A model generated the notes under the pieces. It made no database searches and was not told where the DNA came from. It was given only the letters and a program-made list of their open reading frames with translations. Of a stretch of DNA of 64,000 bases, positions 1-64,000 are shown piece by piece; position 1 is the first letter of the stretch, and each line of letters begins with the position of its first letter. Position numbers and translations under genes: made by a program. Source of the stretch: Solibacillus sp. FSL R5-0449 (GTDB lineage Bacteria > Bacillota > Bacilli > Bacillales_A > Planococcaceae); assembly GCF_037975215.1 (NCBI RefSeq), contig NZ_CP150239.1:1402001-1466000 (forward strand), in the 5' to 3' direction.

Positions 1-2
1 AT

Positions 3-425
3 AATGGGTTGAAAAAACTGCTGGACGGCTATTTCGATCACCGCTATTTTTTAAAATATGCGGTGCTTCGTAATGATGGACAACCAGTCTTCGAAGTGAA
101 GAAGATTTTCAGACGTGGGAAAGTGTGGTTTGAAGGAAAAGATCTTGTTCTAAACGAAAAATATATTATTAATTATGAAAACTGGCGTATTGGTGTTCCG
201 GAACTATTTATTTCAAACGAAAAATTTAAAATGAAAATCGATAAAGAAATGGAAGACTGGTCCAACTTTATTATTAATGATGAGGTTATCGCAAGGTGGC
301 TTGCTGTTTATGATGAACAATCGGATTTGTTTTCGGTTAAGCTCGTTATTTGGGAAGAAGCGCCTGTACAGGACCCGGCATTTTACATTGCAATTGCGCA
401 GGCGACACTATTTATTGGAGTATAG
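3..425 (+). CDS. Tubby/LURP-one-like protein, 5' end cut by window
   Basis: The reading frame is open from the left edge. A TTG at 9 could start it, but no Shine-Dalgarno is visible in the few bases before it, so the true start is probably outside the window. The roughly 138 visible residues are rich in beta-strand-like patterns (YAVLRNDGQPVFEVKK) that resemble the LURP-one/tubby C-terminal fold, whose members often have unclear roles. The product looks soluble, with no signal peptide or membrane segment. It is followed 11 bases later by a small same-strand gene, so the two may be co-transcribed. The family call is by pattern only. Confidence 0.55.
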   Translation, partial: NGLKKLLDGYFDHRYFLKYAVLRNDGQPVFEVKKIFRRGKVWFEGKDLVLNEKYIINYENWRIGVPELFISNEKFKMKIDKEMEDWSNFIINDEVIARWLAVYDEQSDLFSVKLVIWEEAPVQDPAFYIAIAQATLFIGV

Positions 426-436
426 GAGAATAAAAG

Positions 437-700
437 ATGAATGTTGTATTTGTATTAACAGAAACGGCTGAAGAAGTATTGCAAATGGTCAGTCAAGATG
501 TGGCGGGACTGCTTGCTGCCGTCAAGGGCGAAAGCGTTTCGTTTCCGTTTGGCAGCTACCAGTATGACAGCCACACACTGGATCATTATTTACTGGAAAA
601 TGGTACATACCAGCAAGAACTGGTCATTTATTTAAAGCCGGAGCAGAAAAAGAATGAGACGATTTTGCCGTTAACAAAAATGCAGGATGAACGTAGCTGA
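437..700 (+). CDS. Small hypothetical protein (87 aa)
   Basis: The ATG has a purine-rich AGGAGAA sequence about 6 bases upstream. The product is small, acidic to neutral and soluble, starting MNVVFVLTETAEEVLQMV, with no Cys clusters, signal peptide or membrane segment. I do not recognise a family. Its position right after the tubby-like gene on the same strand suggests a two-gene transcript. Confidence 0.6.
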   Translation: MNVVFVLTETAEEVLQMVSQDVAGLLAAVKGESVSFPFGSYQYDSHTLDHYLLENGTYQQELVIYLKPEQKKNETILPLTKMQDERS

Positions 701-794
701 TTGGCATCAATTTTGTATACGTTTCGCCTAAATAAAGGAAATTAAATTCACTTGTCGAATGTATTGATTGAATACATATTGGCAGGTGAATTTT

Positions 795-1052
795 TTGCGT
801 CAGCTAAATTTATTTGATCTGGAGTTTGAACAGTATCAGCCGAAATTTCAAGTAATGGATACTGTGAAGATCATCTTAATCGATGAACATTTAGATAGTG
901 AAACCTACCATTATCGCAAATTTTATGAAGCTCATATTATTGATAAGGTAGGGGAAGTTACGAACATTCACATAAGTACATCTGGTGTCATTACCTATGA
1001 AGTGGATCTATACGGAGCAAAATATTATTTGCTTGAAGAGGAACTTGTTTAA
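795..1052 (+). CDS. Small hypothetical protein (about 85 aa)
   Basis: The frame is open from a TTG at 768, but that codon has no ribosome binding site. A TTG at 795 lies 5 bases after AGGTGA (784-789) and is the better start, giving a product beginning MRQLNLFDLEFEQYQPKF. It contains a repeated beta-type pattern (VKIILID, EVTNIHIS, VITYEVDLYG) that suggests a small beta-rich domain for binding or regulation. I know no family for it. Repeat element copy 1 begins 18 bases downstream. Confidence 0.5.
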   Translation: MRQLNLFDLEFEQYQPKFQVMDTVKIILIDEHLDSETYHYRKFYEAHIIDKVGEVTNIHISTSGVITYEVDLYGAKYYLLEEELV

Positions 1053-1070
1053 AAAGGAATTTAAAAAGGA

Positions 1071-1412
1071 GAAGAGGCCGGGATATAAGTAGAATTATTG
1101 CTAAATAAAAGGAAAGCCTTTATTAAGAAATGGATATATTGCAAAATTGATTGGAATGGAGGGCGAGTGTAGCTGACGGCTACGCCTTTCGCTACAAGCA
1201 AAGCTTCCTGCGGGAATAGCGTGACGCCTGAGACTTGGAACAAAAGCTAAGAACGCCACGTCCTGTGGCAACGCTTTTGTGACCAACATCCTGTTGGCCT
1301 CACGCCCGCGGAAAGCGTCCCGGAATGGAAATCAATTTTAACGCTCAGCCAAAAAAAAGCTATTTTTCTCTCAGAGAAAAATAGCTTTTTTGGATTATGT
1401 CCTGGCCTCTTC
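1071..1412. repeat. Interspersed repeat element, copy 1 (inverted orientation)
   Basis: This 342-bp unit is flanked by 18-bp imperfect terminal inverted repeats: GAAGAGGCCGGGATATAA (1071-1088) against TTATGTCCTGGCCTCTTC (1395-1412). Inside are a GC-rich core shared with the copies at 8230-8564 and 51682-51924 and a smaller palindrome with ACAAAAGC/GCTTTTGT and GCCAC/GTGGC arms. A terminator-like hairpin (1352-1391) lies at the end facing the stop of the minus-strand gene at 1414. Short open frames inside appear in copies 1 and 2 only and have no ribosome binding sites, so I treat the unit as non-coding. No target-site duplication is evident. Confidence 0.85.
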
Positions 1413-1413
1413 T

Positions 1414-1605
1414 TTATTTATTTTTCCGTTCTAGTTTCATACCGATAATACGGATGACGATGCCGAATAGGATAAATACCCATCCGATGCCGATAAATAC
1501 ATAATTTAATGTTTGGTTAGTATTAGGCAGGACGCCAAACAAACCTAAACAAACGACAATAATGCCGGAAAATGATATTAGCATTCCTGCTGTTACAATA
1601 TTCAC
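1414..1605 (-). CDS. Small two-helix membrane protein
   Basis: The product is about 63 residues with two hydrophobic segments (MLISFSGIIVVCLGLFGVL and FIGIGWVFILFGIVIRIIG) and a basic tail ending LERKNK. A GTG at 1614 overlaps the ribosome binding site; the GTG at 1605, 5-6 bases after AGAGGTGA on the minus strand, is the more likely start. The function is unknown. The stop lies next to the repeat element, whose hairpin would end this transcript. Confidence 0.6.
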   Translation of the reverse strand: MNIVTAGMLISFSGIIVVCLGLFGVLPNTNQTLNYVFIGIGWVFILFGIVIRIIGMKLERKNK

Positions 1606-1763
1606 GAACTTCACCTCTGAAAGATTCTATCATGACTCACTTTCGAACACAATCTCTCCTAACTACTTGGGTAAAAAGGAATATTTTTATTTAAAAGACA
1701 ATATATTGAAACTATTGCCAATATTTTGGCGTATAATAGAGAGAAAACAAAGGAGGAATTAAA

Positions 1764-3980
1764 ATGAAAAAATGGACAACCACTCTAGGCATGTCGATTG
1801 TTTCTCTAGGATTGCTTGCCAGTCCTGCTCTTGCAGAGGCATCTATTAACCCGAAAGATGAAAGGGTGCCCATCTATGTTGCGATGACAGACGAAAGTGT
1901 CACAAAAGAACAGCTGATTCAGATTTTAAAGACGAAATTACCGGAGATGTTTGCTACATACTCTAACAGTGATTTCCAAATGACATCGATGAGCTATCAT
2001 TATGCAGACGATTTGACGACACGTTATGAGCTAACATTCCAGAAAAAAGTTAACAAACAAATGGAGGGCGGTAGTGTATCATTCAGATCGGACAATCTTG
2101 AAATAGAGTACTTATATTTCAATCCTGCAAGTATGAAGGATGCATTATTCCCAGGGAAAATAACGGAAGAGCAAGGACGTAAAATTGCAGAAGATTTCGT
2201 TAAGAAAGTTGCGTCGTCTTCCAATTATGTATTATCAAATGAAACACCTAGTTATTACAGCCGTCTCATAACGGATCCAATTACGTATAACTACAGCTTC
2301 ACTTCAACTGAAAAAGATATTCCAATTCAGGATCAGTCGATGGTAGTAAGTGTACTTGGCGATGGCAAAATCCAGTATTTCACACAAGTGAGTCCGGAAC
2401 AAAAACGGATGTCATTTGAAGAGGCGACAAATGTAGTTTCTAAAGAAGCCGCTTTAGAAAAGATGAAGGATCAACTAAATTTAACTTTGCAATATTCGAT
2501 TGATTATATGTCGATGTCTTCCAAACCTTCTGTAAAACTTGTATACTTGCCAGCGCCAAATGTCATTGGATTACATGCAACATCAAATAAATGGGCAACA
2601 ACTACAGGTAAGATGGATTCTTTAAATAACAAGTTAGCGTTACAACCGCTTGCTCCAAAACAATTAAAAGAACCATCACCAATTACTATTGACGATGCTA
2701 AAGAAATCGCAAAACAGTTAGTAGAGAGCCAGGGGAATACAACTAAATTCACGATTGACCATGCCTATGAACATGAAATGAATGACCAGGCAGTAATCAG
2801 TGTTTCATATTCTTACCGCTACCGAAACGGTTCATTCGGTTCTTCGATCGAGTTCAATAAAAATACCGGGGAACTTATTTCATACTCTGATTTCTATAGT
2901 CCAATGCCGTTTGAAGATGATGAAACGGAAAACTCAGTACCAAGATTGGATAAGGATAAAGTTTTAGCAGCAGCTGAAAAGTATGTGAAGGAACTTGCTC
3001 CGACATCTGTACATGAATATGCTAAGGCAAATACAGAACCCGTTTATGATAAAGAATCGAAAGTGCATTATGTGAATTTCCCGCGAATTAAAAACGGACT
3101 GATTGTAAATGGTGACAGTCTTTCGGTAACAATCGATGATGAAGGGAAATTAAAATCATTCTACCGCTATCCATTAGAAATTGAGGAATGGCCGGATGCT
3201 GCTGCATCAGTTTCAAGTGAAGAGGCGAAAAAGCTGTTTGCTGATGCACTGGATGTTAAGCTTGTTTACCACAGACTGCAAAATGAAGACGGAAAATACG
3301 AACTCGTATATGTGCCGACAGTGAAGGGACAAGAGTACTATCAAATCGATGTGAACAGCGGTGAAGTTTTCAGTCCATATGCTCAAACTGAAAAAGCGAA
3401 AGTTACTCACCCGACTGCCGAAAAGGAACTGAACTATTTAATCCAGGCAGGTGCGATTGAGGTAAATGATCCGAAAAGTTTCAATGCGGATACAGCCATT
3501 TCTCAAGGGCAGGCATTACAAACAATAATAAAATCCATCACTTATTTCTATGAAGATTATTATGCATACCGTCAGGAGCAGCCACCTGTTTCATTTGAAG
3601 ATATTAATCCGGAACATCCTTACTATAATGTAGTGGAAACGGCAACACGTCTAGGTATCTTAAATCCGCTTGAAGATGAATTGAACATCGACCAAAAAGT
3701 AACAAATGAACAATTAGCCGTTTGGTACATCCGTACACTTGGTCTTGAACAAGCAGCAAAGCATCCTGATATTTATCAGTTAAAGATTAAAGATGCAGCT
3801 GATGTGGATCCGGAAAAAATCGGCTATGTAGCGATTTCACACGTGTTAGGACTTCAAGGTACTGATCAATCAATGTTCCTGCCGAAAAAAGAAGTGACAT
3901 ATGCACAACTTGCAAAATCCATTATTGAGCTTGCATACGAAATTGCAGAAAAGCGAAACAGCGGCTCATATTACTACTAA
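1764..3980 (+). CDS. Secreted YcdB/YcdC (PepSY-like) protein with C-terminal SLH-type region
   Basis: A 738-residue exported protein. Residues 1-25 form a Sec signal peptide ending ALAEA. The middle holds two repeats of the PepSY/YcdB type (EEQGRKIAEDFVKKV, DDAKEIAKQLV, EAAKKLFADALD), a family usually thought to inhibit or accompany proteases at the cell surface. From about residue 545 come three S-layer-homology-like modules (LNYLIQAGAIEV, VETATRLGILNP, AISHVLGLQGTD), which in Bacilli bind pyruvylated wall polymers. The start follows AAAGGAGG with good spacing. It stands alone, between a small membrane gene and its own terminator. Wall anchoring is inferred from the SLH-type region; the function is unknown. 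Confidence 0.85.
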   Translation: MKKWTTTLGMSIVSLGLLASPALAEASINPKDERVPIYVAMTDESVTKEQLIQILKTKLPEMFATYSNSDFQMTSMSYHYADDLTTRYELTFQKKVNKQMEGGSVSFRSDNLEIEYLYFNPASMKDALFPGKITEEQGRKIAEDFVKKVASSSNYVLSNETPSYYSRLITDPITYNYSFTSTEKDIPIQDQSMVVSVLGDGKIQYFTQVSPEQKRMSFEEATNVVSKEAALEKMKDQLNLTLQYSIDYMSMSSKPSVKLVYLPAPNVIGLHATSNKWATTTGKMDSLNNKLALQPLAPKQLKEPSPITIDDAKEIAKQLVESQGNTTKFTIDHAYEHEMNDQAVISVSYSYRYRNGSFGSSIEFNKNTGELISYSDFYSPMPFEDDETENSVPRLDKDKVLAAAEKYVKELAPTSVHEYAKANTEPVYDKESKVHYVNFPRIKNGLIVNGDSLSVTIDDEGKLKSFYRYPLEIEEWPDAAASVSSEEAKKLFADALDVKLVYHRLQNEDGKYELVYVPTVKGQEYYQIDVNSGEVFSPYAQTEKAKVTHPTAEKELNYLIQAGAIEVNDPKSFNADTAISQGQALQTIIKSITYFYEDYYAYRQEQPPVSFEDINPEHPYYNVVETATRLGILNPLEDELNIDQKVTNEQLAVWYIRTLGLEQAAKHPDIYQLKIKDAADVDPEKIGYVAISHVLGLQGTDQSMFLPKKEVTYAQLAKSIIELAYEIAEKRNSGSYYY

Positions 3981-3999
3981 GCACTTTTATACTTCTAAA

Positions 4000-4034
4000 C
4001 TCGTGAAGTTTTTAAACACTTCACGGGTTTTTTA
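4000..4034 (+). terminator. Rho-independent terminator after the SLH-type protein gene
   Basis: CGTGAAGT (4002-4009) pairs with ACTTCACG (4018-4025), followed by a run of six T. Confidence 0.85.
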
Positions 4035-4211
4035 ATATTTTTTAATAAAATAAGGAATATACGTTCTCTTTTGTGTAATCGTTAGTGGTTTAACTGTACC
4101 AACTTGTGATAAAATAATTTAAAGTGCTAAACTGAAAAAAATCGCGATAATTTTTTTGAAACGTTGTAAGATAGTACAAGTAACGAATCAATAATGGAAG
4201 TTGGGAAAAGA

Positions 4212-4640
4212 ATGCAAAAAAATAAATACCGAATTCATAGTAATGTTCTTTTTGAAATTGCGCAAAGCCGTTCATTTACAGAAAAGGACAATATCGATGA
4301 ACGCTTTGATGAAGAGGGAAAAATTAAATTACTAAGTGACCGTGCTGGAGCGGACTTATCACTTTCTATTGTAAAAACTGAAGATGGAATCGCCTATTCA
4401 GTGAAATGGGACGACTCTGAAGAAGTTTTCAAAGGTTGGAACATGGCATGGGAAGAATTTATTTGGTGCTTAGGTGTTGTCAATAAACCACTTGAAGAAG
4501 CGGCAAAGAAAGCAGCTGAAGAAGCAAAACGTCGTGCAGCTGAAGAAGCATTACTGGCAGAAGAAAATGCAGAACTTGAAGAAGCTGTAACTGAGGAAAC
4601 TGTATCAGAAGAAGCTTCAACTGAAGAATCATCTAAATAA
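4212..4640 (+). CDS. Hypothetical protein with Ala/Glu-rich coiled tail
   Basis: About 142 residues. The first 95 form a compact domain with a conserved-looking tail (WNMAWEEFIWCLGVV). From about residue 97 the chain becomes a highly charged Ala/Glu/Lys helix (EEAAKKAAEEAKRRAAEEA) and then an acidic Glu/Thr/Ser tail. The ATG at 4194 has no ribosome binding site; the one at 4212 follows GGAAG and TTGGGA and is preferred. No signal peptide or membrane segment is visible. The tail resembles flexible acidic tails of nucleic-acid-associated proteins, but I recognise no family and assign no function. Confidence 0.65.
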   Translation: MQKNKYRIHSNVLFEIAQSRSFTEKDNIDERFDEEGKIKLLSDRAGADLSLSIVKTEDGIAYSVKWDDSEEVFKGWNMAWEEFIWCLGVVNKPLEEAAKKAAEEAKRRAAEEALLAEENAELEEAVTEETVSEEASTEESSK

Positions 4641-4642
4641 TC

Positions 4643-4680
4643 AAAAACGCCTTCGCAATATAATTGCAGAAGGCGTTTTT
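4643..4680 (+). terminator. Terminator after the acidic-tail gene
   Basis: Long stem AAAAACGCCTTC / GAAGGCGTTTTT around an inner GCAAT/ATTGC stem; T-rich on both strands, so it could work in both directions. Confidence 0.9.
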
Positions 4681-4700
4681 GATTGTAATTCATTTGGTGA

Positions 4701-4742
4701 AAAAAACATCCACCCTCCATATAAGAGGAAGTGGATGTTTTA
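4701..4742 (-). terminator. Terminator for the MATE gene
   Basis: AACATCCAC (4705-4713) pairs with GTGGATGTT (4731-4739), with a T-run on the minus strand immediately after the stem, just past the end of the MATE gene. Confidence 0.8.
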
Positions 4743-4748
4743 CAATGC

Positions 4749-6095
4749 TTATTTATCTGAACTGACAATCGCATAGCGTTCCCATTTTCGGCTACGCCAG
4801 CGGAAAATAACGAGTATTGCACGGATCCATTCATCACATGCAATAGCCAGCCATACACCGACAAGACCTAAATCAAGAACAAAGACAAATAAATAACCTA
4901 GCGATAAGCCGATCAAAATCATGGAAACGAATCCAATACGCACAGGGTAAGCGGCATCCCCGGAAGCACGCAATGAATTGATGATTGTAATGTTAACCGT
5001 ACGTCCTGTTTCCAGTAAAATACTTAATAGTAATACACTGGCCCCAATTTTAATAATTTCTTCATTACTAGTGAATAGGCCCATCAATGATTCTCTGAAG
5101 AGAATAATAATTGCAACCATTGATAATGTAAAAATCAGTGCCGATTTTACACCAAACCATACTTTATTATAGGCCAACTCTTTATCACCAGCTCCGACAT
5201 ACCGTCCAACTAAAATAGCAGTTGCCATCCCGATTGCCATGGCGAAAAGATAAGTAAACATCGATATATTCACGGCATACTGACGGGCAGACAATGCCTC
5301 GGCCCCTATAAAGGTTACATAATAGAGAAGGACAATTTGATTTGTCTGGTAAAGCACCTGTTCCAATGCTGAGGGTATCCCGATTTTTAATATTTTGGAA
5401 ATATAGTTTTTAGACAATCGATAGTAATCCGCCCACTCGATACGAACTTCTAACGCCTGGTATAAGAGCCAGAAAAAAACAGCCGCAGCAAGCACACGAC
5501 TAATAATAGAAGAAATCGCTGCACCTTCCACACCTAGTTCCGGCATCCCGAATTTCCCAAAAATTAAAATATAGTTTAAAACGACGTGCACAATATTCAT
5601 TGCAAGCGAAACGTACATTGTTTGTTTCGTCCAGCCTTGTACACGAATAATGGAAGACATAGAAGTAATTAAAGCCTGAACGAATATAAATCCTCCGACA
5701 ATGACTAAATAGCTTTGCGCTGCTTCCAATACAGCACCTTGCAGGTTCATCATCTTCATTAAAACATCTGAAAACAATAAAAATAACCCGCTGATGACTA
5801 AACCGACGAGCAAATTGAGTGTTACCGATAAAGCAGCAATTTGTGATGCTTCAGCAATTAGTCGTGATCCTAAATATTGTGAAACAACAATGGAAGCACC
5901 TGTACCGATAACCCCCAGTAATAAAATTGCAATTTGTATATATTGATTGGCTGTTCCTACACCGGCTACTGCATCATCCGACACAGCACTTAACATAAAA
6001 GTATCCGCTAATCCCATTAGCATAAATAGGAACAACTCTAAAAATAATGGCCATGTTAACTTAAATAAACTTAATTCTTTCGTGCCTTTTTCCAA
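4749..6095 (-). CDS. MATE-family multidrug/cation exporter
   Basis: A 448-residue polytopic membrane protein with about 12 transmembrane helices, the usual MATE length. The N-terminal PLFLELFLFMLMGLADTFML and the duplicated second half (IGIPSALEQVLYQTNQIVLLYY) match the two six-helix bundles of MATE transporters, which expel drugs or organic cations in exchange for Na+ or H+. The start is TTG with a weak AGAGTGA ribosome binding site. It is a single-gene unit with its own terminator. The substrate cannot be told from the sequence. Confidence 0.85.
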   Translation of the reverse strand: MEKGTKELSLFKLTWPLFLELFLFMLMGLADTFMLSAVSDDAVAGVGTANQYIQIAILLLGVIGTGASIVVSQYLGSRLIAEASQIAALSVTLNLLVGLVISGLFLLFSDVLMKMMNLQGAVLEAAQSYLVIVGGFIFVQALITSMSSIIRVQGWTKQTMYVSLAMNIVHVVLNYILIFGKFGMPELGVEGAAISSIISRVLAAAVFFWLLYQALEVRIEWADYYRLSKNYISKILKIGIPSALEQVLYQTNQIVLLYYVTFIGAEALSARQYAVNISMFTYLFAMAIGMATAILVGRYVGAGDKELAYNKVWFGVKSALIFTLSMVAIIILFRESLMGLFTSNEEIIKIGASVLLLSILLETGRTVNITIINSLRASGDAAYPVRIGFVSMILIGLSLGYLFVFVLDLGLVGVWLAIACDEWIRAILVIFRWRSRKWERYAIVSSDK

Positions 6096-6291
6096 TCAGT
6101 TCACTCTTTCTATTGTTAAAATCAAAACAAAAAATATATTAGCATAAATTGTTACTATAGGATAGTTTTTTACTCATACGTTTAAAAAGGGTAAAAAGTC
6201 ATTAGAAATTTGTTGAAATGAAGTTATATTTAGTCAAATAGTTAAGTTTATTCAGAAATTTGTAATATGTTATCGACACAATTCGACTTTT

Positions 6292-6308
6292 TGTTATCGA
6301 ATTGTAAT
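6292..6308 (+). promoter_or_regulatory. WalR (YycF) box
   Basis: TGTTATCGAATTGTAAT matches the established WalR site TGTWAH-N5-TGTWAH at every defined position. It lies about 110 bases before a LysM-3D gene. In Bacillus subtilis the LysM-3D gene yocH is a known WalR target, which supports a functional site. Confidence 0.75.
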
Positions 6309-6417
6309 ATAGGTGGTATGTAGTTGTCATGTTACTGAAATATAGAAAGGTTATGCTAGTTCATGTTGAATCAAAAAGATTTTTCACGACACTTTTTCTG
6401 GAGGGAAATATTCAAGT

Positions 6418-6993
6418 ATGATCAAGAAAGTAGTAGCATTTATTGCGGTTATGGTCGCAAGCACATTTATTTTTGTAGGAACGTCAGAGGCAGCTTCACA
6501 TACAATCAAAAAAGGCGAGAATTTAACAATGCTTGCGAAGAAATATGATACATCAGTAAAAGAACTCATGGCATTGAATGATTTAAAGACTTCAAAAGTA
6601 CAAGTAAAACAAGTCCTTAAACTACCAAGCCATATTAAAAATAAACCAGCAGTAAAGAAAACAACAGTAAAAAAATCCGCTACACATCCAAGTAATGTGA
6701 AAAAAACAATTAAGATGTCAGCAACGGCCTATACGGCAAGTTGCAAAGGATGTTCAGGTATTACGAAAACAGGGTTAAATTTACGTAAAAACCCTAGTTT
6801 GAAGGTGATAGCCGTTGATCCGAAAATCATTCCACTTGGTTCGAAAGTATGGGTGGAAGGCTATGGAATAGCAGTTGCCGGTGATATTGGCAGTGCCATA
6901 AAAGGAAAAAAAATTGACGTCTTTATTAGTAAAAAGGCGACAGCTAAAAACTGGGGACGAAAAACTGTTACTGTAAAAATCCTAAAATCATAA
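6418..6993 (+). CDS. Secreted LysM and 3D-domain cell wall protein (YocH-like)
   Basis: 191 residues: signal peptide 1-26 (ending SEAAS), one LysM domain at about 27-70 (HTIKKGENLTMLAKKY) for peptidoglycan binding, a basic linker, then a C-terminal 3D domain at about 97-191. The three acidic residues that name the 3D domain are visible (VDP at 134, GDIGSAIKG at 156, IDVF at 167). The fold is related to lytic transglycosylases, so a role in wall turnover is likely. GGAGGG lies rather far (13 bases) before the ATG, but no other in-frame start fits. A WalR box upstream suggests control by the essential wall-homeostasis system. Confidence 0.88.
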   Translation: MIKKVVAFIAVMVASTFIFVGTSEAASHTIKKGENLTMLAKKYDTSVKELMALNDLKTSKVQVKQVLKLPSHIKNKPAVKKTTVKKSATHPSNVKKTIKMSATAYTASCKGCSGITKTGLNLRKNPSLKVIAVDPKIIPLGSKVWVEGYGIAVAGDIGSAIKGKKIDVFISKKATAKNWGRKTVTVKILKS

Positions 6994-6996
6994 AAC

Positions 6997-7041
6997 AAAG
7001 CCTATTGCGAGGGAATGATACTTTCTCACAATAGGTTTTTT
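6997..7041 (+). terminator. Terminator after the LysM-3D gene
   Basis: AAAGCCTATTGCGAG pairs with CTCACAATAGG (one mismatch), followed by TTTTTT. Confidence 0.85.
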
Positions 7042-7092
7042 CATTTTACGTTATAATAAATAGAGATATTACGAAAGGAATGGAAATGTGAA

Positions 7093-7263
7093 ATGTTCTT
7101 TTATGAGACTACTTGCCGGTATTGCCGGAAATCATTCAAATTGATGGAAGGCACTAAAAACTATCAGCAATTTAAAGTAAATCGACAAGCCAGCGTTAGT
7201 TGTGATGATTGTGAACGGCGGATCGAAGCAGATTCCAGGAAATATTTGTTCAACCGTGATTAG
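7093..7263 (+). CDS. Small zinc-ribbon-like protein (56 aa)
   Basis: A short gene starting ATG and ending TAG. The product MFFYETTCRYCRKSF... has two CxxC pairs (TCRYC near residue 8 and SCDDC near residue 39), an arrangement typical of small zinc-ribbon proteins such as the DUF2197 type. A TATAAT-like box lies about 40 bases upstream; the ribosome binding site is weak (AAAGGA about 14 bases before). The stop overlaps by 4 bases the stop of the convergent gene. The conserved Cys pattern makes it more than a chance open frame. Confidence 0.6.
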   Translation: MFFYETTCRYCRKSFKLMEGTKNYQQFKVNRQASVSCDDCERRIEADSRKYLFNRD

Positions 7264-7520
7264 GGAGCACCCATCATTTTTCTTATTTGGCGAAGTTCCC
7301 GAATTAATTTATCGATTTCATTTTGCATTTGCTTAAAATCAGATTCATTACCTTTATCATTGGATGGTTGCTGTCCATTTTGTTCCTCAAGCAGCTTTAA
7401 CGCGATACCGGCAGAAATCATACCCAATACATCGCCGATTGTAGTGACAGCAGCACCTGCATAGGCAAGTCTGGCAGCAATTATCTCCAAAGAGGGTGTA
7501 GCATCCATTTCACTTTTCAA
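7260..7520 (-). CDS. Small hypothetical protein with helical hydrophobic N-half
   Basis: 86 residues. AGGAGG lies 7 bases before the TTG start on the minus strand. Residues 8-42 form a hydrophobic Ala/Gly/Ile-rich helix pair (AARLAYAGAAVTTIGDVLGM), followed by a Gln/Asn-rich linker and a charged helix (EIDKLIRELRQIRKMMG) that could form a coiled coil. It may attach to membranes or pack as a small oligomer. I do not recognise a named family. Confidence 0.6.
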   Translation of the reverse strand: MKSEMDATPSLEIIAARLAYAGAAVTTIGDVLGMISAGIALKLLEEQNGQQPSNDKGNESDFKQMQNEIDKLIRELRQIRKMMGAP

Positions 7521-7629
7521 ATGTATTCCTCCTATTCTAAGGCAAATCCCTTACCTTATGTATATACGCTTGAAAAGTTTTCATTATATGTTTTATTGTG
7601 AGTTGATACAAAAAAGGAGTTGGTTAATT

Positions 7630-7962
7630 ATGGAGGGCAAAAAAGTAGAAATAAAATGTAGAAACTGTCAGGAACAAATGACAATTGATTTTTCTTCCGA
7701 TCGCTTTTCATCGCAAATACAAATATTTAACGGGAAAAAACAACAGAAAAGAACATATATTAAGGAATGCCCGCATTGCCATACAATCAACTCTGTCACG
7801 AGCGATAAAAAAGAGGAGTGGGGCAATCGAAAAGGCCCTAATTTTAAGCTGTTTATGTTTTCCGGGGTGTTTGGCTGCTTAGGATTTATCATAATTGGTC
7901 TCCTTTTTCTTTATTTTGCGTTTAAAGGATTCGGTTTTGTTGTAGATTGGTTATTTAATTAA
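7630..7962 (+). CDS. Zinc-ribbon membrane protein (110 aa)
   Basis: AAAGGAG lies 10 bases before the ATG at 7630, so I prefer it to the upstream in-frame ATG at 7558. The N-terminal half carries two CxxC knuckles (CRNC near residue 9 and CPHC near 47), a treble-clef or zinc-ribbon pattern. The C-terminal third is a hydrophobic membrane anchor (LGFIIIGLLFLYFAF). The architecture suggests a small membrane-tethered zinc protein. Its partner is unknown. Confidence 0.65.
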   Translation: MEGKKVEIKCRNCQEQMTIDFSSDRFSSQIQIFNGKKQQKRTYIKECPHCHTINSVTSDKKEEWGNRKGPNFKLFMFSGVFGCLGFIIIGLLFLYFAFKGFGFVVDWLFN

Positions 7963-8013
7963 GGAAAGAATCAACTTTCGTGCTATAATAAAGAGCTTGT
8001 GGAGGTGTAGTTA

Positions 8014-8223
8014 ATGTCAAAAAAATGGACAATCCATTCAATTCGTGAATATGTTGAAAAGAATACAGATACAAAATTATTATCAACTGAATTTAAAGGT
8101 TTTTCACAAAAGTTAGATTTCCAATGTGCGTGCGGGAACACATTCCAAAAACCTTGGAAAAAATTCAAAGAAAATAAACAGCAAAAATGTGAAGTGTGCC
8201 AGCCACCAAAAGAATCACGCTAA
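8014..8223 (+). CDS. Small Cys-rich protein (69 aa)
   Basis: GGAGGTG lies 7 bases before the ATG. The product is basic and short, with a CxC plus CxxC set (CACG near residue 38, CEVC near 60), suggesting one metal-binding site. No signal peptide or membrane segment is seen. A TATAAT-like box lies about 30 bases upstream, so it may have its own promoter. The hairpin of repeat copy 2, starting 25 bases after the stop, would serve as its terminator. Confidence 0.65.
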   Translation: MSKKWTIHSIREYVEKNTDTKLLSTEFKGFSQKLDFQCACGNTFQKPWKKFKENKQQKCEVCQPPKESR

Positions 8224-8229
8224 TCAAAT

Positions 8230-8564
8230 ATCTATGTAACATCAAAAAACGCTATTTTTCTCTGAGAGAAAAATAGCGTTTCTTTGCTGAGCGTTAAAAT
8301 TGATTTCCATTCCGGGACGCTTTCCGCGGACGTGAGGCCAATAGGATGTTGGTCACAAAAGCGTTGCCACAGGACGTGGCGTTCTTAGCTTTTGTTCCTA
8401 GTCTCAGGCGTCACGCTATTCCCGCAGGAAGCTTTGCTTGTAGCGAAAGGCGTAGCCGTCAGCTACACTCGCCCTCCATTCCAATCAATTTTGCAAAAAA
8501 TCCGTTTCTTAATAAAGGATTTCCTATTATTTAACGGTCTTTCTACCTATGTCCCAGCCACTTT
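8230..8564. repeat. Interspersed repeat element, copy 2
   Basis: About 335 bp, nearly identical in its core to copy 1 read in the opposite direction. The hairpin AACGCTATTTTTCTC / GAGAAAAATAGCGTT (8248-8280) with trailing T lies at the left, facing the stop of the gene at 8223. The inner palindrome with ACAAAAGC/GCTTTTGT arms is kept. The right end keeps TATGTCCCAGCC; the left terminal repeat has decayed. It sits between convergent genes. Confidence 0.85.
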
Positions 8565-8577
8565 GATCATATTGGCT

Positions 8578-9750
8578 TTAACTACGGCTAATAATGGATA
8601 AATTCAGTTCATTATACAGTTCGTAAAAACTTTTTTGTTCGGTATTTTCAGCAGAACCAATATACATTAAACTGCTTTTAAATTGTTTATTATTCAATAG
8701 TACATCCTGAAATTTATCGGTTGTAATCAGTAAAAACTTTTGTTCACTGTAAGGGTAAATAATAAGCTGATTGTTGGCTGATTCACTATCAATCAGATTA
8801 AATAACTTTGTGAAATTCATATGACTTTTTAGCTCTAATTTGTACATGGAAATAAGATTATTTTCATTGATGTGCTTTGCAAAAAAAGTGTCCGCAAGCT
8901 GATAAAACTGCTTAGAGTTATAAATCAGAACATTTTGAGAAGTATTCAGTTCAGCAGGTATATAGGATTTATGTCGTTCAATTACTTGCTCGCATAGGGT
9001 CATTAAATCGCCGTATAGCAAGCTCGCCTCAGGATGCTTCCTGATAATCCGATAGAAGTGTCTTGCTAAAAACGAAGTATACATAATTTCATTTGATTCG
9101 TTAAATTTTTTTAACAATGAAGACATTGCAAAAACGGCCATTTCGTAATTTTGCTTTAAGAAGTTTGTACTTGCCTGAATGGAATGGACAAAGACAACTT
9201 CCGCATCGTTTTTACAATGTTCAATATACCAGTTGAACTGGTCTATATATTTATGGGCTTCTTCAAAACTACCAATTTCCAAGAGGGCAGTAACGAGCTG
9301 TAGCTGTGCATTGCATTCGTAAAATAATCGGTCCTCTTTCATTTCCAAAGCATAGAAGTATGCACTCTTTGCATATTGAACCGCTTCCAGGTTGTTGTTA
9401 TTTTCAAGTGCATGGATGCTTAATAAATAGTGGCACATAGACAAATTTTGAGGGAAAGAATCCGTATCGATCGTGTGAATGATCGAGTTGATCAGCATAT
9501 CGCTTTGTGGAATGGAAGAAACGATCGAAGCAAAATTAACACAGCATACTAACGCTTCTGACAAATGTTCCGGGTTTTTAGATCGTTCTATGATGGCCAA
9601 AATAAATTGAAGCTGTTCAAATGCTTCATCAAACTGTTTGTTAGCATAGAAAGTTTTAAATTGCTTTATGCTCAGTGTTAATGAACGTTCGATCAATCGC
9701 AATTCGTTGTTTAAACTATGTTGTACTGATGTCTCGCAACTTGTATGCAT
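8578..9750 (-). CDS. TPR-type helical repeat protein (390 aa), unknown role
   Basis: AAGGAG is 8 bases before the ATG. Residues 30-250 are a chain of helix pairs with TPR-like signatures (FDEAFEQLQFIL, LEAVQYAKSAYFYALEM, FEEAHKYIDQF), resembling the sensor halves of RRNPP regulators but with no DNA-binding domain. The last 100 residues form a separate alpha/beta-looking domain (NQLIIYPYSEQKFLLITTD) that faintly recalls a degenerate GGDEF fold but lacks the active-site motif. It is the second gene of a two-gene operon with the unknown gene at 9753-10328, whose stop lies inside this gene's ribosome binding site. The function is unknown. Confidence 0.65.
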   Translation of the reverse strand: MHTSCETSVQHSLNNELRLIERSLTLSIKQFKTFYANKQFDEAFEQLQFILAIIERSKNPEHLSEALVCCVNFASIVSSIPQSDMLINSIIHTIDTDSFPQNLSMCHYLLSIHALENNNNLEAVQYAKSAYFYALEMKEDRLFYECNAQLQLVTALLEIGSFEEAHKYIDQFNWYIEHCKNDAEVVFVHSIQASTNFLKQNYEMAVFAMSSLLKKFNESNEIMYTSFLARHFYRIIRKHPEASLLYGDLMTLCEQVIERHKSYIPAELNTSQNVLIYNSKQFYQLADTFFAKHINENNLISMYKLELKSHMNFTKLFNLIDSESANNQLIIYPYSEQKFLLITTDKFQDVLLNNKQFKSSLMYIGSAENTEQKSFYELYNELNLSIISRS

Positions 9751-9752
9751 TG

Positions 9753-10328
9753 TTAAAACTCCTTTTGATGGATTAAATAATACCGATTTGTGCGATCAAT
9801 AGTATCTTTTATCAATTGACTGAAGTAAGAGCCAACAAAAATATGTTCTTTTAATCGTTTAAGAAATTGATTATGAATATAATTGATAGTCTGACTGGAT
9901 GGGGATTCAATGTGATTGTTTTCGTAAAAGTTTATTAATTCCAATGGTAATTCGGGTTCGAAACCGCTTTCTTCAATAAGACTTTGGATTGTCTGCTTTA
10001 ATTTACTTTTTAATAGAACAGAAAATAATAAACAGATTAAAGGATCATTGCTTTTTCTCTTTTTAAATCTTTGCAGCTCGTATTGCTTAATGATTATTTC
10101 ATGAAGATATGACTGAAAAGGATAGTGAAAACGTATATTATCATCCGATATTAATTGGTCATCATCCATAGTTAAATATGTATACAGATTATAAACAAAT
10201 TGGTAATAAAAATTATAATTTTGATTATAATCTTCTAATTGAATGTCCAGAGACGGGTTGTTTGACAAAAGTTGCTGAAATTCTGAATATTTACCTTCAG
10301 GAACAAAATAATAGTTGTGGAAATTCAA
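9753..10328 (-). CDS. Hypothetical protein (191 aa), partner of the TPR protein
   Basis: The TTG start has AGAAAGG about 10 bases upstream. The product is rich in Tyr, Phe, Asn and Gln (YNQNYNFYYQFVYNLYTYL), predicted helical, with no signal peptide, membrane span or recognised motif. Its stop codon sits inside the ribosome binding site of the following TPR gene, so the two are almost certainly translationally coupled and may act together. I do not recognise it. Confidence 0.6.
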   Translation of the reverse strand: MNFHNYYFVPEGKYSEFQQLLSNNPSLDIQLEDYNQNYNFYYQFVYNLYTYLTMDDDQLISDDNIRFHYPFQSYLHEIIIKQYELQRFKKRKSNDPLICLLFSVLLKSKLKQTIQSLIEESGFEPELPLELINFYENNHIESPSSQTINYIHNQFLKRLKEHIFVGSYFSQLIKDTIDRTNRYYLIHQKEF

Positions 10329-10421
10329 TGAATATCAGCCTTTCTAATATGAAAATTATTACATTATAAATTGTACAGAAACTTTAACAGTATATCAAAC
10401 TTATCTATCCGCTAATTACAT

Positions 10422-10451
10422 AAAAAAAGAGCTAACATAGAAAATTAGCTC
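10422..10451 (-). terminator. Terminator for the MFS exporter
   Basis: On the minus strand GAGCTAA (10451-10445) pairs with TTAGCTC (10435-10429), followed by seven T. Confidence 0.85.
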
Positions 10452-10470
10452 AAATTCGAAGAGAAATTTA

Positions 10471-11763
10471 TTATTCAGTTATTGCTTCTGTTTCCAGCTT
10501 TACTTTTTTCAGTTCAGGGTGAGCCATTTCTAAAATCGAAGGGCGTAATAATAATAGAACAATACCAATTAAAATTAGTCCGCTGACGATTAAGATATAC
10601 TGAGCCGGAATGAACTCGTATAAAATACCAAATACAAGTGTCCCGACAGGCATAGCACTCATTGCCATCATTTCGATAATCCCAAAAACACGCCCCCGGT
10701 ACTCCTCTTCAATTGAAGTTTGCATCAACACACCAAGCGGCGTATTTGTGATGACACCCAATGCTCCGAATAAAAACATGATGATTAAATAATAGATGAA
10801 ATTCATCATTGCCGAAAATGTGATCATAAGCGGCAGGGCCGATAAAATGACGACAACAGAAGAGGCAAAAACAGATCGTTTAACAGTAAGTAATGGGAAT
10901 TTGACGGTTGCTCTTGATGCGAAATAAACGGATGTGATTAAAACGCCGATTGCACCACCAGCTTCTGTAAAACCGATATACTTTGGATCTAACTTCAAAA
11001 TCGTCAATAAAATATAATCTCCGCCAACATTGATGGCAGTGAAAAATAAGTTTAGCCAAAGTGCAGTCCATAAAATGGCTTTAATAATCGGTTTTGAATT
11101 GACATAGCGAAAGCCGGCTATGAAGCTTTCAAACATTGATTCTTTTTCCGCATTTTCTTTAACGCTTACTTTCTTATAAAGAACAAAATTCATTGTAGAT
11201 TCCAACATAAGTGTTATGACAGAAGCTGCGATAAAGATAATCAGGAACATTTCCATCGAAACAAAACCAAACAACATCCCACCGAAAATCGGTCCGCCAA
11301 TACCTGAAATAGAATAGGACAACTGATTAAAACTCATTGCCTTCTGAAGTCGAGCTTCATCGACAAGATTGGCAATTGAAGCTGAAAATGCGACTCCTGA
11401 AAATGTACTGAAAATACTATTGAATACTGTAGCGATATATATGGCGATTAAAGATAATCCAAATTCATGTGTGTAGAGCAATAAGCCGCTAACTGTAAGT
11501 ATTACGCCGGCTTGCCCGCTGAGTACAAGCCACTTCCTTGGTAAACGATCCCCTAATAGACCTGCAATCGGTGACATGATTGTGCGCGGCAAGTAGCTTA
11601 AAATAATATTTGTCGCAAAACTAAGCGAAGAACCTGTCATCGATAAAATATACATACTGATACCAAAGCTGTAGACATGTGACCCGAGCGCACCAATCAT
11701 TTTGCTTATTAGAAACGTGTATAAATGATACGTTGCTCTTTTTAATTTCTGCTGTTCACTCAT
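10471..11763 (-). CDS. MFS exporter (MFS_3/EntS-like)
   Basis: About 430 residues with 12 predicted membrane helices. The loop 2-3 signature GLLGDRLPRKW is the MFS motif A form, and the chain resembles the MFS_3 group of drug or siderophore exporters. AAAGGGG is 8 bases before the ATG at 11763; an upstream in-frame ATG at 11826 would read through the operator region and is rejected. Two palindromes lie in the promoter region, and a divergent HTH-TPR regulator follows. The substrate is unknown. Confidence 0.8.
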   Translation of the reverse strand: MSEQQKLKRATYHLYTFLISKMIGALGSHVYSFGISMYILSMTGSSLSFATNIILSYLPRTIMSPIAGLLGDRLPRKWLVLSGQAGVILTVSGLLLYTHEFGLSLIAIYIATVFNSIFSTFSGVAFSASIANLVDEARLQKAMSFNQLSYSISGIGGPIFGGMLFGFVSMEMFLIIFIAASVITLMLESTMNFVLYKKVSVKENAEKESMFESFIAGFRYVNSKPIIKAILWTALWLNLFFTAINVGGDYILLTILKLDPKYIGFTEAGGAIGVLITSVYFASRATVKFPLLTVKRSVFASSVVVILSALPLMITFSAMMNFIYYLIIMFLFGALGVITNTPLGVLMQTSIEEEYRGRVFGIIEMMAMSAMPVGTLVFGILYEFIPAQYILIVSGLILIGIVLLLLRPSILEMAHPELKKVKLETEAITE

Positions 11764-11778
11764 AAACAAAACCCCTTT

Positions 11779-11795
11779 GTTTAATTTAATTAAAC
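11779..11795. promoter_or_regulatory. Palindromic operator candidate 1 of MFS promoter
   Basis: GTTTAATTTAATTAAAC is a perfect 17-bp palindrome around a central T, just upstream of the MFS ribosome binding site. A near-copy follows 55 bp away. Confidence 0.55.
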
Positions 11796-11833
11796 TTATT
11801 ATATGGTGTGGGATTTTGAAATACAATCCAAAA

Positions 11834-11850
11834 GTTTAATTTAATTAAAA
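11834..11850. promoter_or_regulatory. Palindromic operator candidate 2 of MFS promoter
   Basis: GTTTAATTTAATTAAAA repeats site 1 with one change at its end. The centre-to-centre distance of 55 bp is close to five helical turns, which would allow cooperative binding or looping. Confidence 0.5.
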
Positions 11851-11954
11851 ATATTTTAAGGTGTTAGAATTTATTTTGTGTGAAATGTTTAATCAGGTTA
11901 AAATATTAGCCTTTTGTATGATTTTTGGTAAACTGTATTTAATGAGGTGACGAC

Positions 11955-13202
11955 GTGTTGAATATTGGTGCCAAAATAAAAGAACTAAGAAAAGAGCGCA
12001 AGATGACGCTTGCCCAAGTAGCGGGAGATCGAATTACAAAAGGGATGCTCAGTCTGATTGAAAACGGAAAGGCACAGCCATCAATGGAAAGCCTTCAACA
12101 TATTGCAAGTCAGCTCGGCATCGACGTATCCGAGCTCATGCAAACCGAAAATCATCAGCAAATAAAAGATTTATACCGGGATGTTGAAATAAAACGTTTA
12201 GCACTCAATAAAGAGCATGATGATAAAAAAGTAAATGAAAAAGTGCTCGAACTGTATCATTTAATCCATCCATTTTATGAGAATGGCAGCCTTAAAGGGG
12301 CAACTTTTGAGGAAGTGCGCATTTACGAAGTGTATTTAACAATGCGCTACTTTGCGAAAATGGATTTATCCGAAAAGCCATTTGCCAAGTTAATCAAAAT
12401 GTATGAGCAAGTCCATGGCTATTCGAAAATATTGAAGATTTATGCCCGGATGGGGAATATTAAGTTTATGGAAAAAGATTATGCTGCAGGTCTGCACTAT
12501 TTACATGAAGGGGAAAAGTATATCGAGAAATATGGGGATCTGATAGACGACCTTGAAAAACTGGATTTATACTATAATATTACGGTTTCCTATGCAGCGC
12601 TGAATGATGATGTTCAAATGGAAGTTTATTTGGAAAGAGCTTTAAAATTAGCAAAAGAAAAGAAAATCGTTTATAGGTTAAATGATTTTTACCGCTTTTT
12701 GTTTTTCATTCACTGTTCAAAAGAAGAAGGGGAGAAGGCTTCCTATTATTTAAAGAAAATCCGGGCATTTGCAGAAATTATGGAAGATCCGACTGAAACG
12801 CTCATGGAGCAGCTTGTAACGCTTCTCTATACAAATCAAATCGAAAAAGATTACAAAAAAACGGTTGCGACCCAATTTGAAACTAGTTTTGCACCAGAGG
12901 GCTTTTCATACAGCACGGACATTTTCTTTAGTGGGCAATATGGCTATGCCTATTACATGCTTGGGCAGTATGAAAAAGCATTGCAAACATTAAAGGACAT
13001 CGAAATATTGGAATACAATCAACATCCGATTGATTTATCGATGATGTACCGTACATTTGCTGTTAGGGCTTTATGTTACTTCAAACTGGGAGATAAGGAA
13101 AATGCGAAACGTGATATTTTATATGCAATGGATGGTGTAAAAGGTTTAAAAGTCACAAGAGAAATCCAGTTCATTATCGATGCATATGAAGAAATCATAT
13201 AA
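11955..13202 (+). CDS. HTH-XRE regulator with TPR sensor region (NprR/PlcR-like)
   Basis: 415 residues. Residues 5-60 are an XRE helix-turn-helix (IKELRKERKMTLAQVAGD...ITKGMLSLIENGKAQPS). The rest is a helical TPR array (YAAGLHYLHEGEKYIEKY, YEKALQTLKDIEIL, DKENAKRDILYAM), matching the RRNPP architecture that binds small peptides. GAGGTGA precedes GTG 11955 and TTG 11958; either could start it. It is divergent from the MFS exporter and may control it through the palindromes between them. No obvious peptide gene is attached, unlike NprR or PlcR, so peptide sensing is only inferred. Confidence 0.75.
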   Translation: MLNIGAKIKELRKERKMTLAQVAGDRITKGMLSLIENGKAQPSMESLQHIASQLGIDVSELMQTENHQQIKDLYRDVEIKRLALNKEHDDKKVNEKVLELYHLIHPFYENGSLKGATFEEVRIYEVYLTMRYFAKMDLSEKPFAKLIKMYEQVHGYSKILKIYARMGNIKFMEKDYAAGLHYLHEGEKYIEKYGDLIDDLEKLDLYYNITVSYAALNDDVQMEVYLERALKLAKEKKIVYRLNDFYRFLFFIHCSKEEGEKASYYLKKIRAFAEIMEDPTETLMEQLVTLLYTNQIEKDYKKTVATQFETSFAPEGFSYSTDIFFSGQYGYAYYMLGQYEKALQTLKDIEILEYNQHPIDLSMMYRTFAVRALCYFKLGDKENAKRDILYAMDGVKGLKVTREIQFIIDAYEEII

Positions 13203-13212
13203 TAATAAGAAG

Positions 13213-13245
13213 ACACGGATAATCATAAAGATTTCCGTGTTTTTC
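13213..13245 (+). terminator. Terminator after the HTH-TPR regulator
   Basis: ACACGGA (13213-13219) pairs with TCCGTGT (13234-13240), followed by TTTTC. Confidence 0.7.
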
Positions 13246-13262
13246 TTTACTCTTAGTTAAAA

Positions 13263-13322
13263 TTACTCCATTTGCTTCAAAATATATTCCACACCATATT
13301 CATCTACAAGAGTTCTAATCAT
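13263..13322 (-). pseudogene. Possible micro-gene or gene remnant (19 codons)
   Basis: On the minus strand ATG...TAA encodes MIRTLVDEYGVEYILKQME, with a composition typical of real protein. There is no ribosome binding site. It may be the C-terminal remnant of a lost gene or a chance frame in the gap between regulator and esterase. Confidence 0.2.
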
Positions 13323-13381
13323 TAAATTGAATGAATAAATTAGTAGAGTGAGTTCAATTTTTGTGAGATGGAGGAATGAAG

Positions 13382-14356
13382 ATGATCAAACGAGTAAATC
13401 CAGAATTTTTAGCCGGTTTAGAAGCATTTACAGACTTTGATTTTAAAGTAGAGCACTTGGAAACGATGCGTGAAGGTATGGCTCAGGCGGTATTGCCGTT
13501 AACGAGCACTGATACAGTGAATATTATTAATAAAACCATAACTGGCATTGATGACAATGAAATTCGTGTTCGTATTTATAAACCAGCTCACCAGGAACAG
13601 GAATTACCTGTTTTATTGTGGATTCATGGCGGAGGTTACGTACTGGGCAGCATTGAAGACAATGATCACCTTTGTGTACAAGTTGTCGAGACAGCAAACT
13701 GTGTCGTTGTTTCCGTAGATTACCGTTTAGCCCCGGAATATCCATATCCTGCACCGCTTGAAGATTGCTACAGTGCGCTTGCATGGATTGCGGACAATGC
13801 TGCAGAACTGCAAGTGGACAAGAACCGTATCGGTGTAGCGGGTGCAAGTGCCGGTGGTGGTTTGACAGCTGGTTTAACTTTACTGGCACGTGATCGTGAA
13901 TATCCTTCAATTTGTTTCCAGATGCCACTTTACCCGATGATTAACGATAGCAACGATACACCTTCTGCTAACGAAATTACGGAAGGCATGATTTGGAACC
14001 AAAAAACGAATGATTTTGGCTGGAAATGTTATTTAGGTGAATTACACGGTCACGATGAAGTACCGATTTATGCAGCACCGGCAAGGGCAGAAGATTATCG
14101 CAATCTTCCATATACGTATACATGTGTTGGTCAATTGGATCCTTTCCGTGACGAAACTATTACGTATGTAACTAAACTGGCACAGGCAGGGGTTGATGTG
14201 GAATTTCACTTATATCCCGGCGCATACCATGGCTTTGAATCACTGAACCCACAGTCCGAACTTGCTCAGAAAGTAATTAAAGAATATGTAAATGCGATTA
14301 AAGTAGGCTTTGACCGCGTGAAAGCGACTACTGACCAAGTGGAAGAAGTAAAATAA
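13382..14356 (+). CDS. Alpha/beta hydrolase, HSL-type esterase/lipase
   Basis: About 324 residues. HGGGYVLGS gives the oxyanion hole typical of the hormone-sensitive lipase group, GASAGGG carries the nucleophile Ser, and DPFRDE and the HGFE near the C-terminus supply the Asp and His of the triad. The enzyme should hydrolyse short-chain carboxylic esters in the cytoplasm; no signal peptide is present. GGAGG lies 7 bases before the ATG at 13382 and only 1 base before the ATG at 13376, so the later start is chosen. Single gene with its own terminator. Confidence 0.88.
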   Translation: MIKRVNPEFLAGLEAFTDFDFKVEHLETMREGMAQAVLPLTSTDTVNIINKTITGIDDNEIRVRIYKPAHQEQELPVLLWIHGGGYVLGSIEDNDHLCVQVVETANCVVVSVDYRLAPEYPYPAPLEDCYSALAWIADNAAELQVDKNRIGVAGASAGGGLTAGLTLLARDREYPSICFQMPLYPMINDSNDTPSANEITEGMIWNQKTNDFGWKCYLGELHGHDEVPIYAAPARAEDYRNLPYTYTCVGQLDPFRDETITYVTKLAQAGVDVEFHLYPGAYHGFESLNPQSELAQKVIKEYVNAIKVGFDRVKATTDQVEEVK

Positions 14357-14363
14357 ATTTATT

Positions 14364-14398
14364 AAGAATGATTTCCGCATCGGATTTCATTCTTTTTT
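14364..14398 (+). terminator. Terminator after the esterase gene
   Basis: AAGAATGATTTCCG and CGGATTTCATTCTT form a stem with one internal mismatch region and a 3-base loop, followed by a T-run. Confidence 0.85.
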
Positions 14399-14461
14399 AT
14401 GTGGGTAAAGTGGGAATGTCTTTAAGTTGAAAATAATTGCATATATCTGCTGTACATATGT

Positions 14462-14490
14462 TTGTGATAAATGTATAAGCATGGTATAAG
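14462..14490 (+). promoter_or_regulatory. SigA-type promoter of the Bce-like regulatory pair
   Basis: TTGTGA, a 17-base spacer, and TATAAG with an extended TGG just before it. It lies about 50 bases before the response regulator start. Confidence 0.5.
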
Positions 14491-14539
14491 TGTAAATGAA
14501 TTTTAATCCGGGGTTCCAAACATTAAAGGAAGTGAATGT

Positions 14540-15208
14540 ATGTCAAAAATTTTAATTATAGAGGATACGGAAACGATAAGAGAAGAATTGAAAACCTTTT
14601 TAAACACATATGGATTTGATACAAAAGCACCGACAAACTTTGAACATATTATTCAGGAAACACTAAACGAAGCACCGGATCTTATATTGCTGGACATCAA
14701 CCTTCCCATTTTTGATGGTTACTATATTTGCAGAGAAATAAGGAAGCAATCGGATGTGCCGATTATAGTCGTGACGAGCAGGGACAACGAGATGGATGAA
14801 CTGATGAGTATGAATTTAGGCGCGGATGATTTTGTCACAAAACCATATAACACTCAAATTCTTTTGGCAAGAATCGAAACCATACTAAGAAGAGTCCAGG
14901 GGTCAAGCATACGGGATACCCTTGTTTATAATGATTTAAAGCTCAATTTATCCAACGGGTCTGTTACTTATCAAGGGGAGAAGGCAGAGCTCACGAAAAA
15001 TGAGATTAAAATATTATCCTGCCTATATAAAAACAAAGGGAAAATCGTCTCAAGGGATGATCTTATGGATTTTATGTGGAACGCAGATGTTTTTGTAGAT
15101 GATAATAATTTATCGGTCAATGTTACGAGATTAAGAAAAAAACTCGAAGCATTAGGTATGGAAAAAAACATTGAAACGAGACGCGGGTTAGGATATATAC
15201 TTCCATGA
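14540..15208 (+). CDS. Response regulator, OmpR/PhoB type (BceR-like)
   Basis: 222 residues. The receiver domain (about 1-115) has the phospho-acceptor in LLDINLPIFDGY and the conserved Lys in TKPY; the C-terminal winged helix (about 130-222) ends ETRRGLGYIL, typical of OmpR-type DNA binding. AAAGGAAG precedes the ATG. Its stop overlaps the start of the kinase by 4 bases (ATGA), so the two are translationally coupled. With the kinase and the FtsX-type ABC transporter downstream it forms a Bce-like module that senses wall-active peptide antibiotics. Confidence 0.9.
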   Translation: MSKILIIEDTETIREELKTFLNTYGFDTKAPTNFEHIIQETLNEAPDLILLDINLPIFDGYYICREIRKQSDVPIIVVTSRDNEMDELMSMNLGADDFVTKPYNTQILLARIETILRRVQGSSIRDTLVYNDLKLNLSNGSVTYQGEKAELTKNEIKILSCLYKNKGKIVSRDDLMDFMWNADVFVDDNNLSVNVTRLRKKLEALGMEKNIETRRGLGYILP

Positions 15209-16218
15209 CACTTAAAGAATATGTTAAAGACAGAACAGTTTTCCTGCTCACTAATTTCGTATTATTTATCATTGTTGGCGGCATTATGATGCTTGTCGGG
15301 ATAAATAGTCAAACAGTCTTTCTTATTTTCTGTATTTGGTTTTGTCCTCTTATCTTATATATGTTGATTGAATATTTTAAGCAAAAAGCTTTTTATGATG
15401 AGTTAACTAGTATTACAGAGAACTTAGATCAGAAATATTTGCTGCCGGAAGTCATGAAAGAGCCGGAAACTGTGGAAGGCAAGGCATTGTATGAGGTATT
15501 GCGTCAGGCAAATAAAGATATGCATGAGCATGTGAAAAGTTTTCGGGACCGGGAAAACGAGTATAGGGAATATATTGAAACTTGGATTCATGAAATTAAA
15601 ACACCCATTGCCTCCACAAGGCTGATCATTGAAAATAATCAAAACGACGTGACACGAAATATTCAAGAGGAAATTAAGAAGATTGAAGAATATATCGAGC
15701 AGGTTCTCTATTATTCAAGAAGTAATAATGTGAGCAAGGATTATCTTATTAAAGAGGTACCTTTAGTTGACCTTGTAAGAAAAGTTATAAAGAGAAATTC
15801 AAGAGACTTTATTAGTAAAGGGATTTCAGTTAACCTTGAAAAAGTTGAAGGGACCGTTTTCAGTGATGCGAAATGGCTGGAATTTATCCTGAATCAGCTG
15901 ATCGGGAATGCCATTAAGTATATCCGTGAACGAAATGGAAAGGTAAACATCCATACGGTCCGAAACGAACATAATATTGTTCTGACGATCGAGGACAACG
16001 GGATTGGCATTACAGAAAAGGATATCCACCGGGTTTTTGAAAAAGGGTTTACCGGGGAAAATGGAAGGCAATTCGGGAAGTCCACCGGTATCGGTCTTTA
16101 TTTATGCAAAAAACTAGCAGATCAGCTTGGCTTAGGTCTTACGATCACATCAAAGGCGGGGGAAGGAACAAAGGTGAGTATTATTTTTCCTTTAACGAAT
16201 GTAAACTTCATGCAGTAA
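15205..16218 (+). CDS. Intramembrane-sensing histidine kinase (BceS-like)
   Basis: 337 residues. Two transmembrane helices near the N-terminus (FLLTNFVLFIIVGGIMMLV and VFLIFCIWFCPLILYMLI) are separated by only a few residues, so it has no external sensor domain; such kinases are switched on by their ABC transporter. The H-box is WIHEIKTPIA, the N-box QLIGNAIKYI, and the ATP-lid motifs are EDNGIGI and STGIGLYLCKK. It overlaps the response regulator by 4 bases and is followed by a terminator, so the transporter genes have a separate promoter. Confidence 0.9.
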   Translation: MTLKEYVKDRTVFLLTNFVLFIIVGGIMMLVGINSQTVFLIFCIWFCPLILYMLIEYFKQKAFYDELTSITENLDQKYLLPEVMKEPETVEGKALYEVLRQANKDMHEHVKSFRDRENEYREYIETWIHEIKTPIASTRLIIENNQNDVTRNIQEEIKKIEEYIEQVLYYSRSNNVSKDYLIKEVPLVDLVRKVIKRNSRDFISKGISVNLEKVEGTVFSDAKWLEFILNQLIGNAIKYIRERNGKVNIHTVRNEHNIVLTIEDNGIGITEKDIHRVFEKGFTGENGRQFGKSTGIGLYLCKKLADQLGLGLTITSKAGEGTKVSIIFPLTNVNFMQ

Positions 16219-16233
16219 TGCAACATAGAATAG

Positions 16234-16280
16234 CGGATTTATAGCGATTGTACATTACAATCGCTATAAGTCCGTTTTTC
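16234..16280 (+). terminator. Strong terminator between kinase and transporter genes
   Basis: An 18-bp stem, CGGATTTATAGCGATTGT pairing with ACAATCGCTATAAGTCCG (one G-U pair), then TTTTTC. It separates the regulatory pair from the transporter genes. Confidence 0.88.
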
Positions 16281-16438
16281 AATTTTAGGCAACGGGTCCT
16301 CCAATGGCTGGCGGAGTTAATCGGGCGCTTTTGTTTATAATCTTGCAAAAATGTCACTTTAATAAAATATAAACCAATATGTCTTCCCATTACCTATTGA
16401 TAAGATACAGTTAGAAATCAATTAGGGGGGAATAAAAA

Positions 16439-16852
16439 ATGAAAAAAGCCATTGCAATATTAGGAATCTTTCTGTTAGGTTTTGGGATTTTCCTAGTGTA
16501 TGAATATGTTTCAGAGCCAAAAATAGTAGAGGGCGTCATGGCAAAAACGATTGATGAAAAGGGGAAACCTGCTGATATAACAAATACGTTTACATCAGGT
16601 GAAAAAATATATTTTGCCGCGAAGAGAAATCGATTCTGGACTAATAAGGCAGAAGTTGTTTGGTATAAAGGTAAAATTAAAACAGCGAACCGATTTGTAG
16701 TGGAGGAAGAAGTAACTGTAAACGATGCGAAATATTTCATTGCCGAGCTATCTGTTCCGGAAGGTCTTGAAGAGGGGCATTACGGTGTCACGATATATGT
16801 AAAAGGGAAAAAAATTATGGAAACACAGGCCGAATTTGATGTGAAAAAATAG
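16439..16852 (+). CDS. Small exported or membrane-anchored protein in Bce-like locus
   Basis: 137 residues. A hydrophobic N-terminal segment (AIAILGIFLLGFGIFLVYEY) acts as a signal anchor or signal peptide without a lipobox; the rest is a beta-rich extracellular domain (EKIYFAAKRNRFW, VWYKGKIKTANRF, EGHYGVTIYVKG). AGGGGGG is 7 bases before the ATG. It is the first gene of the transporter unit, 20 bases before the ATPase. Canonical bceRSAB loci lack such a gene, so it may be an accessory binding or sensor protein. Confidence 0.7.
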   Translation: MKKAIAILGIFLLGFGIFLVYEYVSEPKIVEGVMAKTIDEKGKPADITNTFTSGEKIYFAAKRNRFWTNKAEVVWYKGKIKTANRFVVEEEVTVNDAKYFIAELSVPEGLEEGHYGVTIYVKGKKIMETQAEFDVKK

Positions 16853-16872
16853 ATCTATCTTGGAGGAAACGT

Positions 16873-17640
16873 ATGCAACCGATATTAAGCGTAGAAAAAA
16901 TCGAAAAATACTACGGAAACAAAGGCAATATTACAAAAGCGATCGATAATATTAGCTTTACCGTAAATGAAGGCGAGTTTTTAGGAATCATGGGACCTTC
17001 AGGGAGCGGAAAGACAACGCTTCTGAATTGTATTTCGACAATTGATCAGGTGACAACTGGCAAAATTATAATCAATAATCAGGATATTACAACATTAAAG
17101 AAGAAAGGGCTCGAAGCATTCCGATGTGACGAGTTAGGTTTTATCTTTCAGGATTTTAATCTGCTGGATACGCTGACAGCTTATGAAAACATTGCTTTGG
17201 CTTTGACGATTCAAAAAAGAGAGGCAATGGAAATCGATCAACTTATTAAAGATGTTGCGGAAAAGCTTGATATTACGGGCATCCTTAGTAAATTTCCATT
17301 TCAACTGTCAGGTGGGCAAAAACAAAGGGTCGCATGTGCCAGAGCGATTGTAACGGAGCCTTCCCTCATCTTAGCCGATGAACCAACAGGTGCACTCGAT
17401 TCAAAATCATCACGATTATTGCTGGATTCTTTTGAAAAACTGAATAAAGAATACCAGTCAACAATTTTGATGGTTACCCACGACTCGTTTACTGCAAGTT
17501 ATGCCAATAGAATATTGTTTATAAAAGATGGTCGGATCTTTAATGAGCTCGTGCGCGGAAATGATACGAGAAAGGAATTCTTCAATAAAATCATTGAAGT
17601 GGTGACTTTACTTGGAGGCGATGTCGGCAATGTTCTCTAA
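16873..17640 (+). CDS. ABC transporter ATP-binding protein (BceA-like)
   Basis: 255 residues. Walker A is GPSGSGKTT, the signature is LSGGQKQRVA and Walker B is LILADEPTGALD, with the switch His in VTHD. This is the MacB/BceA type of ATPase that powers removal of peptide antibiotics such as bacitracin from lipid carriers. GGAGGA precedes the ATG. Its last 11 bases overlap the permease start. The unit is expected to respond to the response regulator upstream, though I could not locate its operator. Confidence 0.92.
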   Translation: MQPILSVEKIEKYYGNKGNITKAIDNISFTVNEGEFLGIMGPSGSGKTTLLNCISTIDQVTTGKIIINNQDITTLKKKGLEAFRCDELGFIFQDFNLLDTLTAYENIALALTIQKREAMEIDQLIKDVAEKLDITGILSKFPFQLSGGQKQRVACARAIVTEPSLILADEPTGALDSKSSRLLLDSFEKLNKEYQSTILMVTHDSFTASYANRILFIKDGRIFNELVRGNDTRKEFFNKIIEVVTLLGGDVGNVL

Positions 17641-19639
17641 AATCGCATTCAATAATGTTAAAAGAAGCTTTAAAGATTATTCAATCTATTTTCTAACATT
17701 GACTTTAGGTGTTTGTATTTTTTACAGTTTCAACTCTCTTGACTCGCAACAAGCAATTCAGGAAATGAACAAAAATAGTGTGTTTCGTGAATCATTAGAA
17801 TTGCTCATGTCTGGAACATCAGTATTTGTATCAGTTGTTCTTGGAGGTTTGATAGTATATGCCAATAATTTTTTGATCAAAAAAAGGAAAAGAGAGCTTG
17901 GCTTATACATGACATTAGGTATGTCAAAAGGGAAAATCTCGAGAATTTTAATTGTCGAAACGCTCCTGATCGGTGTCGTCTCTTTAGTTGCGGGAATTGG
18001 ACTTGGGATAATTGTATCGCAAGGCTTATCTGTGCTGACGGCAAACATCCTATCTATGGATATTGAGAAATATACGTTTGTTTTTTCACTTGGCGCCATG
18101 ATCAAATCAATTGTTTACTTTGGTATCATCTATTTACTCGTCATGATTTTCAACCAGTATACGATTTCCAAATACAAATTGATCGATATGTTAAATGCCT
18201 CTAAACGTAACGAAGAAGTAAAGCTGAAAAATTCTGTCGTATCCGTGCTAACATTTATTCTATCTTTGGCTTTTTTAGTATTTGCCTATAGTAGAATCCT
18301 GAAGACCGGTTTAAACGCTGCAAGTATGGAATTGATCATCACAGTTTTGGCTGGGGTGTTTGGAACACTTTTATTCTTTTTCAGCCTTTCGAGCTTCTTT
18401 ATCCATATTGTGCAAAAGAATAAGAGATACTATTTGAAAGATATAAATATTTTTGTCCTAAGACAAATAAACAATAAGGTCAACACGAACTTCCTTTCCA
18501 TGACAATTATCTGTCTCATGCTTTTCTTAACAATCTCCCTCATCTTTACTGCTTTTGATTTAAAAGGAACAATCGATAAAAACTCGGCTAAAACGTTTCC
18601 TTTTGATGCTTCGGCATTTCTTGTAGCTGATCAGGATGAAGGGGAATCTGAAGTGAATAATATCAAAGCATATTTGAATGATATTGACTTTACATTTGAA
18701 CCGAATGAAAAACATGCCTTTTTTAATGAATACCTTTTGGATTTATCAATCGAGGATTTATTATCCAAGTATTTAAGTGAACAGGAACAGATTGCTATAC
18801 AGGAAAATTACTTGTATGGTCCGGTATCTGCTATAAAAATATCGGATTATAATGCAATTCTTGATCTGAAGGGGCAAGAGCATTTTGATTTAAAGGATGA
18901 TGAGGTTCTTGTTGTATCAAGCTATGGCGAGATCATTCAAGCTTTGCCAGAGTATATGAAAAATGAAGAAAATATTATAATTGAAAATAAAGCCTATACA
19001 CTAAAGAATGATGTGGCTATTGATGAAAATATAAGAATTAACAAGGGCAGTAAGTTCTTTTATCTTATCATTCCTGATAATTTTAAGGGCAACCTTCAAT
19101 TAGAATTCTCAAGTTTTAACGTAGTATATGAAGAGCGCTCCTTTGAAAAATCAGAAGAGAAATTTTCAAATCTATTTTATGAGCTTGAAGAAAATAAATA
19201 TAGAAACATTCATCCCGGTTTAGTTATCGGAAGTACAATCGATCAAATAAAAGAGCGGGAAAATGGTTCTGCGGCATTATTTATATTCCTTGGTTTATTT
19301 TTAGGGCTCGTCTTTATTGTATCGAGCGCGGCTGTTATGGCATTGCAGCAGTTATCTGATGCAAGTGACAGTTTGGGACGCTATATAGCACTGAAGAAAA
19401 TCGGTGTTACGGATAAAATGATAAACGGGGCGATATTAAAACAATGCCTCATCTATTTTTTACTCCCGCTTGGTCTGGCTGTCATTCATTCCATTATCGG
19501 TATTAAGGCGGTCAGCGGAATGTTCCATTTCAACTATGAAAGTATACTAGTCAGCTCAGTAATCCTTGTCATCATTTATGGCGGGTATTTCTATGCAACT
19601 TATATCGGTGTGAAGAACATTGTTAAAGGCAGTAATTAG
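17630..19639 (+). CDS. ABC transporter permease, FtsX family (BceB-like)
   Basis: About 669 residues. The N-terminus MFSKIAFNNVKRSFKDYSIY is characteristic of BceB permeases. Ten membrane helices are predicted, with a large external domain (about residues 310-535) between helices 7 and 8 that in this family binds antibiotic-lipid complexes. The ATG at 17630 is preferred: the GGAGG at 17616 is well placed for it, whereas the TTG at 17612 and the ATG at 17621 are too close to that site. It pairs with the ATPase and probably signals to the kinase. Confidence 0.9.
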   Translation: MFSKIAFNNVKRSFKDYSIYFLTLTLGVCIFYSFNSLDSQQAIQEMNKNSVFRESLELLMSGTSVFVSVVLGGLIVYANNFLIKKRKRELGLYMTLGMSKGKISRILIVETLLIGVVSLVAGIGLGIIVSQGLSVLTANILSMDIEKYTFVFSLGAMIKSIVYFGIIYLLVMIFNQYTISKYKLIDMLNASKRNEEVKLKNSVVSVLTFILSLAFLVFAYSRILKTGLNAASMELIITVLAGVFGTLLFFFSLSSFFIHIVQKNKRYYLKDINIFVLRQINNKVNTNFLSMTIICLMLFLTISLIFTAFDLKGTIDKNSAKTFPFDASAFLVADQDEGESEVNNIKAYLNDIDFTFEPNEKHAFFNEYLLDLSIEDLLSKYLSEQEQIAIQENYLYGPVSAIKISDYNAILDLKGQEHFDLKDDEVLVVSSYGEIIQALPEYMKNEENIIIENKAYTLKNDVAIDENIRINKGSKFFYLIIPDNFKGNLQLEFSSFNVVYEERSFEKSEEKFSNLFYELEENKYRNIHPGLVIGSTIDQIKERENGSAALFIFLGLFLGLVFIVSSAAVMALQQLSDASDSLGRYIALKKIGVTDKMINGAILKQCLIYFLLPLGLAVIHSIIGIKAVSGMFHFNYESILVSSVILVIIYGGYFYATYIGVKNIVKGSN

Positions 19640-19662
19640 GGAACGTGAATGGCTATAACTAA

Positions 19663-19700
19663 AAAAGAACGAATTTCCGAACAGGGAATTCGTTCTTTTC
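19663..19700. terminator. Bidirectional terminator between permease and peptidase genes
   Basis: AAAGAACGAATTTCC pairs with GGGAATTCGTTCTTT; A- and T-runs flank the stem on both sides, so it can serve both convergent genes. Confidence 0.85.
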
Positions 19701-19717
19701 AAATTGTTCTCTACCGA

Positions 19718-21418
19718 TTATGAATTAATATCGTGAATCACTTTTTCCAGAAATTCACCCATTCGTTTTACAGTTGACTCTGAAAAGTCAAAATCAACGC
19801 CGGTTTCTTTATAAATCGCTGCAATGGATTGATTGTAATCTGCACTTGCACCTTTTTTATAAAATTCGACAGCTTGCTTTGGATTCTGTTGATAATTTTC
19901 AAGTAATTGCAGTGCACCAAGCATCGACATCGAGTATTCAATATCATAGAAAGGATATTGAATAAAATGAAGTGTCCCGATCCAGCTCATGCCAATTTCT
20001 TCTTCAAACCCGGCAGTATCAACGGGGTTCAAGCCGTATCGTTTTAAAATCTCATAGTACTTTTCGTCACGTTCCTTAGCGGTATGCTGGGGATTTGTAT
20101 ACATCCAGTGCTGGAAAAGGTCGCCTGACAATGGGCCGAATAACATCGTAAATGCCCGTCTTAGTTCTTCACGTTGCGCACTTTTGAATTCCTCTTCTTC
20201 CGGATAAAACAGATTAAACTTATCCAATAACAATAATTCCATTCCGTGTGAATACAATTCAGCTACTTCCGCTCGCCACTGGAATTCTTCGATAGGGCCT
20301 CGTTCCGAAGCTTGAAGATAACCATTTACCGCGTGACCCATTTCATGAATGAGTGCAATAAGCGAGAAAAAGGATGGACTAAAGTTTGCAAAAACGAACG
20401 TATCTCCCGAAACTGGTAAAGGGACACAGAAACCACCAGGACTTTTACCTTTACGGTCCCCAAGATCAAGCAATCCATTTGCTCTCATGTACTCCAAACG
20501 GTCTGAAAAATACGGATCTGTTTTTCCCAACATTTCAGCAACGCCATCCACAAGCACGGATGTTTCGGTATATGGAGGATTTTTCAGCAGTTTAGCGGTG
20601 TTATCCCATGGGCGATATGAGTCGACACCAAGTTTGGACTTAAAAACATTTGCAAGTCGATTCCAGGCAGGAATGATATGCTTTTCAACATTTTCATGGA
20701 AGTCATAACAATCTTCAATACTATACTCACGGTTTTTTGCAACAAACATATAATCACGATAATTATTAAAACCCGCATTGACTGCAATCTGGTGACGCAG
20801 CTGAACGAGCTCATCCATGAGTGCATCCGTTTCGGGTTTAATTTGACGGTAGGCAGCTCTAATTAAATGATAGGCTTTTTCCCGAACACTTCTGTCTAAA
20901 TTATCAAGCTGTGATTCGATAAACGGGAAAGGCTTTTCTTCTCCATCCCATTCAACTGTAAGTCCGCCCATGATTTCACTGTACTTTGTGCTTAGTTCTT
21001 GTTCCTTTACAAACAGTGGAATATTTTCTTCTCTAAACAGTTTTACTTTTGACTCTCTAAAATTGCGCATCAAACCGTAACGCTTATCATCTAATTCTTT
21101 GAAATAAGGAGATTCGCAGCATTTTTTATTTAGCTTTGCCTCGTATTTCATCATCAAAGGCTGAATGACTTGCTGATCGTGAAGGTATGTTGATTTAATA
21201 TCCGGATCCTCTGTATTTCGGTAGAAGTCGACAAGGTGGCCTGTCAATGCTTCTTCAATTTCAAAGCGTAATGCCTTTTCTTCCTCAATCCAATTCTCCA
21301 GGTCAATTATGGAATCAATCGAAACATCGAGTAAATGTTGAAACCGTGCTTCAATTTGTTCGACTTTTTTTAAATCAATTAATTCTTTGTAGTAGTTAAT
21401 ACTTTTCGCTTGTGACAT
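19718..21418 (-). CDS. M3-family oligoendopeptidase
   Basis: 566 residues, the normal size for M3 oligopeptidases (PepF/thimet type). The zinc site HEMGH occurs near residue 357 in LIHEMGHAVNGY, with the third ligand Glu expected in the helix about 25 residues further (FQWRAEVAELYSHGMELLLL). These cytoplasmic enzymes cut short peptides, often during nutrition or peptide-signal turnover. The start has GGGAGAATTATTT before the ATG on the minus strand. Single-gene unit. Confidence 0.88.
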   Translation of the reverse strand: MSQAKSINYYKELIDLKKVEQIEARFQHLLDVSIDSIIDLENWIEEEKALRFEIEEALTGHLVDFYRNTEDPDIKSTYLHDQQVIQPLMMKYEAKLNKKCCESPYFKELDDKRYGLMRNFRESKVKLFREENIPLFVKEQELSTKYSEIMGGLTVEWDGEEKPFPFIESQLDNLDRSVREKAYHLIRAAYRQIKPETDALMDELVQLRHQIAVNAGFNNYRDYMFVAKNREYSIEDCYDFHENVEKHIIPAWNRLANVFKSKLGVDSYRPWDNTAKLLKNPPYTETSVLVDGVAEMLGKTDPYFSDRLEYMRANGLLDLGDRKGKSPGGFCVPLPVSGDTFVFANFSPSFFSLIALIHEMGHAVNGYLQASERGPIEEFQWRAEVAELYSHGMELLLLDKFNLFYPEEEEFKSAQREELRRAFTMLFGPLSGDLFQHWMYTNPQHTAKERDEKYYEILKRYGLNPVDTAGFEEEIGMSWIGTLHFIQYPFYDIEYSMSMLGALQLLENYQQNPKQAVEFYKKGASADYNQSIAAIYKETGVDFDFSESTVKRMGEFLEKVIHDINS

Positions 21419-21747
21419 AAATAATTCTCCCTCTACCTTCAGATTATTTAGGCTAATGAATTAATTATATTATAGATTACTAGTCATTCATTCTTTTTTT
21501 GAAAAATAAATTACTAAATGTTAATAATGTATCGAGAACAGTTTGTAAATGAAGAAATAAAAGGAAAACATGTTCTTTTAAATTCGTATTGTTCCTCAAT
21601 TTGTTTAGCGTGATAAGGAGAGAGAAAGCTCTTTACTGGCTATTGCTCCCAGGCTGATTTACAATTTTGAAAAGAAGGACCAAACTGCGCGTTTTGTGTA
21701 GTATAATCTTCATTACTATGTATTTTAAAGAGAAAAGGAGTTTTGGC
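21419..21747. other. Long leader between divergent peptidase and serine acetyltransferase genes
   Basis: No gene is seen. A TATAAT (21702-21707) lies about 40 bases before the acetyltransferase start but has no good -35. I looked for a T-box, common ahead of cysteine genes, and did not find its AGGGTGGNACCGCG signature. Confidence 0.4.
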
Positions 21748-22677
21748 ATGAAAATCGAGGACTGGTTAAATAAAGAAACATCAACTATTGCAAATAAGTT
21801 AATCGACTATAATAAAAAACATATTGAAGTTGAAAAATCGATTGGATTCACGGGCCGTGATCAAATCCATCATATTTTGGATAGTTTTTATGAGATTTTC
21901 TTCCCGACAATCTATAATCAAGGTGTTGTCGATGAAACACGTACATTAATGAAATTAAATAATAATCTTCGTCAATCAGCATTGGATTTGCGTGATATTA
22001 TCGAAAAAGTATTAGTCTACCAAAACTTTGATAATTGTGATGGCCAATGCCGAGAAAAAGCGGATCATGTTGTAATGAAGTTAATGGACCGTTTCCCGGA
22101 AATCCGTGAAACGATTCAAACAGATATTCAAGCTGCTTATAACGGAGATCCGGCTGCTACATCAACTGAAGAAATCATGTTAAGCTACCCGTCGATTCGT
22201 GCTGTATTTATCCATCGTATCGCACATGAACTTTATAAAATGGATGTAACAATCGTTCCGCGTATCATGTCTGAATATGCACACCAGTTAACAGGAATCG
22301 ATATTCATCCAGGTGCAAAGATCGGCCATTCATTTTTCATTGACCATGGTACAGGTGTCGTAGTAGGAGAAACGTGCACAATCGGCAACAATGTTAAAAT
22401 CTATCAAGGTGTAACGTTAGGCGCGTTAAGTTTCCCGCTCGATGAAAACGGAAACCCGATAAAAGGTGTAAAACGTCATCCGAATATTGAGGACAATGTT
22501 GTCATCTATGCCGGTGCTACAATTTTAGGCGGGAAAACTACAATTGGCCATGACACAGTGCTTGGCAGTAATATTTGGCTGACATATTCGGTGCCGCCAT
22601 ATTCACGTGTTTATAATTCTCAGCCATCACCGAATATCAGCAACAGTAAAGAAGTTGTAATCGAGTACGAAATTTAA
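21748..22677 (+). CDS. cysE: Serine O-acetyltransferase (EpsC/CysE type)
   Basis: About 309 residues. A helical N-terminal half is followed by a left-handed beta-helix of hexapeptide repeats (IDIHPGAKIGHSFFIDHGTG, GETCTIGNNVKIYQGVTLGA), the acetyl-CoA binding fold of serine acetyltransferases. The length and long N-terminus match the EpsC group. It makes O-acetylserine for cysteine synthesis. AAAGGAG lies 7 bases before the ATG at 21748, which I prefer to the frame opening at 21667. The only gene of its unit. Confidence 0.88.
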   Translation: MKIEDWLNKETSTIANKLIDYNKKHIEVEKSIGFTGRDQIHHILDSFYEIFFPTIYNQGVVDETRTLMKLNNNLRQSALDLRDIIEKVLVYQNFDNCDGQCREKADHVVMKLMDRFPEIRETIQTDIQAAYNGDPAATSTEEIMLSYPSIRAVFIHRIAHELYKMDVTIVPRIMSEYAHQLTGIDIHPGAKIGHSFFIDHGTGVVVGETCTIGNNVKIYQGVTLGALSFPLDENGNPIKGVKRHPNIEDNVVIYAGATILGGKTTIGHDTVLGSNIWLTYSVPPYSRVYNSQPSPNISNSKEVVIEYEI

Positions 22678-22687
22678 AGTGAATAGG

Positions 22688-22726
22688 GCGAGGTGAAGTG
22701 ATCAAAACTTCATCTCGCTTTTTTTA
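22688..22726 (+). terminator. Terminator after cysE
   Basis: GCGAGGTGAAGT pairs with ACTTCATCTCGC (one mismatch), followed by TTTTTTT. Confidence 0.85.
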
Positions 22727-22808
22727 TGGTGAAGTGGGGGAGGGTTTTTTTACGGAAGGTTATAAATTACGGTATAAACAGGACAAAAAAATAATTTTTA
22801 ATTTGTTG

Positions 22809-22837
22809 TTGACCTTTATTAATACACATGATATATT
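22809..22837 (+). promoter_or_regulatory. SigA promoter of the YceI gene
   Basis: TTGACC, a 17-base spacer, and TATATT. The first MhqR-like box starts at the next base, so it would cover the transcription start. Confidence 0.75.
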
Positions 22838-22855
22838 TATCTCAAGTTCGAGATA
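22838..22855. promoter_or_regulatory. MhqR-like operator 1
   Basis: TATCTCAAGTTCGAGATA is close to the Bacillus subtilis MhqR box TATCTCGAATTCGAGATA (consensus recalled), differing only in the centre. Its place right after the -10 box fits repression. Confidence 0.7.
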
Positions 22856-22884
22856 TCTAGTTTCGAAATTTTATTTTGAGTATA

Positions 22885-22902
22885 TATCTTGAAATCGAGA
22901 TA
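22885..22902. promoter_or_regulatory. MhqR-like operator 2
   Basis: TATCTTGAAATCGAGATA, a second imperfect copy of the same palindrome 47 bases further, just before the ribosome binding site of the YceI gene. Confidence 0.6.
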
Positions 22903-22921
22903 AATTGGAGGAGAATATAAA

Positions 22922-23449
22922 ATGACAACATTTACAGTAGATCAAACACACTCAACAATCGGTTTTGAAGTAAAACACATGATGGTATCAAAAGTTAAAG
23001 GTCAATTCAATCAATATTCAGCAAACGTGGAAGCGGCAGACTTAACGGATTTAACTACTGCATCAATCAACTTTGAACTGGAAGTAGCAAGCATTAATAC
23101 GAACAATGAAGATCGCGATAACCACTTGAAATCAGCGGACTTCTTCAGCACTGATGAATTTGGGAAAATCACGTTTACAGCAACAAACATTGAAAAAGAT
23201 GGCGATGACTATAAAGTGACGGGTGACTTGACAATTAAAGATGTAACAAAACCGGTTACATTTGAAGTTGAATACGGTGGTAAAGGTACGAATCCATGGG
23301 GCGTAGAAGTATACGGTTTTGAAGCTGAAACTAAAATCAACCGTGAAGATTTCGGTTTAACATGGAATGCAGCTTTAGAAACAGGCGGCGTACTAGTAGG
23401 AAAAGATATCAAAATCAAAGTAGAGTTAGAATTAAACCCTGCTGCTTAA
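22922..23449 (+). CDS. YceI-family lipocalin-like protein
   Basis: 175 residues without signal peptide. The start (FTVDQTHSTIGFEVKHMMVSKVKGQF) and the pattern DLTIKDVTKPVTFEVEY are diagnostic of the YceI fold, a beta barrel that binds isoprenoid quinones or other long lipids. GGAGG precedes the ATG. It sits behind a SigA promoter covered by two MhqR-like boxes and precedes a flavin reductase with its own box, so a role in quinone or electrophile handling is likely. Confidence 0.88.
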   Translation: MTTFTVDQTHSTIGFEVKHMMVSKVKGQFNQYSANVEAADLTDLTTASINFELEVASINTNNEDRDNHLKSADFFSTDEFGKITFTATNIEKDGDDYKVTGDLTIKDVTKPVTFEVEYGGKGTNPWGVEVYGFEAETKINREDFGLTWNAALETGGVLVGKDIKIKVELELNPAA

Positions 23450-23562
23450 TATTGAAAGAACTGCAAGGATAAATTGTCAGTAATAAGGCAATAATGATTT
23501 ACGTTACTGATACGAATGCATAAAAGTACCAAATTAAGACTTGAGGCAAATACTTCAATTAT

Positions 23563-23591
23563 TTGTATTCATGCCTATATCCATCTATAAA
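23563..23591 (+). promoter_or_regulatory. SigA promoter of the FMN reductase gene
   Basis: TTGTAT, a 17-base spacer, and TATAAA, 20 bases before the third MhqR-like box. Confidence 0.6.
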
Positions 23592-23610
23592 AGCCTCAAG
23601 TATTAGTTGA

Positions 23611-23628
23611 TATCTTGAATTCAAGATA
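23611..23628. promoter_or_regulatory. MhqR-like operator 3
   Basis: TATCTTGAATTCAAGATA is a perfect 18-bp palindrome and the best of the three boxes. It lies downstream of the -10 and upstream of the ribosome binding site. Confidence 0.75.
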
Positions 23629-23646
23629 ATTGAAGGAGTGTAAGAA

Positions 23647-24240
23647 ATGGGATTCATCAGTAAACTATTTGGAACTAAGAAAGCGGAGGAAAACAAAGTG
23701 GAAAAACTAAACATCGGTATCATTTTAGGATCAACTCGTGAAGGTCGTGTAAGCCCTCAAGTCGGTGCATGGGTGAAAGAAATCGCAGATAAACGCGGCG
23801 ATGCGAACTACACAATTATTGATATTGCGGATTTCAAATTGCCATTATTAGGAGAGCCGGGCGGGGATGCATCAGGTGCTGCAGGCTGGTCTGAAGCAAT
23901 TGCAAAACAAGATGGTTTTGTATTCATTGTTCAAGAATATAACCATTCGATTACGGGCGCACTTAAAAATGCTTTAGACTACTTGCGTGAAGAGTGGAAC
24001 AATAAAGCTGCAGGTATCGTATCTTACGGTTCTGTTGGTGGCGCACGTGCTACTGAGCATTTACGCGGTATTTTAGGTGAATTACTTGTTGCGGATGTAC
24101 GTGTACACCCAGCATTATCATTATTCACTGATTTCGAAAATGGTACTACTTTCAAACCGAAAGATGTACAGGCTGATTCAGTAAACCAAATGCTGGACCA
24201 AGTAATTCCATGGTCAAAAGCATTAAAAACAATTCGTTAA
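23647..24240 (+). CDS. NAD(P)H-dependent FMN reductase family protein
   Basis: 197 residues in a flavodoxin-like fold. GSTREGRVSPQVG near residue 30 is the phosphate-binding loop for FMN, and FVFIVQEYNHSITGALKNAL is the second conserved block of the NADPH-dependent FMN reductase family. A 19-residue N-terminal extension (GFISKLFGTKKAEENK) precedes it. Such enzymes reduce quinones or azo dyes by two electrons, avoiding radicals. A perfect MhqR-like box lies upstream, and a ring-cleaving dioxygenase follows, matching quinone detoxification. Confidence 0.88.
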   Translation: MGFISKLFGTKKAEENKVEKLNIGIILGSTREGRVSPQVGAWVKEIADKRGDANYTIIDIADFKLPLLGEPGGDASGAAGWSEAIAKQDGFVFIVQEYNHSITGALKNALDYLREEWNNKAAGIVSYGSVGGARATEHLRGILGELLVADVRVHPALSLFTDFENGTTFKPKDVQADSVNQMLDQVIPWSKALKTIR

Positions 24241-24252
24241 TCGATAATCAAC

Positions 24253-24284
24253 AATCTGGCACATGTGACTGCATGTGCCAGATT
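24253..24284 (+). terminator. Strong hairpin after the FMN reductase gene
   Basis: A perfect 13-bp stem, AATCTGGCACATG / CATGTGCCAGATT, with a 6-base loop. The T-run is short, so it may attenuate rather than end transcription into the dioxygenase gene. Confidence 0.6.
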
Positions 24285-24360
24285 TATTACATAAAAGTTG
24301 GACAGAGTGTTTTATCAAATGGAACGCTGTGTTCAGTTTTTACGAATGGAGGAAATGAAT

Positions 24361-25299
24361 ATGAAAAAACGTACATCGGGTATTCATCACATTACAGCAA
24401 TCGTCGGTCATCCTCAGGAAAATGTCGATTTCTATGCGGGCGTTCTTGGATTACGTCTTGTAAAGAAAACAGTCAATTTTGATGACCCAGGAACATATCA
24501 TTTATATTTCGGGAATGAAGGCGGAGAGCCGGGAACAATTATTACTTTCTTCCCTTGGCCTGCAGCATATAAAGGCAGCATCGGCGACGGTCAGGTTGGC
24601 GTGACGACATATGTTGTACCAGTGGGAGCATTGGGTTTCTGGAAAGATCGCTTAACAAAATTCAATATATTATATAATGAAGTAAGTAGATTTGGAGAGA
24701 GCTATTTACGTTTTGATGATCCACATGGTCTGCATCTCGAAATTGTCGAACGTGATGGAGGTTCTCCAAATGGCTGGACGTTTGGAGGAATACCTGCTGA
24801 TGTCGCAATTAAAGGATTTGGCGGGGCAATTTTATATTCATCACAGCCGGAAGAAACAATCCGTACATTAGTTGACGTGATGGGACTTGAAGAGATTGGC
24901 CGCGAAGGAGATTTTGTGCGACTAAAAGCAACAGCATCTATCGGCAATATCGTGGACGTCAAAATGACAGTCGGTAATCGCGGAACGATGGGGGTAGGAA
25001 CGGTACATCATATTGCATGGCGTGCTAATGATGATCAAGACCATAAAGAATGGCAGCAATACGCGATGGATAAAGGTCAGCATGTAACGGACATTAAAGA
25101 CCGTAATTACTTCAATGCCATCTATTTCCGTGAGACAGGAGAAATTTTATTTGAAATTGCGACAGATCCACCAGGATTTGCACATGATGAAACGCCTGAA
25201 ACAATGGGCGAGCAGCTAAAGTTGCCGGTACAATATGAAGACTACCGTGAACGATTGGAAAACTCACTGTTTCCGATTAAGGTTAGAGCGCTAGAGTAA
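24361..25299 (+). CDS. mhqO: Ring-cleaving dioxygenase, VOC superfamily (MhqO-like)
   Basis: 312 residues with two VOC modules. The first ligand region is GIHHITAIVGHPQENVDFYAG and later metal-binding blocks are HHIAW and GEILFEIATD. The family includes MhqO/MhqE, which open hydroquinone-type rings. GGAGG lies 8 bases before the ATG at 24361, so I choose this over the ATG at 24355 and longer frames. It has no operator of its own and is probably read through from the FMN reductase promoter. Confidence 0.85.
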   Translation: MKKRTSGIHHITAIVGHPQENVDFYAGVLGLRLVKKTVNFDDPGTYHLYFGNEGGEPGTIITFFPWPAAYKGSIGDGQVGVTTYVVPVGALGFWKDRLTKFNILYNEVSRFGESYLRFDDPHGLHLEIVERDGGSPNGWTFGGIPADVAIKGFGGAILYSSQPEETIRTLVDVMGLEEIGREGDFVRLKATASIGNIVDVKMTVGNRGTMGVGTVHHIAWRANDDQDHKEWQQYAMDKGQHVTDIKDRNYFNAIYFRETGEILFEIATDPPGFAHDETPETMGEQLKLPVQYEDYRERLENSLFPIKVRALE

Positions 25300-25316
25300 T
25301 AGTATCACAATGAAGA

Positions 25317-25350
25317 GGGGTTGCTCATATTTTGAGTAGCCCCATTTTAA
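25317..25350. terminator. Terminator between dioxygenase and GNAT genes
   Basis: GGGGTTGCTCA pairs with TTGAGTAGCCCC, followed by ATTTT; it is between convergent genes. Confidence 0.75.
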
Positions 25351-25351
25351 A

Positions 25352-25867
25352 TTAAAGCAATTTTGACATATACAGTTCATTAACATAATGACCGTCGATT
25401 AATAAAGAATTTCTTTTCACTCCTTCAACTTCAAACCCCATTTTCTTATAAAGGTGTACAGCTTGTTCATTATGCTCGATGACCGTTAACTCCAGGCGGT
25501 GGAGCTGTGACTCTTTGGCCCATTGAATCACATAGTCGAACAAAGCAGTACCAATTCCTTTACCACGACTTTTACTATGTACCCCGACAGCAATTTGTGC
25601 CCTATGAGAAGTACGGGATAACGTTTCCGCTTTTAATAAGAGATAACCTAATATTTCATCGTCATGCTCTGCGATAAAGAAGCCAGATGTAGGGGATTGG
25701 TTTATGGATTGAATTAACTTGCTCAAAGAAGCTGGTGCCAAGTTTCGTTCATCAGGTGCATAGAGCATATATCCCGACTGTTCCGCATCTTTCATCACTG
25801 CGAGTATTTGTGAAGCATCACTTTCATTCGCTTTTTTAATTGTCATTTTTTCGTCGACTGTATCCAT
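25352..25867 (-). CDS. GNAT-family N-acetyltransferase
   Basis: About 171 residues. The acetyl-CoA loop is KSRGKGIGTALFDYVI and the C-terminal strand-helix block is LTVIEHNEQAVHLYKKMGFE, both diagnostic of GNAT enzymes, with resemblance to the RimI/YkkB-like group. GAGGTGA lies 5 bases before the ATG at 25867, so I prefer it to the GTG three codons upstream. The acceptor substrate is unknown. Confidence 0.85.
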   Translation of the reverse strand: MDTVDEKMTIKKANESDASQILAVMKDAEQSGYMLYAPDERNLAPASLSKLIQSINQSPTSGFFIAEHDDEILGYLLLKAETLSRTSHRAQIAVGVHSKSRGKGIGTALFDYVIQWAKESQLHRLELTVIEHNEQAVHLYKKMGFEVEGVKRNSLLIDGHYVNELYMSKLL

Positions 25868-25968
25868 CAAAGTCACCTCATTCTTATTCTAATAAAATTA
25901 TATCATTTCCAGAATATTTAAATTAAACTAAAATTTATTAAGAAATAAAAAAGTAAAGGGGACTGGAA

Positions 25969-27297
25969 ATGAAACTATTAAAAAACGGTTTTGTAGTAAA
26001 TATGGAAACAGGGGATTTTACGAGACAGGATGTGTATATTGAAAATAATAAAATAGTAAAAGTAGCACCTAATCTTCAATTGGATCATGTTGAAGTAATG
26101 GATTGTACGGATAAATGGCTAATTCCGGGATTGATTGATATGCATGTCCATATCAAAAAGCACTTTGCCAACTACTTTACAGCAGCGGGTATTACAACGG
26201 TTCGCAATACTGCGGGGAGCATTATTGAACTAAAACCATTTATTGATGCGAATGGAAGCGAAATGGAACCGCGTGTTATTTCAGCAGATCGTATGATTGA
26301 TGGTCCGCCGGGCTTGTGGGGAGATGATACGGCCTATAATATCAATGTCGATAATGCAGATCTTGCAAGACAGGAAGTAGCGCGGCAAATAGAACTGGGT
26401 ACACATTTTATTAAAGTTTACGGCTGGCTTGATCCTGAATATATGAAAGTAGTAGTAGAAGAAGCGCGCAAACATAATCTAGAAGTAAGCAGTGATATTA
26501 TCTATTCCAAAAAAGTGGATGCACTTCTTGCAGCGGATATAGGGATTGATTGGCTGGAACATTGCTCCGGTATTATTCAAGCGATGTACCCGCAGTGGAC
26601 AATGGATGCACCGAAAGAAATCTGGGATACAATTCCGTGGGATCAGCCTGATGAGGAGTTGATAACAAACATATGTAAACAATTGTTGAAAAAAGATATA
26701 AAGCTTTGTCCGACAATCGTATTATACGATCAGATGCGATTAGCAGACCAATATTGGACAATTAATCATGAAATTGTTGATCATATGGAGAACAGTGACT
26801 ACTTATTTAAACACTGGCCACAAGCTGCACATGCAAAACAAGGCCAGGCTACGTTAGGTATTCAAACGAAAACCATTCAAAAAATCGCTTATACCTATTA
26901 TAAAATGGGTGGGACTGTCGTGACAGGCACAGATACGCCCGCAGGAATCTATACATATCCGGGCTTTGCATTGCACCGTGAGCTTCAGCTTTTTGTTGAT
27001 GCCGGATTTACACCAGTAGAGGCACTTCAGCAAGCTACCATTAATGCAGCGAAAGCTTTGAAAATAGCGGACTTAGGCGATATAAAAGAAGGTTTTATAG
27101 CGGACTTATTAGTATTGAATGAAAATCCCCTTATCCATATAGAAAATACAATGAAAATTGATCAGATAGTCAAGGATGGGGAAATGTATACAATCCCTGA
27201 GCTGCTTGGAAATATCCCGACCGAGCAAGAAATGAATGATTATATAAGTGAATTGATTAAAACGTTCGAACAGCAAGGATTATATGCAGGAAATTAA
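25969..27297 (+). CDS. Metal-dependent amidohydrolase
   Basis: 442 residues. The TIM-barrel amidohydrolase signature DMHVH is at about 57-61 (metal-binding His pair), the likely carboxylated Lys is in HFIKVYGW, and a catalytic Asp lies in VTGTDTPAG; the last section (ADLGDIKEGFIADLLVLNENP) is the small beta domain found in imidazolonepropionase-like members. AAAGGGG precedes the ATG. It may hydrolyse a cyclic amide or peptide-like substrate; which one is unknown. Confidence 0.83.
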   Translation: MKLLKNGFVVNMETGDFTRQDVYIENNKIVKVAPNLQLDHVEVMDCTDKWLIPGLIDMHVHIKKHFANYFTAAGITTVRNTAGSIIELKPFIDANGSEMEPRVISADRMIDGPPGLWGDDTAYNINVDNADLARQEVARQIELGTHFIKVYGWLDPEYMKVVVEEARKHNLEVSSDIIYSKKVDALLAADIGIDWLEHCSGIIQAMYPQWTMDAPKEIWDTIPWDQPDEELITNICKQLLKKDIKLCPTIVLYDQMRLADQYWTINHEIVDHMENSDYLFKHWPQAAHAKQGQATLGIQTKTIQKIAYTYYKMGGTVVTGTDTPAGIYTYPGFALHRELQLFVDAGFTPVEALQQATINAAKALKIADLGDIKEGFIADLLVLNENPLIHIENTMKIDQIVKDGEMYTIPELLGNIPTEQEMNDYISELIKTFEQQGLYAGN

Positions 27298-27406
27298 TAG
27301 CAATCAGGTTTAATCAATAAGGTAAGAGGGGAACTTCTATTATCGAATATGTTGTGTTGTATTTGGAGAGATTAAATGTAAGTTATTACACGTAAAGGGG
27401 CTCTGA

Positions 27407-27892
27407 ATGTACATGAAAAATAACAACGAGATAGAAGTTTCGCGCCGGAACATGTGGTCAGGCATCTTGTTTGGCGTCGGTCTGATTGCTTTTATTGACG
27501 AAACTGTTTTCCATCAGCTGTTAAGGTGGCATCATTTCTACGACAAATCGACAACGGATATCGGGTTAATTTCCGATGGTATTTTTCATGCTTTTAGCTG
27601 GTTTGCTACAATAGCAGGATTGTTTTTATTTGCGGATCTGCGTCGGAGAAATGGCCTGATCTTTCAACGCTGGCTTGGTGGCGTATTATTAGGAATTGGT
27701 GTATTTCAATTGTATGACGGCATCATTCAACATAAATGGATGCGAATTCACCAAATCCGGTACGTTGACAATGTCATTGTATACGATATTGTATGGAATG
27801 TCGGTGCACTAATCATTTTACTCATCGGAATTTTTCTATTATTCCGCACATCAAAAAACAGTACTCTAAAAGAGAAGAATGCAAATGAATAG
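27407..27892 (+). CDS. DUF2243 membrane protein
   Basis: 161 residues with four predicted membrane helices. GILFGVGLIAFIDETVFHQL and YDGIIQHKWMRIHQIRY match DUF2243, a family regularly found next to CtaG-type proteins. AAAGGGG is 7 bases before the ATG. Its end overlaps the ctaG gene by 8 bases, so they form an operon. The conserved His residues in membrane-facing positions suggest a metal- or heme-related role, but this is not established. Confidence 0.82.
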   Translation: MYMKNNNEIEVSRRNMWSGILFGVGLIAFIDETVFHQLLRWHHFYDKSTTDIGLISDGIFHAFSWFATIAGLFLFADLRRRNGLIFQRWLGGVLLGIGVFQLYDGIIQHKWMRIHQIRYVDNVIVYDIVWNVGALIILLIGIFLLFRTSKNSTLKEKNANE

Positions 27893-28733
27893 CCTATACT
27901 TACTGCACAACCATGGACAGAGTGCTATGAACCATTCAGTATCTGGAATAAATCCTCAATTATTGCTCGGGTTTTTCTTCATATTTTTGCTGGTAGCCTA
28001 TATAACAGCTGTCATCATAACAAATCAGCGATATAAAAAATGGCCCATTTTCCGTACCGTTTGTTGGACAATCGGTATGGTTGTTGCACTTGTAGCAGTT
28101 GTCGGTCCGTTGGCAAACAGTGCACATTCCAACTTTACAGCACATATGGTGAGCCACTTACTATTAAGTATGGTTGCACCAATTTTTATGGCAGTTGCCA
28201 AACCGGTGACTTTGACGCTCAGAACTGCAAACACAACGTTCGCACGCAAGCTGACTTCCATTTTAAAAAGTCGCTTGCTACAATTCGTTTCGCATCCGAT
28301 TACTGCCGCAATTTTAAATGTAGGAGGACTTTGGTTATTATACACAACGAATTTGTTTGTTTTAATGCATGAAAATGCGCTATTTGCTTTGTTTGTACAT
28401 TTGCATTTTTTCATCGCAGGGTATGTGTTTACAATTTCCATTATTTATTTCGATCCGGTCTACCATCAATATTCTTACCGATTCCGTGCGGCAGTTTTAA
28501 TCATCGCAATCGCCGGGCACGATATATTGTCGAAGTATATGTACGCCAATCCACCAGCGGGAATTTCGCAGCAAGAGGCGGAAATGGGAAGCATGGTCAT
28601 GTATTATGCAGGGGATTGGATTGAAGTAGCGCTCATTATTATTTTCTGCTGGCAATGGTATAAATTCACGAAGCCACGCAAAAACAATACAGTAGATTTT
28701 GATAGGGACCAGGCAACTTTGTATGGGAAATAA
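27885..28733 (+). CDS. ctaG: Cytochrome c oxidase assembly factor CtaG (caa3 type)
   Basis: About 282 residues with seven predicted helices. SAHSNFTAHMVSHLLLSMVAP holds the conserved His pair of the caa3_CtaG family, and FVHLHFFIAGYVFT and AGHDIL give further His residues. The protein is needed for building the copper centre of caa3 oxidase in Bacillus. The ATG at 27885 has AGAGAAG at good spacing, while the in-frame ATG at 27879 is too close. It ends in a strong bidirectional terminator. Confidence 0.85.
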   Translation: MNSLYLLHNHGQSAMNHSVSGINPQLLLGFFFIFLLVAYITAVIITNQRYKKWPIFRTVCWTIGMVVALVAVVGPLANSAHSNFTAHMVSHLLLSMVAPIFMAVAKPVTLTLRTANTTFARKLTSILKSRLLQFVSHPITAAILNVGGLWLLYTTNLFVLMHENALFALFVHLHFFIAGYVFTISIIYFDPVYHQYSYRFRAAVLIIAIAGHDILSKYMYANPPAGISQQEAEMGSMVMYYAGDWIEVALIIIFCWQWYKFTKPRKNNTVDFDRDQATLYGK

Positions 28734-28782
28734 GATAAGTTAAGCCCGACCAAATTTAAGTAACAGTTATAAACTCTTCCGT

Positions 28783-28815
28783 AAAAAAAGCGTCGCAAAT
28801 TTGCGACGTTTTTTT
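28783..28815. terminator. Bidirectional terminator after ctaG
   Basis: CGTCGCAAATTTGCGACG (28791-28808) is a perfect palindrome with an A-run before and a T-run after, between convergent genes. Confidence 0.9.
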
Positions 28816-28827
28816 ATATGAAATATG

Positions 28828-30366
28828 TCATCCTTCCTTTTTGTGCGTATTTGAAGGTGGCTGTTTTTTGGGTCGGATGTAGAGACCTAATTTCTTACGC
28901 TCAGCCATTAAAGATTTATAGAGCGAAAGTATCATAAGTAAAATAATAAATGAGAATGGGAAGGCGACAATAATCGCGGCATTCTGCAGTGCGGTCAGAC
29001 CGCCGGAGAATAATAAACTTGCCGCAATTGCAGCCTGTAGAATCCCCCAAATCAATTTTATTTTAAATGATGGATTCATCGAGCCGAATGTTGTTTGCAT
29101 CCCCAATACAAATGTAGCAGAATCGGCTGAAGTGATGAAGAATACAGCGACAAGTAAGAGCGCGATAATCGATAAAATAAAGCCGAGTGGCATCTGATCA
29201 AATACACCGAATAAAAGCTGTTCTGTCGGTAAATCAACAAGCGCTTCATCTTTTGTCAAATATGTCTCAATCGCTGTCGTACCAAACGTCGCAAACCAGA
29301 AAATACTTACAAGTGTCGGTGCTAAAATCACACCCATTAAAAATTCACGGATTGTACGGCCTTTTGATATACGGGCAATGAATATGCCGACAAATGGAGA
29401 CCAGGACATCCACCATGCCCAGTAGAAAATCGTCCATCCGTTAATCCACTCACGGCTGCCCGCATCCCCGGGTTCCATACGTAAACTCATTTGTACGAAA
29501 TTTTGTAAATAATTCCCGAGACCTGACGTAAAGTCATTCATGATGGCAACAGTAGGTCCCATAAATACAGTTAAAACTAATAAGGCAGCTGCTAAATAGA
29601 GATTCCAATTACTTAAAATCTGAATTCCTTTATCAAGACCCGTTGATGCAGAAATGATAAATAATACCGTAACAATCACAATGATGATTAATTGAACAGT
29701 AAAGTTAATAGGAAGGTCAAATAAATAGGAAAGACCGCCATTTATTTGCTGTGCACCTAATCCGAGTGTTGTTGCAACACCGATGACGGTAGCGAAGACA
29801 GCGATAATATCAATTGTATATCCGATAGGACCCTTAGTTTTTTCACCAAAAAGAGGAAAAAGAGTGGAACTTATTAAACCGGGTGCTCCTTTACGGAAAT
29901 TAGAATAGGCGAGTGCTAAAGCGACTACACCATAGATGGCCCAAGCGGAAATTCCCCAATGGAAGAATGTGTAACGAAATGAATCTTTCAATGCTTGCTG
30001 GGAACCTTCTGGAGCCTGTGGAGAACTAATGGCGAAATGTGACAACGGTTCCGCTGCTCCCCAGAATACTAACCCAATCCCCATACCCGCACTAAATAGC
30101 ATCGCAAACCACGATGCATTGCTGTAGTCCGGCCGGTCAGTCGGCTTACCAAGACGAATTGCTCCAACAGGACTCAATATGAGGAAAACACAAAATGCAA
30201 TAATAATTGCGACAACTAATAAATAATACCAGCCAAAATTATAAGTAAGTAAATTTTGTATGTTCTTGGTGACATTTTCTAAAGTTTGTGGAGCGAGTAC
30301 ACCAACTAGTACTGCCAGCATTACTAATGCAAATGAGCTCCAAAAAACAATGCCTACTTTTTTCAT
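28828..30366 (-). CDS. BCCT-family betaine/choline/carnitine transporter
   Basis: 512 residues with 12 predicted helices. The signature [20 protein letters not shown] (periplasmic-loop and helix 8) and [18 protein letters not shown] are diagnostic of BCCT transporters such as OpuD, which import glycine betaine with Na+ to protect against osmotic stress. GGAGG precedes the ATG. A partial betaine-binding OpuAC gene lies at the right edge, so the region also carries an ABC route. Confidence 0.9.
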
Positions 30367-30565
30367 TTAATAACCTCCGTTCAGTGACATATAAATGTAT
30401 TACCCAGTTTGAAAAAAATAAACATTTTTGATTATTCTTTTGTTGAGAAATTAGGTGTGACTAGTTCGAATGGGATAGTAATATCTAATCTCGCTATAAA
30501 GTTTTTAACTTAAGATAGCACCGCTTGTTTTTTATATTACCCAAATTTCCCGAATTTAACTAAAG

Positions 30566-30596
30566 TGAATAACTCTTTTATAAACTTCCTATACTG
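30566..30596 (+). promoter_or_regulatory. SigG-like promoter of the ger operon
   Basis: TGAATA, 18 bases, then TATACTG. The first part matches the forespore SigG -35 (TGMATA) and the second matches five of seven positions of a CATACTA-type -10. Germinant-receptor operons are normally SigG-driven. Confidence 0.4.
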
Positions 30597-30617
30597 TGAC
30601 AAAAGGGGGGAGTCGTC

Positions 30618-32144
30618 TTGACACAAACTATTGATATAAAGCAGGAAATTAAACGACTTAATAAGCAATTCCTCCATTCTTCAGACTTTATTGCAAAAGA
30701 AATTCAACTTGGACGAGAAGAAAATGTCATTTTATGCTACTATTCATCGCTTGTGAATAAAACCGATGTAGAACAGAACCTTGTAAATCTGAAAAAGTTG
30801 AGTGAATCCTCATCACAGAATAACCAAAATTCAAAGCAGAACTCTAATCAATCTGTTATAAATGAACCAGAAAAAAATAGTGAAAATAATCAGGATTCTA
30901 GTACGCAAAATCAACAGTTAGCTAATGAGGAAACTATCACAATTACTACAGAAAAATATGATGAGCAAAAACTTGTTGATTATGTATGTAATGGTGAGAC
31001 TTTAATTATTCTATTACAGTCTAAACAGATGATTCGATTACAAAATGCGGAATTTGCACATAAATCACCTGAAGAACCTGAAAATGAACAAGTGTTGAGA
31101 GGTTCGCATGAAGGTTTGGTTGAAAATTTGGATGTAAATATTCAACTGATCCGAAAACGGATTAAGAACAATAAACTCGTTGTTAAAACAATTCAACTTG
31201 GAAATGAAACAAGAACAACGGTTTATTACTTTTATGTAGAAAATGTGGTGGACAGTGAGGCACTTAAAATCGTAGAGAATCGCTTGAATGCAATCGATAT
31301 TGATATGTTATACAGCACGGGTCAGTTAGAGGAATATTTAGATGACCAAGTATGGTCCCCGTTTCCACAACTTTTGCTTACAGAACGTCCAGACCGTGTA
31401 GTAGCAAATATTTTGGAAGGTAAAATAGCGGTAATGAGTGATTTGTCGAATAACGCAATCATTGGGCCGGTTACATTTTTTTCGTTCTATCAAACTCCGG
31501 ATGATTTCAACTCCCGTGTAATCGTCGGCACATTTTACCGGTTGACACGATTGTTCGGTTTCGTATCCGCTATTTTTTTGCCAGCTTTTTATATTGCGAT
31601 TGTAAGTTTTCATTTTGAAGTGCTCCCGCTAGAACTTGCAAATAAGGTGAAATCGGATATAAACCAGATTCCATACAGACCACTTATTGAAGCGATGATC
31701 ATGGAAATAACGATTGAATTGATTCGTGAAGCCAGTGTCCGCCTGCCGAAGTCAATTGGACAGACAATTGGTATTGTTGGAGGTCTTGTAATTGGTGATG
31801 CCATTGTAAGTGCGGGGCTCGTATCAAATTTAATGGTAATTGTTGTAGCGTTTACAGCGATATCGAGCTTTGTAGTACCTTCAATTGAACTTAATACGAC
31901 GATACGGACGCTTCGTTTCCCGTTCATGTTCTTAGCATCGCTATTTGGATTTTTCGGAATTGTAATTGGCACATTTTTATTAGTTATTCATTTATTAAAT
32001 TTGAGTTCATTAAAACGTCCTTATTTTTCACCGATTATCCCATTTGATCCAGTAGCAATGCGAAAGGTTTTCTTCCGTGGTCCATATTATGGAGCGAACA
32101 GACAGGCTCGAAGCTTTAAATCGAAAAGGAATGATCGAGAATGA
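30618..32144 (+). CDS. Spore germination protein, GerA-family A subunit
   Basis: 508 residues. The GerA fold is seen in the N-terminal soluble part (about 1-280) and then five or six membrane helices (GIVGGLVIGDAIVSAGLVSN). The A subunit forms part of the inner-membrane germinant receptor of the spore. An unusual stretch (about residues 60-108) is dominated by Ser, Asn and Gln (SSSQNNQNSKQNSNQSV); it lies in the soluble domain and may be a flexible insert. GGGGGGA precedes the TTG start. The gene overlaps the B subunit gene by 4 bases. Confidence 0.88.
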   Translation: MTQTIDIKQEIKRLNKQFLHSSDFIAKEIQLGREENVILCYYSSLVNKTDVEQNLVNLKKLSESSSQNNQNSKQNSNQSVINEPEKNSENNQDSSTQNQQLANEETITITTEKYDEQKLVDYVCNGETLIILLQSKQMIRLQNAEFAHKSPEEPENEQVLRGSHEGLVENLDVNIQLIRKRIKNNKLVVKTIQLGNETRTTVYYFYVENVVDSEALKIVENRLNAIDIDMLYSTGQLEEYLDDQVWSPFPQLLLTERPDRVVANILEGKIAVMSDLSNNAIIGPVTFFSFYQTPDDFNSRVIVGTFYRLTRLFGFVSAIFLPAFYIAIVSFHFEVLPLELANKVKSDINQIPYRPLIEAMIMEITIELIREASVRLPKSIGQTIGIVGGLVIGDAIVSAGLVSNLMVIVVAFTAISSFVVPSIELNTTIRTLRFPFMFLASLFGFFGIVIGTFLLVIHLLNLSSLKRPYFSPIIPFDPVAMRKVFFRGPYYGANRQARSFKSKRNDRE

Positions 32145-33187
32145 CAATCCAGTTAACAAAGGTGCAATTATTTCTATTAATGTTTGTAATGCAAACTGGA
32201 TTTGTCTATACATCATTTCAAAATATGGTTATTGAACATAGCAAACGTGATGCTACGATTCAGTTTCTTGTTGTGGCGGTCATTTTTTTCCTGCAGTTAT
32301 TGTTTTTTGAACGTATGCACAAATACTTTTTCTTGAATAAGTTTACAAAAGCATTGTACCTCATTTACTGGACAAGCTATATTGTTGTGTTTGTCGTCTA
32401 CATTACGTATGTTTTAACGACTTGGGTTTTTCCAAACACACCAGAAAGTGTTCTGATTGCAATATTTTTATCCGTTTGCCTGTATGCAAGTATTAGCAGG
32501 CCAGAAACAGCAATCAATATTGGTGTCGTTTTAATTCCGATGTTATTACTTTTTTTATTTTTTATGTTTTTAACTGTGCCCAGTTTGCATGTGACAAATT
32601 TGCTGCCTTTTTTTTATGATCGATCTAACACATGGTGGATGGGATTTGTTTTTAGTACGTATGCATTTGGCGGGGCAGAGATGTATATTGTTCTGCGCAA
32701 ATATTTATCTAAAAGTGTAAAAGTTTCAAAAAAAATGCTGACGGTTTATTTTACAGCATTAACAAGTTTTTACTTACTATCAATTACATTTACATTGATG
32801 TTTTTTTCTTTAGATGAAATAAAACTTATTCCAGAACCAATTTTGTATATATTACATTCGGCGGAAGTAACATTCATAAAAAGGCTCGATCTATTTTTTG
32901 TATATATTTGGCTTTCGTGGTGTTTAGTTACAATCGTCAATTATGTGCTTGTGATAAGAGTTGTTTATTTTGAAAACAAAATTAAATATCCGAAAATAAA
33001 ACTGCTTATATTTTTTATCGTTGTTGGCGGTATAGCGGATTTCCTTATACGATTTTCAGTGCTGGAATTTTTCAAACATAATTTAGTATATGGAAATATT
33101 GCTTTTACTTTTTTATTGCCCATTCTCATCATACTTTTCAACAAGGTAAGGGGGCGGACTGTATCCGATTCGGCAAAATCTTCTTAA
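32141..33187 (+). CDS. Spore germination protein, GerB-family B subunit
   Basis: 348 residues with 10 predicted membrane helices, matching the APC-type amino-acid-permease fold of GerB subunits, which hold the germinant-binding pocket. The start codon overlaps the stop of the A subunit (ATGA). The C-terminal tail (KVRGRTVSDSAKSS) overlaps the reading frame of the C subunit, as is common in these operons. Germinant identity cannot be told from sequence. Confidence 0.87.
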   Translation: MTIQLTKVQLFLLMFVMQTGFVYTSFQNMVIEHSKRDATIQFLVVAVIFFLQLLFFERMHKYFFLNKFTKALYLIYWTSYIVVFVVYITYVLTTWVFPNTPESVLIAIFLSVCLYASISRPETAINIGVVLIPMLLLFLFFMFLTVPSLHVTNLLPFFYDRSNTWWMGFVFSTYAFGGAEMYIVLRKYLSKSVKVSKKMLTVYFTALTSFYLLSITFTLMFFSLDEIKLIPEPILYILHSAEVTFIKRLDLFFVYIWLSWCLVTIVNYVLVIRVVYFENKIKYPKIKLLIFFIVVGGIADFLIRFSVLEFFKHNLVYGNIAFTFLLPILIILFNKVRGRTVSDSAKSS

Positions 33188-34227
33188 TCGTTATACCTCT
33201 TGTTCTACTGGCAGGCTGTTGGGATGAGAGGCTTTATAAAAATTCCTCTGTTGTATCTTTAACAGGTTTTGAAGGGGAGATAGGGAAATTAACTGCCTAT
33301 TATGCCTATCCGGAAGCTACAACTACCGAAATGAAAACCGTTATTATTACAGGTGAGGGTGTTTCACCACGTGACGTTCGTCAGGATGCAGAACTGAAAG
33401 TCGAACAAACATTGGATTTATCTGTTTTAGCAACGATTTTAATTTCTGAAAAGACTGCAGAACATGATATTTATAAATTTTGGGATGGTTATTTTCGTGA
33501 TGCGCATAGTCCGGTAACTTCTAAATTAGCCATTGTACAAGGAGATTTGAAGCCATTTTTTGAAGTAAGTGAAGATAAGCAAAGTACGGCAGGGGATTTT
33601 TATGATCGCTTTATTACAAGCTTGGAAGATAATTCAATGGTAATCCCTTACACATTGCAGACAGCATCTTCTGTCATTTTTGAAAATGCTCAAGACCTGG
33701 CATTGCCTTATTTTAAAATGGGAGAAGAGAAAAATCCTAAGGCAGAAGGAATCGCACTCTTTTCCGGGCGCTCTTTCACTGGAAAAACATTGTCAATAGA
33801 TGAAGCGGTTTTATTAAATATATTAAATAATTCCCTTGGATTTGCTACAAGGATTTCCTACTTATATGAAGACAGTCCATTAACAGTAAGACTTAATAAA
33901 TTAAAACGTAAATTTGAAATTTCAGAAAATAAAATTGATATTCCTCTAAAACTGGAGTTTATTCTTTCTGAATTTCCAGACGATAACTTAGATGATACAA
34001 ACACGAGATTAGAGCTTGAAAAATTTTTGGAAGATGAAATCGAAAAGGATATGAAGGAAGTAATCAAAAAATTACAGGAGGCAAAGTGCGATGCAATCGG
34101 AATTGGACGACAGGTAAGAGCATTTCATCCGAAATGGTTTAATGAAGATTGGGGTGAACATTTTTCAACGTTGGATATTTCCCCAAAAGTAGATGTAGAA
34201 ATAGTTAAAACGGGTATATTGGAATAA
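33163..34227 (+). CDS. Spore germination lipoprotein, GerC-family C subunit, non-canonical start
   Basis: The lipoprotein signal and lipobox (VIPLVLLAGCWDERLYK, Cys at 33217) lie upstream of the first ATG (33331). The frame is open from 33082 but contains no ATG, GTG or TTG before 33331. GGGGG (33150-33154) lies 8 bases before an ATC at 33163, and reading ATC as start would give MRFGKIFLIV-like, the usual GerC beginning. I therefore use 33163. Either a rare ATC start, a base error, or a broken gene is possible. The rest (about 354 residues) has the GerC beta-rich domains. It overlaps the B subunit. Confidence 0.6.
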   Translation: MRFGKIFLIVIPLVLLAGCWDERLYKNSSVVSLTGFEGEIGKLTAYYAYPEATTTEMKTVIITGEGVSPRDVRQDAELKVEQTLDLSVLATILISEKTAEHDIYKFWDGYFRDAHSPVTSKLAIVQGDLKPFFEVSEDKQSTAGDFYDRFITSLEDNSMVIPYTLQTASSVIFENAQDLALPYFKMGEEKNPKAEGIALFSGRSFTGKTLSIDEAVLLNILNNSLGFATRISYLYEDSPLTVRLNKLKRKFEISENKIDIPLKLEFILSEFPDDNLDDTNTRLELEKFLEDEIEKDMKEVIKKLQEAKCDAIGIGRQVRAFHPKWFNEDWGEHFSTLDISPKVDVEIVKTGILE

Positions 34228-34270
34228 CTGTACAGTATTTCAATAATTTTATTGTGAAGGGGTGTCCATT

Positions 34271-35107
34271 TTGGATAAAAAAATGAATTACGGTGATGAC
34301 TATAAATTTATACCTGCTACATCTGTTCATAGTGGTGTAAGTGAAGAGGTATTGTCCGATTTATACGTTCATACAATTCAAATTGCAAATATTGTTTTCT
34401 ATAGCAGTCCGGATCAAAACGGGTTTGTATTAATTGATGCCGGGATGCCGAAGAGCGCCAAAGAAATAATAGATGTGGCGGAAAAAAGATATGGTAAAAC
34501 AACAAAACCGGATGCCATTATTTTGACACACGGTCATTTTGATCATGTCGGAGCTATCATTGAACTTGTTGACTATTGGCAGGTACCGGTTTTCGCGCAT
34601 AAGCTGGAACTGCCTTATTTAACAGGCTTAAAAGATTATCCAGAGCCTGATCCAAGTGTTGACAACGGGTTAGTTGCCAAAATGTCGCCGATGTTTCCGA
34701 ATGAAGCAATCGACTTAGGAGAATCTGTCCAGGAGCTTCCACCTGATGAAACTGTACCTTTCATGGAAGGATTTAAGTGGATTCATACACCGGGTCATTC
34801 ACCTGGCCATGTTTCGTTATTTAGAGAGCAAGATAGAGCACTTATTGCAGGGGATGCATTTGTTACAGTCAAACAGGAATCTTTATATAAAGTATTTACT
34901 CAGGAAAAAGAAGTGAACGGACCACCGAAGTATTTGACGCCGGACTGGACCGCCGCGTTTGATTCGGTAAAAAAGCTCGCGGCCTTAAATCCTTCTGTAG
35001 CGATTACAGGACATGGGGTGCCAATGAGCGGAGTTGAGCTAAGCGAGGGACTGCGTAAACTCGTCGATAATTTTGATCGAATCGCATTGCCAAAAAATAA
35101 GAAATAG
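34271..35107 (+). CDS. MBL-fold metallo-hydrolase
   Basis: About 278 residues. THGHFDHVG is the HxHxDH zinc site; HTPGHSPGH and the C-terminal ITGHG supply further ligands. AAGGGG lies 8 bases before the TTG at 34271; the GTG at 34262 is too close to the site. The protein has no signal peptide. Enzymes of this group hydrolyse thioesters, lactones or phosphoesters; the substrate is unknown. It follows gerC but has a separate ribosome binding site and its own terminator. Confidence 0.85.
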   Translation: MDKKMNYGDDYKFIPATSVHSGVSEEVLSDLYVHTIQIANIVFYSSPDQNGFVLIDAGMPKSAKEIIDVAEKRYGKTTKPDAIILTHGHFDHVGAIIELVDYWQVPVFAHKLELPYLTGLKDYPEPDPSVDNGLVAKMSPMFPNEAIDLGESVQELPPDETVPFMEGFKWIHTPGHSPGHVSLFREQDRALIAGDAFVTVKQESLYKVFTQEKEVNGPPKYLTPDWTAAFDSVKKLAALNPSVAITGHGVPMSGVELSEGLRKLVDNFDRIALPKNKK

Positions 35108-35115
35108 GAAAATAA

Positions 35116-35160
35116 AAAAATCATCCGTTTACTCAGCCAAGAAGTAAACGGATGATTTTT
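35116..35160. terminator. Terminator between MBL and Mn-catalase genes
   Basis: AAAAATCATCCGTTTACT pairs with AAGTAAACGGATGATTTTT (one mismatch) around an 8-base loop; T-rich on both strands, for two convergent genes. Confidence 0.9.
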
Positions 35161-35191
35161 GAATTGTCGAGGGTCGGTTTAAATACAGCTA

Positions 35192-36049
35192 TTAATTATT
35201 TAAATCATATAATCCAGGGCTATGCTCATTAGGCATATCCGGCATTAATGGTACAGGGAAACCTTCCGGGGGCGGTGTCACTTGATATTGTCCGCCATTT
35301 CGGCTTGGGGATTGTCCATGTAAAATTTCACCGATTCTAGTCGGATCCAGGCGGAAGTTAAATTGACAGTTGTGGTAACCCATATCAATGAATTTCTGGC
35401 ACTCAGGGTATTTGTTAATATCATAGTTCGGTACGGGGAATAGTTTGCCCCAATTCACACCTAATGTTTCAAGTGCTTTGGCAAAAGCATTTTGATGGGC
35501 GTTATCGCGAACGATTAAAAATGCGAGTGTTTCCCGGAACGTTTGGTTTGAACTCATCTCATAAATACGAGTCTTTTGCAGAACACCTGTAGATTCCAAT
35601 ACGAGGTTATTCAGTAAATCGGCAATGAGGTTACCATGTGAGTAGACCCAGGAACCGTTCCATGGATTGCCTGCTGCATCAACAGGCAATGATGCTTGTG
35701 CGCCCATAATAAAATGGTGGGGATTTGCATGGCGGACCGCTTCATCCAATGGCGATTGGTCCATTCCGTTATTACCGGGAGCAGAAGACTCTCCAGAACC
35801 GTTCAAAAGCTGATTAATTGTATTTTGAACAAGCTCGACATGGGCAATTTCTTCTAAGAAAATTCCGCGCAGCAAATCTCTAAATTGAGTTTCTTTCCCC
35901 CGGAAATTCGAGCTTTGGAAGAAAAATTGCATCATTGTTCGCATTTCTCCGTAATGCCCGCCTAAAATTTCCTGTAAAACGCGTGCAGCTGCCGGATCTG
36001 GCTTGTCCGGTTTAATAATATTGATCAGTTCTTCTTTGTAATAGTACAT
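35192..36049 (-). CDS. Manganese catalase
   Basis: About 285 residues. The product begins MYYYKEELINIIKPDKPD. Conserved metal-ligand Glu and His regions of Mn catalases are recognisable (EILGGHYGEMRTMMQF, IFLEEIAHVELVQN, LIVRDNAHQNAFAKAL). It removes hydrogen peroxide without heme and is often a spore-coat-associated enzyme (YjqC/CotJC group) in Bacilli. GAGGG lies before the ATG at 36049; the upstream in-frame ATG at 36136 is not preferred. It is divergent from a heme catalase. Confidence 0.88.
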   Translation of the reverse strand: MYYYKEELINIIKPDKPDPAAARVLQEILGGHYGEMRTMMQFFFQSSNFRGKETQFRDLLRGIFLEEIAHVELVQNTINQLLNGSGESSAPGNNGMDQSPLDEAVRHANPHHFIMGAQASLPVDAAGNPWNGSWVYSHGNLIADLLNNLVLESTGVLQKTRIYEMSSNQTFRETLAFLIVRDNAHQNAFAKALETLGVNWGKLFPVPNYDINKYPECQKFIDMGYHNCQFNFRLDPTRIGEILHGQSPSRNGGQYQVTPPPEGFPVPLMPDMPNEHSPGLYDLNN

Positions 36050-36143
36050 ATTTTCCCTCATTCCTTTTGGTATTTCATAAAGAATGTATTTTTCACATCC
36101 TTTTGAAAGTATTATGTTCAATTCAAAGGAAGACATGCCAATT

Positions 36144-36158
36144 TTGTAATTATTAAAT
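36144..36158. promoter_or_regulatory. PerR-box candidate between the two catalase genes
   Basis: TTGTAATTATTAAAT matches the known PerR box TTATAATNATTATAA at 11 of 14 defined positions. PerR controls catalase genes in Bacillus, and the site lies in the shared region. Confidence 0.4.
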
Positions 36159-36305
36159 TGAGAAGGTACTAACTTTTAAGATTTAAATATTAAGATTATA
36201 TTTTATAGGACTACTTTTCGGAAAACAGGGTAGAAAAGTATCAGAGATGGTTCAGTATAACTAATCTTGTGTAACTTGCTATTTTTGGTATGAGGAGGAT
36301 GTAAA

Positions 36306-38300
36306 TTGGAGAACAACAATAAGAAAGTCGAACAATTAAAACAGTTTACAACAAAGGATGAAGGACAGCCGCTAACAACGAATCATGGATTAAAGTTAAC
36401 GAATGACGAACATTCATTAACGATAGGTGAACGTGGTCCAACCATAATGGAGGACTTTCATTTTCGTGAAAAAATGACCCATTTTGACCATGAGCGAATT
36501 CCGGAACGAGTTGTACATGCACGAGGTTCGGGGGCTCATGGGGTATTTGAAAGTTATGGTGATGCATCAGATATAACGATGGCGCATTTTTTAGGAGAGA
36601 AAGGTCGACAAACACCTGTCTTTGTTCGATTTTCAACAGTAGCAGGCTCACGAGGTTCAGCAGAAACAGTTCGTGATGTACGAGGATTTGCGACGAAGTT
36701 TTATACTGAAGAAGGGAATTACGATTTAGTAGGGAACAATATCCCGATTTTCTTCATTCAGGATGCAATTAAATTCCCGGATTTAATCCATGCCGTTAAA
36801 CCGGAGCCCCACAATGAAATTCCTCAAGCGCAAAGTGCCCATGATACATTTTGGGATTTTGTCGTAAGCAATGAAGAGACGGCTCATATGACAATGTGGA
36901 AAATGTCTGATCGAGCGATTCCAAGAAGTTTCCGTACGATGGAAGGATTTGGGGTCAATACATTCCGTTTTGTAAACGCCAAAGGAGAAGCCCACTTCGT
37001 AAAATTCCATTGGAAACCTGTATTCGGTGCGCATTCTTTAGTATGGGATGAAGCTCAAAAAATTGCTGGTAAAGATCCCGACTTTAACCGCCGTGACCTT
37101 TACGATAATATTGAAGCCGGAAATTATCCAGAGTATGAACTTGCTGTGCAGTTAATTGCACAAGAAGATGAGTTCAAATTTGATTTCGATATTTTAGATC
37201 CGACAAAAATTTGGCCGGAAGAGTTGATTCCGCTTCGTAAACTCGGAAAAATGACATTGAATCGAAATACGGATAACTTCTTTGCAGAAACGGAACAGAT
37301 CGCATTCCATGTAGGACATGTTGTACCTGGAATTGATTTTTCAAACGATCCTTTATTGCAAGGCCGTTTATTTTCATACACAGATACGCAACTAATTCGA
37401 TTAGGCGGGCCAAACTTCCATGAACTGCCGATCAATCGCCCTGTTTGCCCATTCCATAATAACCAGCGTGATGGCTATGGTCGAATGACGATCAATAAAG
37501 GTCGTGTTGCATACGGGAAAAACAGTTTGCAAAACAATACCCCTCATGTAGTAACACAAAAAGAAGGCGGCTATGCACATTACCAGGAAAAAATCGAAGG
37601 ACGAAAAGTACGTGCCCGAAGCTTATCATTTGAAGATCATTACAGCCAAGCGCGTCAATTCTGGTTAAGCCAAACTGATGTGGAAAAACAGCATATTATT
37701 AATGCTTTCAGTTTTGAACTGGGGAAAGTAGAAACAATCGAAATTCGCAAAGCAGCAGTCGATATGTTTGCTCGTGTCGACCGTGCAATGGCTGAGCAAA
37801 TTGCACAAAATATCGGTGTTACGCCACCAGATGAATCGATCCAGCAAGTTGCCGATCAACAGCCTTCAGATGCCGTGAGTATCCTAAAAAATCAGGTACC
37901 ATTCTTAAAATCAAAAAAAGTCGGTATTATTGTTAATACCCACAGTAATTTGGAAGAACTGGTAACGCCATTAGAAAATGAAGGAGTTACAGTTGAATTG
38001 ATCAGCGAGAAGCAAGGAAGAATCGGTGAGCGTGAAATCGACCATACGCTGGAAACGGCAGATCCTGTACTTTATGATGGTTTGATTGTTGCCGCAACTT
38101 TCGATAGTGTTGTACCGAAACGTAAAGTACAACGATTTGCTGATGAAATTTTCAACCATTATAAAGCATTAGGGTATGCTTCAGCTGAACTTTTAGATAA
38201 AGACTATGCGCATGCACCTGGTGTCGCAGCAGGTATTACAGAATTTGTAGAAGCATTGAAAAAAGGTCGCCACTTTGATCGAACAGATGCAACGGGTTGA
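36306..38300 (+). CDS. katE: Heme catalase, large-subunit (clade 2) with C-terminal DJ-1-like domain
   Basis: 664 residues. Distal His is in RVVHARGSGAHG, distal Asn in VGNNIPIFF, and the proximal Tyr in RLFSYTDTQLIRLG. The C-terminal domain from about residue 535 (KSKKVGIIVNTHSNLEEL, DGLIVAATF) has the flavodoxin/DJ-1 fold typical of large catalases. GAGGAGG precedes the TTG start. It converts hydrogen peroxide to water and oxygen and is usually a stationary-phase or stress enzyme. Divergent from the Mn catalase. Confidence 0.93.
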   Translation: MENNNKKVEQLKQFTTKDEGQPLTTNHGLKLTNDEHSLTIGERGPTIMEDFHFREKMTHFDHERIPERVVHARGSGAHGVFESYGDASDITMAHFLGEKGRQTPVFVRFSTVAGSRGSAETVRDVRGFATKFYTEEGNYDLVGNNIPIFFIQDAIKFPDLIHAVKPEPHNEIPQAQSAHDTFWDFVVSNEETAHMTMWKMSDRAIPRSFRTMEGFGVNTFRFVNAKGEAHFVKFHWKPVFGAHSLVWDEAQKIAGKDPDFNRRDLYDNIEAGNYPEYELAVQLIAQEDEFKFDFDILDPTKIWPEELIPLRKLGKMTLNRNTDNFFAETEQIAFHVGHVVPGIDFSNDPLLQGRLFSYTDTQLIRLGGPNFHELPINRPVCPFHNNQRDGYGRMTINKGRVAYGKNSLQNNTPHVVTQKEGGYAHYQEKIEGRKVRARSLSFEDHYSQARQFWLSQTDVEKQHIINAFSFELGKVETIEIRKAAVDMFARVDRAMAEQIAQNIGVTPPDESIQQVADQQPSDAVSILKNQVPFLKSKKVGIIVNTHSNLEELVTPLENEGVTVELISEKQGRIGEREIDHTLETADPVLYDGLIVAATFDSVVPKRKVQRFADEIFNHYKALGYASAELLDKDYAHAPGVAAGITEFVEALKKGRHFDRTDATG

Positions 38301-38325
38301 TTTTTCAGAATCTGAGAAGGCATTT

Positions 38326-38497
38326 TATTAGAAAAGTCCGGGCACATATTAGAAAAATTGGGCAGGATATTCGAATATTCTCGTGCTTTATTTGAATAAT
38401 TGAAGCACTTATTAGAATAAAGAGGCGTTTTATTAGAACATCACACTTTTACTAGAAGATTTTTGAGCATATTAGACAATGGAGCAACTTATTAGAA
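38326..38497. repeat. Phased TATTAGAA array A (nine units, 172 bp)
   Basis: Octamers begin at 38326, 38347, 38368, 38389, 38410, 38431, 38450, 38470 and 38490, so the spacings are 21,21,21,21,21,19,20,20. Five units are exactly TATTAGAA; the others differ by one base (TATTCGAA, TATTTGAA, TACTAGAA, TATTAGAC). The 11-13 bases between them vary. The array begins 25 bases after the catalase stop and is followed by a terminator. The same spacing pattern recurs at 63436-63607. Confidence 0.9.
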
Positions 38498-38536
38498 AAT
38501 CAGCCTCATTGCAATGGAATCCTTATCACAATACAG

Positions 38537-38573
38537 AAAAAACATTTTTCTCATTTGAGAAAAATGTTTTTTT
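38537..38573 (+). terminator. Terminator downstream of array A
   Basis: AAAAAACATTTTTCTC pairs with GAGAAAAATGTTTTTT. If catalase transcripts run this far they would carry array A in the 3' untranslated region. Confidence 0.85.
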
Positions 38574-38830
38574 ATGGAAATAAGTTTTAATCAATATCTC
38601 TATTTTCCTATACACTTTCTGAAAAATGAATATTTGGAATAATAAAATATCGTAATAATAGTATGATATAATATACAAATTGTAGTTAATTTAATAAAGG
38701 AAGGGGGACAACTAGGGAGAAATCGAAAAAAGGCTATAATAATCGAAAAATTCGATATGGGGAATATAGCTTTAGTAATTATTTTAAGAAAATACATAGT
38801 GATCGAAGGATTAAAAGAGGAGTTAGACGT

Positions 38831-39886
38831 GTGAAAAATATATTGAAAATTGCAAGCGCTTTTATTGGCGTGATTGTAGGGGCAGGGTTCGCATCAGGAC
38901 AAGAAATACTGCAGTACTTTACAAGCTTTGGAATACTCGGGATATTCGGAGCTATTTTATCAACGGCCCTGTTTTCAGGCATTGGTATGCTGTTAGTATG
39001 GCTTGGCAGTTATACAAAAACGACATCACATAAAGACGCTATATACCGAATTAGTGGCCGATATATAGGAACTGTCATCGATTTCATTCTTATTTTTACA
39101 TTGTTTGGTGTAGGTGTCGTAATGCTGGCTGGAGCCGGTTCGAACTTAAATCAGCAGTTCGACTTACCAGTCTTTGTGGGTACGACCCTTATGACAATAC
39201 TCGTTTTATTAACAGGATTTTTGAAAGTAAATCGCGTTGTTGCCATTATAGGAAGCATTACGCCGGTTCTCATTATTTTTGTCGTATTTATTGCAATTTA
39301 TAGTTTTATAACGATGAATGGCACTTTTACATCGTTAAACGATGTAGCACAAGCAACTCCAACTACACTGCCAAACTGGTTTATTTCCAGTATTAATTAC
39401 GTCTCATTTAATGTCGCAGTTGGAGCTTCAATGTCAATAGTGATGGGCGGAGCAGAAAAAAATCCAAAAACAGCAGCAATAGGCGGATTGGTTGGAGGAC
39501 TAATTTTAGGGGTTCTCATTCTATTAATTCATTTAGCCATTTTCTCGAAAATTGAAGAAGTTGGTGCATTGGACATGCCAATGCTAGGAATTGTTAGTAA
39601 CTTATCGCCAATATTAGGTATTATCATGTCAATAGTTATTTTCTGTATGATTTATAATACAGCGGTTGGAATGTTCTTTTCTTTCTCAGCACGTTTCGCG
39701 GAATCCGAGACACAGAAATTTAAAACATTCTTTACAATTACAATGATTGTTGGTTATTTGGCAAGTTTCGTAGGCTTTACCGGCCTCGTTAGTTATTTCT
39801 ATCCACTAATCGGTTATCTGGGGATTATTCTTATCCTTGCTTTAGTGGCAGCACCCTTTATTATTAAGAAACAAGAAGCAAAATAA
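38831..39886 (+). CDS. YkvI-like polytopic membrane transporter
   Basis: 351 residues with about 10 predicted helices. The N-terminus (ASAFIGVIVGAGFASGQEIL) matches the first discontinuous helix of LeuT/APC-type carriers, and overall it resembles the YkvI family of uncharacterised membrane proteins. GAGGAG lies 6 bases before the GTG start. The substrate is unknown. Single-gene unit with its own terminator. Confidence 0.8.
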   Translation: MKNILKIASAFIGVIVGAGFASGQEILQYFTSFGILGIFGAILSTALFSGIGMLLVWLGSYTKTTSHKDAIYRISGRYIGTVIDFILIFTLFGVGVVMLAGAGSNLNQQFDLPVFVGTTLMTILVLLTGFLKVNRVVAIIGSITPVLIIFVVFIAIYSFITMNGTFTSLNDVAQATPTTLPNWFISSINYVSFNVAVGASMSIVMGGAEKNPKTAAIGGLVGGLILGVLILLIHLAIFSKIEEVGALDMPMLGIVSNLSPILGIIMSIVIFCMIYNTAVGMFFSFSARFAESETQKFKTFFTITMIVGYLASFVGFTGLVSYFYPLIGYLGIILILALVAAPFIIKKQEAK

Positions 39887-39904
39887 TTTAGAAGCATTAT
39901 AAGT

Positions 39905-39944
39905 AAAGCTACCATCTTCTTATTTTAGAGATGGTAGCTTTTTG
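39905..39944 (+). terminator. Terminator after the YkvI-like gene
   Basis: AAAGCTACCATCT pairs with AGATGGTAGCTTT, then a T-run. Confidence 0.88.
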
Positions 39945-40092
39945 CAGTTTTAAATTGCGTAATATGTCATATATAATTGACTAAGTTAATATATATGTTA
40001 CACTTTGATTGTAAGTAAATTTTTTCCTATTCGTATTTTGTCAGCAACTAAACCTCGTGACATCAAAATTTTTAGGGAGGAGGCCTTTCAAA

Positions 40093-40311
40093 TTGAAAGA
40101 TGTACAAATAAGTAACTGTGTGAAATTACGAAGAACTGAATTAGGCAATTTAACACAAAGTGATTTAGCTAAGCAAGTTGGTGTCACAAGACAGACGATG
40201 AATTTAATCGAAGCACAAAAGTATAATCCTACAATTAAAGTTTGCTTGCTGATTGCAAATGCATTGGATACTTCTATTGAAAAATTGTTTTGGATGGAGG
40301 AAGAACTATGA
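40093..40311 (+). CDS. Small HTH-XRE regulator
   Basis: About 72 residues, almost all helix-turn-helix (TQSDLAKQVGVTRQTMNLIEAQKYNPT) of the YgzD/immR-like short repressor type. The TTG at 40093 lies 9 bases after GGGAGGAGG, so it is better than the GTG at 40057. Its stop overlaps the next gene's ATG. Such single-domain regulators commonly repress the operon in which they sit; the two membrane genes downstream are the probable targets. Confidence 0.83.
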   Translation: MKDVQISNCVKLRRTELGNLTQSDLAKQVGVTRQTMNLIEAQKYNPTIKVCLLIANALDTSIEKLFWMEEEL

Positions 40312-40670
40312 AAAAGACATTCACCTATATCCCGGTTCTTTGCTGTATTGTTGTAATTTTATTTATTGAAAGTACATTATTGAAATGGATTTTGCTAGTA
40401 GGAATCGGTTGCTTAATGGTTTTAGCAAAGTATAGGAGAAGTAAATTGATGAACGACGAATTCGAATTTGATGATCGTGTAAATGCAAATATTACTAAAT
40501 GGTCATTACGAAGCATGTTCGTTTTAAATACATTGCTCATAATGATTTTAGTTATTGGCAGCCAAGGGGTTTTGGAATGGGCGATAAATATAGAATGGAT
40601 TTTGATATATTTAATCATTACGCTTTGCATTCCTTTCTATATTGTTCCAGCTGTAATAAAAAACTTTTAG
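40308..40670 (+). CDS. Hypothetical membrane protein (120 aa)
   Basis: Four predicted helices (YIPVLCCIVVILFIESTLL, WILLVGIGCLMVL, FVLNTLLIMILVIG, WILIYLIITLCIPFYIV). The ATG overlaps the stop of the regulator gene. It belongs to the regulator/membrane cassette and resembles small DUF2178-like membrane proteins found in such gene groups. The role is unknown. Confidence 0.65.
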   Translation: MKKTFTYIPVLCCIVVILFIESTLLKWILLVGIGCLMVLAKYRRSKLMNDEFEFDDRVNANITKWSLRSMFVLNTLLIMILVIGSQGVLEWAINIEWILIYLIITLCIPFYIVPAVIKNF

Positions 40671-40682
40671 GGGGATCGGGAA

Positions 40683-40961
40683 ATGGAAATGAACTTAGTT
40701 ATAATTGGCGTAATATTTTTAGTGCTTGGTTATTTAGTCGGTGTTAAAAAGTTAACTTGGCTACTAGCAGGGTATAATGAAAAGCGGGTAAAAGACAAAA
40801 ATAAATTGGCCGTACTTGTCGGTGGAACATTTGCTTTACTAGGTATAGGGATTGTCATAAGCGGATTTGCAGGTGTACAACAAGCAGAAACGGTTATGTT
40901 TGTGGCAATAGGTATCATTTTGCTTGAGTTGGTTTATGTTAACGCAAAAATGGTGGAATAA
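40683..40961 (+). CDS. DUF3784-like membrane protein (92 aa)
   Basis: Three helices (LVIIGVIFLVLGYLVG, LAVLVGGTFALLGIGIVISG, TVMFVAIGIILLELVYV) with a GYNEKRVKDK loop, matching DUF3784. GGGGGA precedes the ATG. Third gene of the HTH/membrane cassette and followed by its terminator. Families of this type accompany small XRE regulators in Bacilli, but the function is not known. Confidence 0.7.
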   Translation: MEMNLVIIGVIFLVLGYLVGVKKLTWLLAGYNEKRVKDKNKLAVLVGGTFALLGIGIVISGFAGVQQAETVMFVAIGIILLELVYVNAKMVE

Positions 40962-40969
40962 AATTAATA

Positions 40970-41008
40970 CCCGGCTCCCTTTATGTATAGGGAAGCCGGG
41001 AATTTTTA
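40970..41008. terminator. Terminator after the DUF3784 cassette
   Basis: CCCGGCTCCCT pairs with AGGGAAGCCGGG (bulge), then AATTTTT; T-rich on both strands. Confidence 0.82.
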
Positions 41009-42556
41009 TTTTTTACGGATATGATAATCAATATGTAAAAACTTTATACCGAACAGTGTCATCTGATGCGTTGCTGTAAGAATGCCTTGCTGTTCCCTAA
41101 TCACAAAATTCTCATGTAACGGAAGTTTGAATAGATAAGATCTGAACGTTAAATACGTACCAGCATCGCCTTGTCCGTCACTTGTTAAGTACAGTGCGCG
41201 GTCTTTTACGGAAAGCTGCAGTATTCCATGCATCGACGAGAAGGGCAAAGGCAATGCAATATTCATATAAGTATTGGCTGCATCACGATGCTGCGAATAA
41301 ATCGCATTAAAAACGGGTTCCCCATTGATCGACCGTTGCCAGACACGCGGTTTTTCCCGACCATCTTGTTGGGAATCAACTTGCCAGATTTCACCGTCCA
41401 TCACAATCATTTTTGAGGAATAGGGTAAATTCAGCTGTCCCATTTTCCTGCTAATGAATTGATATATATAAGCAAAAGGTTTAAACCATGCTGCCCATTG
41501 AACCGACGCTTTTAATTCAAATCGCTTAGTATGTTCATAAAACTCATGAACCAATTCAGAAATTTCCTCTTTATTAATATAGGATGACATATCATCGACA
41601 AGTCCAGGTGCCGGTTTGTTTGTTGGAGAAAATCTTCCGCGAATTTTGCTTATCGGGAATGTATAGTCGTGATGCTTTGTCGGTGGCAGCAATAGACTCC
41701 AGGCGATTACTACCGATATACCAAAACCTAAACAATTTAATAGCCCATGAAAATCCAGCATATCCGGAATATCAACAAGATTCGTACCTGTAAAATTGCT
41801 ATACGCATATAAAAACGACCAAATAATTGTAAAGCATAATGTCAAAAATGCAAGGCGAATGAAGATGCGTTGAACACGAGGTAATGGCCACTTCATTACG
41901 AAAAAGCTAATGCTGAAAATGGCAATGACATACAAACTTACTGAAATGATTTCAACAATTCTTGAAAAAGTTATTCCGATCGCTACTAGCATTGGTCCTG
42001 CTGCGATGACGGCACAGCAAAATTTGAAATAACGGGTCATATGAAGACGTCCGATCAAACCGACTGTAATGCATAGCAGAAAGGCGGAGTAATGAAAGTG
42101 AATTGCTGTCAGCCATGTAATGATGGGACTGAAGCCTGTATCCAGTTGCAGATGGAATGCCATAAACCACAGTCCACCCATTACAATATAAATGAGACCG
42201 ATATCGATCATTATTTCTGCTGTATTGACAAAGCCTCTTTTTAAAAACCGGTTAATACCTTGAGAGGCAATGAGAAGTGTACTTAGCAAGTAGATAAGTA
42301 CACAAAGCAGGATGGAGAAATTGTTCTGTGTAAAGTAAAGCATTGTCACTGCAAATTGACCGCCAGCTATAATAAGTCTTTGCCAATTTTTCAGGGAAAC
42401 CAACAGCTCTACCATGACTGGTACAAAGATAAGTTGGGCCAGCGTCAAATAATAATACATCGATGTTGGTTCGTTAAATAACAGAAGCGTGGCCATACAT
42501 ACCAGACCGATGATTGTTAAAGGTCTACTGAGCACATGGCGTAAATTGACCAGCAT
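41006..42556 (-). CDS. yndJ: YndJ-like membrane protein
   Basis: 516 residues. The N-terminal 280 residues have about 9 membrane helices; the C-terminal 230 form a soluble domain (IWQVDSQQDGREKPRVWQRS). This layout and order match YndJ of Bacillus subtilis. It is the last gene of a yndG-yndH-yndJ operon; its start overlaps the end of the DUF4166 gene by 32 bases and has GGAAGGA before the ATG. The function is unknown. Confidence 0.78.
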   Translation of the reverse strand: MLVNLRHVLSRPLTIIGLVCMATLLLFNEPTSMYYYLTLAQLIFVPVMVELLVSLKNWQRLIIAGGQFAVTMLYFTQNNFSILLCVLIYLLSTLLIASQGINRFLKRGFVNTAEIMIDIGLIYIVMGGLWFMAFHLQLDTGFSPIITWLTAIHFHYSAFLLCITVGLIGRLHMTRYFKFCCAVIAAGPMLVAIGITFSRIVEIISVSLYVIAIFSISFFVMKWPLPRVQRIFIRLAFLTLCFTIIWSFLYAYSNFTGTNLVDIPDMLDFHGLLNCLGFGISVVIAWSLLLPPTKHHDYTFPISKIRGRFSPTNKPAPGLVDDMSSYINKEEISELVHEFYEHTKRFELKASVQWAAWFKPFAYIYQFISRKMGQLNLPYSSKMIVMDGEIWQVDSQQDGREKPRVWQRSINGEPVFNAIYSQHRDAANTYMNIALPLPFSSMHGILQLSVKDRALYLTSDGQGDAGTYLTFRSYLFKLPLHENFVIREQQGILTATHQMTLFGIKFLHIDYHIRKK

Positions 42557-43133
42557 ACATCATCATCCTTCCGATGAAATCATTATAAATGGAAACATGA
42601 ATCGTATATACATCGAGCACATCATCGTAGCCTTCTGTTACAACAACGCGGCCCGTCAGTTTCTTTGGCAAACCCACTTCTTTACGCCCGAAGACGGCAC
42701 GCTGTTCTGCAGAGCGGATCATTAATGAACCGTCCTTTGTAACATCCATTTTTAAGTCAGAGTAGAACAGTGAAGGATCCCCTAAATAATCTTTAACAAT
42801 TTGTCTTTCCAAATCGACTGTCATCGTTGCATTGAACTTTCTTGTCGCCAGTGGAAAATAGAAGGTGCGCTCCCAATACACTTCAGCGTCCTTTTCGTTG
42901 TTCATTCGTGCGGTATTCGTTATTGTAAAAGGAATTTCCTCGCCGGACTCTGGAAAGAGGAAGTCTGTTTTAGTAAAGAATGTATACATTGGTCGTAATA
43001 AACGTGGTCCGGAATGAATAACTTGCATTGTTCCTTGTGCATGAAAAGGCTGACCTAATGGTAGGCGGTACCTTTCCTGCAGTTTTGGATGCAGTCTGTT
43101 AAAGTCTTCTGCCAGCAATGTTTCGTAAATCAT
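42525..43133 (-). CDS. yndH: DUF4166 protein (YndH-like)
   Basis: About 202 residues. The pattern LPLGQPFHAQGTMQVIHSG and ERTFYFPLATRKFNATM match DUF4166, a START-like or lipid-binding fold without known activity. AGAGGTG is 6 bases before the ATG at 43133. The gene overlaps yndJ and follows the SRPBCC/DoxX-like gene by one base, so the three form an operon, probably acting on a shared membrane lipid or surface component. Confidence 0.75.
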   Translation of the reverse strand: MIYETLLAEDFNRLHPKLQERYRLPLGQPFHAQGTMQVIHSGPRLLRPMYTFFTKTDFLFPESGEEIPFTITNTARMNNEKDAEVYWERTFYFPLATRKFNATMTVDLERQIVKDYLGDPSLFYSDLKMDVTKDGSLMIRSAEQRAVFGRKEVGLPKKLTGRVVVTEGYDDVLDVYTIHVSIYNDFIGRMMMYAGQFTPCAQ

Positions 43134-43134
43134 A

Positions 43135-44043
43135 TTAAGCACCTCTTTTTCGTTTGCAAAATTTTGCTGTCGGTAATTCTTTTGTCAGCAGTAAAGCAAC
43201 TATTGAAGCAATCCATAATCCAACGTTAAAGGTAACAACATTAAATGGAGCCGTTGCTACTGAAGGTGCAGCGATAATTGCGCTTAATGTCAGCAATGGG
43301 AACAATAAAATCTGTGCTTTTAGCAGCAGCGGTTGCAATTTCGGTACCAAAAAGATGATCCCAATCACCATCTCCAACATACCTATCCAAACTATGGCTG
43401 TTGATGCTTGACCATAAGCTAGCGGGGACAGTTTCATCAGCATATCAATTTCAAGCGGATGCTTCATCAACACTTTCGGAACGAGACCTTGGTAGAGCCA
43501 TATGAAACTAAACAGGAAGCAGAGTAAATAATAGCTGAAAAATCGCCGGTATTGGGTTGCCGGTTTTTCTCCGAGTTCAATCCATCTTGCCAACACATTA
43601 AAGCTTAGCGCAGTTGCCCAGCCGATAACAGGACGGAAAAGTAAATCAAACAATTGTCCGAATCGACCAAATCGGGCATCATAGTCATACTGGGTCAGAA
43701 AAGTAACGCGGTCGCCATTCGGTATATATTGCCAGTAGCCGCGTCCTTCTTTAATTGGGGAAATCATTTGCGGTGTTCCGAAATGCAGAGAAGAAGTTTT
43801 AACACCACTTGCTTTTTCATGTGTTCCTTTACTTTCACCCCAACCTGCAACTGACAGACCCGGCATTATTTTTGTTGTATATGTAAAAGTTTGAGGTGCG
43901 TCCTCATGCTGTTTTTCATTGTAGGTGATGGATGTGAAACGTAAATCCCATTGTTCATGCAGATCAGGCTGCTGTGTATATTGCCATACTTTTTCAATCG
44001 AGCTGTCTATTACAGTTTCCACATAAATCGGCTTTTTCTTCAA
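43135..44043 (-). CDS. yndG: SRPBCC/DoxX-like protein (YndG-like)
   Basis: 302 residues. The N-terminal 170 residues show an SRPBCC ligand-binding pattern (YVETVIDSSIEKVWQYTQQPDLHEQWD) that in this family handles hydrophobic ligands; the C-terminal 130 residues have DoxX-like membrane helices (RRFFSYYLLCFLFSFIWLY). AAGGAG precedes the TTG start. First gene of the yndGHJ operon. The biological role is unknown. Confidence 0.75.
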   Translation of the reverse strand: MKKKPIYVETVIDSSIEKVWQYTQQPDLHEQWDLRFTSITYNEKQHEDAPQTFTYTTKIMPGLSVAGWGESKGTHEKASGVKTSSLHFGTPQMISPIKEGRGYWQYIPNGDRVTFLTQYDYDARFGRFGQLFDLLFRPVIGWATALSFNVLARWIELGEKPATQYRRFFSYYLLCFLFSFIWLYQGLVPKVLMKHPLEIDMLMKLSPLAYGQASTAIVWIGMLEMVIGIIFLVPKLQPLLLKAQILLFPLLTLSAIIAAPSVATAPFNVVTFNVGLWIASIVALLLTKELPTAKFCKRKRGA

Positions 44044-44203
44044 AATTTCAGCTCCTTTATCAAAATATATTCTACATAATCATCATACCTTAATATTCCT
44101 ACTTTAAAGTGAATGAATTTGGATAATAAATGTTAATCTCTTACAATTTCAAGTATTATAAGAGTGTATAGTATTTAAGTAACCTATTTTAAGGGAGGAA
44201 GCA

Positions 44204-44833
44204 ATGGACTTTATTTTGGATTATAAGTGGTTTTTCCTCATAACGGCAGAAGTTGTCTTTTGGGTATGTGCATTTGCCTTTTTGCTGTTGCGCTACTGGT
44301 TTCAGCTGAAAAAGCTGAGTATATTCGTATTTATTATTTTTATTGTGAATGATTTATGGATTGCACTTTTGGCTTATTTTGATTATCAGCGAACAGGTGA
44401 ATTTTCGAGTTATCAAATTATTATCGTGATTCTTATTGTATATGCGATGACATTCGGGAAGTCAGACTTTAAAAAGCTCGATGCCTTTATTAAAAGGTGG
44501 GTGGCTAAAAGACGGGGAGAGCCAATCGATAATTCACTCCAACCTGTTAAACTGTATGGGAAGGCTTATGCGATACAAGAATGGAAGCAATTTGCGTTAC
44601 ATTTCGTCGTTTTTATCATTGTTCACATAGGATTTGTAATTGCAGTCGGTTTTTCAGACAGTTTGCAGCAAATACCACTGAGTGATTTTTTCGGAATGTG
44701 GTTTGATGACGAGAGCGGAAATTTCCCATTTAATAATGAAGGAATCAATAAATTCAGTCAGGTATGGCTAATTATTCTTGCCATTGATTTTGTGATAACA
44801 CTTTCGTACACTTTATTTCCGAAAGAGAAATGA
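44204..44833 (+). CDS. Hypothetical membrane protein (209 aa)
   Basis: Five predicted helices (FFLITAEVVFWVCAFAFLLL, FIIFIVNDLWIALLAYF, QIIIVILIVYAM, HFVVFIIVHIGFVIAVGF and a C-terminal one), with a charged loop in the middle. GGGAGGAAGC precedes the ATG. No family recognised. It is upstream of two genes for an exported lipoprotein and a small membrane-anchored protein, which may be unrelated. Confidence 0.65.
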   Translation: MDFILDYKWFFLITAEVVFWVCAFAFLLLRYWFQLKKLSIFVFIIFIVNDLWIALLAYFDYQRTGEFSSYQIIIVILIVYAMTFGKSDFKKLDAFIKRWVAKRRGEPIDNSLQPVKLYGKAYAIQEWKQFALHFVVFIIVHIGFVIAVGFSDSLQQIPLSDFFGMWFDDESGNFPFNNEGINKFSQVWLIILAIDFVITLSYTLFPKEK

Positions 44834-44928
44834 TTGAAGTGATAAATTAAAATACGGCAAATTTAAGGTGTTAAATTTAACTAAATGCACTTGAATAAAA
44901 CGAGACGAACCAAGGAAGGGGACGTAAC

Positions 44929-45315
44929 TTGAAAAAATTAATATCATTCATGTTTATTACAGCCATACTTTTAGCTGCTTGCAACTCCTCGGAATTGAGT
45001 ATTACCGAAGTGCAAAAGATTCCTCCAAAAGTACAGGAGAGTATTGATTTTATGGATCCCGATGACACATTGCAGCTTGTTAACGATAGCAAAAGCGATG
45101 TGAAGTATATTGTTTTTCAATCTGCAGGAACCGTAACAGCTGAACTTGAAGAGAGAGAAAACATATTGGATATAAAATTGGAAACTGAAAATGAAGAAAA
45201 TAGCGAGTTAAAACAATACGTTTATAAAATTACTCGTGGTGATGCACAATATGATTCAATTAATGTAAAAATAAACGGACAAGATACACCTATAGATAGT
45301 TCCACAGGGTTTTAA
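44929..45315 (+). CDS. Small lipoprotein (128 aa)
   Basis: Signal peptide with lipobox LLAAC (Cys near residue 18), so the mature chain is attached to the outer face of the membrane. The body is acidic with DDTLQLVNDSKSDVKYIVFQ and no known domain. AAGGAAGGGG precedes the TTG start. A second exported gene follows 28 bases later, making a likely pair. Confidence 0.75.
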   Translation: MKKLISFMFITAILLAACNSSELSITEVQKIPPKVQESIDFMDPDDTLQLVNDSKSDVKYIVFQSAGTVTAELEERENILDIKLETENEENSELKQYVYKITRGDAQYDSINVKINGQDTPIDSSTGF

Positions 45316-45343
45316 AAGAAGGTTAGATTAGATGGAGGAAGTT

Positions 45344-45745
45344 TTGAAGAAATTTTTAGTAGTATTTGTTATTTTAATTTTATTTTTTATTGTAAGAGGA
45401 TTTAATAGTAATTCGCCTAATCAAATTAAAGCAGATTACTTCGATATCGGTTATGGGCAGAGCATGTTTGAGGGCTATAACAAAGTGGATGAAAAAACGG
45501 TTCAGTCGCTTGTGAAGGAGTACAATCAAATTAAAGATATTGAACAGACAAACGAGGAAATTAATTATGATAAGGCGGTAACGATTCATTTTATCTATAA
45601 TGATCAAATATCAGGTAGTTTAGTGATCGATAATAAAGGGGTTTTTCTACTGGGAAATCGTTCTGGAAATTTTCAAATCGACGAAAACAATGATATGTAT
45701 GAAAAAGCTTTAAAGATTTATAAAGAAGTGAAAGAACAAAATTAA
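45344..45745 (+). CDS. Small membrane-anchored protein (about 133 aa)
   Basis: N-terminal hydrophobic segment (FLVVFVILILFFIVRGF) followed by an acidic extracellular or cytoplasmic domain. GGAGG lies 5 bases before the TTG at 45344; an ATG at 45332 with a weak site is possible and would add four residues. No family recognised. Likely co-transcribed with the lipoprotein gene. Confidence 0.6.
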   Translation: MKKFLVVFVILILFFIVRGFNSNSPNQIKADYFDIGYGQSMFEGYNKVDEKTVQSLVKEYNQIKDIEQTNEEINYDKAVTIHFIYNDQISGSLVIDNKGVFLLGNRSGNFQIDENNDMYEKALKIYKEVKEQN

Positions 45746-45769
45746 AATAGAGCTTTATAATTATGAAAT

Positions 45770-45810
45770 TAAAATCCCTTTTGAAGCTAATCAATCAAAA
45801 GGGATTTTCT
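45770..45810. terminator. Terminator after the membrane-anchored protein
   Basis: AAAATCCCTTTTGA pairs with TCAAAAGGGATTTT, T-rich on both strands; between convergent genes. Confidence 0.88.
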
Positions 45811-45824
45811 ATATAGCGTCGGTA

Positions 45825-47111
45825 TTATCGCTTGAATATTTCAGTCAATGCTCTGCCATCTGTATTTCCAAAGTCCAAATCTAAAATATGTGCAATGGTC
45901 GGACCGATGTCAACGACACAAGCTTCGCCAATTGTTGAGCCGGCTTTCACACCGTTGCCTGAAATAATCAGGTTGCTCGTATAATCGGGTTTATTAGGGG
46001 AGTAACCATGTGTCGCATACTTTTCGCCAAGTGCATGTAAGTCGACCACAACTTCCTGTAAATGGTCATCTTCAAAAGCAAAGCCTTCTTTCGCTTCAAT
46101 CATATAATGGAATTTACTGGCCACATGAAGTTCCTGTAATTCCTCCGCACTTAAAATCGCTTCGATGCCGTAAGCCTCATTCCGTGCAGCATCCTGTAAA
46201 ATTGTAAGCGCTATCTTTTCTGCTTCTACATCACCGGGCTGTACATGTAAATACGCGGCTCCACCAGCACTTTGAACATATGCACGCCAATGCCAGTTTC
46301 CATTCTCCTCATAAATCAGGCCTTCCTCGTATAAAATCCGGTTCAAATACACTTTATACTGAACATCGAGCTGACTATGATCTCCGACGATTATAAAAGT
46401 CGTTTCTTCATAAATATCCGCATCGATTGTCGCCTGGATGAGGTCTCCAATTCGGCGATCCATCCGTTCAATGACTTCTTCGATATGAGGCCCCTTTGTT
46501 CCATGTAAATGCTTCGTATCATCGAGATCAATTAAATGCATTAGAAGTAAATTCGGCTTTTTCTTTTTAATCGTATCTACTGCACATAGTGTTGTGAAAT
46601 CATCCAAATACGGCTGCTGAATCCCTTGCCGAACTTTTCCGTACTTCAGTTCCATTTGCATCGTAAACAATTTACTGCCGCTTTTCAGTATTTTCAGTGC
46701 CTGGTTTTCATTTTTAATCGCTTTTATTTCGGGAATATTAAAGTGAATATCCGCTTTTCCTGATACTGGCCATAAAAGTCCTGCAGTTGTAAGTCCTTGT
46801 TTTCGAGCTGCCTCATATACAGTTGGAGCTTGGATATCACTTCGGAACCAGTGCCATTTCTGATCGTTTTCGGGCACGAATGGCTGAAATGGATTGTTAT
46901 GAAAAACTCCGTGCCGGTCTGGGTAAACACCTGTCACATAGGAGCTGTGTATAACATAGGTGAGGGTAGGGTAGACACTTTTCATTAAATTTGTGGAGGC
47001 CCCTCGTTCAATCAGTTTTGCTAAATTCGGTTTCGATGCTGCACTTTCCCAATTATCTTTAGAAAAGGCATCATATGAAACAACGATTACATATTTATGA
47101 TTTTTATTCAT
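45825..47111 (-). CDS. Alkaline-phosphatase-superfamily phosphodiesterase
   Basis: 428 residues. Opening block VIVVSYDAF has a metal-ligand Asp; the nucleophile Thr is in SVYPTLTYVIHSSYVTG; later metal sites are DLDDTKH and IVGDHSQLD, matching the nucleotide pyrophosphatase/phosphodiesterase family. No signal peptide, so it probably acts inside the cell. It starts 4 bases after the MFS gene on the same strand, so the two are an operon. The substrate (nucleotide or phosphonate) is unknown. Confidence 0.83.
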   Translation of the reverse strand: MNKNHKYVIVVSYDAFSKDNWESAASKPNLAKLIERGASTNLMKSVYPTLTYVIHSSYVTGVYPDRHGVFHNNPFQPFVPENDQKWHWFRSDIQAPTVYEAARKQGLTTAGLLWPVSGKADIHFNIPEIKAIKNENQALKILKSGSKLFTMQMELKYGKVRQGIQQPYLDDFTTLCAVDTIKKKKPNLLLMHLIDLDDTKHLHGTKGPHIEEVIERMDRRIGDLIQATIDADIYEETTFIIVGDHSQLDVQYKVYLNRILYEEGLIYEENGNWHWRAYVQSAGGAAYLHVQPGDVEAEKIALTILQDAARNEAYGIEAILSAEELQELHVASKFHYMIEAKEGFAFEDDHLQEVVVDLHALGEKYATHGYSPNKPDYTSNLIISGNGVKAGSTIGEACVVDIGPTIAHILDLDFGNTDGRALTEIFKR

Positions 47112-47115
47112 TTGA

Positions 47116-48363
47116 TCACCCTGCTAATTTAGTTTGTTCATGCGCATCTTTTGGCAGCATTAAAAAGACAATGAGCCCGATTATGAATAAAGGAATAATA
47201 GATAAAATACTGTATCTCGCATCGCCGGTCATCGTTGTTGTCAGTGCCATTAAAAAAGGACCGATAATCGCGGCAAACTTCCCGAAAATATTATAGAAAC
47301 CGAAAAATTCATTGGAGCGTTCTTTCGGAATAATTTTCCCGTAATAGGAACGGCTGAGTGCCTGAATACCGCCTTGTGCAGATCCTATCATTATTCCTAA
47401 AATAAAGATATGCCACAATTCTGAAATGAAAAATGCAGCGATACAGGCAATCATATAAGTCATAATGCCGACAATAATTAATGCCCTTGTCGAATATTTT
47501 TTTGCAAGTGAACCGTAAAGCAGAGCAAAAGGAAAGGCTACAATTTGAATAACAAGTAAAATGGCCAAAAGCATAAATGTATTCAGCCCGTCGGAGCCTA
47601 AAACACTTGTCGCGTACGGAACAACCATTTTTATAATTGTATCGACACCATCGATATAGCAGAAATAAGCGATTAAAAACATGAATACGATTTTATAGTC
47701 TTTAATATTTAAAAAGGTTTGACCTAATCGCTTGAAACTATTGCCGATCGGATTCGGCTCGGGTTCTATATAATGGCGCTGTTTGACGTCTTTAATCATC
47801 GGAATCGTCAGTAATCCCCACCATAGCGCGGTAATACAAAAGCCGATCTGATAACCGATCGCCGCACCCATCCCCATCACTAAGATGACGACTAAACTAA
47901 TCCCAAATGGAATGACACTTGAAATGTAGCCGAAAGCAAAGCCGGATGATGATACTTTATCCATTTTCTCATCTGTTGTTACATCGACCAAGAAAGAATC
48001 ATAGAAAATATTGGCGCCTGCAAAACCGATACATGAAAGAATGTACATGACGATTAATAGCTGCCATTGCCCACTATCCGGTGAAATAAATGTAAAGGAA
48101 AGAGTGGAAATAATTCCGACTAACGCAAAAAATGTGAAGAAACGTTTTTTCTTGTCCTTATAATCAGCAAAGGCTCCTAATATAGGACTAAGAACGGCGA
48201 CAAGTATACTTGCGAGTGAATTGAAGTAACCTAAATCCATGTTGTTCACACCTTGAAACATCCCGAAAACAATGGGAAAAAGCGCGGTAGTGATTGCAAT
48301 GGAATAAGCCGAATTCCCGCAGTCGTATAAAATCCAGGACTTTTCTTCTTTTGTCAGCTTCAC
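47116..48363 (-). CDS. UMF1/Atg22-like MFS transporter
   Basis: 415 residues, about 12 helices. WILYDCGNSAYSIAITTALFP is the characteristic N-terminus of the UMF1 (vacuole effluxer Atg22-like) group. AGGAGG is 10 bases before the GTG start. It is paired with a phosphodiesterase-type enzyme, which may process the imported compound, an inference from the operon only. The substrate is unknown. Confidence 0.83.
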   Translation of the reverse strand: MKLTKEEKSWILYDCGNSAYSIAITTALFPIVFGMFQGVNNMDLGYFNSLASILVAVLSPILGAFADYKDKKKRFFTFFALVGIISTLSFTFISPDSGQWQLLIVMYILSCIGFAGANIFYDSFLVDVTTDEKMDKVSSSGFAFGYISSVIPFGISLVVILVMGMGAAIGYQIGFCITALWWGLLTIPMIKDVKQRHYIEPEPNPIGNSFKRLGQTFLNIKDYKIVFMFLIAYFCYIDGVDTIIKMVVPYATSVLGSDGLNTFMLLAILLVIQIVAFPFALLYGSLAKKYSTRALIIVGIMTYMIACIAAFFISELWHIFILGIMIGSAQGGIQALSRSYYGKIIPKERSNEFFGFYNIFGKFAAIIGPFLMALTTTMTGDARYSILSIIPLFIIGLIVFLMLPKDAHEQTKLAG

Positions 48364-48518
48364 TTACATAAAACCTCCTAACCTACTATTTTCAGTAATT
48401 ATACCATTATCTTGAAATTGATAAGCGGAACCATACAGAAATTTCATATTAAAGAAATATTCTTTACGCAAACTCTGTATAATGGAAGTTATCTCTCAAA
48501 ATTTTCAGGAGGCAGGCT

Positions 48519-49691
48519 ATGGCAAGGATTTTTAATTATTTTCATCCGCTTGTATGGATTATATTAAGTGGCACGATATTTGTACGGACTGCGAGTTTCA
48601 TGGCAATCCCGTTTTTAGCTTTATATTTACATAATGAACTACAGGCCTCACCTTTATTAATCGGCGTTACAATTGGAATTGCCCCTCTGTTTTCAACATT
48701 CGGCGGGTTAATCGGCGGTTATTTAACCGATCGATTCGGACGAAAAGCGGTTATTATAATTACAGTCTTTATATGGAGCCTTACATTCGTTGGGTTTGCG
48801 TTAGCTCCTTCAGCTGTTTACTTTGTCGTGTTGAATGCGGTGAACGGGCTATGCCGCTCATTTTTTGAACCGGGTACGCAAGCGCTGATGATTGATTTTA
48901 CGGAAGATGCCAAAAAAAGAAGGCTATTTTCCGTACGGTATACGGCCATTAATATAGCGGCTGTTATGGGACCGTTGCTCGGTGTCTGGGTCGCAAGTTT
49001 ATCAAGTCCGGCGACACCGTTTATGATTACCGGCATTATGTATGCGCTGTATGGCATCTTTTTACTTATCGTATTAAACCGTTATGAAATGAAGCAAAAA
49101 AGGCTTAAGTCAGATCATCAAATCCGGTCGGTATTACAAGCGGTGTTCCATGATCAGAAGCTGCTGCTGTTTATCGCAGGGGGCATTTTGATCACGGTTG
49201 GATATTCCCAGTTCAACTCGACACTCCCACAGTTCATTAATATGAATGTGGAGGATGGGGTGAAGCTATTTTCCTATGTGATTGTCGCAAACTCCATTAC
49301 AGTACTGGCATTTCAGCTGCCTTTAACCGTATTAAGCGAGAGAATTTCAATATACAGTTCGCTGAAAATCGGTGTCGTCATTTTTGCGGTCGGATTATTT
49401 CTGTTTGGTGTTTCCGACAGTTCTTGGATGTTCATTGCGAGTATGATTGTGTTCTCGGTCGGTGAGATTTTCTGTTTTCCGATGATGAATGCAGTTATTG
49501 AGGAAATTGCACCTGAGGATCAGAAGGGGACGTATCTTGGTGCGTCACAGTTTAAAAATATAGGAGGTTTTCTCGGACCGATTATCGGTGGATGGCTGTT
49601 AACGGTTTATATCGATTATATGTTTGCGACGATTTCATTAATCATGCTTTGCAGTATTTTTATATATAACCGAGCGCAAAGGCTGACGTGA
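48519..49691 (+). CDS. MFS drug-exporter-like protein
   Basis: 390 residues with 12 predicted helices. GGYLTDRFGRKAV is MFS motif A between helices 2 and 3, and the pattern resembles MdtG/YttB-type exporters. GGAGGC precedes the ATG. Divergent from the UMF1 gene. The substrate is unknown. Confidence 0.83.
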   Translation: MARIFNYFHPLVWIILSGTIFVRTASFMAIPFLALYLHNELQASPLLIGVTIGIAPLFSTFGGLIGGYLTDRFGRKAVIIITVFIWSLTFVGFALAPSAVYFVVLNAVNGLCRSFFEPGTQALMIDFTEDAKKRRLFSVRYTAINIAAVMGPLLGVWVASLSSPATPFMITGIMYALYGIFLLIVLNRYEMKQKRLKSDHQIRSVLQAVFHDQKLLLFIAGGILITVGYSQFNSTLPQFINMNVEDGVKLFSYVIVANSITVLAFQLPLTVLSERISIYSSLKIGVVIFAVGLFLFGVSDSSWMFIASMIVFSVGEIFCFPMMNAVIEEIAPEDQKGTYLGASQFKNIGGFLGPIIGGWLLTVYIDYMFATISLIMLCSIFIYNRAQRLT

Positions 49692-49864
49692 ATTGTGAAC
49701 GATCGGTAAGTAATAAACCGAAAGAGCTGCACATAAAGTGAAGCAGGCTTCATTAATGAAAAAACTTGATTAATAGAACTTCATTAAGTACAATGAACAC
49801 TTTGAATACATATGAAGTGCGCGGTAATTTCCGCTAAAAGACTTTACAACAAAGAGGTGACATC

Positions 49865-50530
49865 ATGAAAGGTCGAACGCATTTAACAATTGGTTTAGGA
49901 ATCGGTGCAGTGGCATCTGTCAGCCAGGCACCTGAGATGATTCCGGTTGTTTTAGCTGTATCCGCGGTAGCTTCACTTGCGCCGGATTTGGATGGGAACA
50001 ATCTGTTGAATAAACATGTAACAAAAACCGCGAAACAAATAAAAAAGGGCGGACAAATGGTCGGCGGAATTATAATGATTCTATCGTTGGCAGCCTACTT
50101 AAATCTTTTGCCTTTTCTGGATGGTGAATGGTTTACGCAGCAAAATAAGCTGCTGTTTTTAGCGTTGGGTGCTATTATTATCGCAATGTCCATGAGAAGT
50201 CAGGAAACGCTGAAAAATATTTTAATGACGGTTTTAAGTTTATTTCTTCTGTACTATGCAGTTACCGATGAACTATGGTGGCTCGTACTGTTTGCTGTAT
50301 ACATAGGGGCAGCTGGCTGGTTCCCGCACCGAGGTTTTACTCACACAATATGGGCTGTGGTGTTTTGGGCATATATGTCTCATCTGCTGGAAGTAAGTAC
50401 AGGTGCGGAAAATTTAGCAATCATCTCCACTATGGCCTATTTATCTCATATATTAGGTGATATGATGACGAAAAAAGGGGTTAAATTTCTCGCACCGATT
50501 ACGAATAAAGTATTTAAAATACGAATATAG
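49865..50530 (+). CDS. YdjM-like membrane metal-dependent hydrolase
   Basis: 221 residues, four predicted helices. The motifs KGRTHLTIGLGIG, SLAPDLDG and HRGFTHTIWAVV carry the His and Asp residues of the YdjM (PF04307) family of membrane-bound phosphohydrolase-like proteins. AAAGAGGTG is upstream of the ATG. Single-gene unit with its own terminator. The substrate is unknown. Confidence 0.8.
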   Translation: MKGRTHLTIGLGIGAVASVSQAPEMIPVVLAVSAVASLAPDLDGNNLLNKHVTKTAKQIKKGGQMVGGIIMILSLAAYLNLLPFLDGEWFTQQNKLLFLALGAIIIAMSMRSQETLKNILMTVLSLFLLYYAVTDELWWLVLFAVYIGAAGWFPHRGFTHTIWAVVFWAYMSHLLEVSTGAENLAIISTMAYLSHILGDMMTKKGVKFLAPITNKVFKIRI

Positions 50531-50540
50531 ATTTTAAGGG

Positions 50541-50587
50541 AAGGTCTTTCATCAGTTTCAATGAACTGTCGAAAGATCTTTTTTTAG
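50541..50587 (+). terminator. Terminator after the YdjM-like gene
   Basis: AAGGTCTTTC (50541-50550) and GAAAGATCTT (50571-50580) form the stem, with an inner AGTTTCA/GAACT pairing, followed by TTTTTT. Confidence 0.75.
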
Positions 50588-50694
50588 TTGATTATTATTC
50601 ACTGCATAGAATTCTGCCATAAGCTATAATAAAGTAAATGATTACAAGTTAAATAAACAATAATGCCCAATACAGATGTAGAGGAGGGTGAAGT

Positions 50695-51681
50695 ATGATT
50701 GAAATGCATCGAAGAAATTCATTATTACTTCTATTAATAAGTGTATTTTATTTTACACAAATAATAATTAATATATCGATTGAAGGTATAGCGAGTATTT
50801 TTCCTCCAGCATTCTTCTTTGGAATCTTTGGGCTCATCATGATTTTGCTAATTCAAAAGAAAGTAAACGCCAAATTCACAATGTATGTCATGATCATCAG
50901 TATGTACTTATATTTTTATTATCTGCTTAATGATTCGCCGTATTTAGTAAATTATTTCTTCATGTGGCTCGCCCTTCCGCTAAGTGCCATATATCAGCAG
51001 ATCAAAGCTGTTTTGCTGGCAGGGGCCGCTTCGATCATTCTTACATTCTATTCGTTTTTCTATCTTCACGATGAAATTTTTCCGAATGTCGTCAAGGAAG
51101 ACTTTATTTATTTAATACTGTTTGGAATATTTATCACTATTTTTCTTATTGTTTTCATCCTTAAAGTGAGGGAAGCTAATGACAAGTTACAGGACTTGGC
51201 TTATCACGATCCTTTAACTGGTGCAGCAAACCGTTCATTGCTTAGGGAAAAGTTTGATTTAATGAAGCATGAAAATGTCGACTCAATAGCCTTATTGTTC
51301 CTTGATATGAACGGCTTTAAAAAGATTAATGATACATACGGCCATGAAATTGGGGATCAATTATTACAGATTATTGTTCTAAGGATCGATGGCGTATTAA
51401 GGGAAACCGATTTACTGTGCCGGTTAGGGGGAGATGAATTCGTCGTTCTAACGGCTAATGTGAATAATTCGATATTGAAAAAGATAATGAATCGAATCCA
51501 ATCTGCTCTAGAGAAGCCAATGATTCTAGATCAGCATATTATCAATGTTTCGGCAAGCATTGGATGGCACTATACAACGGATGTTGCATATGCAGATCTG
51601 GACGATATGATTAAAGCATCGGACCGAGCAATGTACATAGAGAAAGAATTGAAAAAACGGCAGGAAGATGCGATTAAATAA
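50695..51681 (+). CDS. Membrane diguanylate cyclase (GGDEF)
   Basis: 328 residues. Five or six helices in the first 165 residues, then a GGDEF domain. RLGGDEFVVL gives an intact active site (near residue 245), and RETD five residues before it is the RxxD inhibitory site, so it should make cyclic di-GMP with feedback control. GAGGAGG precedes the ATG. Its stop touches the left terminal repeat of repeat copy 3, whose hairpin acts as terminator. Confidence 0.9.
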   Translation: MIEMHRRNSLLLLLISVFYFTQIIINISIEGIASIFPPAFFFGIFGLIMILLIQKKVNAKFTMYVMIISMYLYFYYLLNDSPYLVNYFFMWLALPLSAIYQQIKAVLLAGAASIILTFYSFFYLHDEIFPNVVKEDFIYLILFGIFITIFLIVFILKVREANDKLQDLAYHDPLTGAANRSLLREKFDLMKHENVDSIALLFLDMNGFKKINDTYGHEIGDQLLQIIVLRIDGVLRETDLLCRLGGDEFVVLTANVNNSILKKIMNRIQSALEKPMILDQHIINVSASIGWHYTTDVAYADLDDMIKASDRAMYIEKELKKRQEDAIK

Positions 51682-51924
51682 TGAGGGGGGACATAACTCA
51701 AAAACGCTATTTTTCTTTGGAAAAATAGCGTTTTTTTGCTGAGCGTTAAAATTGATTTCCATTCCGGGACGCTTTCCGCGGGCGTGGCCTGAGCCTGTAG
51801 TCTCAGGCGTCACGCTATTCCCGCAGGAGTCGCCCTCCATTCCAATCAATTTTGCAATATATCCATTTCTTAATAAAGGCTTTCCTTTTATTTTGCAATA
51901 ATTCTAATTATGTCCCGGCCTCTT
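51682..51924. repeat. Interspersed repeat element, copy 3 (internally deleted)
   Basis: 243 bp with terminal repeats TGAGGGGGGACATAA (51682-51696) and TTATGTCCCGGCCTCTT (51908-51924). It lacks the inner ACAAAAGC palindrome present in copies 1 and 2 but keeps the terminator hairpin (51702-51737) and the GC-rich core. Same orientation as copy 2. It lies between the GGDEF gene and an Rgg-like regulator, which converge. Confidence 0.85.
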
Positions 51925-52014
51925 ATTTTTATTGTCTTCATCGACGGCTGCTTTTAGTAGATAAACGGCAATAACACTAGCCATCTTCAATACACCAAGA
52001 ATCTCGTATTGCAC
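51904..52014 (-). CDS. Candidate small hydrophobic ORF after the Rgg-like gene
   Basis: On the minus strand a GTG opens a 36-codon frame 15 bases after the regulator's stop. Its middle is a hydrophobic helix (VLKMASVIAVYLLKAAV) followed by a charged tail encoded partly by the repeat element. No ribosome binding site is visible. Its position, like papR after plcR, makes it worth noting, but it may be a chance frame. Confidence 0.2.
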   Translation of the reverse strand: MQYEILGVLKMASVIAVYLLKAAVDEDNKNKRPGHN

Positions 52015-52029
52015 ATCTATTTTTTTATA

Positions 52030-52887
52030 TTAATTGGAGCATTTATCGATTTCTGTTTCTAATATGGAAAGCAATTCGATTTCGTCTAAAACTTCCAACA
52101 TATTCATCCCTTTAGTTTGCCAATATAATCCGCAATGACCCAAATTATTTAAACAAATCCCTTTACGTATATAACATATAGACAGATTTATAAAAAGTTT
52201 CTCTATTTTACATAGTTCAATAGAGTTTTCTAATTGTTTTAAAGCCATATGATAATCGTGATTTTTTAAATATAACAAAGAGAGATTAATTAAAAAATTT
52301 ATTTTAATCCGGTTTATATTCTGGAAGTTTTTGTATTTTTCAATATGTCGAAAAGCGAATTTTTTCATTTCGACAGCGGTTTCAATCGGAAAAATATAAA
52401 GTATGGAATTTAGTAAAAAGATATCGGACAAGTACAAGTCGTCTCTACGCGATAGTTCTGTCCAAATGGGCTCGGCAAGTAATTTCGCACTATGAAAATC
52501 GTTCGTATTAGCCAATATTGTTAAACTTTTTATAATGATAAATATTTTATTAATTAAATTATCATCAGGAAATTCCTTTAAAAATGAAATACAACTTCTC
52601 TGTAATTGCAATAAATTTTCCGAATTATTATATGTTTGATTATAGAAATTCGTAATAATTTCATCCCTTAACGGCATGATATACCCATTATCAATATATC
52701 TAAATTCTTCATAGGATGTTTCAATTCGTACTAAAAATTCACTTAAAGTTGAATGCTTAATATCTTTATTTTCACCTAGTTCAAATTTGGAGAAATTCCC
52801 TTGAGTACAAATATTGTTGGATACATATTTCTGTGAAAATCCTTTGCCGACTCTAATTTTTTTTAATGTTTTTCCGTAATTATTCAT
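52030..52887 (-). CDS. Rgg/MutR-type transcriptional regulator
   Basis: 285 residues. The N-terminal XRE helix-turn-helix (GKTLKKIRVGKGFSQKYVS...NFSKFELGEN) matches the Rgg/GadR/MutR family; the C-terminal 220 residues are TPR-like helices (MALKQLENSIEL, AVEMKKFAFRHIEKY) that in this family bind short hydrophobic peptides. GGAGG lies 5 bases before the ATG at 52887 on the minus strand. A tiny hydrophobic peptide gene with the opposite orientation starts 88 bases away, the arrangement of streptococcal rgg/shp pairs. Confidence 0.78.
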   Translation of the reverse strand: MNNYGKTLKKIRVGKGFSQKYVSNNICTQGNFSKFELGENKDIKHSTLSEFLVRIETSYEEFRYIDNGYIMPLRDEIITNFYNQTYNNSENLLQLQRSCISFLKEFPDDNLINKIFIIIKSLTILANTNDFHSAKLLAEPIWTELSRRDDLYLSDIFLLNSILYIFPIETAVEMKKFAFRHIEKYKNFQNINRIKINFLINLSLLYLKNHDYHMALKQLENSIELCKIEKLFINLSICYIRKGICLNNLGHCGLYWQTKGMNMLEVLDEIELLSILETEIDKCSN

Positions 52888-52906
52888 AATACCCTCCAAA
52901 TATTCA

Positions 52907-52956
52907 TTTACTAATATTATAAGTTTGTGAAGTGTAATTTATGTAAAATTAGTAAA
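52907..52956. promoter_or_regulatory. Inverted repeat between the Rgg-like gene and the peptide gene
   Basis: TTTACTAAT (52907-52915) and ATTAGTAAA (52948-52956) are perfect inverted arms 32 bp apart, centred in the 87-bp divergent gap. A TATAAT for the regulator lies at 52916-52921 on the minus strand. Confidence 0.5.
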
Positions 52957-52974
52957 AAAAGGGGGGGTGAGAAA

Positions 52975-53034
52975 GTGGTTGAGTTTATTATTATCGCGCT
53001 GGAATTATGGATTGTAGGAATTGGCGGGGGATAA
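52975..53034 (+). CDS. SHP-like short hydrophobic peptide
   Basis: GTG start 7 bases after GGGGGGG, stop TAA; the whole product is MVEFIIIALELWIVGIGGG. Streptococcal SHP signalling peptides are tiny, hydrophobic, often start the mature part with Glu or Asp, and end in Gly residues; they bind Rgg regulators encoded next door. Here the mature form could be the ELWIVGIGGG tail. A longer in-frame GTG at 52927 has no ribosome binding site. It is a candidate only, resting on size, composition, ribosome binding site and position. Confidence 0.45.
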   Translation: MVEFIIIALELWIVGIGGG

Positions 53035-53259
53035 AAAGACATTTTCAGTAAAATGATGGCACCAGTCGTAATAGATTCCCAACTCGTACGCCTGGTGCAT
53101 CTTCTTCTGAAATATTTCAATAAAACGTAATGTTTTGGTTGTATTATTCTTAGGGAAATCCCCTTTATATAATAAGGGATAAGCATTCTATTCAGTCTTT
53201 TTAATTAAAAACGAACAGAAGTTCAGGTTTTAAGACTAAAAAGATAAGGGGAATGACGA

Positions 53260-53811
53260 ATGAAGATATTGAATCCTGATGTCGTGAATAGTAATGTGTT
53301 TAAAAGTTTTTTAGAGATTGAAGACTACAACAAACTGTATAATGCATACTTGCAGGATCCGACAAGTTCGAATGCGGATGCTTTAAATGAACAATTTAAA
53401 TACTTTGAAAAACTGATTATACGTATCGCCTATATAAAAAAAGCAATTATATATGAATCAAAAAAATTTGATTCAAAGCTAAGAGAGTACAATAAAAAAT
53501 ACGAATTAAATTTGGTTGCACCTATAAATGAAAGCCTGACAATGGTAGACACCGTTCAAGATGAAAATTCTTCTGTACAATTCGAAAGCATTTTTGAGAA
53601 TGACTTAGAGAGCTTGTTGAGTGATGAAATGTTAATAACTTTGTTAAAACGTTTAAATACAAAGCAAAAGCAAGTATTGTATTACCGGTATGTAAACGAG
53701 TTAACTGAGAAGGAAATTGCGAAGATTTACAATGTTTCACAACAAGCCATTTCTAAGATGATTCATAAAGCAATTAGAATTTTGAGAGAAGGGAGGGAGG
53801 AAAATGATTGA
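53260..53811 (+). CDS. Sigma-70 family protein with region 4 (SigO/YvrI-like)
   Basis: 183 residues. The last 60 residues are sigma region 4 with a clear helix-turn-helix (LTEKEIAKIYNVSQQAISKM) that recognises -35 elements. The first 120 residues have no canonical region 2, though they are helical. In Bacillus subtilis SigO (YvrI) is such a factor; it needs the small protein RsoA, which supplies region 2, and both lie near yvrJ. Here a YvrJ-type gene overlaps this one by 8 bases and an RsoA-like gene follows. AAGGGG precedes the ATG. Confidence 0.7.
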   Translation: MKILNPDVVNSNVFKSFLEIEDYNKLYNAYLQDPTSSNADALNEQFKYFEKLIIRIAYIKKAIIYESKKFDSKLREYNKKYELNLVAPINESLTMVDTVQDENSSVQFESIFENDLESLLSDEMLITLLKRLNTKQKQVLYYRYVNELTEKEIAKIYNVSQQAISKMIHKAIRILREGREEND

Positions 53812-53971
53812 GGGGCAGCTGTTTCAAATATTAGGGAATTTCGGATTTCCCATTACGATAGCAATTTATTTATTAATGCGATTTGAAGGCAAAATCGATT
53901 CTTTACGAAATTCAATTGACGTATTATCGAATGACCTCACAAAGACAAATCATGAAAGGAGTAAAAAATAG
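53804..53971 (+). CDS. yvrJ: YvrJ-family small membrane protein (55 aa)
   Basis: Start ATG inside the end of the sigma gene, after GGGAGGGAGG. The product has one hydrophobic helix (FGFPITIAIYLLMRFEGKID) and a charged tail (NSIDVLSNDLTK), the YvrJ pattern. YvrJ is encoded with the SigO/RsoA regulon in Bacillus subtilis, which supports the sigma module reading. Related short proteins (BhlA/UviB) are phage holin-like, but no phage genes are nearby. Confidence 0.65.
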   Translation: MIEGQLFQILGNFGFPITIAIYLLMRFEGKIDSLRNSIDVLSNDLTKTNHERSKK

Positions 53972-53985
53972 AGGGGAGGTTAACT

Positions 53986-54171
53986 ATGGTCGAGCAATTT
54001 GATCAAATTGAAATTGTTCAAGTATTAAAAAGATTGGAACCGATCATCTCATATTCTTCGCTGCAAACGAGAATGGAAAATCGGGATGACCTTAAGCAAC
54101 ATCTTTATGAAGTTACCATTAAAACTTTAAAAAATACGGTTTTCGTACAACCAAAAGGATTGTTTAAATGA
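53986..54171 (+). CDS. RsoA-like partial sigma factor (region 2 fragment)
   Basis: 61 residues, ATG after GGGAGG. The block ENRDDLKQHLYEVTIKTL resembles sigma region 2.1-2.2, where EDLKQE-type sequence contacts core polymerase. No region 4 is present. RsoA is similarly a short region-2 fragment working with SigO. The match is short, so this is an inference supported by gene order: sigma region 4, YvrJ, then this gene in one operon. Confidence 0.5.
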   Translation: MVEQFDQIEIVQVLKRLEPIISYSSLQTRMENRDDLKQHLYEVTIKTLKNTVFVQPKGLFK

Positions 54172-54186
54172 ATAGAATAGTTGGCG

Positions 54187-54245
54187 AGGCATTTTGATAT
54201 CTAAGGAGCTACTTACATCTTTGGATTATTAAAATGCCTTTTTAA
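54187..54245 (+). terminator. Likely terminator after the split sigma module
   Basis: AGGCATTTT (54187-54195) pairs with AAAATGCCT (54231-54239) with a long loop, then TTTTTAATTT. Confidence 0.5.
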
Positions 54246-54769
54246 TTTATAGTAATTTATAAATTCCTGTTATTACAAGGATGCTGAAATGCATGATACA
54301 TAATAAATAAGGTGTTTTTACGGAAATTCTTACCTAGTTGAGCCTATTATGATTTTAATTGGTAATAATGTGCTGAGAAATGTCTTATTAGTTTAGATAA
54401 TTATTACTGTCCCGTGATATATGTAAAATGTTTTCACCAAATTATTAAGTAAGGGAAATTTTTAAGATTACTAACAGAACAAATGTGGAAGCGTATTCAT
54501 TATATAAAAACGGATTGATTTTATCAGTATATTTTATTTCGTATATTGCAAAATTCGAAAGATTCGTAATGGGGAAATCAACTCTTTTAATATGAGTAAA
54601 ACAATATCGTAATATAATTTTGCTATATTTTATGCAGGCAGTAGATGGTGCTGCCAAATAAATTGAGGAATCATTTTACTCGGTTCAATCAGAGGTGAAA
54701 CGATTAATGCCGAGGTTAATGAAAAATCCATCCTATCAGTACAAAATACGAATTAGGAGAGATCAAGTA
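54246..54769. other. Long AT-rich leader before the acidic repeat protein
   Basis: No gene is supported. GGCAG/CTGCC around 54635-54655 forms a small hairpin. No clear SigA promoter is visible, which would fit use of an alternative sigma factor, but the SigO consensus is not reliable enough for me to place it. Confidence 0.35.
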
Positions 54770-56389
54770 ATGAACAAAAAACAAATGGACTCTAAAACAG
54801 CAAATAAGAATTTTTCTAAGAAAGTAGCGCCACTAGTGATGTCAACATCATTTATCGCTGCATCATTTTTAGCGGCAGGTGCACCTATCTCAGCAGCGGA
54901 ATTGGATGCAAAAGATGTTAATCAGGAAGTTATTGAACACGCAAAAAATCACGGGCAGAAAGTGTCTGAATTTGCAAAGAGCCTGCCAGGTTCTCCTGAA
55001 AAAGGGAAGCTTGTCAGCCAAGTTGCCCAGCAAAAAAACGAAACGACAGATGAATTAGAAGATAATGATAATTTGGATAATACAACGGATGATGGTCTTG
55101 CAGATGAACTAGAGACACCGGTAAATGAAGATGAAGTAGCAATTGATGCTCCAGCAGAAGATCAAGCGGAAGAAGAGTTAAGTGATGAGACAGAAACTCC
55201 GGTAGCCGAAGAGGAACCAGTAGAAGATATTACTGAAGAACCAGTAGCACCAGTTTCTGAAGAGGATCAATCAGAAGAAGAGGTAACTGATGAAACAGAA
55301 ACACCGGTAGCAGAAGAAAAACCACAAGAAGATGTAACGGAAGAACCGACAGTACCGGTTTCTGAAGAGGACCAACCAGAAGAAGACGGAACGGATGAAA
55401 CAGAAACACCGGTAGCAGAAGAAGAACCAGTAGAAGAAGATGTAACGGAAGAACCGACAGCTCCAGTGTCAGAAGATGACGAAGCGGGAGAAGAGGGAAC
55501 GGATGAAACAGAAACACCGGTAGCGGAAGAGGAACCAGTAGAAGAAGATGTAACGGAAGAACCAGCAGCACCAGTTTCTGAAGAACAACCAGTAGTAGAA
55601 GAGGGAACTGATGAAACAGAAACACCGGTAGCAGAAGAAGAGCCGGTGGAAGAAGATGTAACGGAAGAACCCGCAGTACCGGTGACTGAAGATGATCTAA
55701 CAGAAGTAATTACACCAGAAGATGACTTTACTACATGGGTAGAAGAATCTTATCAATTTATCGATAATAGCTACCAAAGCTTAATTAACTACTACCAAAC
55801 TCATATTGAACAATATTTAAGTAATTTCGATTCTGACCAATCTACTGAATTAACTGAAACTCCAGTATTTGACGAATCAACGGATATTGTTGAAACAGTA
55901 CCAACAACTGTAAAGGAAGATTATGTACAAGATATACCGGTTGAAAATACAGCTTTGCCAGCAGAGACTGATGAAAACCTGGAAATTCCAGTAGATGTAG
56001 AAACAGAAAATACACTAGTAACTGATGAAGCAACTGATATTATTGAAACAGTATCAACAACTGGAGAGGAAAATTCTTCACAAGATATCCCGATTGAAAA
56101 TAAAGGGTCTCAGCCAGCTGAAACTGATGAAAACCTGGAAGTACCAGTAGATGCAGCAACTGAAGAGTTATCTTCTACTGTAGAAACACCAGAGCAATTT
56201 AGTGAAGAAGTGGAAAACACTGTTTCAGAGCCGGAAGAAGAACCAGTCCAAACAGATACGGAAGAAATTAGTGTAGATCCTGAAGAAGAACAAAATCAAA
56301 GTGAAAAAATCGCACTAAAAGATAAAGTCATTGGTTACTACCAAGATCTTGTAGCATCATTCTCTAACTTTTTAAGCTTCCTAAAATAA
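54770..56389 (+). CDS. Secreted, very acidic tandem-repeat protein
   Basis: About 539 residues from the ATG at 54770 (AGGAG ahead); a longer frame from 54695 lacks such a site. Residues 20-45 are a signal peptide (VMSTSFIAASFLAAG, cleavage near SAAE). Five imperfect repeats of 35-36 residues (55184-55714) share DETETPVAEEEPVEEDVTEE; a further pair carries ENLEIPVD/ENLEVPVD. The C-terminus is a short amphipathic helix (GYYQDLVASFSNFLSFLK). There is no LPXTG or SLH anchor. It is probably an extracellular matrix or surface polymer that could bind cations; function unknown. It follows the sigma module. Confidence 0.75.
   Translation: MNKKQMDSKTANKNFSKKVAPLVMSTSFIAASFLAAGAPISAAELDAKDVNQEVIEHAKNHGQKVSEFAKSLPGSPEKGKLVSQVAQQKNETTDELEDNDNLDNTTDDGLADELETPVNEDEVAIDAPAEDQAEEELSDETETPVAEEEPVEDITEEPVAPVSEEDQSEEEVTDETETPVAEEKPQEDVTEEPTVPVSEEDQPEEDGTDETETPVAEEEPVEEDVTEEPTAPVSEDDEAGEEGTDETETPVAEEEPVEEDVTEEPAAPVSEEQPVVEEGTDETETPVAEEEPVEEDVTEEPAVPVTEDDLTEVITPEDDFTTWVEESYQFIDNSYQSLINYYQTHIEQYLSNFDSDQSTELTETPVFDESTDIVETVPTTVKEDYVQDIPVENTALPAETDENLEIPVDVETENTLVTDEATDIIETVSTTGEENSSQDIPIENKGSQPAETDENLEVPVDAATEELSSTVETPEQFSEEVENTVSEPEEEPVQTDTEEISVDPEEEQNQSEKIALKDKVIGYYQDLVASFSNFLSFLK
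55184..55714 (+). repeat. Five tandem coding repeats in the acidic protein
   Basis: Unit starts at 55184, 55289, 55394, 55502 and 55610, lengths 105,105,108,108,105 bases, each beginning with codons for DETETPVAEE. The units are similar but not identical, so copy number may vary between strains. Confidence 0.85.
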
Positions 56390-56427
56390 GAGGGGCAAAG
56401 TGAAAAAAATTAAATAGCAATGAATAT

Positions 56428-56470
56428 AAGCTTGGAAAGCCTTAATTAGTAAGGTTTTTCCAAGCTTTTT
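56428..56470 (+). terminator. Terminator after the acidic repeat protein
   Basis: AAGCTTGGAAAGCCTTA pairs with TAAGGTTTTTCCAAGCTT (bulge), then TTTTT. Confidence 0.85.
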
Positions 56471-56598
56471 ATTTTGGAATTGTAAATGTAAAACCTAATA
56501 TGCAATAAATAAATCACGAAATTAGATATATATTTATTGATTTACGATAAATCATATATTAAAATCAAAATTGAAAATAAATAAATGAGGTGCGAATT

Positions 56599-57081
56599 AT
56601 GGAAAAAGTAACTACGTTGTTTTTAAAAGTTGCTGTTGTTTTTTTAGGAATTCCTATTTTGGCGTTATGCATCTTTTTAGTACCTGAGTTGGCAAATGTA
56701 GCATCAAAAATGCTTCCGGAGTTTGCATTCGTAAAATATTTTGTTTACATCGTTTTCGATGCTTCGGCAATTCCTTATTTCTTTGCTTTGTATCAGGCTT
56801 TCCTACTTTTACGCTTTATCGACAATAATAAAGCGTTCTCTGAGCTAGCTGTGAAACCTTTAAAGAAAATAAAATATTGTGCCATCACAATTAGTATTTT
56901 GCATCTATTCGTTTTACCGCTGTTTTATGTATTTGCAGAATTGGATGACGCACCGGGTGTTATCTTTGTCGGATTAGTTGTTCCTTTTGCTTCATTGGTA
57001 ATTGCAGTCTTCGCAGCGGTTCTTCAAAAACTTTTACAGGAAGCAATTCATATTAAATCTGAAAATGATTTAACGGTCTGA
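56599..57081 (+). CDS. DUF2975 membrane protein
   Basis: About 160 residues with four helices. The layout matches DUF2975 (FFALYQAFLLLRFIDNNKAFSELAV). GAGGTG lies 6 bases before the ATG at 56599, better than the GTG at 56590. DUF2975 genes are commonly followed by a small XRE regulator, as here (YoaS-YozG in Bacillus subtilis). The role is unknown, possibly membrane stress or peptide response. Confidence 0.8.
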   Translation: MEKVTTLFLKVAVVFLGIPILALCIFLVPELANVASKMLPEFAFVKYFVYIVFDASAIPYFFALYQAFLLLRFIDNNKAFSELAVKPLKKIKYCAITISILHLFVLPLFYVFAELDDAPGVIFVGLVVPFASLVIAVFAAVLQKLLQEAIHIKSENDLTV

Positions 57082-57092
57082 GGTGAATAACT

Positions 57093-57308
57093 ATGGCAAT
57101 TATTATTAATATTGATGTGATGCTGGCAAAAAGGAAAATGAGTGTAACAGAACTTTCGGAAAAGGTTGGAATTACGATGGCTAACCTTTCCATATTGAAA
57201 AATGGAAAGGCAAAAGCCATCCGAATAACAACTTTAGAGGCGATTTGTAAGGCGTTGGATTGTCAGCCTGGAGATATTTTAGAATACAAAAGTGATGAGG
57301 AAATTTAG
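57093..57308 (+). CDS. Small HTH-XRE regulator (YozG-like)
   Basis: 71 residues, a single helix-turn-helix (MSVTELSEKVGITMANLSILKNGKAKAI) typical of the regulator partner of DUF2975 proteins. GAGGTG precedes the ATG, 11 bases after the DUF2975 stop. It probably controls this three-gene operon. Confidence 0.83.
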   Translation: MAIIINIDVMLAKRKMSVTELSEKVGITMANLSILKNGKAKAIRITTLEAICKALDCQPGDILEYKSDEEI

Positions 57309-57336
57309 GTGGAACATAATTGAGGGAGGGAAAGCA

Positions 57337-58584
57337 ATGGAGAGTAATAATTTGGTTATTGAAAATATTACTAAACCCGATGTACTGGAGAAAATGTATC
57401 GAAAAGACCCGAAAGCTTTTACTAAGTCATTTAATCAGGCATGGGAACAAAACTCTGATTCCCCGATTTTGAGTGTTTGGTATGAAAGATTGAATTTCAA
57501 TGAAATGGATAGTAAAAAAAGGTCTGCGTCATTACAAAGTGGATTTATTTTCATGGGAATATTAGCGATCATGGCAGGGGTATGCACAAGAATTATATTC
57601 CATTTTGTCGAGCAGGAATCGATCGCTCCGATTAATCTGGCATTTGGTATTATTCCGTTTATTGCTGCCTACTTCGTTTACAAGCATAAACCTAAAAGAA
57701 GTATCATTTATTCGTTAGTGGCAATGTTCTTAGTTTCAGGAATTTATTTGAATATGCTGCCATTGAATTTCAATGACGATAGCATAATTTTAGCATATTT
57801 ACATTTCCCCATTTTCTTGTGGGTATTATTAGGGCTAGCATATACAGGAAATGATTATTTAAATAGCAGTATAAGATTAGCTTATATCAAATTTAATTTA
57901 GAATTTGGCATTCTTTACGCCAGCATGGCAGTTAGCGGGATGTTTCTCGCATTATTAACGTTGCAGTTATTCAGCTTTATTGGCTTAGATATTGAGAACT
58001 TCTATTTTAGTAATATCGTTTTATTTGGGGCAGCGGCACTTGCTGTTGTAGGTGTTCACCTCGTTTCTATGAATTTAAAGTTGGCCAAAAATATAACTCC
58101 ATTTATCGCAAAAATATTTAGCCCGTTAGTATTTATTACTTTAATTGTATACCTTGTAACAGTCCTATCGGTCGGTAAAAACCCGTTTTTGGACCGTGAT
58201 TTCCTGATCGCTTTCAACGGAATACTACTTGGCGTACTGGCTGTTACAATCTTCTCTATTACCGAGAAGGATTCGGACGATAAAAAGACCATCTTCGACT
58301 ATGTCAATTTCGCTTTAATCGTTGTTGCGCTTATTATTGACAGTGTCGCATTATCAGCCATCATGTTCAGAGTGACTTCTTACGGTATTACACCAAATCG
58401 GCTTGCTGTTTTAGGGGTGAATATACTAATCTTTGCAAACCTACTTTGGATAATGATTTCCTATTTACATTATCTTCAAAATAAATCCGGACCTGAAGCG
58501 ATTCAAGATGCCATTACGAAGTATTTGCCGGTATACGGATTGTGGGCAGCTTTCGTTATATTTACTTTTCCGATTATTTTTTAG
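57337..58584 (+). CDS. Polytopic membrane protein (415 aa)
   Basis: About 10 predicted helices with an N-terminal soluble 70-residue section (DPKAFTKSFNQAWEQNSDSP). GGGAGGGAAAGC precedes the ATG at 57337. Third gene of the DUF2975/XRE operon. I recognise no family with confidence; the layout is like small-molecule permeases or DUF4153-type proteins. Confidence 0.6.
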   Translation: MESNNLVIENITKPDVLEKMYRKDPKAFTKSFNQAWEQNSDSPILSVWYERLNFNEMDSKKRSASLQSGFIFMGILAIMAGVCTRIIFHFVEQESIAPINLAFGIIPFIAAYFVYKHKPKRSIIYSLVAMFLVSGIYLNMLPLNFNDDSIILAYLHFPIFLWVLLGLAYTGNDYLNSSIRLAYIKFNLEFGILYASMAVSGMFLALLTLQLFSFIGLDIENFYFSNIVLFGAAALAVVGVHLVSMNLKLAKNITPFIAKIFSPLVFITLIVYLVTVLSVGKNPFLDRDFLIAFNGILLGVLAVTIFSITEKDSDDKKTIFDYVNFALIVVALIIDSVALSAIMFRVTSYGITPNRLAVLGVNILIFANLLWIMISYLHYLQNKSGPEAIQDAITKYLPVYGLWAAFVIFTFPIIF

Positions 58585-58610
58585 ATAAAAGAGATAGAGG
58601 ATATCACATT

Positions 58611-58646
58611 AAAGCAGATGACGAAGTGAGTTCGTACATCTGCTTT
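58611..58646. repeat. Strong hairpin without T-run
   Basis: AAAGCAGATGACGAA pairs with TTCGTACATCTGCTTT (one bulge). There is no T-run, so it could be an RNA-stability element rather than a terminator. It lies in the gap before the quinone oxidoreductase. Confidence 0.6.
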
Positions 58647-58824
58647 CAAAATATAGCATCATTATTACTGCCAATAAAAATTATTTCTCGCCCCCTCTAT
58701 ATTATCCATATAGATGAACCAATAAGAGTATTACATTTTAATAATTTATTAAACGAAGCTATCTCTATACAAAATGTAATTTTTCTAATATTCTTAATAT
58801 AATATAGTTGATGGGGTGAAGTTA

Positions 58825-59802
58825 TTGAAAGCAATACGTATCAATCAATTTGGAACATCTGAAAATTTAGTTGTGGAGCAAGCGGAAGTATCGACACCGG
58901 CAGAAAATGAGGTACTGATAAACATTCATGCGGCAGGTGTAAATCCTAGCGATGTTTATACTTCCACAGGTACATATGCGGTTAAACCGAATCTGCCATA
59001 TACGCCAGGGTTAGACGGGGCGGGGGTTGTTGAACAAGTTGGAGCACAAGTGACTAACGTAAAAGCAGGGGACCGAGTATTTATCGCGAGCTTGCCGAGT
59101 GGTAAGTCGACAGGTACATTGGCACAAAAGATTGTTTGTGAAAGCCGCTTTGTTCATCCGATTCCGGAGCATATTTCGTTTGAGCAGGGATCCGCATTAG
59201 GAATTCCGGCACTGACTGCTTACAGAGCATTGGTTGGAAGAGCGAAAGTGAAATCAGGGCAAACGGTTTTCATTCACGGAGCGAGTGGTGCGGTAGGTTT
59301 GCAGGCTGTTCAAATTGCAAAAGCTTTAGGAGCAAAAGTAATAGGAACGGCAAGCCGTGATTCCGGGAAACAACTTGTAAAAGAAGCGGGCGCGGATGTT
59401 GTGCTTGATCATATTAAAGAAGAAACGATTGAGACTGTGCTTGATGCCAATGATGGCAAAGGTCCGGATGTCATAATTGAATTTCTGGCGAATGAAAATC
59501 TGCAAACTGACTTGCAGATGGTTGCTAAAAACGGTGTCATTGTCATTGTCGGAAACCGTGGGGAAATTGAAATTAATCCACGACTAGTTATGCAAAAAGA
59601 ATGTGATGTACGTGGGATGGTACTGTTTAATGTATCGGCAGAAGAACACCAGGAACTAATATACGGTGTAGCAAAGCTGCTGGAAACAGAACAGCTAAAA
59701 CCTGTCGTAGGTTACAGTTATCCAATAGAAGAGGCTGGTAAGGCATTTGATGCAGTAATTAATGGGGAGCATAACGGGAAAGTAGTTGTTAAAACTCAAT
59801 AA
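58825..59802 (+). CDS. Quinone oxidoreductase, zinc-independent MDR family
   Basis: About 325 residues. Canonical N-terminus MKAIRINQFGTSENLVVE and the nucleotide-binding motif HGASGAVGLQAVQIAKALGA identify a medium-chain NADPH:quinone reductase; the zinc-binding Cys residues of alcohol dehydrogenases are absent. GGGGTGAAGTTA precedes the TTG at 58825. It reduces quinones or enoyl compounds in the cytoplasm. No MhqR-like box was found upstream. Confidence 0.87.
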   Translation: MKAIRINQFGTSENLVVEQAEVSTPAENEVLINIHAAGVNPSDVYTSTGTYAVKPNLPYTPGLDGAGVVEQVGAQVTNVKAGDRVFIASLPSGKSTGTLAQKIVCESRFVHPIPEHISFEQGSALGIPALTAYRALVGRAKVKSGQTVFIHGASGAVGLQAVQIAKALGAKVIGTASRDSGKQLVKEAGADVVLDHIKEETIETVLDANDGKGPDVIIEFLANENLQTDLQMVAKNGVIVIVGNRGEIEINPRLVMQKECDVRGMVLFNVSAEEHQELIYGVAKLLETEQLKPVVGYSYPIEEAGKAFDAVINGEHNGKVVVKTQ

Positions 59803-59811
59803 TTTATTTTT

Positions 59812-59839
59812 AGGACTAGTATATTTACTAGTCCTTTTT
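59812..59839 (+). terminator. Terminator after the quinone oxidoreductase
   Basis: AGGACTAGT pairs with ACTAGTCCT, then a T-run. Confidence 0.85.
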
Positions 59840-59968
59840 ATCTGACAATTCCCAAAAATTAAGTAAATACTTGTGATATTATTTCGCTTTTTTGCAACTA
59901 TTTAACAAATAGTTAATAAAAATTGTTATGATAGTTGTATAGAAACGAGAGGGATAGGTAGCAAGTAA

Positions 59969-61807
59969 ATGGGATTTAAAGAAGAAATGAAGCGTGAAAT
60001 ACGTAATGCCAAAAATGACATTGCAAAAGAAGTGGAAAAGCAATGGATCTTGGAGTATGAAGGTCATCAAATAGAAGTTAGGAATGGCATGATGGAAGAA
60101 GTTTTAAAGGTAGATGGCCAAACGATTGCACAAAATGTACGGAAATCAATCTGGTCGCATCTAATACCATTTTCAACAATGAAAGGGACGTTCCAATCCA
60201 AAAGCGGTAAAACACATAGAGTATATGTGAAAATAGGCGGCTTTGTTAAATTGAATATAAAGGTGAAAGTAGATGGAAAGCAGTTGCTCCATGAGGCTAT
60301 GAAACTGCAATTTTTACCATGGGCAAATAAGGTGTATATCGTACCTTTGCTTGAAGAGCAATATGAGCAAAATCAACAGGTAATAACAAAAGATTTGCCG
60401 GATGACGATTTTTTATATGATGAACATCATCCGAAATTTGCGCCAGGGTTTGCAGACCAGCTGCATCAAGAGGCAGTAACACCATTTTATACGAAAAAGC
60501 TGATTAAGCTATTTTTAGAACAGGTTACTAATCCGAATGAGCAAACACGTAAATCAACCTACGAAAAAATTAAAGATGAGAAGGTCATCAGCTATTTCCA
60601 TGAATTTTTGGAGCGGTTTTCTGAAGCTGAAAAAGATGAAGACCGAGTGAAAGAAGAGGCAATTTGGCTGCTAGAACATGCGGCACATCGCGAAGTAGTG
60701 AAATTTGCGCTTCTTGTATTGGGAACAGTAAAATGTGAAGAGTATAAAGAACGATTAAAAGTGATTGCATTGCATGAAGAGTTTACCGGAGTGGCTTTAT
60801 TCGCAATAACTAACGGCACAACTAACAGTAATGAGATCGTATGGTATATTGCGAAAAATGTTTCAGACTGGGGTAAACTTGAAGCATTAAATTTCCTGGA
60901 TGCCTCAAATGAAGATATCCGACAGTGGATATTGCTGGAAGGTCTAAAAAATACTGTACCTGGGAATGCCTCGGCATTAATGTGTGCTGAAAAAGGGAAG
61001 CTTGATATTGAACTGCACGAAAAAATTATTTCCGGGAAAATATTTGACAGTGCGGGAACAATTATATTAGCGCTTTTATATGAAGGGGCTTATCAAACGA
61101 TGGATGAATATCAGTATGCAGGTCAAGTACTGATGCGCTATACACATCATGCGAAAACACATTGCCTGACATTCAGCCAGTTTTTTATTTTGACACAAAT
61201 TCATGAGTATTTACAATATGATGAAGAAACATGGGATGATCGCTTTTCATCTAACTGGAAACCGCATGAAAAGCGTACAGTAGAAGAAAACATCAACGTG
61301 ATTGCTCAAAATCCATTATGGCTGCAGGAAGCATTGGAAATTCTGCAATATGACCAGGAAAATGAGGATATGGCGTTAGCGGTAGCCAAATATTATAAAG
61401 CAGATATAACGGACATCGTATTTGAAAAGTTAAAGAGTCACCCTGAAAATGTGCAATATTATTATTCATTATTTGCCGCGAAGGATCCGCAAGTTATCGA
61501 ACGTCTAATTGGAATTACGGCGTGTTTTGGTGATTTCAATGAACTGACGAACGACCAGAAAGTTGTAGTTTTATCACTTATTGAAGAATTGGATCAGTAT
61601 GATGGGATTGGTATGGATTTTATTAGGCAAGCTTTAAAAACGACTGACGACCATTTGCAGTATATGGCGATTCAAACATTACTTTCATATGATCGTGTGC
61701 ATTGGCAAGGTACTGAAATCGAAGAACATATAGTGCGTTTTACAAAAGAATCAAAAGATCCGGATGTGAAGGAAATCGCTAAGCAATTGCTTGCGATAAA
61801 TGAATAG
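59969..61807 (+). CDS. Large helical-repeat protein (612 aa), unknown role
   Basis: The first 130 residues contain a beta-rich domain (GKTHRVYVKIGGFVKLNIKVKVDG). The rest (about 190-610) is a chain of alpha-helical repeats of the HEAT/ARM type (EEAIWLLEHAAHREVVKFALLV, DVKEIAKQLLA) that usually form protein-binding scaffolds. No signal peptide or transmembrane segment is visible. Single-gene unit with a terminator. No function assigned. Confidence 0.65.
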   Translation: MGFKEEMKREIRNAKNDIAKEVEKQWILEYEGHQIEVRNGMMEEVLKVDGQTIAQNVRKSIWSHLIPFSTMKGTFQSKSGKTHRVYVKIGGFVKLNIKVKVDGKQLLHEAMKLQFLPWANKVYIVPLLEEQYEQNQQVITKDLPDDDFLYDEHHPKFAPGFADQLHQEAVTPFYTKKLIKLFLEQVTNPNEQTRKSTYEKIKDEKVISYFHEFLERFSEAEKDEDRVKEEAIWLLEHAAHREVVKFALLVLGTVKCEEYKERLKVIALHEEFTGVALFAITNGTTNSNEIVWYIAKNVSDWGKLEALNFLDASNEDIRQWILLEGLKNTVPGNASALMCAEKGKLDIELHEKIISGKIFDSAGTIILALLYEGAYQTMDEYQYAGQVLMRYTHHAKTHCLTFSQFFILTQIHEYLQYDEETWDDRFSSNWKPHEKRTVEENINVIAQNPLWLQEALEILQYDQENEDMALAVAKYYKADITDIVFEKLKSHPENVQYYYSLFAAKDPQVIERLIGITACFGDFNELTNDQKVVVLSLIEELDQYDGIGMDFIRQALKTTDDHLQYMAIQTLLSYDRVHWQGTEIEEHIVRFTKESKDPDVKEIAKQLLAINE

Positions 61808-61820
61808 GTTAACACTGATT

Positions 61821-61858
61821 AAAAATTCGAAGCGCTACTACAGGCTTCGAATTTTTTT
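61821..61858 (+). terminator. Terminator after the helical-repeat protein
   Basis: AAATTCGAAGC pairs with GCTTCGAATTT, then TTTT. Confidence 0.88.
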
Positions 61859-61940
61859 GCTTTATGAGAAAGTTTCAAATGTTTACTGACAAGCACAAAG
61901 GGAATATTTTTTATAAGTCGATTTATAAAGGAGTTTGATT

Positions 61941-63368
61941 ATGCTAAATCATACAAAACAATACATCAATGGGGAATGGGTTGATTCTACTGGATCAGAT
62001 ACAATCGAAGTAATTAACCCTGCGACAGAGGAAGTAGTAGGTAAGATTAGCAGCGGGACGAAAGAAGATGTGAATCGAGCGGTCCAGGCAGCGAATGAGG
62101 CTTTCCCTTCCTTTTCAAAAATGTCGGTGGATGATCGAATTAAGCTGTTGGAAGCGATTGCTGAAGAATATGAAAATCGTAAAGATGATTTAGTGAAAAT
62201 AATGACCGCTGAGTTAGGTGCACCTATTACCAAATCGGAGGAAATCCATTTTAAGATGGGGCTAACGCACTTTAAAGAAGCGGCAGAACAATTGAAGACA
62301 TTTAAATTTACCGAAAAAAGAGAGAAATCATATATTCAAAAAGAACCGATTGGAGTAGCCGGGCTGATTACACCGTGGAATTTCCCGACAAATCAGCTTT
62401 CCACAAAGCTTGCAAGTGCACTGGCGGCCGGTTGTACGATGGTAGTAAAACCTGCTTCCCAAACACCGTTTGCAGCGGTCATTCTGGCAGAAATTTTGGA
62501 TAAAGCGGGTGTTCCAAAAGGAGTCTTTAATCTTGTAAACGGTTCAGGTTCAACAGTAGGTGAAGCAATCAGTACACATCCGGATGTGGACATTGTATCG
62601 TTTACCGGATCAGGTGAAGTTGGCAGCGGATTAATGAAAAATGCTGCTGAAGATATTAAAAATATTTCATTGGAACTTGGCGGCAAATCACCATTTGTTA
62701 TTTTAAAAGATGCGGATGTAAAGGAAGCAGCAAAAGCGGCATTAGGACAAATTGCTATGAATACAGGGCAAGTTTGTTCCGCGGCAACCCGCATGATTGT
62801 ACCGGAAGAAATGCATGATGAATTCATTGAAGCAATGAAAGAATTTGTTACGGAATTTCCAGTAGGGGATCCACAGGATAAAAATACATTTATGGGTCCT
62901 CAAGTTTCCAAAGATCAGTGGGAGACCGTTCAGTCCTACATTAAAAAAGGTGAAGAAGAAGGTGCAACCATTGCAATCGGTGGGCCAGGCAGACCAGATG
63001 GAATTAATAAAGGTTTCTTCTCACAAATTACGGTATTTACGAATGTGAAAAACGATATGACCATTGCACAGGAGGAAATCTTTGGTCCGGTTATGTCGGT
63101 CATCAAGTACAAAGATTTAGACGAAGCCATTGATATTGCTAATGATACGATTTATGGACTTGCCGGATATGTATTCGGTAATGATAAAGAAGACCTGAAG
63201 AAAGTCGCATTCTCCATTCGAGCAGGGCAAATTCGTATTAACGATAGTGAAACGGATCGTTCAGCACCATTCGGCGGATTTAAACAATCTGGTATTGGCC
63301 GTGAATGGGGCGATTATGGTATCGAGGAGTTTCTTGAGCCAAAAGCGATTATGGGAATGCCGTTCTAA
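61941..63368 (+). CDS. NAD(P)-dependent aldehyde dehydrogenase
   Basis: About 475 residues. LELGGKSP holds the general-base Glu, [12 protein letters not shown] the nucleophile Cys, and GSGEVGS the cofactor loop. It oxidises an aldehyde to a carboxylic acid. AAAGGAG lies 7 bases before the ATG at 61941. The substrate is unclear; betaine aldehyde is possible next to betaine transporters, but no gene for that pathway is adjacent. Confidence 0.9.
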
Positions 63369-63376
63369 TTGGAAAG

Positions 63377-63410
63377 CTGTCCAAGTGTTTGTAACTTGGG
63401 CAGTTTTTTT
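63377..63410 (+). terminator. Terminator after the aldehyde dehydrogenase
   Basis: CTGTCCAAGT pairs with ACTTGGGCAG, then a run of seven T. Array B lies just beyond it. Confidence 0.88.
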
Positions 63411-63435
63411 GTCTTGAAGAAATTGAGGGAGATTT

Positions 63436-63607
63436 TATTAGAACAGTTGGGGAGGATATTAGAAGAAATGCGCTGGTTATTTGAAGAACGGTAGAACATA
63501 TTAGAAGAGTTGCCGGCCTTATTAGAACAAACATTAAATAAATTAGAACTTCGAATTTTTATTAGAACAAATAAAAATATATTAGCAGATCTCAAAATTT
63601 ATTAGAA
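63436..63607. repeat. Phased TATTAGAA array B (nine units, 172 bp)
   Basis: Octamers begin at 63436, 63457, 63478, 63499, 63520, 63541, 63560, 63580 and 63600, so the spacings are 21,21,21,21,21,19,20,20, identical to array A. Six units are exactly TATTAGAA; the others are TATTTGAA, AATTAGAA and TATTAGCA. The bases between units have diverged from array A except near the ends. It lies in the gap between convergent aldehyde dehydrogenase and opuAC genes. Confidence 0.9.
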
Positions 63608-63748
63608 AATCATTGACGGAAATTCCTTTAGGCACCCTTCAAATTAAAGTTATCCACAAGTAACTAAATTATTGCGCGGGAAATTTTTGAATTATCTGAT
63701 ATTAGATGGAGTGTTCTCAATATTTGTAAAGCTACATTCTTTCAAAAT

Positions 63749-63780
63749 AAAAAGCATCGGAAATAAATTTCCCGATGCTA
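63749..63780 (-). terminator. Terminator for opuAC
   Basis: On the minus strand AGCATCGG pairs with CCGATGCT, with T-rich sequence after; it lies just past the opuAC stop at 63789. Confidence 0.78.
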
Positions 63781-63788
63781 TTGTATGA

Positions 63789-64000
63789 CTATTTTTTTGG
63801 AGCTAAATCTTCAATCGAATCAATATCCATATATGCTGGAACAACAAAGCCAAGTCGTGCCCCTTTTAAATTTTCGCCTAAATCAATAAAGTCATCTTTG
63901 TGCTTTTCGTAAAAGGATTCATGGGTAATCGGCAGCCATGGAGCTAATGAAATATCCCCATTTCCCGTTGAAATCGCCTGGAACATAATTGCTGGGTCAA
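63789..64000 (-). CDS. opuAC: Glycine betaine ABC transporter substrate-binding protein, C-terminal part
   Basis: Only the last 70 residues are in the window; the gene continues past 64000. GDISLAPWLPITHESFY and LGFVVPAYMDIDSIEDL match the C-terminus of OpuAC, the osmoprotectant-binding lipoprotein, whose Bacillus subtilis form ends with a similar IEDL motif, so the end is natural. The upstream part should hold opuAA/opuAB outside the window. Confidence 0.8.
   Translation of the reverse strand, partial: DPAIMFQAISTGNGDISLAPWLPITHESFYEKHKDDFIDLGENLKGARLGFVVPAYMDIDSIEDLAPKK

Follow-up and report, generated by a model that had tools for sequence, protein, structure and literature searches.

Short DNA words that are directly repeated, helically phased and cooperatively bound are familiar from plasmids, where the iterons of RepA and the ParR, StbA and omega repeats lie at one locus beside rep or par genes. 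Other bacterial repeats are scattered over the chromosome. REP/BIME and further interspersed repeats are dispersed through intergenic regions near gene 3′ ends, MatP (at matS), Noc and SlmA use single palindromic sites, and the HIP1 octamer of cyanobacteria is palindromic, singly dispersed and also present inside genes, in a form that varies by lineage. In H-NS nucleation sites and sequence-directed filaments, the way binding sequences are arranged directs higher-order nucleoprotein structure (PMC5418058).

The arrays described here come from a 64,000-nucleotide stretch of a Solibacillus chromosome (the window) and resemble each of these systems in part. Like plasmid iterons and centromere arrays, they set several short direct words in a row, in helical phase and about two turns apart. 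However, they occupy dozens of chromosomal gaps, show a 4+9 architecture and use differing words in related species; in the window their neighbors are catalase and aldehyde dehydrogenase genes instead of a replication initiator gene at an origin. Their copies are dispersed, intergenic and near gene 3′ ends, as in REP/BIME, but they are not built on a palindrome or stem-loop (one 12-nt palindrome occurs in array A and none in array B), and constraint falls instead on phased octamers and their spacing. As with MatP/matS, Noc and SlmA, there are tens of chromosomal sites that could organize the nucleoid; ours are phased direct arrays with no established terminus pattern. They share with HIP1 a genome-wide short word whose form varies with lineage, whereas HIP1 is palindromic, single and also genic. 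CRISPR loci hold identical repeats of ∼24–47 bp and unique spacers; here the words are 8 bp long and the linkers can be aligned between orthologs. Among the matches listed in a literature search, no paper treated such arrays in its title or the start of its abstract. The likeness to H-NS is that site arrangement may direct higher-order structure here as well, but H-NS relies on an AT-rich motif (PMC5418058), whereas the present arrays repeat one strict word at constant helical intervals in dozens of loci.

Phased octamer arrays in the window and chromosome

Array A (38326..38497, + strand) and array B (63436..63607, + strand) each contain nine octamer positions with start-to-start steps of 21, 21, 21, 21, 21, 19, 20 and 20 bp, just as the original prediction held. 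The octamers start at 38326, 38347, 38368, 38389, 38410, 38431, 38450, 38470 and 38490 in A and at 63436, 63457, 63478, 63499, 63520, 63541, 63560, 63580 and 63600 in B. All predicted positions were recovered, but exactness was partial: TATTAGAA is exact in five of nine octamers in A, the rest being TATTCGAA, TATTTGAA, TACTAGAA and TATTAGAC, and in six of nine in B, the rest being TATTTGAA, AATTAGAA and TATTAGCA. The left and right ends are conserved and the bases between octamers have diverged, as had been described: A and B agree at 66/72 octamer positions and at only 44/100 linker positions, so the two are not recent duplicates with linkers in common. The window contains 16 exact octamers, a number that none of 100 shuffles attained (mean 4.9).

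Both arrays follow genes. The catalase gene (36306..38300, + strand; Pfam PF00199, PF06628, PF18011) ends 25 bp before array A, which has the same orientation, and 3′ of the array the terminator scan placed a terminator-like hairpin (38537..38572, − strand; 16 pairs, shuffle mean 0.1). By reading, a T run also follows this hairpin on the + strand. Upstream of array B lies the aldehyde dehydrogenase gene (61935..63368, + strand; Pfam PF00171), and between the two a hairpin with a T run (63377..63410, + strand) was called a terminator by eye and is absent from the terminator scan; a similar hairpin was read by eye at the corresponding site in five other species. On the right side of array B, the scan found another terminator-like hairpin (63753..63779, − strand).

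The chromosome as a whole carries 325 adjacent octamer pairs, compared with 0 for the reversed pattern. Its arrays are dispersed as 49 clusters, most ∼170–820 bp long, and the usual layout is a block of four octamers, a gap and then a block of nine. Applied to 261,441 bases of this genome, almost entirely stretches picked for holding arrays, a chaining rule gave 83 chains, and 0 after one mono-shuffle. Spacing in the other copies is not random: all 49 accepted nine-blocks of this genome depart from the pattern by no more than 1 bp in any gap, under a rule that demands a 19-bp step and that strongly altered copies would escape. Replichore polarity was rejected, both strands being intermixed along the chromosome, as was exclusion from the terminus, the array-poor region (∼1.87–2.6 Mb) not being centered on the skew flip at ∼1.6–1.7 Mb.

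Neighboring octamers lie, with few exceptions, 2, 4, 5, 6, 7, 8, 9 or 10 turns of ∼10.3 bp apart. Distances between exact octamers (n = 433 in own loci, n = 464 in loci of the sister species G159) fall at 19–21, 39–42, 49–50, 59–63, 70–72, 80–82, 91–93 and 101–104 bp, again with few exceptions, and for distances >24 bp the mean cosine of phase is 0.74 in both sets. In a full 4+9 element, the octamers are coherent with a period of 10.3 bp (R 0.90) and not with one of 10.5 bp (R 0.36). A 21-bp tandem unit would not yield distances of 5, 7 or 9 turns. The helical fit is clear in the Solibacillus sets only; in smaller sets the best-fitting periods were 9.72 bp (Ureibacillus TATTAGAA), 10.74 bp (Ureibacillus GGACAAA) and 10.08 bp (G160).

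Constraint on words and spacing across species

Stretches of G159, selected at array matches, provided 39 orthologous pairs. Substitutions and gaps were compared in 25 of these (14 dropped for length differences) and spacing in 33 (six dropped for want of a nine-block). Octamers differ at 80/2319 positions (3.4%), linkers at 665/3174 (21.0%) and flanks at 763/5041 (15.1%). Gap events per kilobase, counts biased downward because pairs were dropped, number 3.4 in octamers and 7.2 in linkers; regions between blocks have 24.3 and flanks 31.7, so that the rate inside arrays is about one fifth of the flank rate. The spacing vector is identical in 29 of the 33 comparable nine-blocks, 4 of 264 spacings having changed. 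Within the 21-bp unit, substitution rates are 0.00–0.10 at offsets 0–7, 0.06–0.14 at offsets 8–10 and 20, and 0.26–0.37 at offsets 14–18, a footprint-like profile such as a protein touching one DNA face might leave.

Individual sites behave similarly. The G159 ortholog of array A keeps the spacing except for a final step of 21 bp. Orthologs of array B have identical spacing in G154, G155, G156 and G163, and eight octamers with steps of 21, 21, 21, 20, 19, 20 and 20 bp in G159. At a site built from other words, G152 and G153 differ at 1/80 word bases and 14/76 linker bases. As judged from these alignments, the orthologs show constraint on octamers and spacing beyond mere inheritance, in line with the predicted selection on geometry. 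Together with the helical distances, this constraint also favors the suggestion of a protein that binds several sites, although the binder itself is putative. As to the alternative suggestion of a structural DNA or RNA role, distances of 5, 7 and 9 turns speak for helical phasing of DNA and less for RNA.

A search of other Planococcaceae, which had been proposed, found TATTAGAA arrays in 11/16 Solibacillus, 2/25 Ureibacillus and 0/220 other genomes of the family. The remaining 5/16 Solibacillus genomes have no TATTAGAA triplet, and pairs there are at control level. Ureibacillus TATTAGAA arrays mostly show steps of 21, 21, 21 and 40 bp. An origin in decayed heptads of coding sequence (7 codons, 21 bp) was rejected because 19- and 20-bp steps break frame, and no open frame crossed the 12 Ureibacillus arrays tested. 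In other species the word is different and the spacing is the same, in places within the same intergenic region: GGACAAA recurs at 19–21 bp in four Ureibacillus genomes and one Solibacillus genome, and ACTAGCC is the array word of G160. A de novo word scan of G157, G158 and G164 (60 kb each, around eno) and of 40 kb from G150 gave no four-member chain of exact 7-mers; lag-21 counts in G157, G158, G164 and G150 were 18, 28, 22 and 17, compared with medians of 10, 11, 7 and 7, and these regions may contain weak or degenerate arrays. In a survey across taxa, 12 of 32 loci lie outside Solibacillus and Ureibacillus; of these 12, 11 are spaced at 21 bp throughout and 5 contain an open frame.

Context of the arrays and alternative explanations

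The arrays could be selfish, MITE-like elements, their phased words serving as sites for a mobile-element protein and their copies being non-autonomous insertions, often after terminators. Copies are indeed interspersed and tandem-duplicated, and they occur patchily in Solibacillus, with a few Ureibacillus also carrying them. One gene pair has the array in eight species, no array in five and other sequence in two. Array-free gaps occur in relatives, with flanks too diverged to place the insertion ends at which a target-site duplication would lie; at site L041, the gap is short and array-free in five species that share the flanking genes, and this array is therefore not essential. However, dead copies should decay evenly, whereas fixed orthologous copies are under strong constraint on words and spacing. 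Nor is there any sign of terminal inverted repeats, cognate 45-bp flanks pairing no better than non-cognate ones (mean rank 0.45, 49 clusters). Among ORFs read by eye, no transposase was seen beside low-copy arrays, and the low-copy genomes G150, G151 and G162 gave no master copy beside a mobile gene. We therefore regard this explanation as unlikely.

Arrays mostly adjoin gene 3′ ends, often directly after a terminator-like T run (by eye, uncounted). For 48 of the 49 own clusters, the gap is co-directional in 30 cases, convergent in 15 and divergent in 3; for the 68 other gaps of these loci the corresponding counts are 44, 4 and 20 (p = 0.002 for divergent gaps). This placement would suit arrays transcribed as 3′ tails, with the word as an RNA site for protein binding or processing, and in 22/30 co-directional gaps the array shares the orientation of the genes. 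When 22/49 clusters were left out because ORFs overlap them, this stricter count came to 10 same and 7 opposite in co-directional gaps; the polarity bias is thus sensitive to how genes are called. Against an RNA function, separations of 5, 7, 8 and 9 turns of ∼10.3 bp across gaps suit duplex DNA, not flexible RNA. Two full elements showed no excess of folding over shuffles (z −0.93 and +2.06), Rfam matched neither array (its window hits were two Bacillaceae-1 elsewhere, at gathering scores), and array B, by reading, sits after a terminator-like hairpin. An RNA role thus seems improbable.

It is slightly less probable again that phased AT-rich words bend DNA or ease strand opening by themselves, with no dedicated protein. 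At the helical period, the AT-rich word does alternate with linkers richer in G or C, and GC skew reverses across the element (+0.45 left, −0.32 right). However, word identity is kept far beyond base composition, words vary between species yet repeat within arrays, and neither TATTAGAA nor ACTAGCC has an A-tract of four. Finally, decoys titrating a plasmid or phage initiator or partition protein, as in iteron incompatibility, would fit the iteron-like geometry and words that differ among close species as they track local parasites, but we think this very improbable, since array B had no blastn match in 72,556 plasmid records (a weak search, as linkers drift) and in the 13 viral contigs found to hold three phased TATTAGAA, which have no host assignment, most arrays are spaced at 20 or 21 bp.

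A putative protein platform and its meaning

We lean, at somewhat better than even confidence, toward the arrays being chromosomal multi-site platforms for a putative sequence-specific protein that assembles head to tail on one DNA face. Each short word, in one orientation, would bind one protomer. Words two turns apart (4 to 10 across gaps) would set protomers on the same face, and we propose that they would therefore assemble cooperatively into a polar nucleoprotein filament. In use, such arrays would likely hold chromosome domains, or block read-through and convergent transcription. No neighboring gene stands out as a candidate binder, the low-copy genomes being judged by reading ORFs.

Selection on helical geometry is rarely so visible from sequence alone, with words and spacing kept and linkers drifting. 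Should a protein read the arrays, Solibacillus and Ureibacillus would provide a natural word series built on a single architecture, and with it a system in which to follow joint change in DNA-binding specificity and in dozens of dispersed sites. The arrays may then be a new layer of chromosome organization at gene ends. A bolder version, which we hold only tentatively, is a new bacterial chromatin system, in which a polymerizing DNA-binding protein organizes the chromosome through dozens of phased arrays, the word being swapped repeatedly between relatives, even inside one intergenic region, and the geometry kept. If true, bacteria would have a counterpart to the fast co-evolving recognition of centromeres or satellites.

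A chromosome-wide family of phased octamers

Arrays A (38326–38497) and B (63436–63607), both on the forward strand, each hold nine octamer positions at steps of 21,21,21,21,21,19,20,20 bp. Re-reading the positions confirmed the original prediction of two nine-octamer arrays that share one spacing, with five of the nine octamers exact in A and six in B. The window holds 16 exact octamers, against a mean of 4.9 in 100 shuffles, none of which reached 16. A and B share the base at 66 of 72 octamer positions and at 44 of 100 linker positions (those between octamers), so the linkers have indeed mostly diverged. Array A has a catalase gene as its direct upstream neighbor; array B comes after a gene for aldehyde dehydrogenase and a terminator-like hairpin. 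The site-3 TATTTGAA of array B is common to all six species compared, and the copy of array B in the sister species G159 has one site fewer. A DnaA-box-like TTATCCACA lies at 63650–63658, 42 bp past array B; kept in five of six species compared (TTATCCACC in the relative G154), it is the single match in the window and not above chance expectation. Two Bacillaceae-1 RNAs (RF01690) lie on opposite strands at 1231–1297 and 8338–8404.

The window covers 1402001–1466000 of a contig of 3,582,823 bp that starts, by reading, at dnaA. Adjacent pairs of exact octamers number 325 in the whole genome (200 forward, 125 reverse), whereas the reversed octamer pattern gave none. As to where such arrays sit, the pattern with a 19-bp step occurs at 48 places (29 forward, 19 reverse), the strands being mixed along the chromosome. 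Across the window and 42 other stretches of this genome (41 picked for holding arrays and one at the contig start), octamers form 83 chains, which group into 49 clusters, and the commonest unit is a four-octamer block (21,21,21), a gap and a nine-octamer block. The spacing 21x5,19,20,20 does recur: under a rule that demands a 19-bp step, it is found in 21 of 49 nine-blocks, with 21x5,19,20,21 in 11, 20,21x4,19,20,21 in 10 and other near variants in 7. TATTTGAA stands at site 4 in 24 and at site 3 in 12 of the 49, as if the middle sites were kept weaker. Clusters run densely at 2.688–2.731 Mb (loci L043 and L044), within ∼43 kb, and G159 is likewise dense at 3.04–3.07 Mb. Outside these arrays, a GTAGAA word recurs six times at 42,21,21,21,21 (locus L029, 3153); a scan of 318,943 bases showed no other chain of this kind.

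Constraint on words, spacing and helical phase

To gauge constraint, 39 of the 49 clusters were matched to orthologs in G159 stretches that had been taken at array matches; for the other 10, no ortholog lay in those stretches. Differences were counted in 25 pairs, one of which (L027) has no recognized array in G159; the other 14 were left out for length differences >120 bp. Substitutions number 80/2319 in octamers and 665/3174 in linkers; the stretches between blocks have 242/989, and the flanks, part of which is coding, 763/5041. Gap events rise from 3.4 per kilobase in octamers through 7.2 in linkers and 24.3 between blocks to 31.7 in flanks. Where both members of a pair have a nine-block (33 of 39), the spacing vector is identical in 29, and of 264 spacings 4 have changed, by 1 bp each; because pairs lacking a nine-block on one side are left out, these figures somewhat overstate the constraint. 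Within the 21-bp unit, constraint spans offset 20 to offset 10 and is relaxed (0.26–0.37) at offsets 14–18. Whole units are gained or lost between orthologs, and block numbers vary. Judged from this ortholog comparison, in which octamers and spacing are kept while linkers drift, array geometry is under selection, as had been proposed.

Phase is also held across gaps. From last to first octamer, inter-block gaps measure 50 (2), 71 (5), 72 (3), 81 (18), 82 (5) and 174 bp (1), the last reflecting tandem copies. Neighboring exact octamers lie, with few exceptions, ∼2, 4, 5, 6, 7, 8, 9 or 10 turns apart (n = 433 distances at own loci and 464 at G159 loci, numbers that overstate the independent evidence because many are copies by descent). 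For distances >24 bp the mean cosine of phase is 0.74 in both genomes, with best periods of 10.26 and 10.28 bp. Distances of five, seven and nine turns are not products of a 21-bp tandem unit. A 4+9 element keeps its coherence with 10.3 bp per turn (R 0.90) and loses it with 10.5 (R 0.36). Ureibacillus arrays of the same octamer consist chiefly of modules of 21,21,21,40; for this and two further small sets the fitted periods were 9.72, 10.74 and 10.08 bp, off-period values that follow from the few long distances in them.

Distribution and other words at the same spacing

Of 261 genomes of the family, 13 hold three phased octamers: 11 of the 16 in the own genus and 2 of the 25 in one other; the control gave 0. 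The genera are Solibacillus (S. palustris, S. merdavium) and Ureibacillus (U. manganicus, U. acetophenoni), which account for 20 of 32 octamer-array loci. The five triplet-negative Solibacillus genomes gave 0, 0, 0, 1 and 0 octamer pairs, not above control. The array at locus L041 is present in the own genome, G152, G153, G154, G156 and G159, and by full-length match in G155 and G163. It is missing from G150, G157, G158, G160 and G161, where the gap is 103–168 bp; G162 and G164 have other sequence there, with no array recognized. Farther afield, in loci L083 and L109, MAGs of Odoribacteraceae and of Acidobacteria hold long pure 21-bp TATTAGAA-like tandems, of 19 octamers in the former and 14, some inexact, in the latter; no frame is open across these tandems plus 150 bases.

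The gap that follows eno was inspected in 16 Solibacillus genomes. TATTAGAA arrays occupy it in G000, G150, G151, G154, G155, G156, G159 and G163; by reading, G162 has ATAATAG[CT]CA words at 21,21,20,21 and G161 has GGACAAA in 103-bp modules. G160 carries a chain of 12 ACTAGCC words ∼1.5 kb from eno; a transposase-like frame is read right after eno, before that array (L192, L229). No array was recognized in this gap in G152, G153, G157 or G158, and G164 is ambiguous. Seven of the 261 family genomes contain GGACAAA triplets (control, 1 match in one genome), with 66, 47, 28 and 10 matches in Ureibacillus G244, G248, G255 and G256, 2 in Solibacillus G161 and one each in two other genera; a class-wide sample gave single matches in 2 of 398. 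At locus L030, the own genome, G154, G155, G156 and G163 share a TATTAGAA array, and G152 and G153, which carry TATTAGAA arrays elsewhere, have eight words in that gap, ATATTCGCCA and TTAATAGACA among them, at 21,21,21,21,21,20,20. Between these two, word bases differ at 1 of 80 positions and linker bases at 14 of 76. Either change in place or separate arrival of arrays could account for the difference in words. Aligned by eye, the words loosely fit T[ACG][GT][ACT][AC]A. In G162 another phased word, CGAGCATA, recurs at 21,20,21,21,20, <0.2 kb from a TATTAGAA array (L078, 5635), and the same genome has eight TGGCAAT words of 18-bp period, unlike the arrays (L237, 5913).

Gene ends and a putative protein assembly

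The arrays favor gene ends. For 48 of the 49 clusters, 30 gaps are co-directional, 15 convergent and 3 divergent, against 44, 4 and 20 among 68 comparison gaps ≥120 bp at the same loci (divergent, p=0.002). Array orientation matches the genes' in 22 of 30 co-directional gaps; when 27 of the 49 clusters were counted more strictly, 10 pointed with the genes and 7 opposite to them, 9 sat in convergent gaps and 1 in a divergent one. Over the 50 bp preceding the clusters GC skew is +0.45, and over the 50 bp following them −0.32, the signs unchanged whichever way neighboring genes face; TA skew behaves likewise, positive ahead of the element and negative past it. In G150, G151, G162 and the own genome, an array lies beside a small gene (PFLMFQ...EEAMNFYTS; L071 6718–6830, L073 6346–6458, L077 5978–6048, L044 4406), which we take to encode a VOC-type protein; in the first three the array is upstream of it, facing a divergent regulator-like gene.

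Judged by the features tested, the arrays lack the palindrome of REP/BIME and the paired ends of a MITE and belong to neither class, nor are they CRISPR. They would work much like plasmid iteron or centromere arrays but do not belong with them: they occupy many loci rather than one, and an initiator gene is absent beside the window arrays. A literature search of mainly open papers found, among the matches listed, no described family matching such arrays, in line with the original prediction.

The words keep one orientation, hold helical phase over gaps, are constrained in both word and spacing, and lie at gene ends. We suggest that each word would bind one protomer of a putative protein and that protomers may assemble head to tail on one face of the DNA. 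The persistence of geometry while species' words differ fits a protein with a drifting recognition surface. Such assemblies might serve to block read-through or to hold domains.
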